From Planctomycetota bacterium (GTDB lineage Bacteria > Planctomycetota > JAMOSO01): 35,582 nucleotides of DNA. The notes beneath the pieces are model-generated. The model was not told the DNA's origin, ran no database searches, and saw only the letters and a list, made by a program, of their open reading frames with translations. Positions 1 through 35,582 of this stretch are shown here, one piece after another. The position numbers were made by a program, and so were the translations under genes. The stretch covers positions 1 through 35,582 of the forward strand of contig JAMOSO010000040.1 of assembly GCA_027063065.1 (NCBI GenBank). Direction: 5' to 3'. How positions within the stretch are numbered: the first letter of the stretch is position 1; each line of letters starts with the position of its first letter.

Positions 1-195
1 AATGCAACATAACCCTCATTATGTTGCGAAATCTTTACCGTTGTCGCTCGTCCATCGCTCCGCCTATAAAAATACCAAATTAAGCTGTACTAGATGGATT
101 TGCGCTTTCTAAATCTTCTTTTTATATGTTCTAAATAAATATTTTGTTTTTTATCTGCAATACAACTAAAAAAAATAGAAACATTTTATAATTTA
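1..195. other. Left-edge intergenic stretch with hairpin and GC-richer patch
   Basis: No gene is recognised here. A perfect 9-bp inverted repeat (4-12 with 19-27, 6-nt loop) is followed at about 36-66 by a patch clearly richer in G+C than its surroundings. The rest is A/T-rich and includes an A8 run near 167-174. The hairpin has no T-tract on its + side and its - side runs off the window, so it is not called a terminator. It could be the edge of a dispersed intergenic repeat or the tail of a feature outside the window. Confidence 0.3.
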
Positions 196-1836
196 TTACT
201 TATGTTCAATTATTTTTTTTGAATGATTAACAGCACTTTCAAAAGAATTAAAACACTGTGATTTATCTATCAATTTAAATATTTTAGATTTTGAAAAATC
301 TTTAAATACTGATTCATTTATTCCTGAAAATACTATTACAATTCCAAAATCATTTAATAATTTTATAGCCTCTTGCAAATTATGAAGACCTGTTGAATCA
401 ATAAATGGAACATGACGCATACGAATTATAATTACCTTGCTTTCAAATCCAATTGATTTTAATGTTTCTGCATATTGCTTTGCAGATGCAAAAAACAACG
501 GACCACTTATTTCATAAATAGAAATATCTTCTGGTATGTCAGTATAATTTTTAATTAAATCACTATCGATATCTGTTGGTATACTTTTACCAATATCAGA
601 CATACGTTTCATAAATAACAATGATGATAAAACAACTCCTATTTCAATTGCTACAGTCAAATCAACTAAAACAGTTAATAAAAATGTAGATAATAAAATA
701 ATTATATCAAAAAAAGAGCCTCTAAGGATTGATAAAAAAGAACGCCATTCACTCATATTATATGCCACAACTATTAATATACCAGCGAGACATGACATAG
801 GTATTAATTTAGCCCATTTACCAAATAAAAGCATAATTAATAACAAAGTTAAAGCATGAGTTATTCCTGATAATGGTGTTCTTCCACCATTTTTAACATT
901 GGTTGCTGTTCTTGCAATTGCACCAGTTGCAGGTATGCCTCCAAAAAAAGGAGTAATAATATTTGCAATTCCTTGTGCTATTAATTCAGTGTTTGAACGA
1001 TGGTTTCCACCTATCATTCCATCAGAAACAACTGCTGAGAGTAAAGATTCTATACTACATAATATCGCAATTGTTAAAGCAGGACCTATATATACTGAAA
1101 GCATATTAAAATTAAAAGATGGCATAACAAAACTAAAATTGTTTGGTATTTCGCCAAAAAAAGATTCTATTGTAGTAATTGGTAAATTAAATATTTGTGA
1201 TAAAAAAGTTATTAATACAATTGCAATAAACGAGCCTGGAACTTTATTAGTCAACTTAGACGAATACACTGTTATTAATATTGCAATTAGCGTAATAACA
1301 GCAGCATATAAATTAATATTTGATAAATGAGAGTAATACAGCTCCCACTTATCAATAAATCCTGATGGCACTTTTTGGATATCTAGACCAAGAGCATCTC
1401 TGATTTGTGTTGAAAAAATAACTAAAGCAATACCACTTGTAAAACCAACAACTAAAGGGTGTGGAAAGTATTTTAAAAGAGAACCTAATTTTAACAAACC
1501 AAATATAATTAAAATAATTCCTGATAATATCGTAGAAATAATTAATCCGTCAATGCCGTATTTTTCGACTATACCATAAACAATAACAATGAAAGCACCT
1601 GTTGGCCCTCCTATTTGTACTCTGCTTCCTCCCAATAATGAAATAATAAATCCTGCAATAATTGCAGTAATTAAACCTTTTTCAGGGGAAACTCCTGAAG
1701 CAACTGCGAATGCAATTGCAAGAGGTAAAGCAACAATTCCAACAACAATTCCAGCTAAAATATCTGAGAAGACCTGTTTTTTTTCTATTCCTGCTTTTAA
1801 TAAGCTATATAGTTTGGGTTTAAATATTTTTTCCAT
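196..1836 (-). CDS. SulP family anion transporter with STAS domain
   Basis: A 546-residue inner-membrane protein of the SulP (SLC26-like) family, which moves sulfate, bicarbonate or other anions. About residues 20-410 form a run of hydrophobic membrane segments. They include the family-typical glycine-rich stretch GGIPATGAIARTATN and, near the N-terminus, GGSRVQIGGPTGAF. About residues 440-546 form a cytoplasmic STAS domain with the phospho-site-like motif IDSTGL. Length is normal for the family. The ATG is preceded by an AAGG ribosome binding site. It is a single gene divergent from the Fe-S scaffold-like gene at 1972. The substrate cannot be told from sequence; sulfate and bicarbonate are both possible. 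Confidence 0.9.
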   Translation of the reverse strand: MEKIFKPKLYSLLKAGIEKKQVFSDILAGIVVGIVALPLAIAFAVASGVSPEKGLITAIIAGFIISLLGGSRVQIGGPTGAFIVIVYGIVEKYGIDGLIISTILSGIILIIFGLLKLGSLLKYFPHPLVVGFTSGIALVIFSTQIRDALGLDIQKVPSGFIDKWELYYSHLSNINLYAAVITLIAILITVYSSKLTNKVPGSFIAIVLITFLSQIFNLPITTIESFFGEIPNNFSFVMPSFNFNMLSVYIGPALTIAILCSIESLLSAVVSDGMIGGNHRSNTELIAQGIANIITPFFGGIPATGAIARTATNVKNGGRTPLSGITHALTLLLIMLLFGKWAKLIPMSCLAGILIVVAYNMSEWRSFLSILRGSFFDIIILLSTFLLTVLVDLTVAIEIGVVLSSLLFMKRMSDIGKSIPTDIDSDLIKNYTDIPEDISIYEISGPLFFASAKQYAETLKSIGFESKVIIIRMRHVPFIDSTGLHNLQEAIKLLNDFGIVIVFSGINESVFKDFSKSKIFKLIDKSQCFNSFESAVNHSKKIIEHK

Positions 1837-1971
1837 AAAAACTACCTTTTATAATTTACAATATTATATTTTATGAAAATTAATATATTAATACATATAT
1901 ATTAATAACTATTTACTTTTTCTTAATATTTTATGGTTTTTTAGTACAAAAACATTATAAATAAACATGTT

Positions 1972-2352
1972 ATGAATAAAATGATAAAAGATTATAAATA
2001 TTATTGTAAAGACAAATCACATAGAGGTGAATTGCACGATCCTACTGTTACATCTCGTATACAAGGTGGATGCGGAGATACTCAAGAATTGTTCTTATAT
2101 ATTGAAAATAATATTATTGAAGACATTACTTATCAGGCTGACGGCTGTGGCGCTACCCATGCGTGTGGAGCATATGTATGTGAAATGGTTGAAGGCAAAA
2201 CTGTACAAAAAGGCATGCAACTATCTGCTGGGCAAATCATTAATGATTTAAAAGAAATACCAGAAGATCACCATCACTGTGCCATTTTAGTAATGTTAGC
2301 ATTGTATCAAGCTATAGGCCGTTATTTATTAACAGAACCAGAAAATCGCTAA
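1972..2352 (+). CDS. IscU/NifU-like Fe-S cluster scaffold protein
   Basis: A 126-residue protein resembling the N-terminal scaffold domain of IscU/NifU, on which Fe-S clusters are assembled. The three ligand cysteines of that family have clear counterparts: C34 in GGCGD (with the conserved Asp two residues on), C59 in DGCG and C103 in HHHC. Extra cysteines lie at 12, 65 and 70. No cysteine desulfurase neighbour is present, so it may be a stand-alone variant rather than a classical IscU. No ribosome binding site precedes the ATG; a TATAAA lies at 1956-1961. ATG at 1981 is an alternative start. Its stop overlaps the convergent hydrolase gene by 3-4 bases. Confidence 0.75.
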   Translation: MNKMIKDYKYYCKDKSHRGELHDPTVTSRIQGGCGDTQELFLYIENNIIEDITYQADGCGATHACGAYVCEMVEGKTVQKGMQLSAGQIINDLKEIPEDHHHCAILVMLALYQAIGRYLLTEPENR

Positions 2353-3065
2353 AATTTATACAACCATTTAACTAATGCTTGCCCCCATAAATGGTCAGTA
2401 TTTAAGCCTAGTCCATGTTGACCCTCATGATATGTATGCATTTCAAATGGGATTTTATATTTACTTAAAGCTAGTGCCATAAATAAAGAATTTTCAATAG
2501 GCACTGACTGATCTTCACCTGTATGCCATAAAAATGCTGGAGGCGTGTCTGCATGTACCATATTATGCCCTGATATTGAGCTTGCCAATGTATCACTATT
2601 GTTTTTACCTAACAGATTAATCCTTGAACCAAGATTAGCATATTCACTGACTAAATCTATAACTGGATAACATAGTACACCAAATGCAGGACGTAAATCC
2701 TGACTGTAATTTTGCCACGCACTCATAGCGTGCGATGCTAAATGACCACCTGCAGAAGAGCCCATCACGCCAACTAATTTATCATTTAGGTTTAATTCTT
2801 TGCAACGATTTTTTACATAATTAATGCTCCAAAGAGCATCTTCAAGCATAGCAGGATGCTGAACATTATCCCCCGCAGTACGATAAATAGATACAAAAGA
2901 GCTAATACCATGTTTTAATAAAAAATCGGCATAGCCTTTACCTTCATGTTCAGCATGGTGAGTATACCCACCACCTGGAAATATAATAACAGCCCCCTGC
3001 CACCTATTGGAACTACTGGCAATATATTCTGTAATATGCGGGTGTGGATTTGTTTCAAATTGCAC
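2349..3065 (-). CDS. Alpha/beta hydrolase, acetyl-esterase-like
   Basis: A 238-residue serine hydrolase of the BD-FAE/acetylxylan-esterase-like alpha/beta group. Visible motifs are the oxyanion-hole PGGGY, the nucleophile elbow GSSAGG, an acid in TGEDQS and the histidine in EGQHGLG, so a full Ser-Asp-His triad is present. There is no signal peptide, so it should act in the cytoplasm. I chose the GTG at 3065 because a GGAG ribosome binding site sits 6 nt before it; an upstream TTG at 3077 overlaps that site. It is the last gene of the pyrC-glycosyltransferase run, 20 nt after the third GT gene. Removing an acyl group from a sugar or glycoprotein is possible but is inference from context. Confidence 0.8.
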   Translation of the reverse strand: MQFETNPHPHITEYIASSSNRWQGAVIIFPGGGYTHHAEHEGKGYADFLLKHGISSFVSIYRTAGDNVQHPAMLEDALWSINYVKNRCKELNLNDKLVGVMGSSAGGHLASHAMSAWQNYSQDLRPAFGVLCYPVIDLVSEYANLGSRINLLGKNNSDTLASSISGHNMVHADTPPAFLWHTGEDQSVPIENSLFMALALSKYKIPFEMHTYHEGQHGLGLNTDHLWGQALVKWLYKF

Positions 3066-3085
3066 TAGTATCTCCAAAATAATAT

Positions 3086-5104
3086 TTATAAATTAATTAA
3101 CAATTCTAATTGTTTTTCAAATTTACTTGTAAATGTTTTTGTATCACAAATGCTAGATTGTTTAAAGCGATTTCTTAAATCAATACCAGAGTTGCGAATA
3201 TAATCTAAATCAGCCACCTTAGCTTTTAATTTTACAATAAAATCATCTTTATCAGAGCATATACAATCTGACATTTGCATTGCGGTTAATAAGCTAGAAC
3301 CAACCCTACTAGCATGAGTGTTTCCCTGTACACTAATAACAGGTGTACCCATATATAATGCTTCACACGTGGTGGTAGTTCCGTTGTAAGGATATGTGTC
3401 AATTGCTATGTCTATTTTATTATAATAGTCTAAGCCGTTATATATTCCATCTTGCCAACCTACACACTTAACACGGCTGATATCTATACCTTTATTTTGC
3501 ATTCTATTTAAAAATTGTTTTACTAACCACTGACTTTTAAAAGCTTTTGATTTTAATAATAATGTTGAATCAGGCACAGTATTTAACGCATTTGCAAATA
3601 AATCAAGACTATCATCACCCATTTTTGTAGAGTTATTAAAACAACCTAAAACAACTTTACCTGTTAAAGGTTCTATATTGGGAGGGTTTTCTGCAGGCGT
3701 ATAAGATATAAAAGGTGAGTTTAATTTGATTAATTTTTCTGTATAGACATCATCGCTATTAATATCGGTTATATCATCAACAAAGCGATAATCCATGGCT
3801 GTATTAGCAGAAGTTCCAGGAAAGCCTAAATAATTTATTTGGATAGGTGCAATGCGCTTGGCAAATACTGCTTGACGATTACCTTTTGTATGCCCTGCTA
3901 AATCAAAAGCAAAATCTAATTTTAAATCTCTAGATACTTCAACTAATTCTAAATCGCTTAAATGTATAGAATCTATCCAAACATTTGCATTTTTTTTAAT
4001 AATATCGGTTACTTCATCTATGTCTTGCGTATTTGAAAAACAAATAATTTCAAATTTTTCTTTATTGAGATGGTTTAATAAACCCAATATAAAATATGCA
4101 ACTGAATGTATTTTAAAATCACCAGAAAAGAAACCTATTTTAATTTTTTTACGTTTTGATTTTTTCTTATTTGGTTTATAGTTAAAATCATCACAATTTT
4201 CTTTAAATATTTCTCTACCAACAAGACTTAGCTGTTTATATTTTTCATCATCATAATTATGAGATAAATATAAAATTTCTGAGCCAATATTTTTAGAGTT
4301 TGATTTACAATCCAATGCCTTATTTAACCAATTGTACACCATCTTATGATCACCAAGTAAATTATATATATGACTAATAGCCAACATCAATTTGATATTA
4401 TTCACATCAAAAGTTAATCCCTGCTGTGCCATTTCCATAGCTTTTTCATAGTTAAATAACGACAAATAACAATTTGTGATATTTAAATAACATATTGGAT
4501 TTTGAGATTCAATTTCAATGGCTTGTTTTAGATATTGTAACGCTTGCTCTTCTTTGTGTTGCTTTATTAAAACATTACCTAAATTATTTAGAGCTTGAAC
4601 GCTTGGTTTAATTGCAATGGCTTTTAAAAAGGCTTCTTCAGCTAATAAATTTTCATTAGTTTTAGTATAAATATTACCTAAATTAAAATGAACACCTGGA
4701 TTTTCTGGTCTTAATTTAACACATTTTTTGTAGCACTCTTTTGCTTTTGCAAATCTACCGCTGTCTTCGGCAACTAAACCTAATCCATTGATGGCTTTAA
4801 AAAAATTTGGTTGTAACCTATGAGCTTTAACATATAGGCGATAGGCCGCTTTATTATCACCAGAACTACGCAAAACACTGGCGTAATTGCATAAAATATC
4901 ATGATTGTTTGGACTTCTAAAATGGGCTTTTTCTAAATGCATTAATGAAGAGCTAATATTATTTAATGTAAAATAAATAACTCCCATTAAATGGTTAGCA
5001 TCCACAGATGATGGATTAATTTCTAATTCTTTTTTTAATAATTCTTGTGCAGTCGTCAAATCACCTGCCGTATACACTCGTAATGCTTCTTCTATATTAG
5101 ACAT
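3086..5104 (-). CDS. TPR-GT41 protein glycosyltransferase (third of operon)
   Basis: A 672-residue protein: about seven TPR repeats (residues 1-270), a short linker, a basic segment near 310-322, then a GT41 catalytic domain (about 318-672). GT41 enzymes (O-GlcNAc transferase, SPINDLY) transfer a nucleotide-sugar to Ser/Thr of proteins; the TPR superhelix selects the substrate. H333 in SGDFKIH and K494 in NNSTKMG match the conserved catalytic/donor residues, and PYNGTTTTCEAL follows near 572-583. Its core motif is LGFPGTSANTAMDY, closer to classical bacterial SPINDLY-family proteins than the YPNTTG shared by the other five GT41 domains here, so it is the outlier. The ATG overlaps the preceding gene's end by 8 nt and has an AGAG site upstream. 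Donor and target are unknown. Confidence 0.9.
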   Translation of the reverse strand: MSNIEEALRVYTAGDLTTAQELLKKELEINPSSVDANHLMGVIYFTLNNISSSLMHLEKAHFRSPNNHDILCNYASVLRSSGDNKAAYRLYVKAHRLQPNFFKAINGLGLVAEDSGRFAKAKECYKKCVKLRPENPGVHFNLGNIYTKTNENLLAEEAFLKAIAIKPSVQALNNLGNVLIKQHKEEQALQYLKQAIEIESQNPICYLNITNCYLSLFNYEKAMEMAQQGLTFDVNNIKLMLAISHIYNLLGDHKMVYNWLNKALDCKSNSKNIGSEILYLSHNYDDEKYKQLSLVGREIFKENCDDFNYKPNKKKSKRKKIKIGFFSGDFKIHSVAYFILGLLNHLNKEKFEIICFSNTQDIDEVTDIIKKNANVWIDSIHLSDLELVEVSRDLKLDFAFDLAGHTKGNRQAVFAKRIAPIQINYLGFPGTSANTAMDYRFVDDITDINSDDVYTEKLIKLNSPFISYTPAENPPNIEPLTGKVVLGCFNNSTKMGDDSLDLFANALNTVPDSTLLLKSKAFKSQWLVKQFLNRMQNKGIDISRVKCVGWQDGIYNGLDYYNKIDIAIDTYPYNGTTTTCEALYMGTPVISVQGNTHASRVGSSLLTAMQMSDCICSDKDDFIVKLKAKVADLDYIRNSGIDLRNRFKQSSICDTKTFTSKFEKQLELLINL

Positions 5105-7004
5105 AAGTTTCTCTAATTAAATTAATAAAATTTTGTGAAAATTGCTTCTCGTCGCATAATGTTGATTGTAACATTTGTTGACGCATTTGCATTTTATATT
5201 TTGTATTGATTTTATCTTTAGAACAAGCCAAATCTACAGCACGGTTTATATATTCACTAGTGTTGTTACAAATGAATTCTGGCAAACCAACTGCTTGCAA
5301 AATAGTTGCCCCTACCCTATTGGCGTGGACATTGCCACATATTGATAAACTTGGTACTCCCATCGCTAATGCTTCACAGGTTGTTGTTGTTCCATTATAT
5401 GGCCAAGTATCTAAAGCTAAATTTATCTGATTATAACTTAAAAGATGATCGTTTAACGTTTTAGTAGGCGATAATAATACAATAGATGATTTTTCTACTC
5501 CATATTGTGTAAATTTATTTAATAAGTTTTGTTTATATTTTAACGATTTGCAAGCCCAATTTTTAATAATCAAACGCGCATTAGTACATAGTTTTAAAAT
5601 CTCTGACCAAACTTTAACAACCTCATCAGTTATTTTTAACGCATTATTAAACGAACCAAAATTAAAAACATCTTCATTTGTACATTGTATATCTGGTAAA
5701 TTTTCATACGGTCTAAAACATAAAAAACAATTAGGGAGTTTAATTAATTTTTCTACACTCAAGCTATTTTTAGTATCAGAAATATCATCTACAATTCTAT
5801 AATCAATTGCAGATAAACCAGTTGTATTTGGATATGCCAAATATGTATATTGTTTTTTGGCAGGACGCATAGCCATAACACCTAGCCTTGATACACCAGT
5901 ATGTCCCGAAATATCAATTAGTACATCTAAATTATCGGCATAAATTCTATTAGCTAATTGGTGTTGATTCATATTGGCACAATTACACCAATAATGCGTT
6001 GCTTTTTTATGTTTTAATGTGTAAGTATCAACAATGTTATTTGTATAATAAGTATATATTTCAAATTCATTATTTACATTAGCTATTGACCTCAATCCTT
6101 CAAAAAGTGGCAAAGTAAAAAAACTGCAAGAATGCCGTCTAAAATCAGCTCCCATAAAACCTATTTTTAAAATTTTATTGTCGATAAATTTAAAATTTGG
6201 ATTAATTTTAGGTGCTATAAGATTGGCTTGCTTATGCAAATCAAAAACATCAGATGGGTTGTTATTAAAATAATTTTGTAATAATAAAAACGGTGAATAA
6301 GTACCTAATGTTAGTTGAATATTTTTTGCTCGCACAGCATATTTTAAAGCCTGATGTAAATCACCCATATCCATAGATATTTCAGTTAATGATATTAAAC
6401 TTTCTACCATAGTATTATCTAACGATAATGCTTGATTAAAATTTTTAATAGCTTCGTCTAATTTATGTTGTGCTTTTGCTAAAATGCCAAGATTATGTAA
6501 AGCTGACGCTTTAGTATCAGCATAGCAACACGCTTTTTTAAAATCCAGATACGCCAATGAAATTTTATCTTGTTGACGATATAATTCTCCGCGATTTAAA
6601 TAAGCCCACGCAAAATGATCATCTAAAAATATTGCCTTACTAAAGTATTTTAAGGCTTTATTTACTTTATTTAAATCGTTATATGCATTAGCTAAATTAT
6701 AAAAACCTGGAGCCCACTTTGGCGCTAATTTAATTATTTTTAAATAAATTGGTAGTGCTTTTGACATACCATCAATATTGGCTATTACATTTGCAACATC
6801 ACTTAATAATAAATAATTAACATTTGGCATATCTAGCAATTTATAAGCATTTTTTTTAGCTAAAGCATAATTATTTTGTTCACTAGCAAGTTTTATTAAT
6901 AAATGTATATTTTCAAGTCGCTCTGGTTCACGTTGCAATAATGCTATTGCACCTCTTATCCTGCCTTCATTTATTAATTGGGTAATTTCTGATGATATTG
7001 GCAT
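5097..7004 (-). CDS. TPR-GT41 protein glycosyltransferase (second of operon)
   Basis: A 635-residue protein with about six TPRs (residues 1-235) and a GT41 domain (about 277-635). Key residues are visible: H291 in GADFRRH, the lysine in FNNALKIT and PYNGTTTTCEAL. One variation is YLAYPNTTG where most relatives have WLGYPNTTG. I prefer ATG 7004, two bases after the previous gene's TAA, over a TTG at 7019 inside that gene; neither has a strong ribosome binding site, so translation is probably coupled. TPR and catalytic parts align closely with the gene just upstream (for example NLANAY and WAYLNRG in both), marking a tandem duplication. The donor sugar and targets cannot be inferred. Confidence 0.9.
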   Translation of the reverse strand: MPISSEITQLINEGRIRGAIALLQREPERLENIHLLIKLASEQNNYALAKKNAYKLLDMPNVNYLLLSDVANVIANIDGMSKALPIYLKIIKLAPKWAPGFYNLANAYNDLNKVNKALKYFSKAIFLDDHFAWAYLNRGELYRQQDKISLAYLDFKKACCYADTKASALHNLGILAKAQHKLDEAIKNFNQALSLDNTMVESLISLTEISMDMGDLHQALKYAVRAKNIQLTLGTYSPFLLLQNYFNNNPSDVFDLHKQANLIAPKINPNFKFIDNKILKIGFMGADFRRHSCSFFTLPLFEGLRSIANVNNEFEIYTYYTNNIVDTYTLKHKKATHYWCNCANMNQHQLANRIYADNLDVLIDISGHTGVSRLGVMAMRPAKKQYTYLAYPNTTGLSAIDYRIVDDISDTKNSLSVEKLIKLPNCFLCFRPYENLPDIQCTNEDVFNFGSFNNALKITDEVVKVWSEILKLCTNARLIIKNWACKSLKYKQNLLNKFTQYGVEKSSIVLLSPTKTLNDHLLSYNQINLALDTWPYNGTTTTCEALAMGVPSLSICGNVHANRVGATILQAVGLPEFICNNTSEYINRAVDLACSKDKINTKYKMQMRQQMLQSTLCDEKQFSQNFINLIRETYV

Positions 7005-7006
7005 TA

Positions 7007-9118
7007 TTACTTTACGCAAGCCACACAGTGCTTTAAAAAATCATCAGCAAATTGTTTTTCATTGCAAAGACTTGAGTTTGCCATTTTGTCACGCAATTTA
7101 TTACGAATTGTAGATAAATAATCTTGTCGATTATAATATTCAATAGCCTTATTAATATAGTCATTAAGATTGTCGGCAATAAATTCGTTTAAACCAATAC
7201 TATTTAAAATAGAGGCACTAACCCTGCCTGCATGGCGGTTACCATAAAAACATAAAGTTGGAACGCCCATCCAAATTGCTTCGCAAGTTGTGGTTGTGCC
7301 ATTATATATAAAAGTATCCAATGCTAAATCTACTTCAGCATAAATATTTAAATGTGATTCAATATCAATAGTTCTATTTTTAAAAATAAGCCGTTGCTTA
7401 TCAATCCCAAAGTTTGCAAAATTATTTATAATTCTCTGACGATAGTCCATTGATTCGCAAGCAGAATTTTTTAACAATAATGACGCATTGGGACATAAAT
7501 TTAATATTTTAGCCCAAGCTTGTATAACATCATCGCCTATCTTTAATGAATTATTAAAAGAACCAAAATAAAAATTAGATTTCTGTCTTAACTTAATATC
7601 TGGTGCTACACTAGGCGGTCGATAACATAAAAATATATTGGGCATATATAATAATTTTTCAGAATAAAAATTTTGGGCATCGGATGTTTCAGAAACTTTA
7701 TCTGTAATTCTATAATCAATTTGATTTATACCAGTAGTGTTTGGATAACCAAGCCAAGTCATTTGTACTTTAGCAGGTCGGTACGCAAAGACTCTCAGTC
7801 TATTGCCACCTGTTAAACCAGACAAATCAATAAGGCAATCAATTTTATCATTAGCAATAATTTGTGCTAATGCTTCATCATTTAAACTATCACACTGACG
7901 CCAAACATCAGCAGTATTTTTGATGTTGTGGGTTATTTGATCATCTATTATATTGTTACTGTATAAGTAAAGTTTGCAAATATCTTTGTCTAAATTTTCA
8001 AATAATGGCAAAGAAAAATAACTACACGAATGTGAACAAAAATCAGCCGATATAAATCCTAAATGTAATTTTTTGTTTTTATTAATTGTAAGATGTAAAG
8101 GCTTAATATCCCTCAACCAATAATTGATTTGCAAAGTTTTATTAAACAATTGCATAGAAGAATATTTAGAATCATAATTTAAATTCATAATCATAGCACA
8201 AAAAATTTCTAATCTTTTGTCTAATTCAAATGCCTTGTTAAAATTTATATTTGCAAGATTTTGTTCGCCTAATTTAGTGGCAATATCTGCTAAGCCTAAA
8301 TATGCCCCGCAAATATTAGCAGATATCTTTAAACAAGTTTTAAAATATTTTATAGCCTTATCATATATACGCGAATCTAAATACAATGTTGCTAATGCCA
8401 TCAAATATCTAATATTATTAGGTTCTAGTTGCACGGCATTTAATAAATGTTGTTCTGCAGCTGCTAAATTGTTTTGTCTAATTAATATCCCAGCAATACT
8501 AAACCACGCAATAGCCCGTTTAGGATATAAATCTAAGGCTTCTCGATAATAAGCTAATGCCAATTGCCAGTTTTCTTGTGCTTGAGCTAACTCTCCCATC
8601 GCTAAAATTGATTCCCATTTTATATCTGAAAAGCTCATTGCTGTTTTAAAATCTATCTCTGCCAGTTGATACTTGCCAGCAGATTTATATGCCTGCCCAC
8701 GGTTAAGATATGCCCAATAAAAATCTTTATCCAATTGTATTGCTATATTGTAATGTTTAATAGCATTATCAATATTATTTGTATACGCATTAGCTAAATT
8801 GTAATGTCCAATAGCCCAATCTGGTTTAATTTGTACAACTTTTTGATAAATAGATACAGCTTGTTTATTATATGCTTTAGATAATAAAAAATTGCCAACA
8901 TCGGTATAAAAACCTATGTCTTTTATGTTAGCATCATCATATTTAATACAATAATCTAAAACTTCTTTTGTTTTACCTAAGTCCATACATAAAATACACG
9001 CCAATTTCTGCATATCACAGGATTTGAAATCTGGATGATTGCGCAATATTCCAAGTGCGGCACGTTGGCGGCCTTGTTGTCGCATCTGTGCAATACGCTC
9101 AGCAAGGCTCTCTGACAT
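7007..9118 (-). CDS. TPR-GT41 protein glycosyltransferase (first of operon)
   Basis: A 703-residue cytoplasmic protein with about eight TPRs (residues 1-305), a linker and a GT41 domain (about 348-703). H363 in SADFCSH, the lysine in FNNSLKIG and IYNGTTTTCEAI are conserved. The usual glycine-histidine of the DLSGH motif is DLSGL here; human OGT has Tyr at this place, so activity need not be lost. The ATG overlaps the stop of pyrC in a TAATG junction, with GGAG about ten bases upstream, so it should be co-translated with pyrC. It is a close paralogue of the next gene. Soluble protein-modifying enzyme by family; the sugar donor is not shown by anything in the window. Confidence 0.9.
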   Translation of the reverse strand: MSESLAERIAQMRQQGRQRAALGILRNHPDFKSCDMQKLACILCMDLGKTKEVLDYCIKYDDANIKDIGFYTDVGNFLLSKAYNKQAVSIYQKVVQIKPDWAIGHYNLANAYTNNIDNAIKHYNIAIQLDKDFYWAYLNRGQAYKSAGKYQLAEIDFKTAMSFSDIKWESILAMGELAQAQENWQLALAYYREALDLYPKRAIAWFSIAGILIRQNNLAAAEQHLLNAVQLEPNNIRYLMALATLYLDSRIYDKAIKYFKTCLKISANICGAYLGLADIATKLGEQNLANINFNKAFELDKRLEIFCAMIMNLNYDSKYSSMQLFNKTLQINYWLRDIKPLHLTINKNKKLHLGFISADFCSHSCSYFSLPLFENLDKDICKLYLYSNNIIDDQITHNIKNTADVWRQCDSLNDEALAQIIANDKIDCLIDLSGLTGGNRLRVFAYRPAKVQMTWLGYPNTTGINQIDYRITDKVSETSDAQNFYSEKLLYMPNIFLCYRPPSVAPDIKLRQKSNFYFGSFNNSLKIGDDVIQAWAKILNLCPNASLLLKNSACESMDYRQRIINNFANFGIDKQRLIFKNRTIDIESHLNIYAEVDLALDTFIYNGTTTTCEAIWMGVPTLCFYGNRHAGRVSASILNSIGLNEFIADNLNDYINKAIEYYNRQDYLSTIRNKLRDKMANSSLCNEKQFADDFLKHCVACVK

Positions 9119-10113
9119 TAAACATAGCTCCAGTTTATTGTGTTGCCTGCCATAAATGGTACAACATCAGAATATTGATTGGGAATTATAAAATCTTTCT
9201 TCTCAAGGGTTATTTCTTTATTTAATAATTTAAAACCATAATTTTTAACGGCATTATCACTAATAAAAGCCTGTAAATTTTGTAGAGAATTGTTTTTATC
9301 AAATATGTCAACTAAATATGCCAAGGCAATAGGTGCAGAAAAAACCCCAGCTGCACAACCACAACATTCTTTACTAGAGCGCGGATGAGGTGCAGAATCT
9401 GACCCAAACATTAATTTAGGGTGTGCACTTAAAGCAGCATTTAATAAAGCATCTCTATCTTCTGGACGTTTAGCTATTGGTTTACAAAATAAATGTGGGT
9501 TAAATAAGCCTCCTGCTACATCGTCTAAAGTAATAGATAAATGTTGTAATGTTACAGTTGCCAATAAATTTTCATATCTATCCAATAATTCTAAAGCTTT
9601 TGCTGTTGTGATATGTTCCATACTAATTTTTAATTTTGGATATTTTTTAGCTAGATGCTCGTATACTGGCAAAAAGTTTTTTTCTCTATCCAATACAAAA
9701 TCATCGGCTTGCTCACCGTGAACTAATAATGGTATTTGTAATTCTTCCATTATTTTAAAAGTAGTTTCTGCTTCATCCAAGTTATCTACTCCACTATCAC
9801 TATTAGTAGTAGCACCTTGTGGATATAATTTAATACCAAAAATTTTATCTTTGGCTTTTATTAATTCTGCTTCAGAATAATTGCGAAAAAACAAACTCAT
9901 CATCGGTGTCATATTATCAAATTTAAAGCTTTTGATTATGTCCTGTTTATAAATATCAAGAGCATCTAAATCTGCAATCGCAGGAACAGTATTAGGCATA
10001 ATTACAGCATTGGCAAAATATTTTGCACTTAAATGAGCAATATTATTTAACATATCACCTTGACGTAAGTGCAAATGCATATCTACTGGTGATTTTAAGG
10101 TTATTTTATTCAC
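9118..10113 (-). CDS. pyrC: Dihydroorotase, class II (PyrC type)
   Basis: A 331-residue enzyme that cyclises N-carbamoyl-L-aspartate to L-dihydroorotate in pyrimidine synthesis, of the short E. coli PyrC type. The binuclear metal site is intact: H13 and H15 in DMHLHLR, the carbamylated K95 in [17 protein letters not shown]132 in VHGEQ, H167 in MEHIT and D239 in GSDSAPH. The start is GTG with a GGAG site six bases upstream. It is the first gene of the run that continues into three glycosyltransferases and a hydrolase. The coupling to GT genes is odd, since pyrimidine genes usually sit alone or with each other; UMP synthesis does feed UDP-sugar pools, but a functional link is only inferred. Confidence 0.95.
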
Positions 10114-10130
10114 AGTTTCTCCAAGATAAA

Positions 10131-10182
10131 GCTTAATTTAAGCAACTTTTATTTTATATAAGCATATCATATAGACTATGAT
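10131..10182. promoter_or_regulatory. Divergent intergenic region with two inverted repeats
   Basis: The 92-base gap between pyrC (-) and the export cassette (+) contains GCTTAA-T-TTAAGC (10131-10143) and ATCATA-N5-TATGAT (10166-10182). Either could bind a regulator of one or both operons. In AT-rich DNA such short repeats arise by chance, so this is a weak call. Confidence 0.3.
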
Positions 10183-10193
10183 TTCCAAGTGTT

Positions 10194-10199
10194 TATAAT
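10194..10199 (+). promoter_or_regulatory. Candidate -10 element of a leaderless promoter
   Basis: TATAAT ends six bases before the ATG at 10206, placing the expected transcription start at or next to the start codon. No ribosome binding site is present between them, so the mRNA is probably leaderless. The -35 region is poor. Confidence 0.5.
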
Positions 10200-10205
10200 A
10201 ACAAA

Positions 10206-11075
10206 ATGAATAGCAAACCAAGACAATTTAATGCTCGTAAAATCATAATAATTTTTATGTTTTCTGTGCCGTGCTTTTTTGTTTTAGCAATAGCAGGTCT
10301 GTATTTTATTGTTATGGAAGAACACATCCAAAGCCATGGTATGGTTGTTTTGCAAAATCAAAAAAAGATTTTTTCGCCAGAAGATGGTATTATTAGCAGT
10401 TTAAATAATTGTTATAAAATAGATATTAATCGCCCATTAATAGTTATAACCAATCGATATTTATCTAATAAGTTTAATGAGTATTCTAATCAACTAAAAA
10501 ATTATCAGATACAATTAAAAATAGCTAAACTTTCTTTAAAATCGTATCTAAATAAAAAGCAGATTAAAAATAATATAGATATACAAAAACAAAATTTAAA
10601 GATATCTCAATTAAAAAATAATGTAGCATTTACTAGACAATTACAAAATAATATTTTTAATCGCATTCAAAAATTAAGTATTAACTGTCCAAAAAATATT
10701 ATATCACTATCAAAATTAAATATAGGTCAAAAAATTAAACAAGGTGATTTAATAGGTATTTGCGGTAATAAAACAGTTGTAAACATTATTATTGAAGTTA
10801 ATCAAAAATATATTAATAAAATTAAAATAGGTCAACGGATTAGATTTAAATCGAATACTTTTTCAGTTAATAAAAGCTTTAATAATTATTATACTGGTAT
10901 TATTAAAAGTATTGATAATATTGCTAGTATTAATAAAGACAAAAAAATAATTTACCGAGTAACTGCCGATATTGATTTTAATAAAAATTTACCAAACTTG
11001 CCAATAGGCTCTAGCGGTACCGCTTATATTATAATTGGACAACGCTCATTATTGTTGCAATTAATTGGCTACTAA
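10206..11075 (+). CDS. HlyD-like membrane-fusion protein (short)
   Basis: A 289-residue periplasmic adaptor anchored by one N-terminal membrane segment (residues about 12-36). Next come a first half of a lipoyl/barrel-sandwich fold (about 52-84, with FSPEDGIIS), a Lys/Asn/Gln-rich coiled coil (about 85-155), the second half (about 165-195, with IGQKIKQGDLIG) and a beta-barrel region to the end. Such proteins bridge an ABC exporter to the outer membrane. It is shorter than typical type I secretion adaptors (over 400 residues), mainly in the coiled coil. Its TAA is directly followed by the ATG of the first ABC gene. No outer-membrane channel gene is nearby. Sequence similarity is structural rather than strong, so the family call is moderately sure. 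Confidence 0.7.
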   Translation: MNSKPRQFNARKIIIIFMFSVPCFFVLAIAGLYFIVMEEHIQSHGMVVLQNQKKIFSPEDGIISSLNNCYKIDINRPLIVITNRYLSNKFNEYSNQLKNYQIQLKIAKLSLKSYLNKKQIKNNIDIQKQNLKISQLKNNVAFTRQLQNNIFNRIQKLSINCPKNIISLSKLNIGQKIKQGDLIGICGNKTVVNIIIEVNQKYINKIKIGQRIRFKSNTFSVNKSFNNYYTGIIKSIDNIASINKDKKIIYRVTADIDFNKNLPNLPIGSSGTAYIIIGQRSLLLQLIGY

Positions 11076-12803
11076 ATGAAATTACTATTGCAGTTGGGAA
11101 AGTTAGTTCCCAATATTAAATCTTATCTTATATTTTTTATTATTAGTTTATTATTAGTTGGTTTAATCAATATACCTGCACCATTTTTATTTGCATCTAT
11201 TATAGATAACGCTCTTCCCAAACATAATCAATCTTTATTAGTTATTTTAGTTTCTGGATTATTATTAGTTGAATTATTAAAAAATTTATTAAATTTGGTC
11301 AATGCAACTTTACTGGCAAATATTAGTGAGCAACTGATTGCCACTCTTCGCTCTAAAATGTTTAAACACTATGTAGACTTGCCATTTGCATATTTTTTAG
11401 AAACCCCAAGCGGTAAAATGGTTAATCGCCTTGCCACTGAAACAGAATCTGTTGGCGATTTTTTTCGTAAGACATTATGGGCTGTACCATTGCCTTTTAT
11501 TACTACAATTATGGGTACAACTGTAATGGTTTTTTGGAATTGGAAAATGGCAATATTTGTTTTATTATCTATGCCAGTAACAATTATAGCCACAAAAGGT
11601 CTATCAAAAAGGTTAAGAAACTTACGCCACGATCAACGCAATCAACAGGAATCATTTCAAGGTGCAGTTACCGAAGCTATGGATAACATAAGAGTTATTA
11701 AAGGTTTTGCACGCGAAGAAATTTTTAATAATGAATTAGGTCAAGAAGCTCAAAAATTTGCCGATTTTAATCTGCATAGTCATTTTTTAAGTTCTTGTTT
11801 ACGCTCTTCAACTACAGTAATTCAATTGGCAGCAAAATATATATTTATTATTTTTGGAGCATATCTAGTAATACATAAAGATATAACATTGGGTGATTTT
11901 TTTGCATTTAAATTTTTTCAAGAAATTATAGAACCAGAAATAAATACCTTATTTGAATATTTTGCAGAATTACCAATGCAAACTGTCTCTATAAAACGCG
12001 CCATGCAAATATTGGAATATAATATAGAATCTGGCTTAGATAAAGGTCAAACTCTTAAACATGCAAAAGGTGATATTAAATTTGAAAATATAAATTTAAT
12101 TTATCCAGATGGAACTAAAGCCCTTACAGATATAAATTTTTACATAAAAGCTGGCGAAACAATCGCAATTATCGGCCCGTCTGGCTCTGGCAAAAGTTCT
12201 ATCGCATCATTACTGCTTGGGATTTATAAACCAACATCTGGTAAAATATGGATTAATAATTATGATTTATCCACATTAGAATTACGTTCTTTACGCAAGC
12301 ATATAGGGATTATATATCAAGATGCAGAGTTGTTTAATCGTAGCGTCAGAGATAATTTAAAACTTGCAAATACAGAGGCAAGTGACACAGAAATATGGCA
12401 AGCACTAGAGATGGCCTCGGCTATGGATTTTGTTAAACAATTACCCATGGGACTAAATAGTATCATTGGCAATAAAGGTGTTAAATTGTCCGGTGGTCAA
12501 AAACAACGTTTGACTATAGCCCGCACAATTTTAAAAAATCCAGATGTTTTAATTTTAGACGAGGCAACTAGCGCACTGGATTCGATAAGCGAAAAAGCAA
12601 TTCAAAATGCTATGCAATTAATAAGTAAAAATAAGACAAGTATAATAATAGCTCATAGGTTATCTACCATATCACATGCCGATAAAATAATAGTATTGGA
12701 TAAATCTAAAATAGTGCAAATTGGTAATCATCAAGATTTATTAAAACAAGATGGTTTATATAAAAAATTATATTCATCGCAAATGGACGGATTTAATGAG
12801 TAA
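11076..12803 (+). CDS. ABC exporter half-transporter (membrane + ATPase), first
   Basis: A 575-residue fused exporter: about six membrane segments in residues 15-310, then a nucleotide-binding domain (about 335-575). Walker A is GPSGSGKSS (K373), the Q-loop region is YQDAELF, the signature is LSGGQKQR (471-478), Walker B is VLILDE with catalytic E496, and the H-loop is in IIAHRLST. There is no C39 peptidase domain, so it does not process a leader peptide. It probably forms a heterodimer with the next gene's product and works with the upstream adaptor. The substrate (lipid, peptide or other) is unknown. The start ATG abuts the previous stop. Confidence 0.92.
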   Translation: MKLLLQLGKLVPNIKSYLIFFIISLLLVGLINIPAPFLFASIIDNALPKHNQSLLVILVSGLLLVELLKNLLNLVNATLLANISEQLIATLRSKMFKHYVDLPFAYFLETPSGKMVNRLATETESVGDFFRKTLWAVPLPFITTIMGTTVMVFWNWKMAIFVLLSMPVTIIATKGLSKRLRNLRHDQRNQQESFQGAVTEAMDNIRVIKGFAREEIFNNELGQEAQKFADFNLHSHFLSSCLRSSTTVIQLAAKYIFIIFGAYLVIHKDITLGDFFAFKFFQEIIEPEINTLFEYFAELPMQTVSIKRAMQILEYNIESGLDKGQTLKHAKGDIKFENINLIYPDGTKALTDINFYIKAGETIAIIGPSGSGKSSIASLLLGIYKPTSGKIWINNYDLSTLELRSLRKHIGIIYQDAELFNRSVRDNLKLANTEASDTEIWQALEMASAMDFVKQLPMGLNSIIGNKGVKLSGGQKQRLTIARTILKNPDVLILDEATSALDSISEKAIQNAMQLISKNKTSIIIAHRLSTISHADKIIVLDKSKIVQIGNHQDLLKQDGLYKKLYSSQMDGFNE

Positions 12804-14541
12804 TATAGCAGCTCTTAAAAAAATATTTATGCTAGTTACCAAGCGCCCTTTGGAGTTTTTAATGGCTGCTGGATTGGTAATCGTACTATCTTTAGTAGAG
12901 TTACCTTTACCATTATTTATGGCATTATTAATTGATACTATAATTCCTTCAAATGATACTACTGCTTTGATAACTATTGGAATATTTTTATTTTCAATAC
13001 GTGCTGGAGCATCTGGTTTTCAAGTATTTCAAAATTATTTAGTTGCTAATATGACATCAGCCTTTGCCGCTACAATGCGTCAAAAGATGATTAATAAAAT
13101 GCTTAATTTACCATTTGCTAGATTTATCAATGGCGATGCCAATGGAATGGTCACTAGGTTGACTGTCGATATGGAAAAGGTTGAAAAATTTTCACATGAG
13201 ACAGTTGGTTTTTTGATACGTCCTTGTTTAAGTTTTTTATTTATTTTTACAATTATGTTTGCTTGGAACTCTTTTTTAGCAATGTATTGTTTATTGATAG
13301 TGCCGATAGTTGTTTTTACTACAAAAAGTATTCGTATGAATTTACGTGAAAGCTCTGAACGTCAACGTTGTATTACAGAAGATTTAGAAATAAACGCTGC
13401 CGAAGTTTTTAATTCTATACGCAATATTAAAGCTTTTAATGCACAAAATATTTTTAGCGAAAGAATAGATAAAAATATTAATACTATCAAAAAAGCTGGC
13501 GTTAAATATCAAATTTGGGCTCAACTTTCTAATGAAATAATTAAATTATTGGGAACACTATCTTCTATTGGTTTTATATTTTTTGCAGCTCAGCAGGTAT
13601 TTGATAATAACTTAACTTTGGGAGGATTTATTGCGCTACAAACGATGTCTCAAAGTATACGGTCGCCTATTGCTCAGATAATGTATTTTTTTACTACTAT
13701 GAATTCTAAAAAAGTTGCATTAGAACGTGTGGAATCAGTTATGAATGAGCTACCTGAACAGGCAGAAGATAATTTAAGCACACTTGATTTGCCACTTAAA
13801 GATGGAATTAAGTTTAAAAATGTAATTTTAAATTTTAATAATAACATTAATGTTTTAAATGGAATTAATTTAAATATTAAGCCAAATCAAACTGTGGCTA
13901 TAGTGGGCCCTTCTGGCGCTGGCAAAAGTTCACTTATTAATGTTCTGTTAGGATTACATAAATATACTCAAGGCAGTATAGAATATGACCATCAAGATAT
14001 GCAACAACTAGATATTAAAAATGTACGTGCAAATATTGGAGTGGTCTATCAAGACGCAATATTATTTAACAATACTATTCGTTACAATATGAGTGTTGGC
14101 AATAAGTTTTATAGTGATACAAAAATTATCAACGCACTTAAAACTGCCAATGCTTGGGATTTTGTAAGTAAGTTGCCAAATAAATTAGATACTATTATAG
14201 GTGTAAATGGTATTAAATTATCTGGCGGACAAAAACAGCGCTTATCAATTGCTAGAGCAATTTTAGCAGAGCCTGCTATTTTGATTTTAGATGAAGCCAC
14301 AAGTTCTTTGGATTCTCATAGTGAAAATTTAATTAAAATAGCGCTCGATAAAATACTAAAACAACGCACCTCAATAGTAATTGCACATAGATTATCTACC
14401 ATATTGAATGCCGATCGTATATTAGTTATGGAGCAAGGTAAAATAATTGCAGAAGGAACTCACAATCAATTAATCAAAAAATGCAGTGGGCTTTACTATC
14501 ACTTATATACAACACAAACAGATGGATTATTAAAGGCTTAA
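12796..14541 (+). CDS. ABC exporter half-transporter (membrane + ATPase), second
   Basis: A 581-residue fused ABC exporter paralogous to the gene before it. The membrane domain spans about residues 15-305 and the ATPase domain about 340-581, with Walker A GPSGAGKSS (K377), YQDAILF, LSGGQKQR, Walker B ILILDE and IVIAHRLST. Both halves keep the catalytic glutamate, unlike many heterodimeric exporters in which one site is degenerate. I place the start at ATG 12796, which overlaps the previous stop by 8 bases and follows a GGACGG site; a longer frame extends upstream from 12751 inside the previous gene. The stop abuts the convergent regulator's stop with no gap and no terminator. Confidence 0.92.
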   Translation: MSNIAALKKIFMLVTKRPLEFLMAAGLVIVLSLVELPLPLFMALLIDTIIPSNDTTALITIGIFLFSIRAGASGFQVFQNYLVANMTSAFAATMRQKMINKMLNLPFARFINGDANGMVTRLTVDMEKVEKFSHETVGFLIRPCLSFLFIFTIMFAWNSFLAMYCLLIVPIVVFTTKSIRMNLRESSERQRCITEDLEINAAEVFNSIRNIKAFNAQNIFSERIDKNINTIKKAGVKYQIWAQLSNEIIKLLGTLSSIGFIFFAAQQVFDNNLTLGGFIALQTMSQSIRSPIAQIMYFFTTMNSKKVALERVESVMNELPEQAEDNLSTLDLPLKDGIKFKNVILNFNNNINVLNGINLNIKPNQTVAIVGPSGAGKSSLINVLLGLHKYTQGSIEYDHQDMQQLDIKNVRANIGVVYQDAILFNNTIRYNMSVGNKFYSDTKIINALKTANAWDFVSKLPNKLDTIIGVNGIKLSGGQKQRLSIARAILAEPAILILDEATSSLDSHSENLIKIALDKILKQRTSIVIAHRLSTILNADRILVMEQGKIIAEGTHNQLIKKCSGLYYHLYTTQTDGLLKA

Positions 14542-14967
14542 TTACACCGTTAATTTTGGGTCGTTATCAATTAAGTCTTGCAAATTAACATCTTTTAATA
14601 CGGTTTCTTGTGCCTCTTTGACTTTTTCCCATACATTTCTAGTAGCACAAGATTTAGTTCTATCACAAGCATCTAAGGTACAAAGACAATCAACCGTACA
14701 AATAGCCCCATCAAGTGCAGAAATAACATGCAATAAATTAATTTCTTTTGGATCACGTGCTAATTTAAAACCACCCTTAGCACCACGTACAGCTGTAATT
14801 AGCCCTGCATTTTTTAATGGTATTAAGATATCTTCTAAGTATGAATCGCTAATACCTTGACTTTTAGCTATATCTTTGCGTTTTGTAGGCATTATTTGGT
14901 AATTTCTGGCAATTTCTACAATTGCACGAGCACCATAACGACACTTTGTTGATAATTTTAAACTCAT
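14542..14967 (-). CDS. Rrf2/IscR-family Fe-S-type transcriptional regulator
   Basis: A 141-residue winged-helix DNA-binding repressor. The N-terminal part has the Rrf2 signature (LSTKCRYGARA, then SYLEDILIPLKNAGL, then RGAKGGFKLA). The C-terminal cluster region has cysteines at 90, 94, 96, 101 and 107, in the place where IscR binds a [2Fe-2S] cluster through three cysteines. It therefore probably senses Fe-S, redox or NO state. A strong promoter and an inverted repeat that encloses its -10 lie upstream, suggesting autoregulation. It stands alone, without isc or suf genes; the nearest Fe-S gene is the scaffold-like gene at 1972. Confidence 0.88.
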   Translation of the reverse strand: MSLKLSTKCRYGARAIVEIARNYQIMPTKRKDIAKSQGISDSYLEDILIPLKNAGLITAVRGAKGGFKLARDPKEINLLHVISALDGAICTVDCLCTLDACDRTKSCATRNVWEKVKEAQETVLKDVNLQDLIDNDPKLTV

Positions 14968-14983
14968 AAAATCCCCATATCAT

Positions 14984-15018
14984 TGTTAAGTATTAATGCA
15001 AACAATAATAACTTAACA
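14984..15018. promoter_or_regulatory. Candidate autoregulatory operator (8-bp inverted repeat)
   Basis: TGTTAAGT (14984-14991) and ACTTAACA (15011-15018) are perfect inverted repeats 19 bases apart that enclose the -10 box of the Rrf2-family gene. This placement is expected for a repressor that controls its own promoter. The regulator assignment is inferred from adjacency. Confidence 0.55.
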
Positions 15019-15033
15019 TTTTTTTTTAGTCAA
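15005..15033 (-). promoter_or_regulatory. Sigma-70-type promoter of the Rrf2-family regulator
   Basis: TTGACT (15033-15028), a 17-base spacer and TATTAT (15010-15005) read toward the regulator gene. Nine of the spacer bases form a continuous A9 run, which could slip during replication and change the spacing. Confidence 0.75.
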
Positions 15034-15098
15034 TAAAAAGGCTATTTTTTGATGATATGTTCTTCAAAAATATACGTACTACTACCCATTGATATAAA

Positions 15099-15130
15099 AA
15101 AAGCAAGCTGTTTTACGAGCTTGCTTTTTA
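15099..15130 (-). terminator. Intrinsic terminator after the KDG kinase gene
   Basis: A 12-bp stem (15099-15110 with 15119-15130, loop of 8) containing AGCAAGCT/AGCTTGCT, followed on the - strand by a T-tract. It lies 22 bases past the kinase stop and closes the two-gene sugar operon before the regulator promoter. Confidence 0.85.
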
Positions 15131-15151
15131 AATTATATATCAAAATAAATT

Positions 15152-16243
15152 TTATCTATTTACACGTCCCGAACCAGAACCTTTCATTAGGTTTTCAACT
15201 TCACTACGTGTTGAATAATTCATATCACCTGAGATAGAATGTGCTAAACATGAAGATGCTACTGCAAAAGAAATTGCATCTTGACAATTTGCAAGCTCTG
15301 GAGTATTTAATGCAAAAGTTAAACCTGCGGCAAACGAATCACCACCACCAACTCTATCCACGATATTATGTATTTGATAAGAATTATATTTACCATCTTT
15401 TAATGGTGCATAATATGCCTGTGCTTCTGCTACATCATATAACATTGCACCCCAATTATTATGACTGGCAGAGATACTTTCTCGCAAAGTTATTGCAACT
15501 TTTTTTACATTTGGAAATTGTTTAGATATTTCTTGAGCAACTTTTACATAACCATCATGAGCTATATTGCCTGATTCTATATCAGTGTTTTCTGCTTTAA
15601 TGCTAAGTACATCAGAAGCGTCTTCTTCATTGGCAATTACAACATCTACATAAGGTAAAATTTTACGCATAGTTTCTTCTGCAAGCTCTCTAGGATTTTT
15701 TGAACTATCCCAACCCCATAATTTTTTACGGAAATTTAAATCACAAGAAACTGTCAAACCATGTTCTTTGGCTTTTTTTACAGCAACTAAGACTGCATCG
15801 GCAGCATTTGCAGATATAGCTGGCGTGATGCCTGTTGTATGAAACCAACCAGCATCATTCATAATTGTATCCCAGTCATAAGCGTCTGATTTAGTGATGG
15901 CCACAGATGAATCTTGTCTATCATAAATCACATTACTTGGACGTTGATTAGCACCTGTCTCAACAAAATATAAACCTAAGCGACCGTTGTCAGTTCTGGC
16001 AATATAACTTGTATCAACATCAAGCCCTTTTAAATATGCGATGCAAGAATCACCTAGAGCATTTTTGGGTAAGGCAGTTACAAAACGCGTCTTGCCTCCT
16101 AAAATTGAAACCGAACCCGCCACATTTGACTCTGCACCACCAAAAGTCAAATTCATTTCACCTGGCATAGCCTGTGCAAAACGCAAAAAAGAATTTGGAG
16201 CAAACCGCCCCATTACTTCACCAAAAGTTATTACTGTTTTCAT
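15152..16243 (-). CDS. kdgK: 2-keto-3-deoxygluconate kinase (PfkB family)
   Basis: A 363-residue ribokinase-fold sugar kinase. The N-terminal region has GGAESNVAGSVSILGG, the substrate-binding PfkB signature, and the C-terminal region has DRVGGGDSFAAGL with the catalytic aspartate. Together with the KDPG aldolase gene 17 bases upstream in the same operon, the best reading is phosphorylation of 2-keto-3-deoxygluconate to KDPG in the lower Entner-Doudoroff/uronate route. Other PfkB kinases (fructokinase) cannot be excluded on motifs alone. I chose ATG 16243; a GTG at 16255 would add four residues. It is somewhat longer than the usual 310-340 residues. Confidence 0.85.
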   Translation of the reverse strand: MKTVITFGEVMGRFAPNSFLRFAQAMPGEMNLTFGGAESNVAGSVSILGGKTRFVTALPKNALGDSCIAYLKGLDVDTSYIARTDNGRLGLYFVETGANQRPSNVIYDRQDSSVAITKSDAYDWDTIMNDAGWFHTTGITPAISANAADAVLVAVKKAKEHGLTVSCDLNFRKKLWGWDSSKNPRELAEETMRKILPYVDVVIANEEDASDVLSIKAENTDIESGNIAHDGYVKVAQEISKQFPNVKKVAITLRESISASHNNWGAMLYDVAEAQAYYAPLKDGKYNSYQIHNIVDRVGGGDSFAAGLTFALNTPELANCQDAISFAVASSCLAHSISGDMNYSTRSEVENLMKGSGSGRVNR

Positions 16244-16260
16244 ATTATTTCTCACTCAAA

Positions 16261-16911
16261 TTAACTGTTAAGTAATTGTTTTGCTTCTAAAGCATTTTTA
16301 GTAATTTGCTCCCAATTTTTAGATGCTATTAAATCAGCTTTAGCTATCCAACTGCCACCTATGGCAGCAACTAATGATTCATTCATATATGTTAGTTCAT
16401 TATTCAAATTTAAACCACCCAATGGAATAAATGATAAACCTAAATGTTTATAAGGAGCAACCATAGAATTTAGATGTTTAACCCCACCCATAGTTTCAGC
16501 TGGAAAATACTTTAATAAACGACAACCTAGTTCAACAGCGCCCTCAATTTCAGATGGCGTACATACACCAGGCGCAAATGGTAAATTAACCTCTTTAGCC
16601 TTAGCAACAATCTTAGCATTAAAACCAGGAGCTACAGCAAAATCGGCTCCAGCTTCTTTTACATTACACACATCTTGAGTTGTCAATACAGTGCCAGCTC
16701 CCAAAGTAATTTCTGGAAATTGCTCTTTAACCAATCTAATACAATCTAATGCATTAGGTGTACGCAATGTCAATTCAAAAGAATCTATCCCACCTTTTAA
16801 CAATGCTTCAGTTAGCGGTATCATATCATCTGTATTTTCTACAACTAATACCGCAATAATTTTGCTAGCTGTTATTTTATTTAGTAGTTCTTGAGTAAAT
16901 AACTTTTGCAT
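16261..16911 (-). CDS. eda: 2-dehydro-3-deoxyphosphogluconate aldolase
   Basis: A 216-residue class I aldolase that cleaves KDPG to pyruvate and glyceraldehyde 3-phosphate. The Schiff-base lysine is K134 in LLKYFPAE, the general base region is E46 in FELTLRTP, and AGTVLTT and GGLNLNN complete the phosphate site. The start ATG 16911 has AAGGA five bases upstream; a TTG at 16926 overlaps that site and is unlikely. It is first in a two-gene operon with the kinase. No 6-phosphogluconate dehydratase or uronate enzymes are in the window, so the operon may serve imported ketodeoxy sugars or uronates. Confidence 0.93.
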   Translation of the reverse strand: MQKLFTQELLNKITASKIIAVLVVENTDDMIPLTEALLKGGIDSFELTLRTPNALDCIRLVKEQFPEITLGAGTVLTTQDVCNVKEAGADFAVAPGFNAKIVAKAKEVNLPFAPGVCTPSEIEGAVELGCRLLKYFPAETMGGVKHLNSMVAPYKHLGLSFIPLGGLNLNNELTYMNESLVAAIGGSWIAKADLIASKNWEQITKNALEAKQLLNS

Positions 16912-16985
16912 ATTTTTCCTTATCAATAATTAAAATAATCATTATTTATACACTAATTTACAGAAGTGTCTATAGATTAACTTAT

Positions 16986-16999
16986 AATTCTATAGAATT
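16986..16999. promoter_or_regulatory. 14-bp perfect palindrome upstream of the KDPG operon
   Basis: AATTCTATAGAATT is a perfect palindrome about 75 bases upstream of the aldolase start, in the gap after the HAD gene. A dimeric sugar-responsive regulator is a possible ligand. No regulator gene of that type is adjacent. Confidence 0.4.
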
Positions 17000-17061
17000 G
17001 TAATAACCAAAAACTTTATCCAGATTTAAAACTAAGTTCAAATATTATATAAATATTTTAA

Positions 17062-17661
17062 TTATAAAACATTCATATCTATTAGTGCCTCACGGCATTG
17101 CATAGGATTTTTAAATACAATGCCCTGCATTCCCAATAGTTTGGCTGAATCTATATTAATTTTAGTATCATCAATAAATACAGATTCATCAGGATTAATG
17201 CCATATCTATCAAAAAGCACTTTAAAAATAGCTTTATCTGGTTTTAGTAAATGCTCTTGTGCAGAATATACAATACCATCAAATTTATGCCAAAAATTAT
17301 CACGACTTAGATAATGATTCATTAAATATTTGGGCATATTTGATAAAACATACAATTTATAACCTAATTTTTTAACATCTTCTAATATTTTAACACTATC
17401 GTCGATAGGCTTTAAATGATTGCGTAATGCTTGCATAAATAGCTTAATATCTGCAATTGATTTACCAGTTCTATTGGCAAAATCAATAATTGCCTTATCT
17501 TCCTCTTGTAATCCAGCATCTAATTGTAACCATTGTGGATGCCCTATAATTTGCTTATATAATTGTTTAGACTGCTTAGGAAATACACTTTCTAATAATT
17601 GGTACGGTTGCCAATTTAACAAGACCGCACCAATATCAAATACTACATTTTTAATAGCCAT
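17062..17661 (-). CDS. HAD-superfamily phosphatase (YihX-like)
   Basis: A 199-residue hydrolase with the four HAD motifs: D9 in VVFDIGAV, VLSNMP, a lysine in KPDKAIF and FIDDTKIN. The DxG form of motif I, rather than DxD, is that of the YihX/HAD-IA group of sugar phosphatases. The small helical cap lies between motifs I and II. Its ATG overlaps the stop of parC in a TAATG junction, so it is the third gene of the parE-parC unit. The substrate is unknown; glucose-1-phosphate is one precedent in the family. Confidence 0.85.
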   Translation of the reverse strand: MAIKNVVFDIGAVLLNWQPYQLLESVFPKQSKQLYKQIIGHPQWLQLDAGLQEEDKAIIDFANRTGKSIADIKLFMQALRNHLKPIDDSVKILEDVKKLGYKLYVLSNMPKYLMNHYLSRDNFWHKFDGIVYSAQEHLLKPDKAIFKVLFDRYGINPDESVFIDDTKINIDSAKLLGMQGIVFKNPMQCREALIDMNVL

Positions 17662-19607
17662 TAAAATAAACTCTGTTGCCCATCAGAACTTTTTTTAGGT
17701 TTTGGAGCACCTATTTTAACAAATTTAGCTGATTTAACTTCTTTTGTTGACAATCTAACACCTTTGGCCTTATTACCTTTAATAGCAAAATCTGCTATTG
17801 CAAAGCGTTCATCAGTAACTTGTAAACGAGGTTTAGGTTTGTAAATTAATTCTACTTCAAAATTATCTTCTACATTAAATGCCACAACTGAGGCATCTTC
17901 TGGAATTAATTCGTAACTTTTATTTAAAATAAATTTTTCTATTTGACAACGTTTAAGATAAACTTGAGCAGTTTTCTTTAACTTATATACAATATTAAAA
18001 ACTGTTTTAGGATTTATAAATCCACAAAATAATAATCCTTTATCAACAAATACTTTGTCCGGCACATCAATCACTTGGTATATACCACTTTTACGGATTA
18101 TTAAAATTCTATCATAGGCGGATACTTCTAAAAGCACTTCACCACTTGATACACCTGAACCTAAATATCCAGTTTTTTTATCATAGCGCAATTTAATATC
18201 GCGCTTAGCTACTTCTTTTGCATCCACCTCTTCAATTTCTGCAACTTTAGTTCTACGAGGAAATGATTTTTTATATTTTTCAATCATTCCTTTTAAAAAA
18301 TCAATAGCATAGCCAACTAAATCTTGCAAGCACTTGGCTATTTCATCAAGACGATCATTTATATCTTTCATCTCTCGGTTGGCTTTTTCAATGTCATATA
18401 ATGATATTCTACGAATTGGTATTTTTAATAATGTATCAACATCGTCTTTGGTAACAGGTCTTTTAATTTGTGCTTCAAATGGTAACAACCCATCAACAAC
18501 AGCTTTTAAAACACCAGTAGAGGTTTTTTCTGTTTCAATTAATTTATACACACGATTTTCAATAAAAATTTGTTCTAAAGTTTTAGCGTGTAGTTTGTTT
18601 TCTAATTTTGCTTGTTCTATCTCTAGCTCTGCTTTTAAAATTTCAATCAATCTATTGGCATTATGTTTAATTACATCTTTTGTATTCATTACTACTGGCT
18701 GATTATCTTTTATTAAAAGTAATGCACAAGATATGGATACCTGACAATCTGTAAAAGCATATAAAGCATCGACCATATCAGATGAATTAACACCACGAGG
18801 CATTTTAATTTCTACTTCAACTGTATCAGTTGTATAATCACTGATTTGATTTACTTTTATCTTATTTTTTTTAACTGCCGATTCTATAGAGGCAACTAAA
18901 GATTCTGTAGTAACGCCAAAGGGCAATTCTTTGATAACAATTTTTTTATTATCACTAATATCCATTTTGGCACGTACCAAAACTTTACCATTGCCATTAT
19001 CATAATCGCTTACATCCATTTCTCCACCAGTTTGAAAATCTGGATACACCTTAAAACTTTTACCTTCTAAAGCTTTAATTTCTGCGCGCATTAACTCTAT
19101 TAAATTATGAGGTAAAATTTTAGTTGCCATTCCAACAGCAATACCTTCTGCCCCCTGTGCCAATAAAACAGGCAATTTAGCTGGAAATACAATAGGTTCT
19201 TTATTACGTCCGTCGTAAGATGGTTCGTATTGTGTAATTTCAGGAAAATACATAGTTTCAAAAGCTAAGTCAGTTAGGCGACATTCTATATAACGAGCTG
19301 CCGAAGCCTCATCACCAGTAAATAAATTGCCAAAATTACCCTGTTTATCGATAAACATTTCACGATTAGCTATATTTACCAAGGCAGAATATATCGATGC
19401 ATCACCGTGGGGATGATAACGCATTGCCGAACCAACAACATTAGCAACTTTGTGAAAGTTACCATCACTAATTTCAAAAAGGGTATGCATAATTCTGCGC
19501 TGAACAGGTTTTAATCCGTCATCGATATGCGGTATTGCACGCTCCTTAATAACATAAGATGCGTATTCTAAAAAATTAGTTTTAAATAAAGATTTAAGAT
19601 AAGCCAT
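17661..19607 (-). CDS. parC: DNA topoisomerase IV subunit A (short form)
   Basis: A 648-residue DNA cleavage subunit that decatenates daughter chromosomes with ParE. The helix-turn-helix region and active site are clear: LKPVQRRIM, HPHGDASIY (65-73) and catalytic Y106 in ASAARYIECR. LYAFTDCQVS marks the tower/coiled-coil region. The C-terminal domain is shorter than in E. coli ParC (about 750 residues). Several motifs resemble Bacteroidetes/PVC-type ParC (my recollection, not a search). The residue equivalent to the quinolone-contact Ser80/Ser83 is A70. Its ATG overlaps the parE stop (TAATG). Confidence 0.93.
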   Translation of the reverse strand: MAYLKSLFKTNFLEYASYVIKERAIPHIDDGLKPVQRRIMHTLFEISDGNFHKVANVVGSAMRYHPHGDASIYSALVNIANREMFIDKQGNFGNLFTGDEASAARYIECRLTDLAFETMYFPEITQYEPSYDGRNKEPIVFPAKLPVLLAQGAEGIAVGMATKILPHNLIELMRAEIKALEGKSFKVYPDFQTGGEMDVSDYDNGNGKVLVRAKMDISDNKKIVIKELPFGVTTESLVASIESAVKKNKIKVNQISDYTTDTVEVEIKMPRGVNSSDMVDALYAFTDCQVSISCALLLIKDNQPVVMNTKDVIKHNANRLIEILKAELEIEQAKLENKLHAKTLEQIFIENRVYKLIETEKTSTGVLKAVVDGLLPFEAQIKRPVTKDDVDTLLKIPIRRISLYDIEKANREMKDINDRLDEIAKCLQDLVGYAIDFLKGMIEKYKKSFPRRTKVAEIEEVDAKEVAKRDIKLRYDKKTGYLGSGVSSGEVLLEVSAYDRILIIRKSGIYQVIDVPDKVFVDKGLLFCGFINPKTVFNIVYKLKKTAQVYLKRCQIEKFILNKSYELIPEDASVVAFNVEDNFEVELIYKPKPRLQVTDERFAIADFAIKGNKAKGVRLSTKEVKSAKFVKIGAPKPKKSSDGQQSLF

Positions 19608-21403
19608 TAAATTAAATTCTCCGTTATAAACTTACGTCTCTGAGGCGTATTTTTACCTGCATAAAATTCTAATAATTTTGCAACTTGTGAAATATGCTCA
19701 ACCTGAACTTTAACATTGCGCATATCTTTGCCTATAAATTGTCCAAATTCATTAGGAGATATTTCTCCTAAACCTTTAAATCGTGTTGTTTCTGGACGAG
19801 AAAGCTCTAACGTAGCCTTATCTCGCTCTTGTAAAGAATAACAATAACGCGTCTCACGCTTATTGCGAACTCTAAACAATGGTGTCTCTAAAAGGTAAAC
19901 ATGACCAGCTAAAACTAATTCTTCAAAGTATGTCAAAAAAAACGTCATCAAAAGATTGCGAATATGAAACCCATCAACATCGGCATCCGTGGCAATAATA
20001 ATTTTATTATAACGCAAGTCTTCAACGTTTTCTTCTATGCCTAAAGCCTTCATTAAATTATAAAGTTCTTCATTTTTATAAATTGCCGCCTTTGTTTTGC
20101 CATAAGTATTTTGTGGTTTACCCTTCAAACTAAATATTGCTTGGGTCATAGCGTCGCGACTGGCCACCATAGACCCAGACGCAGAAGCACCTTCGGTAAT
20201 AAATATAGTTGTTTCATCACCATACTTTTTATGATCTTTATGATATTTGCAATCTTTTAACTTTGGTATTTTAATTGATATTTTCTTAGCTGCTTCCCTG
20301 GCTTCTTTTTTTACTGCGGATAATTCTTTACGTAAACTTTCGTTATTGGCAATTTTATTTTGTAAAGCTTTTGCCGATGTATTATTTTTATGCAACCAAT
20401 CTACGACCGCGGTGCGTACTTCATTGACAATTTCTGTTCTAATTTCTGTATTGCCTAATTTGTTTTTTGTTTGAGATTCAAAAACAGGATTTTGCAATTT
20501 AATTGCAATTGCACCTAACAAACCTTCTCTAACATCTACAGCACTATAACTTTTTTTAAAAAACTCATTAACACCTTTTAAAATGCCTTCACGAAATGCT
20601 TGCTGATGCGTACCACCATCACTTGTGTGTTGCCCATTGACAAAAGAAAAATAATTTTCACCATAATTGGTAGTATGTGTAAACACAATTTCAAGGGTCT
20701 TACTTTTATAATATGCTAAATCATAAATATTAGTATCGCCTACTTCACCATTTAAATAGTCTAATAAACCGTTTTTAGCAGCAAATTTTTGACCATTAAA
20801 ATGCAAATCTAATCCAGAGTTTAAACAGGCATAATGCCACATTCTAGATTCAATATATTCTTGATTAAATGTATATTGACCAAATATTTCTATATCTGGT
20901 ATAAATTCAACATAAGTACCATTTTTGGCATCTGTGTCATTGCCTGTTTTTTGACTTAATAATTTACCTTTAGAAAAAATAGCCTCAGCAAACTTACCAT
21001 CGCGGTAAGCTCTTACTAAGAAATGAGAAGATAAAGCATTCACAGCCTTAGTACCTACCCCATTTAAGCCCACGGAAAACTGAAACACTTCGTCGTTATA
21101 TTTAGCGCCTGTATTGATTACCGATACACACTCAACAATTTTACCTAAAGGGATTCCCCTGCCATAATCTCGTATTTTTACTTTGTCTGCGTCTAAATTA
21201 ACATCTATTCTGCGTCCATGCCCCATAATAAACTCATCTATAGAGTTATCGACCACCTCTTTGACTAATACATAAATGCCGTCATTTGGGTCACTTCCAT
21301 TGCCTAAGCGCCCAATATACATGCCAGAACGCAAACGTATATGCTCTAATGAATCAAGTGTTTGAATTTTAGATTCGTCATAATCTGGTTTTGCTTTTGC
21401 CAT
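19607..21403 (-). CDS. parE: DNA topoisomerase IV subunit B
   Basis: A 598-residue ATPase subunit of topoisomerase IV. The GHKL ATP site shows VDNSIDEF, RDYGRGIP and GLNGVGTKAVNALS. A transducer domain follows, then the TOPRIM domain with TEGASASG and the metal-binding ATDADVDGFH, ending in the short B-subunit tail. Length is in the normal range for ParE. A good AAAGGA ribosome binding site precedes the ATG. First gene of parE-parC-HAD. The pair could in principle act as a second gyrase-like enzyme, but the adjacent ParC with a reduced C-terminal domain favours topoisomerase IV. Confidence 0.93.
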   Translation of the reverse strand: MAKAKPDYDESKIQTLDSLEHIRLRSGMYIGRLGNGSDPNDGIYVLVKEVVDNSIDEFIMGHGRRIDVNLDADKVKIRDYGRGIPLGKIVECVSVINTGAKYNDEVFQFSVGLNGVGTKAVNALSSHFLVRAYRDGKFAEAIFSKGKLLSQKTGNDTDAKNGTYVEFIPDIEIFGQYTFNQEYIESRMWHYACLNSGLDLHFNGQKFAAKNGLLDYLNGEVGDTNIYDLAYYKSKTLEIVFTHTTNYGENYFSFVNGQHTSDGGTHQQAFREGILKGVNEFFKKSYSAVDVREGLLGAIAIKLQNPVFESQTKNKLGNTEIRTEIVNEVRTAVVDWLHKNNTSAKALQNKIANNESLRKELSAVKKEAREAAKKISIKIPKLKDCKYHKDHKKYGDETTIFITEGASASGSMVASRDAMTQAIFSLKGKPQNTYGKTKAAIYKNEELYNLMKALGIEENVEDLRYNKIIIATDADVDGFHIRNLLMTFFLTYFEELVLAGHVYLLETPLFRVRNKRETRYCYSLQERDKATLELSRPETTRFKGLGEISPNEFGQFIGKDMRNVKVQVEHISQVAKLLEFYAGKNTPQRRKFITENLI

Positions 21404-21540
21404 TGATATCCTTTTTAATCAAATTACTGTCCAAGCGAGTAGCTTTTTATATTTTGAATGGCAATGTTGTACCTGATAAATGACTTTAAAACAAGAGCAT
21501 TGTTCGCTATTATAAGCAATTCAAATTTTAAGGAGATAAT

Positions 21541-22008
21541 ATGGCCAATAGAAATGCAATTTTTACAACAAATTTGGGTACTTTCACAATAGAACTTTTT
21601 GAAGATAAAGCACCTGCAACTACAAAAAACTTTATTGATTTGGTGGAAAAAGGTTATTATGACGAATTGATTTTTCACCGCATCATAGATGGTTTTATGA
21701 TTCAAGGTGGTTGTCCAGATGGTACTGGAATGGGCGGTCCAGGATATCAAATTGATTGTGAATTTCATGATGATCTAAAACACTCAGACGAAGGCATTTT
21801 GTCTATGGCAAATGCGGGACCAAATACAGGTGGAAGTCAATTTTTTATCACTTTAGGAGCTACGCCTCACTTAGATGGTCGTCATGCTGTTTTTGGTAAA
21901 GTAATAGATGGAATGCAAGTCGTTCGTGAAATTGGCTCTGTACAAACAGGAATCTCAGATCGTCCTGTAAAAGATGTAATTATAGAAACTATCACTATTA
22001 GCGAATAA
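21541..22008 (+). CDS. Cyclophilin-type peptidyl-prolyl cis-trans isomerase
   Basis: A 155-residue cytoplasmic cyclophilin that speeds proline isomerisation during folding. The active-site signature [13 protein letters not shown] holds the catalytic arginine, and [16 protein letters not shown] and [12 protein letters not shown] complete the pocket. There is no signal peptide, so it is the PpiB-like cytoplasmic type. An AAGGAG site precedes the ATG. Only six bases separate it from the giant triple glycosyltransferase gene, which lacks its own ribosome binding site. The two are therefore likely co-transcribed and coupled; a folding helper for the giant protein is an attractive inference. Confidence 0.95.
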
Positions 22009-22014
22009 GTATTT

Positions 22015-25000
22015 GTGCAAAAGCACATTAATAAATTATTAAAAAACGGTGATTACACCCAAGCAGAAAAAAAATTATCTGTATATATAAAACAGAATCC
22101 TTTATCTGCTTGGGGTTTACATCTGCTTGGTCAGTTATACGCTCAGACTGGTCGGCAAAGAGAAGCTATTTCATTATTAGAAACGGCAGTAAAAATTCAG
22201 CCAAGCGCACAACATTTAGCTAGTTTAGGAATATGTCTATACCTAAATCAAAAATATTTTAAGTCAATTAAAGTATTTAATAAAGCACTACAAAAAAAGC
22301 AAGATTCTGATATTTTTAATAATCGCGGTATGTGTTTTGCCGCATTATGCAAATATAAACCTGCTTTGAGATCTTATAATTTTGCTTTAAAATACAATCC
22401 AAATAATTTAGATGCTTTGTATAATTCTGCAAAAGCCTGTGATATTTTAGGTCATTACCAACAGGCAATAGATACATATCAACGCATTATCAATTCAGAT
22501 TTAAAAAATACAAATAATCCCAATTATTATAAAGCACACAACAATTTAGCTGTTCAATTAGAGGCGATGGGATATAGCGCCGAGGCATTAAACCATTATC
22601 GAACAGCTCTAAAAATCAATCCATACGAATTTACCAGTCGCAGTAATTTTTTATTAAGTTTAAATCGACCTGATAATATCTCACAAGCTGAAATATTAAA
22701 AGAATCACTAATCTTTAATGAATTAACCCACAAAAATAATTTTAAATTGAATAATGATAAAAATAAAAAATTAAAAGTTGGCTTTGTATCTGGAGATTTT
22801 ACTAAGCACGTAGTAGCTAATTTTTTCTTACCATTAATAGAAAATCTAAAACCTGATGATATGGAAATATATTGCTATTATAATTTATCAACTAGCACAG
22901 GCTACACAACACATATAGCTAAATTATGCAAACAGTTTCATCACATCGCACATCTTAATACCGAAGAGCTTGTTGCATTTATACGCACACATAACTTAGA
23001 TGTTATTTTTGATTTAAGTGGACATGCAAATTATAATCGCTTGCCCGCTTTTGCCCAACGCCTTGCGCCTATTCAAATAAACTGGTTGGGATATCCAAAT
23101 ACAACTGGTGTAAAAAATATGGACTACAGATTAGTTGATGCAATAACTGATCCCATAGAAAACAACAAAGATTGTACAGAAACCTTATTGCGTTTAGAGC
23201 CTTGTTTTTTATGCTATAGACCATTAGAAACTACTCCACAGATACAACATCAATTACAAAAACATATACGCTTTGGTTCTTTTTTAAACTCTGAAAAAAT
23301 AAATAATACAACAGTTAAACTTTGGTCAGATATTTTAAAATCCGTTCCCAATTCAAAACTTATTTTAAAATCAATGAGATTTGATAGGCCTGGATTAATT
23401 AATCGTTTACAAAATATGTTTGTATCAAATGGTATTGATAAAATACGTCTTGAATTTTTAGAAAGATCATCTAGCGCACAAGAACATCTTCAAGCATATA
23501 AACATATTGATATTGCCCTGGACACAATGCCATATAATGGCACAACTACAACATGTGAAGCCTTATATATGGGTATACCTGTTATTGCATTATTGGGAAA
23601 TGTTCACCGTAGTAGAGTTAGTGCCTCTATATTAAATGCTATTGCTCATCCAGAGTTAATTGCAAAAACTACACAAGAATATATTTATATAGCCCGTGAT
23701 TTAGCCAATGACAAAAACCGTTTAAATCAGTTACATAATAACTTGCGACAAGATTTATTAGATAGTCAATTATGTGATGCAAAAGCATTTGCAAAAAACT
23801 TTACCCATTTATTGCAACAATTTCAATCCACACCAATTTTAAATCACTTTAAAATTGGTACACAATTATATATGCAAGGCAATTACCAAGATGCTATGCA
23901 AGCATTTGATTTAGCCTTACAAAAAAATTCTCAGGATATTAATAGCTTAAATAATCGTGGTTTAACATTTGAGGCTCTGGGCAAATATCGCAATGCATTA
24001 AGCTCGTATAGAATGGCATTAAAAATAAACCCAAACTTTTTAGATGCTAAATATAATCTTGCACGAAGTCTTGAACAACTTAGGCGATTTGACGAATCTA
24101 TGCAAACATATCAAGATATAATCAAAACCAATCCAAACTACGCTGTTGCGCATAACGATTTAGCCAGACTATTTGAGTCAATTGGCAAACATAAAAAAGC
24201 ATTTAAACATTACAAACAAGCAATTAAATTAGACTCTAATAATCATCTCTATAAAAGTAATTTATTACTTAGCAGTAATTGGAGTGATTTGATTTCACAA
24301 TCAGAAATTTTACAATTAACTAAAAAATTAGCTCCACAATCAAAAGCTAAAAAAATAAAAACTGTTGTAGATATCTTAAAACCAATCAAAATTGGTTTTG
24401 TGTCTGGAGATTTCACATTTCATGCAGTGGCGATTTTTTTTATGCCACTATTAGAAAATTTAGACAAATCAAAGATTCAAGCATATTGCTATTACAATTA
24501 TAATAAAATCAATGACTATACAAAAATCATTGCAAATGCGTCCTACGAATTTAAACAAATTGATAGTCTTAGTGATGATGAGGCCATAAATTTAATAAGA
24601 AACGACAAGTTAGATATTATTTTTGATTTAAGTGGCTACACTAGCTTTAATCGTTTAAATCTTTTTGCTAAGCGTCTTGCTCCTATTCAAATCAACTGGT
24701 TGGGATATCCCAATACTACGGGTCTAAAAACTATCGACTACAGATTAATTGATTATATTACAGATCCACTTGAGCATAATAACCACTGTTCTGAAAAATT
24801 ATTAAGAATGCCATCTTGCTTTTTGACATACCAACCTAAATATGACTTCCCTGATATCGAATACACAAAAAGTGATCATATACGCTTTGGATGTTTTTCA
24901 AATTCACAAAAAATCAATCCAACAACTGTTCGTTTATGGGTTGCTGTTTTAAAAGCTGTTGATAATTCTAAACTATATTTAAAATCTATTTGGTTTGATA

Positions 25001-27318
25001 GGCCTGAAATTGTTAATTATTTAAAAGAATTATTTTTGGCAGAGAATCTTGATGAAACAAGGCTTATAATATTATCGCGTTCCAAATCAAGCTTTGAACA
25101 TTTACAGATGTATAATCAAATAGATATTGCCTTAGATACTATCCCCTACAATGGAACAACTACTACCTGTGAAGCTTTGTATATGGGAGTGCCGGTTATT
25201 GCTTTATTAGGAAATGTTCACCGTGCTAGAGTTAGTGCGTCTTTGGTTTCAGCATGCAATCATCCAGAACTAATTGCTAAAACTACAAGTGAATATATAA
25301 ACATTGCTAAAAATCTTGCTAATAATCAAAGCCTATTACAAAAATTACATAACAATTTACGCAATGACGTAAATAATTCTGCCTTAGGAAACGCTAAAAC
25401 ATTTGCCGGAGATTGGTCAAAACTGATGCTATCTTTAGTAGTAAAAAAAGATAAGCCTGTGCAACTAAATCAAATAGAAAATTTATTACGTAACAATAAA
25501 CTAGAGCAAGCCATTACCCAATTACAAACTTATCTTGCTTATAATCCAAATGATGCCAAACAATTTAAAAACTTAGGTGTTGCCTTGCACCTTACTAGAC
25601 AATTTAACTTAGCGGTTGATGCCTTTAAAAAAGCTCTTAGTATCAACCCAAATGACTATGACGCCAAACGCAAACTAGGTTTAAGCCTAGATGATTTAGG
25701 CAGACACAGAGCGGCCATAAGTTGTTACAATCAAGTAATAGATTCTTTAAAAAACAAATCAAATAATTTAACACAAGAAGATAAAATAATATTAGCAGAT
25801 GCATTTTTTAGTTTAGCATCAACTTATCAACAACTGGATAAAACAGATTTAAGTATAGAAATGTACTTAAATAGTCTTAAAATTAATTGTCAACAATTTC
25901 ATGTTCATAATAATTTAGCCACCTATTACCATAGTAATGGTCAGTACAAATTAGCATTAAAGCATTTTAAGCAAGCTATAAAAATACAACCTGAAAATTC
26001 AAATTTATATAATAATCTAGCTATGACTTACCAAGCTTTAATGCAAACCAGTAAAGCAAAAGAGTTATATTTAAAAGCTATTAAACAAGACATAGATAAT
26101 CCTAATTTATATTCTGGAATCTTATTATTACTAACCAGACTTGATGATATAAAGCCAAATGAAATTTTTGATTTAAGCAAGCAATATAACAATGCTGCCA
26201 TTAAGCAAATGCAAAAATATCCCTTGGCAAATTTTGCTAAACAAAAACGTAGTGACAATAAACTGCGTATCGGCTTTATATCACCAGATTTTAAAACCCA
26301 TTCGGTAACATATTTTTTAACTTCATTTTTAAAATATCTTCCACTGCATAATGTCGAGGTTTATTGTTATTACTGTGATACTAAAAATGATGTTGTAACC
26401 CAAGAAATTGCTAAATCAGTGAAAAAGTTTTATTTTGTAGCTAAAAACACCGAAAGAGAAATAGTAAATTTAGCTCGGCAAGATTTATTAGATATCGCCA
26501 TAGACCTTGCTGGGCATACGGGCAATAATATTTTATCAGCATTTGCATACCGTATGGCTCCTATACAATGTTCGTGGTTGGGATATCCAAATACAACAGG
26601 GCTCAATACAATGGATTATCGCATTATTGATAGTTATTCTGATATAGATACAAATATAGATATGTATAGTGAAACCCTAATAGCATTACCCAAACATTTT
26701 TTATGTTACCAACCACCTAAAGCTACTATAGATATAAACTGGCAATTAAATCAAACTATCAGATTTGGCTCTTTTAATAATATTGAAAAAATCACCCCCA
26801 CCTGTATTAAACTATGGAGTGATATATTAAAGGCAATACCAAATTCCACATTGACACTTAAAGCCAAACAAACCTCATCACCAGATGTAGTACAATGGAT
26901 ATATACCCAATTTAATCAATATGATATCAAAAAAAATCGTATAATTTGTTTAGCCGTTGCCAAAAACAATAGCCAACATTTAAATTGTTATAATTCAATA
27001 GATATAGCTTTGGATACATTTCCATACCATGGCACCACAACCACTATAGAGGCACTATACATGGGTGTACCCACAATAAGTTTAATTGGTAATACCCATG
27101 CGTCTAGGGTTGGTTATTCGATACTTTCTGGTGTTGATTTACAAAATTTATGTGCTAAAAATAAGCAAGAATATATAAATATTGCCACTGACTTGGCAAA
27201 TAACCAAGATGTGTTACAAAATTTGCATAAAACATTACGTCAAACGTTATTGGCAAGTGACTTATGCAATGGTCAAGATTTTGCTGAGGATTTTGCTAAA
27301 ACACTTAATTCAATGTCT
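22015..27318 (+). repeat. Three-fold internal module duplication in the giant gene
   Basis: Repeat units at about 22015-23820, 23821-25440 and 25441-27318 each encode one TPR array plus one GT41 domain. Units 1 and 2 share long near-identical stretches around the GTTTT loop and are the younger duplication; unit 3 is more distant. Confidence 0.85.
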
Positions 27319-27321
27319 TGA
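22015..27321 (+). CDS. Giant protein with three TPR-GT41 glycosyltransferase modules
   Basis: A 1768-residue cytoplasmic protein made of three complete modules: TPRs about 1-225 with GT41 252-602; TPRs about 608-755 with GT41 783-1142; TPRs about 1150-1390 with GT41 1416-1768. Each catalytic domain keeps the DFxxH histidine (H265, H803, H1429), the donor-site lysine (K428, K966, K1592), LGYPNTTG and a GTTTT loop (PYNGTTTTCEAL twice, PYHGTTTTIEAL in module 3). Modules 1 and 2 are the most alike, with YMGxPVIALLGNVHR in both. GT41 enzymes glycosylate Ser/Thr of proteins; GTTTT resembles plant SPINDLY, so GDP-fucose as well as UDP-GlcNAc is a possible donor. Start is GTG six bases after the cyclophilin stop with no clear ribosome binding site. 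Known relatives have one catalytic domain, so this fusion is unusual. Confidence 0.92.
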   Translation: MQKHINKLLKNGDYTQAEKKLSVYIKQNPLSAWGLHLLGQLYAQTGRQREAISLLETAVKIQPSAQHLASLGICLYLNQKYFKSIKVFNKALQKKQDSDIFNNRGMCFAALCKYKPALRSYNFALKYNPNNLDALYNSAKACDILGHYQQAIDTYQRIINSDLKNTNNPNYYKAHNNLAVQLEAMGYSAEALNHYRTALKINPYEFTSRSNFLLSLNRPDNISQAEILKESLIFNELTHKNNFKLNNDKNKKLKVGFVSGDFTKHVVANFFLPLIENLKPDDMEIYCYYNLSTSTGYTTHIAKLCKQFHHIAHLNTEELVAFIRTHNLDVIFDLSGHANYNRLPAFAQRLAPIQINWLGYPNTTGVKNMDYRLVDAITDPIENNKDCTETLLRLEPCFLCYRPLETTPQIQHQLQKHIRFGSFLNSEKINNTTVKLWSDILKSVPNSKLILKSMRFDRPGLINRLQNMFVSNGIDKIRLEFLERSSSAQEHLQAYKHIDIALDTMPYNGTTTTCEALYMGIPVIALLGNVHRSRVSASILNAIAHPELIAKTTQEYIYIARDLANDKNRLNQLHNNLRQDLLDSQLCDAKAFAKNFTHLLQQFQSTPILNHFKIGTQLYMQGNYQDAMQAFDLALQKNSQDINSLNNRGLTFEALGKYRNALSSYRMALKINPNFLDAKYNLARSLEQLRRFDESMQTYQDIIKTNPNYAVAHNDLARLFESIGKHKKAFKHYKQAIKLDSNNHLYKSNLLLSSNWSDLISQSEILQLTKKLAPQSKAKKIKTVVDILKPIKIGFVSGDFTFHAVAIFFMPLLENLDKSKIQAYCYYNYNKINDYTKIIANASYEFKQIDSLSDDEAINLIRNDKLDIIFDLSGYTSFNRLNLFAKRLAPIQINWLGYPNTTGLKTIDYRLIDYITDPLEHNNHCSEKLLRMPSCFLTYQPKYDFPDIEYTKSDHIRFGCFSNSQKINPTTVRLWVAVLKAVDNSKLYLKSIWFDRPEIVNYLKELFLAENLDETRLIILSRSKSSFEHLQMYNQIDIALDTIPYNGTTTTCEALYMGVPVIALLGNVHRARVSASLVSACNHPELIAKTTSEYINIAKNLANNQSLLQKLHNNLRNDVNNSALGNAKTFAGDWSKLMLSLVVKKDKPVQLNQIENLLRNNKLEQAITQLQTYLAYNPNDAKQFKNLGVALHLTRQFNLAVDAFKKALSINPNDYDAKRKLGLSLDDLGRHRAAISCYNQVIDSLKNKSNNLTQEDKIILADAFFSLASTYQQLDKTDLSIEMYLNSLKINCQQFHVHNNLATYYHSNGQYKLALKHFKQAIKIQPENSNLYNNLAMTYQALMQTSKAKELYLKAIKQDIDNPNLYSGILLLLTRLDDIKPNEIFDLSKQYNNAAIKQMQKYPLANFAKQKRSDNKLRIGFISPDFKTHSVTYFLTSFLKYLPLHNVEVYCYYCDTKNDVVTQEIAKSVKKFYFVAKNTEREIVNLARQDLLDIAIDLAGHTGNNILSAFAYRMAPIQCSWLGYPNTTGLNTMDYRIIDSYSDIDTNIDMYSETLIALPKHFLCYQPPKATIDINWQLNQTIRFGSFNNIEKITPTCIKLWSDILKAIPNSTLTLKAKQTSSPDVVQWIYTQFNQYDIKKNRIICLAVAKNNSQHLNCYNSIDIALDTFPYHGTTTTIEALYMGVPTISLIGNTHASRVGYSILSGVDLQNLCAKNKQEYINIATDLANNQDVLQNLHKTLRQTLLASDLCNGQDFAEDFAKTLNSMS

Positions 27322-27386
27322 TTATTTTATTCTAAATGTTAAATTACCAATCAAATTACAAAAATAAGATTTATATGGAGTTATAA

Positions 27387-27851
27387 ATGAGTGAAAACAC
27401 ATCAAAAAATGAAGAAATCCAAACAGAACAACCTCAAGAAGAGGTATTTCCTTGGGTTGAAGAACGCAACTTTGACGAGGAAATATATTTAGGTTATTGG
27501 GAAAATAAACCCATTATAATTAATGTTGATTTTGGTTCTTGTTTTCTAAGCGAAGGACAAGGTTTAAGTGTTGGTGATGGTGAATTTTTTGCAACTGTAA
27601 AAGATGGTAAATGGGATATCAAAGAAGCATCATCATTTAAAAAAGGCATTCTTCCTGCTAACTCTATATTAGAGTGGGATAGTAGCGACAAATACCACAA
27701 AGCATTAGGCGTTATCAGTGATGAAGAAAAAGAAACCCAACGTATGATGGAAATGATTCAAGCACAAATGGCAAATATGCCTAAAAACGATGATGATAAT
27801 GACGCTGATGAAGCTGAGACAGCCGAAAATGCCGATGGTAAAAAGGAATAA
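27387..27851 (+). CDS. Small acidic protein of unknown function
   Basis: A 154-residue protein that I do not recognise. Residues about 20-115 look like a compact folded domain (PWVEERNFDEEIYLGYWENK, then GDGEFFATVKDG). The last 30 residues are a low-complexity acidic tail rich in Asp, Glu and Ala, with a Met/Gln-rich helix before it. No signal peptide or membrane segment is seen, so it should be cytoplasmic. A GGAG site at 27377-27380 supports the ATG. It lies between the giant glycosyltransferase and a response regulator with 65- and 46-base gaps; no functional link is shown. Confidence 0.7.
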   Translation: MSENTSKNEEIQTEQPQEEVFPWVEERNFDEEIYLGYWENKPIIINVDFGSCFLSEGQGLSVGDGEFFATVKDGKWDIKEASSFKKGILPANSILEWDSSDKYHKALGVISDEEKETQRMMEMIQAQMANMPKNDDDNDADEAETAENADGKKE

Positions 27852-27862
27852 TTTTAAAAAAC

Positions 27863-27891
27863 TGGACAAATAATATCTTGTCTATTAAATT
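27863..27891 (+). promoter_or_regulatory. Candidate leaderless promoter of the receiver gene
   Basis: TGGACA (27863-27868), a 17-base spacer and TAAATT (27886-27891) are followed after six bases by the ATG at 27898. Transcription would begin at or within a base or two of the start codon. No ribosome binding site is present. Confidence 0.5.
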
Positions 27892-27897
27892 ATACGT

Positions 27898-28275
27898 ATG
27901 GCATTAACAATAGGTACAATTCTTTTTATTGAAGACGATCATCTTCTGACACGTTGTTATGAAAAATGGGCAGCCAAAATAAATTTTGACTCAGAAGTAG
28001 TAACCGAAGGAGCAGAAGCTTTAATGGTTTTAGATATAATGCGTCCAGATTTAATTTTTATGGATTTAACAATGCCTGGTATGAGTGGTGAAGAAACCAT
28101 CGAAAAAATAAGAGAAACCGATTTTGAAACCCCAATTATCTGCGCTTCAGGTCATGCGGCAAGTAAAATGCGATCTAAAGTGTATGATATTGGGGCCAAT
28201 GATTATCTTGAAAAGCCATTTAATTTTCAGCAATTTCAAGATGCTGTATTTAAATCATTAAAAAATAAAAATTAA
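27898..28275 (+). CDS. Single-domain response regulator (CheY-like receiver)
   Basis: A 125-residue stand-alone receiver domain. The acidic pocket is D13/D14, the phosphoacceptor is D56 in FMDLTMPG, the switch residue is S84 in CASGHA and K106 in EKPF closes the site. There is no output domain, so it signals by protein contact, as CheY or phosphorelay proteins do. No histidine kinase is nearby. The ATG lacks a ribosome binding site and sits six bases past a -10-like element. The stop overlaps the convergent J-domain gene by a few bases. Confidence 0.9.
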   Translation: MALTIGTILFIEDDHLLTRCYEKWAAKINFDSEVVTEGAEALMVLDIMRPDLIFMDLTMPGMSGEETIEKIRETDFETPIICASGHAASKMRSKVYDIGANDYLEKPFNFQQFQDAVFKSLKNKN

Positions 28276-28631
28276 TTTTTAAACCATTTAAAAAAGTAAC
28301 TAGGCCATAACTTGGCACTAACCATAGATTTTTTTGTTACTTTTTCGCGTTTTTCCAAATAATTATTTAACAATTCATAAGAATCTTTTACGCGTTTAAA
28401 CCTCTGTGCCAATATTATCTCTGGCACAGAGTGTAAGACTGCCCTATCTGGATGATTTTGCATTGCGGCTTTTTTATACGCATCGCGCAATCCCGATGGT
28501 TGCAAATAGTTAATAAAATCTGGCGTAATGACTATATCATCACCAAAAATTACTCGGCAGGCAGATTGTAATTGTCTAGGACTAGCATTAAAGATAGCGA
28601 ATATATCGGCATATTTATTTAATTTCTTTAA
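28272..28631 (-). CDS. J-domain protein; reading frame lacks a normal start codon
   Basis: The frame encodes about 119 residues. The central part has a J-domain helix and loop (LRDAYKKAAMQNHPDRA) with the HPD motif that stimulates Hsp70 ATPase. The upstream part (YADIFAIFNASPRQLQ, then DIVITPDFINYLQPSG) reads as real coding sequence. The frame is open back to the leuA TAG stop, with which it is in phase, but contains no ATG or GTG. The only TTG, at 28505, would cut off the segment preceding LQPSG. Either a rare start codon (ATA or ATC), a start in another frame followed by a frameshift, or stop-codon read-through from leuA would be needed; a gene in early decay is also possible. Confidence 0.6.
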   Translation of the reverse strand, partial: LKKLNKYADIFAIFNASPRQLQSACRVIFGDDIVITPDFINYLQPSGLRDAYKKAAMQNHPDRAVLHSVPEIILAQRFKRVKDSYELLNNYLEKREKVTKKSMVSAKLWPSYFFKWFKN

Positions 28632-30293
28632 CTAACAATTTAAACTCCTGTTTAATGCACTAAATAAAGCTTTTACAGATGCTAAACCTATATCAGAATC
28701 TAAACCAGCACCATAAATAGGATTGCCTGGTGTAATTTCAACACAAATATATGCAACCGCTAAAGATTCAGACCCATGATTTATGGCGTGTTCTGTATAA
28801 TCTAGTAACTTAAAATTTATTCCACAATCTTGTTTTAAAGCTTCAGAGATGGCGTTAATAGGACCATTGCCACTGCCTTTAATTTCTAATTTTTTACCAT
28901 TAAAAGCAATTTCAGCTAAAACCTTGGTATATCTTTCATTTTCTGCTGTATCAATTTCAATATGGCACTTTTTTAATTGCAAAGGCTTACTTTGATTTAA
29001 ATACTCTTTGTCAAAAATCTTTTTAATTTCAGCATTAGGCAATTCGTCTCCCAAAGTATCTGTTATCTTTTGCACAACAGCACCAAAATCTGGATGCATT
29101 GCTTTAGGTAATTTAAAACCGTATTCAACATCCATAATATAAGCCACACCACCCTTACCTGATTGAGAATTAATACGTATTATAGATTCATAGGTACGTC
29201 CAACATCTTCAGGATCAATAGGTAAATAAGGTACGCCCCATATACCATCTTCATGCTTAAAATTCATACCTTTGTTAATAGCATCTTGATGCGAACCAGA
29301 AAATGCCGTGTAAACTAATTCACCTGCGTATGGATGACGTTTATGCACATCCATCCTAGTATGTTTAATATAAATATCACGTATACGATTTATATCACTA
29401 AAATCTAATTTAGGATCAACACCCTGACTAAACATATTTAATCCCATAGTGATAACATCTAAATTACCAGTGCGTTCACCATTACCAAATAAAGTTCCTT
29501 CCACACGATCTGCCCCAGCTAATAAACCTAACTCTGAAGCCGCCACTGATGTACCTCTATCATTGTGAGTATGCAAACTAATAATTGCCGATTTACGATT
29601 TGGCAAATTATTGCAAAAATATTCAATTTGATCGGCATGGATATTAGGTGTAGTCATCTCTACCGTGGCTGGCAAATTTAAAATAATTTTATTTTCTTCG
29701 CTACAGTTAAACTCTTGCATAACAGCAGTACAAACCTCAATAGCATAATCCAGTTCCGTTCCTGTAAAAGATTCTGGCGAATATTGAACCCTTATACCAT
29801 CATTGGCATACTCATCTTTTAAACGATTGATTAATTTAGCTGCATCAACTGCTATTTGTTTAACTTCTGCTTGGGTTTTTCTAAAAACAACTTTACGTTG
29901 TAATATAGATGTTGAATTATAAAAATGAACAATAGCTTTTTTAACACCATCCAATGCTTCAAAGGTGCGTTTAACCAAATGTTCTCTAGCCTGTGTCAAA
30001 ACCTGCACTGTAACATCATCAGGGATACGTTTTTCGTCAATTAATTTACGCAAAAAATCAAATTCAACCTGAGATGCCGAAGGAAAACCAACTTCAATTT
30101 CTTTAAAGCCAATATCTATCAATAAATCAAACATTGCCAATTTATCTTCTAAATTCATAGGAATACTAAGAGCTTGGTTACCATCTCTTAAATCAATACT
30201 GCACCATTGTGGTGCCTCGGTAATGGTCTTATTTGGCCATTGACGATTTGGAAGATTTACAGGTGGATAAGGACGGTATTTTTCGATTTTCAT
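28632..30293 (-). CDS. leuA: 2-isopropylmalate synthase (long LeuA2 type)
   Basis: A 553-residue enzyme that condenses acetyl-CoA with 2-oxoisovalerate, the first step of leucine synthesis. The HMGL-like TIM barrel shows WCSIDLRDGNQAL and the metal-binding SLHTHNDRG. The C-terminal regulatory domain (about 420-553), where leucine binds in relatives, has GSGNGPINA. The KYRPYPPVNLP start is typical of the longer LeuA2 group. I chose ATG 30293; GTG 30311, three bases past the upstream stop, would add six residues. It follows the unknown membrane protein gene and is probably co-transcribed with it. The stop is TAG, in frame with the J-domain frame beyond. Confidence 0.93.
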   Translation of the reverse strand: MKIEKYRPYPPVNLPNRQWPNKTITEAPQWCSIDLRDGNQALSIPMNLEDKLAMFDLLIDIGFKEIEVGFPSASQVEFDFLRKLIDEKRIPDDVTVQVLTQAREHLVKRTFEALDGVKKAIVHFYNSTSILQRKVVFRKTQAEVKQIAVDAAKLINRLKDEYANDGIRVQYSPESFTGTELDYAIEVCTAVMQEFNCSEENKIILNLPATVEMTTPNIHADQIEYFCNNLPNRKSAIISLHTHNDRGTSVAASELGLLAGADRVEGTLFGNGERTGNLDVITMGLNMFSQGVDPKLDFSDINRIRDIYIKHTRMDVHKRHPYAGELVYTAFSGSHQDAINKGMNFKHEDGIWGVPYLPIDPEDVGRTYESIIRINSQSGKGGVAYIMDVEYGFKLPKAMHPDFGAVVQKITDTLGDELPNAEIKKIFDKEYLNQSKPLQLKKCHIEIDTAENERYTKVLAEIAFNGKKLEIKGSGNGPINAISEALKQDCGINFKLLDYTEHAINHGSESLAVAYICVEITPGNPIYGAGLDSDIGLASVKALFSALNRSLNC

Positions 30294-30314
30294 ATTTTTA
30301 ACATCTTTCACAAG

Positions 30315-31427
30315 TTATAATTCTAAACTTAATTGTTTTTGTTGCCATGATTCTTGTCGCATTTTTGCTAAAATCAAACCGAGCTTTGTCTTGGTTGGTT
30401 CAACTTTAGCTAAAGGCTCTAACACACGCCAAAGATTACGCCTGCCAGCTATAAAACTCCATGCTGGCCAACGTTCTCGTTGCAATAGAATATCTTGCAA
30501 AGCACTGTCTGGCAAGTGTTGATTACCTTTAAAATTATTATTTTTTTGTTCTATGTATGCTTTAACTATTTCACGCAATGCACCACGTAACTGCGACCAT
30601 GTTCCTGCCGCTTGTCCATGTAATTTTCTTGCCTCTGGAGCCAATACTACTAAACGTCCCATAAGATGTAAAACTTGTGACCAAATACCAACATCTATCC
30701 ATTGCTGTTTTTTTTGTCTTAATATGCCAACTTGTATTGGTTTATACCATTGACCATTTACAGCCCAATATAATAAATGCTCCGACAAATAACTGGGTAG
30801 ATTATCGACTTCACCACTGGTAGCAACAAGCATTTTTGCAGATGTTGCTAATGCTTTATCATGCAAATAATCTTGTATTTTTAATTTGGCAATATCTTGA
30901 AATTGTGGAATGGGTGATAATAAATAAGCCTCAATTATTTTTAAAGCTGTTAAAACAGGTTTGGATGTATGGTTTATTTCATCAAATAATACATCGTATT
31001 GCTTAATGGAATCTCTTAAACTTTCAAGCCATATATTCTTTGGCTTTTTGACACCAATATGCCATATTTCCACTAAAGTACGGGGGTTTTCTGTAAAAAA
31101 TAAATGTACTCCCTCTTGTGCGTACCGCTCAAATGCAGATTTTGGTATAACCATATCAGCCCTTGCAATTAGTGATTCTTGATAATGAGTTTCCTGAATA
31201 CATTGATTATCAAAACCAAGCAAAGCAATAGCATCCTTAGTTTTTTTAGGATAACGGTGTACTAATTGGGTTGGTAAATCTTGTATTTGAAAATTAACTC
31301 GTGGCACTGCCACAATTTTTTTGCTAGTAACAAAGTTAGTGTCTTCAACAAAACTAAGCTCATGCAAAACCACAGCACAAATAACAACTATGCCTAGAAC
31401 TAAAAATAAAAAAACTATATCTACCAT
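30315..31427 (-). CDS. Membrane-anchored protein of unknown function
   Basis: A 370-residue protein that I do not recognise. Residues about 4-25 are one strongly hydrophobic segment (VFLFLVLGIVVICAVVL), likely an N-terminal membrane anchor. The rest is soluble and rich in Leu, Gln, Trp and basic residues, with helical character and the Trp-rich stretch RERWPAWSFIAGRRNLW near the end. ATG 31427 is preferred; a GTG at 31463 would put extra residues before the anchor. A TATAAT ends seven bases before this ATG and no ribosome binding site is seen. It lies directly upstream of leuA. Confidence 0.7.
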   Translation of the reverse strand: MVDIVFLFLVLGIVVICAVVLHELSFVEDTNFVTSKKIVAVPRVNFQIQDLPTQLVHRYPKKTKDAIALLGFDNQCIQETHYQESLIARADMVIPKSAFERYAQEGVHLFFTENPRTLVEIWHIGVKKPKNIWLESLRDSIKQYDVLFDEINHTSKPVLTALKIIEAYLLSPIPQFQDIAKLKIQDYLHDKALATSAKMLVATSGEVDNLPSYLSEHLLYWAVNGQWYKPIQVGILRQKKQQWIDVGIWSQVLHLMGRLVVLAPEARKLHGQAAGTWSQLRGALREIVKAYIEQKNNNFKGNQHLPDSALQDILLQRERWPAWSFIAGRRNLWRVLEPLAKVEPTKTKLGLILAKMRQESWQQKQLSLEL

Positions 31428-31434
31428 GGTTAAA

Positions 31435-31440
31435 ATTATA
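31435..31440 (-). promoter_or_regulatory. Candidate -10 element of a leaderless promoter
   Basis: TATAAT on the - strand (31440-31435) ends seven bases before the ATG at 31427, so transcription would start at the codon. The best -35 (TTGTGC) is at a 19-base spacing, which is weak. Confidence 0.45.
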
Positions 31441-31514
31441 ACAAATTTAAAATATGATTGCACAAAAATTTAAACTTAACTTTTCAAACTAAATACCCTC
31501 TATTGGGGATACAG

Positions 31515-31543
31515 TTTACACATACCACTAAACTTGGTAGAAT
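31515..31543 (+). promoter_or_regulatory. Sigma-70-type promoter of thioredoxin
   Basis: TTTACA (31515-31520), a 17-base spacer and TAGAAT (31538-31543) lie 32 bases before the ATG. A GGAG ribosome binding site at 31567-31570 follows, so this gene has a normal leader. Confidence 0.75.
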
Positions 31544-31575
31544 ATTTTTTTTAATAATCAAAAAAAGGAGATTAT

Positions 31576-31899
31576 ATGGCTGGTATTAATACAAAAGAAT
31601 TTAATGAAGACACCTTTGACGAAGGTATCGCTGATGGTGTGGTTTTAGTTGATTTTTGGGCTCCATGGTGCGGTCCATGTCAAATGCAAGGTCCAATTAT
31701 TGACAAAGTAGCTGATAGCGTTGGTGATAAAGCTGTAGTTGCTAAGTGCAATGTAGATGAAGCGCAATCTATCGCTGCTAAATTTGGTATTCAAAGTATT
31801 CCTGCACTTATTTTGTTTAAAAATGGTGAAGAAATCAAACGTATGGTTGGATTACAACAAGAAGCATCATTGATAAGCGAAATTAACAATCTTTGTTAA
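31576..31899 (+). CDS. trxA: Thioredoxin
   Basis: A 107-residue cytoplasmic disulfide reductase. The active site is WCGPC (C32, C35) in FWAPWCGPC, and the cis-proline is P76 in SIPALI. Length is standard for thioredoxin 1. It has its own promoter, an AAAGGAG ribosome binding site and a strong terminator just after the stop, so it is a single-gene unit. No thioredoxin reductase lies in the window. Confidence 0.97.
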   Translation: MAGINTKEFNEDTFDEGIADGVVLVDFWAPWCGPCQMQGPIIDKVADSVGDKAVVAKCNVDEAQSIAAKFGIQSIPALILFKNGEEIKRMVGLQQEASLISEINNLC

Positions 31900-31905
31900 A
31901 CATAT

Positions 31906-31936
31906 AAGGCATTGGGATAAATTATCCCAATGCCTT
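31906..31936. terminator. Bidirectional terminator shared by trxA and the TatD gene
   Basis: AAGGCATTGGGATAA (31906-31920) is a perfect inverted repeat of 31922-31936, with T-tracts on both sides. On the - strand it includes the last codons and stop of the TatD-family gene, so the hairpin doubles as coding sequence. Confidence 0.9.
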
Positions 31937-32665
31937 TTTAGTATTTGTTTTTAAAATAAGCGATACCTCGTTAGGTGAAATTCTCCAAATATTTGCCAAA
32001 TAATCTATAATAGCCAGCGCATCTAAAGGATTTGTTTGACGCATTTTATACAATACTGATGGCGAATCAGTCTCTAATAATAATCTGCTAGGGTTTAATG
32101 ATTTGATTAACTTTTTAGAATTTTTAGATTTTATCATTGCTGTATTTATCGAAAAATAAACATTTTCGTTAACTTGCTTTGCCAAAGTTACTGAACCACT
32201 AAACCAATGCAAAATAAGCGTACCATTAAATTTGATTTTAATCATATTGACCATATCTAAACTTGCACCTCTCGAATGCAAAGAAATTATTTTATTGGTA
32301 CTAATGGATGACTCATATAAAACTCTTTCTAAAAAAGCCACCTGTAATTTACGCTTGCTATTACATACAACACTATAATCTAGACCTATTTCACCTATAT
32401 ATTTGCAATTTGGTAACAATTTAAAAAACAATTCTATTTTATCTCTATTAATACTCAAAGGAAACAACCCTAAACAAGTATGGATTAAATGATTATTAAA
32501 TAATTTTTTAATAGTCTGGTATTCTAATGGAGATTCTGTCATAACCAATACCCCCATTGATATTTGATGCAATTTTTCAAGTATTTTAGTTAAATTTTCT
32601 ACCTTGTGTAAATGACAGTGAAAATCATAAAGTCCTGTTAATAAATTTAGATTTAAATGTTTCAT
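31922..32665 (-). CDS. TatD-family metal-dependent nuclease
   Basis: A 247-residue amidohydrolase-fold DNase-like protein. Metal ligands are visible: DFHCHL (HxH), E in GEIGLD, H in SLHSRGA, H in LHWFSG and D in LETDSP. Length is slightly below the usual 255-265 residues. TatD proteins degrade DNA and act in repair and quality control; substrates are often uncertain. A candidate promoter ends seven bases before the ATG and no ribosome binding site is seen. The 3' end lies inside the shared terminator hairpin. Confidence 0.88.
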   Translation of the reverse strand: MKHLNLNLLTGLYDFHCHLHKVENLTKILEKLHQISMGVLVMTESPLEYQTIKKLFNNHLIHTCLGLFPLSINRDKIELFFKLLPNCKYIGEIGLDYSVVCNSKRKLQVAFLERVLYESSISTNKIISLHSRGASLDMVNMIKIKFNGTLILHWFSGSVTLAKQVNENVYFSINTAMIKSKNSKKLIKSLNPSRLLLETDSPSVLYKMRQTNPLDALAIIDYLANIWRISPNEVSLILKTNTKKALG

Positions 32666-32672
32666 AATAATG

Positions 32673-32700
32673 ATTGTATATTTTATTTTTATCTACACAA
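32673..32700 (-). promoter_or_regulatory. Candidate leaderless promoter of the TatD-family gene
   Basis: TTGTGT (32700-32695), a 16-base spacer and TACAAT (32678-32673) read toward the ATG at 32665, which lies seven bases beyond. This places the transcription start at or next to the ATG. Confidence 0.5.
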
Positions 32701-32773
32701 ACAACTAATAAGCTCTCGCGACTGACAACTATATCATATATACTACTTATTCTTTTAATTAATTGGAGGATAA

Positions 32774-34579
32774 ATGAAAAAACTTATCACAATAATTACC
32801 ACTGCTATTATGGGATTATGCACAACCTCAACAACTATGGCGCAAGTTAAATTACCCGAAGGCGTAATAGTTCACTTTGCAACTGCTCCACTGGCAGATA
32901 TTACAACTGACATTGAAAATTTAGCTATAGCTAGTACTAAAGGTACACCTGCACAAATGTTTGCAATGCCAGGTATGCTAAGAATGCAAATGCCTAGCAC
33001 TACTGGACTACCTCCAGCAATGGTTGATTTTTCTAAACCGTTGCATGCTTTTATAAGTGAATTACAACCAAATCACACATCATTTTCTGCTGCACTTATA
33101 CCAATTAAAGATTTTGATAATCAAATTAAATTAATTGGTGGCTTAGGTTTTAATAAATTAGAACATGGTATTTATCAAAAACAAAACTCTAATAAAGTAT
33201 TTTTAGGATTTTATAAAAAACAATTTGCTATTTTTGCAAACAGCCAAATTAATGTTGCATTTGGCTTACAAGTTTTAAAACGCTGCAAAACATTAACTAA
33301 TCCCAAAAAAGGTATCACTATTGATATTGATGTTGCAAAAATAATTGCAAAACACGGCTCTAAATTAGAAGAAAAAATAAACTCTTTTAGTCCTGACAAA
33401 TTATTTAAAAACAATAAATCTGCTGACATCATCAATGTTTTATACCCTATTATTAAGGGCGCTGGCGATAGTGCAATGTTAGCTTTAAAAGAACTAGATA
33501 ACATAAAAATACATTATCTCCCATCTTCTGAAGGGCTAAAAATTATTAATATTGCCACACCAAAACACAATACCAATCTTGCCAATATTAATAATGCTTT
33601 AGCAAGTTTAAATGGCGTACCACAAGCTTTTAAATATCTACCAAAACAATCTGCTGCTGTTGGTTATATAAATTATAATGAAAACTTATTAAAGACAATT
33701 GAACCTTTAATTAAGCCTATAATAGATGGGTTAGATAAATCAACTGGTACTAATCTAAATATTACAAAGTTATTTAAACAACTGCAAAAAATTAGTGGTT
33801 CAAATCAATGTTACGGTATATATACAGATAAGAAAACTCAAAATCAAATCACCGTAGCTTATGTTAAAAACAAAGATAGCAAACAATATAGACAATTAAT
33901 ATCTGAAACTATGCCCAAGTTAAACACATGGTTAAAAAACTTATTATCCAACGGAGCATTACCAATATCGGTTGATGTATTGTGGAAAACAAATGCTGGT
34001 AAAATTAGCAGTCAAAAATATGACACAATCGATGTTAATTTAAAATCAACCGACCCATCTGCAAATGAACAAATAACTAAAGCCTTAAAAAACAGCTCTA
34101 CACACAGCCAATTTGTCTTTTTAAAAGACAGCATAATCTCTACTTCAATTACAGGCAAAGGTCAATTAAGTAATGCTACAAAAAATGCCATACAAAATTA
34201 TAAAAATAAAACTAACGGTATTGGTTCTAAAGCAAATATAAATAGCATTACCCAACAATACCCATCTGCATTTATGGTAAATATTATCTATCCTTTAGAT
34301 TTAATAAAATCTGTTTTAATTCAACAAGCAAAGCAAAATGCAAATTCTATGCAATATTTACCATTGATTTTAGAAACAGCCAAGCAATTGCCAAGCTCTA
34401 GCACTTCTTTTGATATAGCGGCAAGCTCTGATAAAAAATCACTTTCACTTGAGGTAAACTTACCTGCTCGTGCTATAAATGAAGTAATCATTGCTGGTAT
34501 GCAAGCATTTACAAAAGCACAAATGCAACAACAAATGACAAAAAAAACTATTTTACCAAAGCCTCCAACCATAAAATAG
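32774..34579 (+). CDS. Secreted protein of unknown function
   Basis: A 601-residue exported protein. A signal peptide is clear: KK, a hydrophobic core and a likely cut after TTMA, near residue 23. The mature part is Lys/Asn/Ser-rich with alternating strands and helices and no transmembrane segment, so it should be periplasmic or surface-associated. The layout (a PLADI-like start, repeated half-domains near residues 30-260 and 290-560) loosely recalls DUF3352-type proteins, but this is not a firm match. A Met/Gln-rich tail precedes the C-terminus. A GGAGG site precedes the ATG, and a strong terminator follows. Serine/threonine-rich segments make it a conceivable, untested glycosylation target. 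Confidence 0.75.
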   Translation: MKKLITIITTAIMGLCTTSTTMAQVKLPEGVIVHFATAPLADITTDIENLAIASTKGTPAQMFAMPGMLRMQMPSTTGLPPAMVDFSKPLHAFISELQPNHTSFSAALIPIKDFDNQIKLIGGLGFNKLEHGIYQKQNSNKVFLGFYKKQFAIFANSQINVAFGLQVLKRCKTLTNPKKGITIDIDVAKIIAKHGSKLEEKINSFSPDKLFKNNKSADIINVLYPIIKGAGDSAMLALKELDNIKIHYLPSSEGLKIINIATPKHNTNLANINNALASLNGVPQAFKYLPKQSAAVGYINYNENLLKTIEPLIKPIIDGLDKSTGTNLNITKLFKQLQKISGSNQCYGIYTDKKTQNQITVAYVKNKDSKQYRQLISETMPKLNTWLKNLLSNGALPISVDVLWKTNAGKISSQKYDTIDVNLKSTDPSANEQITKALKNSSTHSQFVFLKDSIISTSITGKGQLSNATKNAIQNYKNKTNGIGSKANINSITQQYPSAFMVNIIYPLDLIKSVLIQQAKQNANSMQYLPLILETAKQLPSSSTSFDIAASSDKKSLSLEVNLPARAINEVIIAGMQAFTKAQMQQQMTKKTILPKPPTIK

Positions 34580-34590
34580 CAATCCAATTA

Positions 34591-34626
34591 AAAAAGGGTT
34601 TTCATTTTTTTATGAAAACCCTTTTT
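34591..34626. terminator. Bidirectional intrinsic terminator
   Basis: A 15-bp perfect stem (34591-34605 with 34612-34626, 6-base T loop) of AAAAAGGGTTTTCAT and its complement, with A- and T-tracts on either side. It ends the secreted-protein gene and would also end transcripts coming from the xylose remnants. Confidence 0.9.
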
Positions 34627-34653
34627 ATAAAAAATAAAAATTATTAAACTTAT

Positions 34654-34887
34654 CTATGTTGGGCTACAAGCATCCATCCAAATTGGAAATGTCAATCTAG
34701 ATAATCTTTTACTATAAATATCCGCTAAATTAGATTTAGCAATTTGATTTACAGGCTTTAAAAATTCATGGTTTAAATACACACTTCCATGTTGTTGTGC
34801 AGAAGAACCTATTGCTAAAACTGATTTAAAATCAAAGTTATCCTCAAGCATTTTACAAAACAACAAATCAATAGCTGCACCCCACAT
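34654..34887 (-). pseudogene. xylB: Xylulokinase fragment (xylB remnant)
   Basis: An internal piece of a FGGY-family xylulokinase. SSAQQHGSVYLN and RLTFPIWMDA are the substrate-binding stretch seen in the eukaryote-like xylulokinase group. It matches only about residues 70-145 of a normal 480-500-residue enzyme: the N-terminal ATPase part, the catalytic aspartate region and the whole C-terminal half are missing. On its left it runs into a stop after WMDACSPT. On its right it is fused by deletion to the truncated end of xylA. It cannot be functional. Confidence 0.88.
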
Positions 34888-35582
34888 CTAGCACTTAATA
34901 TCTCAGGCTCTGAATTTTGTGATGCAAACTCATGTAAGTCTTCGAGGGCTAATTTACCTTATGTAAACTCCAAGCCTTTATCGCTATCAAATGATTGATA
35001 ACGCAATTTACGTAAAGTTTTATATGCTGAATTATTTAAAATATCATCCGCATTAATAAAGCTCTTGCAAAAACATCTATACCTGCAATATGAGCAATAA
35101 AATTATCTTCTAAATCAGTAGAATTTCTGCGTACTTTTGCATCAAAATTAATACCACCGTATTGTAAACTAGAGGTCTCTAAAAACACCAACATAGCTTC
35201 GGTTATTTCGGTAATATTCATAGGAATATTAATCTTATCCCAACCATTTTGATAATCCCCTCTATTTGCATCTATACTACCTAACATATTAGCATCAGAT
35301 GCAACTTGTAATTCATGCTAAAATGTATGTTGTGCTAAAGTAGCATGGTTAACTTCTATATTTAATTTAAAATCATCTTGTAAATTATGCTTATGTAAAA
35401 AACCAATTACTGTAGCAGCATCAAAATCATATTGATGTTTCATAGGCTCCATTGGTTTTGGTTCGATAAAAAAAGAACCCTTAAACCCCTGTTGACGTGC
35501 ATAATCTTTAGCAAGTGGCATCAATGGCTGTTTTAACTTGCGCTCCACCTCTAGCTAAAACTGCAAAATCAGGATTTGTTGC
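34888..35582 (-). pseudogene. xylA: Xylose isomerase remnant, multiply broken
   Basis: The C-terminal part of a xylose isomerase, continuing past the window edge. Recognisable stretches include [65 protein letters not shown] and SFDSDKG. Damage seen: a deletion with frame change near 35540 that removes about 37 codons, including the GGREGY metal-site region; an in-frame TAG at 35318-35320 where Gln or Glu is expected; a frameshift near 35050; a TAA at 34959-34961; and loss of the last ~20 codons into the xylB fragment. Several scattered substitutions at conserved sites also suggest relaxed selection. Confidence 0.93.

Follow-up and report, generated by a model that had tools for sequence, protein, structure and literature searches.

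Six SPINDLY-like GT41 domains of a Planctomycetota genome as candidate cytosolic O-glycosyltransferases, with a GDP-sugar as the likeliest donor

Introduction

Which sugar do the GT41 enzymes clustered in this Planctomycetota genome transfer, and to which proteins? The stretch of DNA analysed here, the window, is 35,582 nucleotides long, and a first-pass annotation made from its letters had noted six GT41 catalytic domains in about 25 kb, suggesting that their donor may be GDP-fucose or another sugar instead of UDP-GlcNAc, and that so many paralogues form a large protein glycosylation system. The suggestion rested on a short motif shared with plant SPINDLY (SPY), a nucleocytoplasmic protein O-fucosyltransferase. 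Bacterial SPINDLY-like GT41 proteins are usually annotated as O-GlcNAc transferases, and in the literature searched we found none with a proven donor.

Results

Six catalytic domains in four genes

Translation and Pfam confirm the six GT41 catalytic domains, which span 24.2 kb and are carried by four intact genes, not six. The motif is likewise as described: GTTTTCEA in five domains and GTTTTIEA in one, at the place where human O-GlcNAc transferase (OGT) has GHTTG and SPY has GTTTTCE. Three tandem single-domain genes lie on the reverse strand and one gene of 1768 aa, with three modules, on the forward strand; TPR repeats precede the catalytic domains in all four. With PF13844 (cut-off 25 bits) the four genes score 118 to 513 bits, which makes them members of GT41, and the six PF13844 half-domain stretches of the 1768-aa gene correspond to three catalytic domains. 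The features are as follows.

2349-3077, reverse strand: esterase-like alpha/beta hydrolase of the BD-FAE family, the next gene downstream of the GT41 trio
3086-5104, reverse strand: TPR-GT41 gene, 672 aa; catalytic domain about 3092-4177, GTTTT at aa 575 (3368-3382)
5097-7019, reverse strand: TPR-GT41 gene, 640 aa, likely ATG start at 7004; catalytic domain about 5100-6194, GTTTT at aa 543 (5379-5393)
7007-9118, reverse strand: TPR-GT41 gene, 703 aa; catalytic domain about 7010-8095, GTTTT at aa 607 (7286-7300)
9118-10113, reverse strand: pyrC-like dihydroorotase gene (named from sequence), directly upstream of the GT41 trio and overlapping it
22015-27321, forward strand: 1768-aa gene of three successive TPR-GT41 modules (translation, Pfam)
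22744-23829, forward strand: catalytic domain of module 1, K-A-Y triad as in SPY, V in place of S496; GTTTT at aa 509 (23539-23553)
24355-25443, forward strand: catalytic domain of module 2, K-M-Y; GTTTT at aa 1047 (25153-25167)
26224-27318, forward strand: catalytic domain of module 3, K-C-Y; GTTTT at aa 1673 (27031-27045, the GTTTTIEA form)

Behind pyrC the genes of the trio overlap or stand a few bases apart, the start of 7007-9118 overlapping the pyrC stop, and the esterase-like gene comes 8 bases further on. A peptidyl-prolyl isomerase gene ends 6 bases before the start of the triple-module gene. Given this spacing, both GT41 groups look like parts of operons shared with unrelated housekeeping genes. 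pyrC apparently belongs to the same operon as the trio and has no part in its glycosylation function, and the esterase-like gene is possibly a co-transcribed accessory gene. Between the two GT41 groups, at 10206-14541, the window encodes an HlyD-like protein and two MsbA-like ABC half-transporters; we rejected this HlyD-ABC-ABC exporter as a GT41 partner, since the similar-looking matches at other loci are generic ATPase domains. The segment 34880-35582 (reverse strand) reads as pieces of a xylose isomerase with no open reading frame of at least 90 aa, and is probably a decayed copy. No flagellin or other obvious acceptor gene is present within the window.

Tree and sequence relatives

From 79 named loci with similar domains and from loci of the same phylum, 159 GT41 domains were extracted, and a tree was built on 89 domains, including those of the window, SPY, human OGT and TtOGT. 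Human OGT falls in a clade of nine rows (support 99/97), whose bacterial members mostly have arginine at the place of SPY residue 731. All six window domains lie outside this clade, on the SPY side; a split of 59 rows (89/85) holds SPY together with the six and leaves out TtOGT. This 89-domain tree gives no supported branching place for SPY among the bacterial sequences.

The best solved relative by sequence is Arabidopsis SPY, with 292 bits for the whole gene 7007-9118. When the catalytic domain of module 1 is the query, SPY scores 225 bits, TtOGT 187, human OGT 134-136 and XcOGT about 130. Under the model of HMW1C-type N-glucosyltransferases (NF049992), for which 1000 bits are required, the three single genes reach 22 to 41 and fall outside that family; for the triple gene 25 families were listed, and this model is not one of them. 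GTTTT occurs in 111 of the 159 domains, a sample enriched by a pattern that itself contains GTTTT. A large bacterial GT41 clade normally has this form; its presence here is not due to chance, nor is it distinctive.

The donor pocket

In SPY, K689, A731 and Y744, as against L866, R904 and C917 in human OGT, set donor specificity, and mutants changed at K689, K665, E752, Y744, V497 or I592 lose activity (PMC10027727). All six window domains keep K689, K665, Y744, E752, T747 and T748. Other positions vary: V497 is V in four domains and C in two (7007-9118 and 5097-7019), I592 is L in all six, a state shared with most of the bacterial relatives, modules 1 and 2 no longer have S496, and the guanine-reading backbone segment (SPY 721-723) shows no sequence conservation. 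At position 731 modules 1, 2 and 3 have A, M and C, 7007-9118 has I, 5097-7019 S and 3086-5104 Y; R never occurs there. The last of these genes, where H728 is also replaced by G, has the most divergent pocket of the set. The SPY specificity triad is thus incomplete, with K and Y in six of six domains and A in one; since A731 is kept only in module 1, we file the domains as SPY-like, not as SPY. None of the six has the OGT triad, and they do not qualify as O-GlcNAc transferases of the OGT/SEC type. Given K689 in the absence of the uridine-binding arginine, together with Y744, which suits a small sugar lacking a 2-N-acetyl group, a GDP-sugar is the most likely donor; judged by its residues, the pocket would favour guanine over uridine and a sugar devoid of that group.

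Module 1 with its TPRs was modelled at a pLDDT of 91.8. The model superposes on SPY, including the GDP-fucose complex, with Z 46.6-49.3 over 586-594 residues and an rmsd of 2.6-2.9, and so the donor pocket is not lost. Against TtOGT the Z score is 46.4 over 506 residues, against XcOGT 41.5, and against human OGT about 33 to 33.5 with an rmsd near 7; the intervening domain of human OGT is missing from the model. Neither a place among proven UDP-GlcNAc enzymes nor a lost pocket, the two outcomes that the first-pass annotation had named as fatal to its donor reading, was therefore observed.

Donor supply in the genome and the phylum

The genome (2.13 Mb in 71 contigs, 90% complete) encodes GDP-mannose 4,6-dehydratase (Gmd; 581.6 bits, cut-off 415) and, on a different contig, a homologue of GDP-L-fucose synthase (Fcl) that at 491.2 bits stands just under the cut-off of 500 and has no competing family. 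With both genes present, GDP-fucose is probably available. ManC was not found with two models (TIGR01479, PF00483); four PF00483 matches were rejected as ManC, being by sequence RfbA-like, a cytidylyltransferase, a nucleotidyltransferase-kinase fusion and GalU-like. At 90% completeness the missing ManC is weak evidence. The fucose salvage enzyme FKP was likewise not found in the genome.

Among 391 genomes of the phylum, Fcl, counted at an E value of 1e-80 or better, occurs in 12 of 51 GT41-positive and 46 of 340 GT41-negative genomes (odds ratio 1.97, p=0.088, in a test that ignores kinship among genomes), a weak co-occurrence. Three genomes (G031, G324 and G383) combine copies of the K-x-Y/GTTTT pocket with Gmd and no Fcl, and one that is 97% complete (G294) has a GT41 with the same pocket and neither Gmd nor Fcl. 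GDP-fucose is therefore no general requirement of the clade, and another GDP-sugar is a serious rival. We rejected GTTTT as sufficient proof of GDP-fucose: it is the usual bacterial form and also occurs without Gmd.

A lineage-specific expansion

Two more GT41 genes, on contigs C50 and C71, bring the genome to eight domains. The window domains group with these two copies and two outside sequences (93/96); within the group, modules 1 and 2 join at 100/99, all three modules at 100/95, and 7007-9118 with 5097-7019 at 100/100. By this grouping of the genome's own copies, the window set is a lineage-specific expansion of a known bacterial GT41 family. The seventh gene, on C50, and a flagellin gene point away from each other, their starts 172 bases apart (L050, the two genes at 192-2048 and 2221-3684). 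The eighth, on C71, is a divergent GT41 on a long branch, in which lysine 689 is replaced by serine; 3.4 kb away from it lies a TPR protein with a sulfotransferase-like C-terminus (L051, the two genes at 7299-8936 and 12354-14147), and TPR-sulfotransferases of this kind adjoin GT41 at five other loci (L066, L068, L074, L113 and L131).

In the phylum sample the host genome (G000) has the most GT41 candidate stretches, 16, followed by G324 with 15 and G093 with 14. At least two GT41 domains occur in 34 of the 79 named loci, and 16 multi-domain GT41 reading frames were found outside the window. We rejected the idea that the triple-module gene is unique: 3 to 5 modules were counted in the examined stretch of six other loci (L079, L083, L090, L097, L128 and L143), and L097 and L128, by their coordinates one Pelobacter contig, make up a chain of six modules and, with it, a seventh domain, all in about 14 kb. 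The large protein glycosylation system proposed earlier is plausible, but other bacteria, too, commonly have GT41 clusters and genes of several modules.

Flagellar context of the relatives

Genes for flagellin, FliS, FliD, FlbT or FlaF are present in 19 of the 79 named loci (about 810 kb), which were chosen by GT41 sequence alone and in which about one flagellar locus would be expected (an estimate from usual gene numbers). Flagellin lies nearby in all five Planctomycetota loci with long flanks (L099, L117, L118, L123 and L132). At 4192-12685 of L124, from a Desulfobacteraceae MAG, the order is gmd-like gene, GT41, fliC (flagellin), fliD and fliS, a candidate compact flagellin glycosylation operon. 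SPINDLY-family GT41 proteins had already been noted in enterobacterial flagellin glycosylation islands (PMC4875605). A TPR-GT41 of 1400 aa from a non-SPY subgroup also follows a flagellin gene (L055, 2571-8888, in G047 and its genus); the flagellar association is therefore not confined to the SPY-like clade.

In the host genome, flagellin adjoins the C50 copy, not the GT41 copies of the window. On contig C69 (L176, 1-1767) a flagellin gene is cut off by the contig end, beside a sulfotransferase-like gene, and the N-terminus of this fragment seems to be shared with the C50 flagellin. Besides its flagellins, the genome encodes two NeuB-family proteins and two proteins of the Maf type, the usual nonulosonate transferases, so that flagellin is likely to receive nonulosonic acid by a route separate from GT41. 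The two Maf-type (MptE-like) proteins, with a CMP-sugar synthetase-like gene between them (L173, contig C5, 7316-12362), form a cluster probably devoted to nonulosonic acid glycosylation of flagellin.

Discussion

The window enzymes are probably cytosolic Ser/Thr glycosyltransferases with a GDP-sugar donor. In the reading to which we incline, with some confidence, the six domains are cytosolic O-glycosyltransferases of the SPY side of GT41 that arose as duplicates in this lineage, a GDP-sugar is their likeliest donor and GDP-fucose the best single candidate. The TPR superhelix before each catalytic domain would bind an extended stretch of the acceptor protein, and the GT-B domain would transfer one sugar from the nucleotide-sugar donor to Ser or Thr. 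The C50 copy probably modifies flagellin; those of the window probably act on other proteins, be they flagellar, exported or cytosolic, each TPR array with a specificity of its own. GDP-sugar use is now better supported than in the first-pass annotation. What we observed are the domains and their intactness, the side of the tree, the residues, the fold, the Gmd and Fcl genes and the flagellar surroundings of relatives; the class of donor, the sugar, the Ser/Thr linkage and the acceptors are inferred. The earlier proposal of a donor other than UDP-GlcNAc gains from the tree, the intact pocket, the model that fits SPY best and the genes for Gmd and Fcl. GTTTT alone, however, does not identify GDP-fucose, the motif being the normal bacterial form and the same pocket occurring without Gmd in G294; the GDP-fucose pathway itself was recovered in part, with Gmd and Fcl and no ManC.

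Which other donors could these pockets hold? A different GDP-sugar, such as GDP-mannose, GDP-rhamnose or another product of the Gmd intermediate, is the rival we take most seriously, unlikely as we judge it. The guanine-reading lysine is invariant and the sugar end variable (S496, V497, I592), several genomes with this pocket lack Fcl and one lacks Gmd, and at L124 and L129 a gmd-like gene stands beside GT41 with no obvious Fcl; against this, the host genome encodes Fcl, and the residues that surround fucose in SPY are mostly kept. It seems improbable that the donor is UDP-GlcNAc or UDP-glucose, as for human OGT and HMW1C, with the SPY-like residues a mark of ancestry. Bacterial GT41 members are often annotated as O-GlcNAc transferases, GlcNAc derivatives were assumed for the enzymes of the flagellin islands (PMC4875605), and XcOGT, which has Y at the 744 place, was reported to add GlcNAc to one plant protein (PMC9715652). 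The same work, however, argues that Y744 blocks GlcNAc and describes little or no O-GlcNAc activity for TtOGT and XcOGT (PMC9715652), and the window domains stand outside the OGT clade, with K not L, never R, and Y not C at the triad positions.

We hardly expect a CMP-nonulosonic acid (pseudaminic or legionaminic) as donor. Caulobacter FlmG, of the same TPR and GT-B plan, uses a pseudaminic donor on flagellin (PMC7591256), and this genome has two NeuB-family genes and flagellins; its two Maf-type proteins speak against the idea, as does a pocket that retains the residues holding a GDP-sugar. Very improbable, too, is that some of the six are inactive TPR scaffolds and only a few modules are active. 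The loss of H728 and the tyrosine at 731 in 3086-5104, and the divergence of the modules at contact positions, would fit such a fate, but catalytic K665, K689, Y744 and E752 are kept in all six, a conservation that would be unexpected in dead copies. A bolder extension, that bacteria possess a widespread SPINDLY-type cytosolic O-fucosylation from which plant SPINDLY descends, in which joined modules serve several sites or acceptors in turn and of which at least eight modules occur here in a 2.1 Mb genome, is conceivable, though we would sooner doubt it than accept it.

The locus offers six natural variants with the catalytic core of SPY, the genes for Gmd and Fcl are present in the same genome, and our survey of other loci links the GT41 family to flagellin operons; a direct test of donor and acceptor is now possible. 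Confirmation of a GDP-sugar would correct how a large family is annotated.

Comparison with known systems

Human OGT shares with the window domains the family GT41 and the TPR superhelix, and differs in its L866/R904/C917 triad, GHTTG, the intervening domain and a separate clade. Caulobacter FlmG, likened here by description, has the same TPR and GT-B plan, is cytosolic and acts on flagellin (PMC7591256), whereas its pseudaminic acid donor departs from the GDP-sugar reading. TtOGT (5DJS) and XcOGT (2JLB) share the compact TPR-GT41 fold and Y at the 744 place; TtOGT lacks K689, has GCTTS and falls outside the split of SPY and the window domains. By annotated family the proteins resemble the bacterial 'SPINDLY family' GT41 enzymes (COG3914), including those of flagellin islands (PMC4875605), a flagellar context found for the relatives and the C50 copy; unlike the island enzymes, the window copies lie among housekeeping genes. 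From Arabidopsis SPY the window domains differ in an identity of about 26-28%, in the missing A731 of five of the six and in having three modules in one chain. Nevertheless SPY is the closest likeness: TPRs and GT41 without an intervening domain, GTTTT, K689, K665, Y744 and E752, and the best match in both sequence and fold.

Follow-up and report, generated by a model that had tools for sequence, protein, structure and literature searches.

A planctomycetal protein with three TPR-GT41 modules in one reading frame: a putative SPINDLY-like, multi-site O-glycosyltransferase with relatives of up to 11 modules

Introduction

Research on the enzymes that attach O-GlcNAc or O-fucose to proteins has dealt with chains carrying a single catalytic engine, which must reach hundreds of sites one after another. 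AtSPY, a plant protein O-fucosyltransferase of family GT41, has one module with a superhelix of 11 TPRs (PMC10027727); its residues H495 and K665 are essential (PMC9715652), N661 mutants are near normal and S496A is weakened (PMC9715652, PMC10027727). In SPY, guanosine is read by K689 and A731 and fucose by Y744, in OGT, uridine is read by L866 and R904 and GlcNAc by C917, and prokaryotic members of an "intermediate" clan show mixed donor patterns (PMC10027727). Bacterial single-module TPR-GT41 proteins such as TtOGT (5djs) and XcOGT (2jlb), many of which are annotated "tetratricopeptide repeat protein", carry one module per chain, and in these two the O-GlcNAc activity toward bacterial proteins was slight at best (PMC9715652). 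FlmG of Caulobacter, a cytoplasmic protein of TPR and GT-B parts that is not named GT41 in its description, O-glycosylates several flagellins from a single module with a pseudaminic acid donor, and its TPR domain, which binds the flagellins, is indispensable to this modification (PMC7591256).

Here we describe a gene of a Planctomycetota bacterium whose product (the triple protein) contains three such modules. Like AtSPY, it combines TPR superhelices with GT41 domains and lacks the intervening domain of the human enzyme, and the two share the catalytic and guanosine/fucose residues H495, K665, K689 and Y744; unlike AtSPY, it has three modules with 4–6 TPRs found in each, and S496 and N661 are altered in modules 1 and 2. 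It resembles the TtOGT/XcOGT type in fold, unit size and conserved columns, and human and metazoan O-GlcNAc transferase in the combination of TPR and GT41, but it lacks both the L866/R904/C917 signature and the intervening domain of the latter. The premise of a preliminary description, that known OGT and SPINDLY proteins have one module each, holds for the characterized proteins, from which the fusion of several GT41 modules in one chain departs.

Results

One reading frame with three complete modules

The window, i.e., the whole analyzed stretch of 35,582 bases, is the entire contig C40 of a draft genome (2.13 Mb, 71 contigs, 90% complete). The proposal of the preliminary description, one 1768-residue chain with three complete TPR-GT41 modules, is borne out by the frame, the Pfam search and the TPR scan. 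The poly-GT41 gene is a single open frame (22015..27321, + strand) with a GTG start and no interrupting stop. The domain search suggested earlier returned PF13844 (Glyco_transf_41) at 513 bits (E 9.8e-154, cut-off 25), split into six half-domain stretches that constitute three full domains, with both halves above the cut-off in each module, as well as many TPR matches. A TPR consensus scan, controlled by shuffling, located 5, 4 and 6 TPR units ahead of domains 1, 2 and 3, respectively (Table 1), the first and third of the six units in array 3 being weak and under the shuffle threshold. The Asn-ladder position is taken by Asn in the last three TPRs of array 1, and likewise in two of four TPRs in array 2 and four of six in array 3. 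The TPR arrays are 29–42% identical among modules, as compared with 45–58% for the catalytic domains. NF049992, representing the HMW1C/NGT branch of N-glucosyltransferases, is absent from the best 25 of the 29 NCBIfam families that match the triple protein, and it scores at most 41 bits (cut-off 1000) against the GT41 paralogues of this genome.

Table 1. Positions of the poly-GT41 gene, its parts, and related genes (window coordinates unless a record is named)
Feature	Position	Strand	Basis or remarks
Single-module TPR-GT41 paralogue, H728 replaced by G	3086..5104	-	Pfam and alignment
Single-module TPR-GT41 paralogue	5097..7019	-	Pfam
Single-module TPR-GT41 paralogue	7007..9118	-	Pfam
Cyclophilin (peptidyl-prolyl isomerase)-like gene	21541..22008	+	Translation; family assigned by eye
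Poly-GT41 gene	22015..27321	+	One frame, 1768 aa, three TPR-GT41 modules
TPR array 1	22108..22629	+	Five units, residues 32-205; consensus scan and Pfam TPR matches
GT41 catalytic domain 1	22750..23817	+	D261, H265, K428, K452, Y507, GTTTT 509-513
TPR array 2	23836..24243	+	Four units, residues 608-743; consensus scan and model helices
GT41 catalytic domain 2	24373..25428	+	D799, H803, K966, K990, Y1045, GTTTT 1047-1051
TPR array 3	25453..26100	+	Six units, residues 1147-1362; consensus scan and model helices
GT41 catalytic domain 3	26242..27309	+	D1425, H1429, K1592, K1616, Y1671, GTTTT 1673-1677
11-module poly-GT41 frame, Desulfonema magnum	NZ_CP061800.1 6110301-6134255	-	Whole-genome search

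Pairwise identities of the catalytic domains are 58, 47 and 45% at the protein level and 64, 56 and 53% at the DNA level, modules 1 and 2 being the 58% pair. Inter-module dS values are 1.5, 2.5 and undefined (saturated), with dN of 0.35–0.54; since dN is well below a near-saturated dS, each copy has apparently been under purifying selection since the duplication. The possibility that the frame is an assembly artefact fusing three genes or a repeat, which the preliminary description had listed among the findings that would overturn it, is raised by the draft state of the genome and by the presence of three single-module paralogues on the same contig. Nevertheless, the longest exact repeat is 23 bp within the frame and 19 bp between it and the remaining contig, the 1768 codons are free of stops, the gene lies internal to the contig, and a like architecture occurs in Desulfonema magnum, a cultured bacterium with a complete genome, leaving an artefact very improbable. 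As judged from the assembly, repeat collapse or misassembly is rejected on the module divergence together with the absence of long exact repeats.

Active-site residues and donor signatures

AtSPY is the best sequence match to the triple protein among solved structures (E 7e-106), and its residue numbering, carried along the alignment (7y4i, 8dtf), is used throughout. As proposed earlier, the DFxxH histidine, the donor-site lysine and the GTTTT loop are present in every module by this alignment: the histidine (H265, H803 and H1429 in modules 1, 2 and 3) corresponds to AtSPY H495 and human OGT H558, the catalytic lysine (K428, K966, K1592) to AtSPY K665, and the loops start at 509, 1047 and 1673. 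Equivalents of D491, H495, K665, H728, Y744, T747 and T748, as well as of E752 and N662, are retained in all three. The S496 position is occupied by V, A and S, and the N661 position by L, S and N, in modules 1, 2 and 3, respectively, and the His of SGH is replaced by Tyr in module 2. Single-module GT41 proteins frequently have V or A at 496 (31/126), and L and S at 661 occur once each among 182 GT41 domains, both in the triple protein. Judged from these residues, all three modules look catalytically competent, and module 3, the closest to AtSPY at S496 and N661, is the most SPY-like by sequence.

The positions of K689, A731 and Y744 read K/A/Y, K/M/Y and K/C/Y in modules 1, 2 and 3, with no Arg. 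Thus, K689 of the guanosine signature is matched in all three modules and A731 by module 1 alone, while the catalytic H495 and K665 and the sugar-site Y744 of the SPY-like clan are common to all. The uridine/GlcNAc signature of OGT/SEC (L866/R904/C917) was not found in any module, and an OGT-type UDP-GlcNAc enzyme is disfavored by the donor site. The combination of Lys689, no Arg904 and Tyr744 points to GDP-fucose rather than UDP-GlcNAc as the probable donor. Genes for Gmd (581 bits, cut-off 415) and for an Fcl that shares 59% identity with the E. coli enzyme over 313 aa are present in the genome, and GDP-fucose is accordingly expected to be produced, although these two enzymes may serve polysaccharide synthesis only.

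Predicted structure

Of the three separate active sites that the preliminary description expected in a predicted structure, those of modules 2 and 3 show no collapse; module 1, although 58% identical to module 2, was modeled at lower confidence. The model of residues 600-1768 (modules 2 and 3) has a mean pLDDT of 91 with a GT41 fold in each, i.e., a GT-B fold and a preceding TPR solenoid. In this predicted model, TPR array 2 with domain 2 superimposes on TtOGT (5djs) with Z 49.9 and rmsd 2.6 Å over 509 residues, and TPR array 3 with domain 3 on SPY bound to GDP-fucose (8dti) with Z 45.0 and rmsd 4.5 Å over 604 residues. The lower confidence of module 1, seen in the model of residues 1-1140, probably stems from a shallow alignment there. 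With pTM of 0.57–0.60, the models do not define the relative placement of modules.

Genome context and links to flagellin

The cyclophilin-like gene lies upstream of the GTG start at a distance of 6 nt and is therefore probably on the same transcript as the poly-GT41 gene. The genome contains five further GT41 genes, three of them consecutive at 3086-9118 (-) of the window. These three amount to a local GT41 expansion within a genome of 2.1 Mb; their ends overlap (5104/5097 and 7019/7007), and a dihydroorotase-like gene adjoins. The region 10206-14541 (+) encodes a short protein of membrane-fusion-like type, unmatched in Pfam and NCBIfam, and then two MsbA-type ABC exporters, possibly an export system near the glycosyltransferases. 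Products of 601 aa at 32774-34579 (+), 382 aa at 30315-31463 (-) and 154 aa at 27387-27851 (+) are without a Pfam match.

Four flagellin genes are present in the genome. On another contig (C50, 195-3684), a single-module GT41 gene and a gene for a flagellin of 487 aa are divergently oriented across 172 bp, likely a flagellin-glycosyltransferase pair; no flagellin gene lies next to the triple gene itself. In a Nitrospirae MAG, a multi-GT41 gene is located ~2.5 kb from a flagellin-like gene. A flagellin match is absent in Desulfonema magnum and two Desulfobacterales MAGs, the genomes with the longest chains, which argues that the architecture serves more than flagellin.

Poly-GT41 proteins in other bacteria

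The preliminary description implied a unique architecture, which did not hold: the search it recommended for further proteins with at least two GT41 domains yielded several, with up to 11 modules, in unrelated bacteria. Among 128 ORFs of the best 80 GT41 loci from named genomes, 10 have at least two GT41 domain matches, and proteins with 2 to 11 modules were found in Desulfobacterales, Geobacteraceae, Nitrospirota, SAR116 and Chromatiaceae. The largest is an 8395-residue frame with 11 GT41 domains in Desulfonema magnum (cultured and filamentous). Six domains are present in proteins of 3750 and 3769 residues from a Pelobacter sp. MAG and a Geobacteraceae MAG, 4 to 6 per protein in MAGs of Desulfobacterales/Desulfobacteraceae, and two in Nitrospirae and Chromatiaceae. 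A SAR116 two-module protein, encoded beside fliD, has modules identical in protein sequence, possibly a very recent duplication or an assembly artefact; because of this identity and a record name suggestive of a single-cell assembly, we give it little weight. In the phylum of the window, 55 of 392 genomes contain GT41, and a multi-domain frame was seen in the window's genome alone (at most five GT41 candidates scored per genome); in the class of Desulfonema, 21 of 117 genomes contain GT41, with a poly-GT41 frame in Desulfonema alone. Among the plasmid matches listed, alignments span about one module's length only. Eight viral contigs (IMG/VR) encode GT41 relatives 35–42% identical to module 1. 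No description of proteins with several GT41 domains, the Desulfonema case included, was found in the open-access papers searched, and poly-GT41 proteins are apparently a rare but recurrent class, undescribed as far as those papers show.

These proteins share with the triple protein the repetition of TPR-GT41 units within one frame; they are not one-to-one orthologous to it, and some mix GDP-type and UDP-type modules or carry degenerate ones. In Desulfonema, ten modules have a K/x/Y donor signature and the last has A/R/Y with the uridine-type Arg, and another relative (G062) combines KLY and ARY in one chain. In the six-module proteins of Geobacteraceae, the GTTTT loop and H728 are lost in modules 3-5, yet these modules are conserved between genera, which suggests that they are non-catalytic or altered and kept by selection, and thus that non-canonical modules can persist.

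The three modules of the window form one clade of their own (support 95/83 in a careful tree of 38 rows; 85% SH-aLRT in a quick tree), with modules 1 and 2 as sisters (support 99), and they group with the single-module GT41 genes of the same genome (90/89), so the triple protein most likely grew within this lineage. Between Desulfonema and two other Desulfobacterales, well-supported pairs by position are seen for modules 1 to 3, and most of the later modules also have partners; in Geobacteraceae, positions 1 and 3 are common to three genomes and all six positions to two. From the separate module clades it follows that poly-GT41 chains arose more than once, their modules then being kept individually, and the position-by-position conservation between genera makes the multiplicity of modules seem selected.

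Discussion

Taken together, these observations are best explained, with a probability of roughly 55%, by a cytoplasmic SPINDLY-like protein O-glycosyltransferase of three TPR-GT41 units, most likely using GDP-fucose, that acts on a multi-site exported acceptor. The explanation draws on the three domains with their TPR arrays and intact residues, the AtSPY match, the donor signature and the presence of Gmd and Fcl, as well as on dN well below dS, the conservation of module positions, the flagellin or FliD neighbors of other GT41 genes, and FlmG, which by analogy would be a fair functional model. What follows on activity, donor and acceptor, on location in the cytoplasm and on the benefit of linkage is inferred. 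Each unit would hold the acceptor polypeptide along a TPR superhelix of its own and pass a single sugar, most likely L-fucose donated by GDP-fucose, to Ser/Thr through the mechanism of SPY and OGT; the three linked units would act on several positions of one long or repetitive exported protein before its export, with flagellin as the leading candidate acceptor. Such multi-site glycosylation is plausible; against the explanation as a whole stand the position of the triple gene away from flagellin, the absence of a flagellin match in the genomes with the longest chains, the changes at S496 and N661 in modules 1 and 2, a donor preference read from signatures that are mixed in prokaryotic members of the "intermediate" clan, and the chance that Gmd and Fcl serve polysaccharide synthesis only.

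The same features may also be read as a division of labor, in which the modules recognize different proteins or sites and are fused for co-expression, with no acceptor common to all three. The TPR arrays are indeed the most divergent parts and unequal in unit number, positions 496 and 661 differ, and four flagellins and five further GT41 genes are at hand; but separate genes would suffice for this, and exist here, and repeated independent fusion suggests that linkage itself matters, so that we regard this reading as possible but doubtful. A reading in which one or two of the modules have little catalytic power and serve mainly as a substrate-binding or dimer scaffold for an active one is unlikely. 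Such a role would fit V and L (module 1) and A and S (module 2) at 496 and 661, the rarity of the two residues at 661, and the Geobacteraceae modules kept across genera in spite of their losses, but the essential H495 and K665 are present in all three modules along with Y744 and T748, and AtSPY mutated at N661 is close to normal (PMC9715652). Residues V and A at 496 are, moreover, common in single-module enzymes.

We know of no sugar acceptors for SPY-like enzymes, and a similar guanosine/small-sugar signature recurs at all three donor sites. Hence the suggestion of the preliminary description that different sugars are added in sequence is disfavored for this protein, and a sequential builder, whose modules would add different sugars or extend the first into a short glycan, is quite improbable here. 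What speaks for it comes from elsewhere, namely the relatives that mix donor types within a chain and the GT41 enzyme ApHMW1C, which makes O-glycosidic glucose-glucose bonds (PMC9715652). For relatives that appear to hold GDP-type and UDP-type modules together, a preference read from their signatures, the addition of different sugars is still a live idea.

Returning to multi-site glycosylation, we tentatively extend it to the class: poly-GT41 proteins could be assembly-line O-glycosyltransferases in which 3-11 TPR-guided sites decorate one exported chain per encounter, with the order of modules selected and with GDP and UDP sites mixed in some. Chains of three, six and eleven conserved engines, repeatedly evolved and kept in order, make processivity or fixed spacing in GT41 testable, and they offer a handle on what the TPR solenoid measures and on how the choice between GDP and UDP donors is mixed in one polypeptide. 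The triple protein also directs attention to the O-fucosylation of proteins in bacteria, a largely uncharacterized process, and poly-GT41 proteins offer natural tools for multi-site protein glycosylation.
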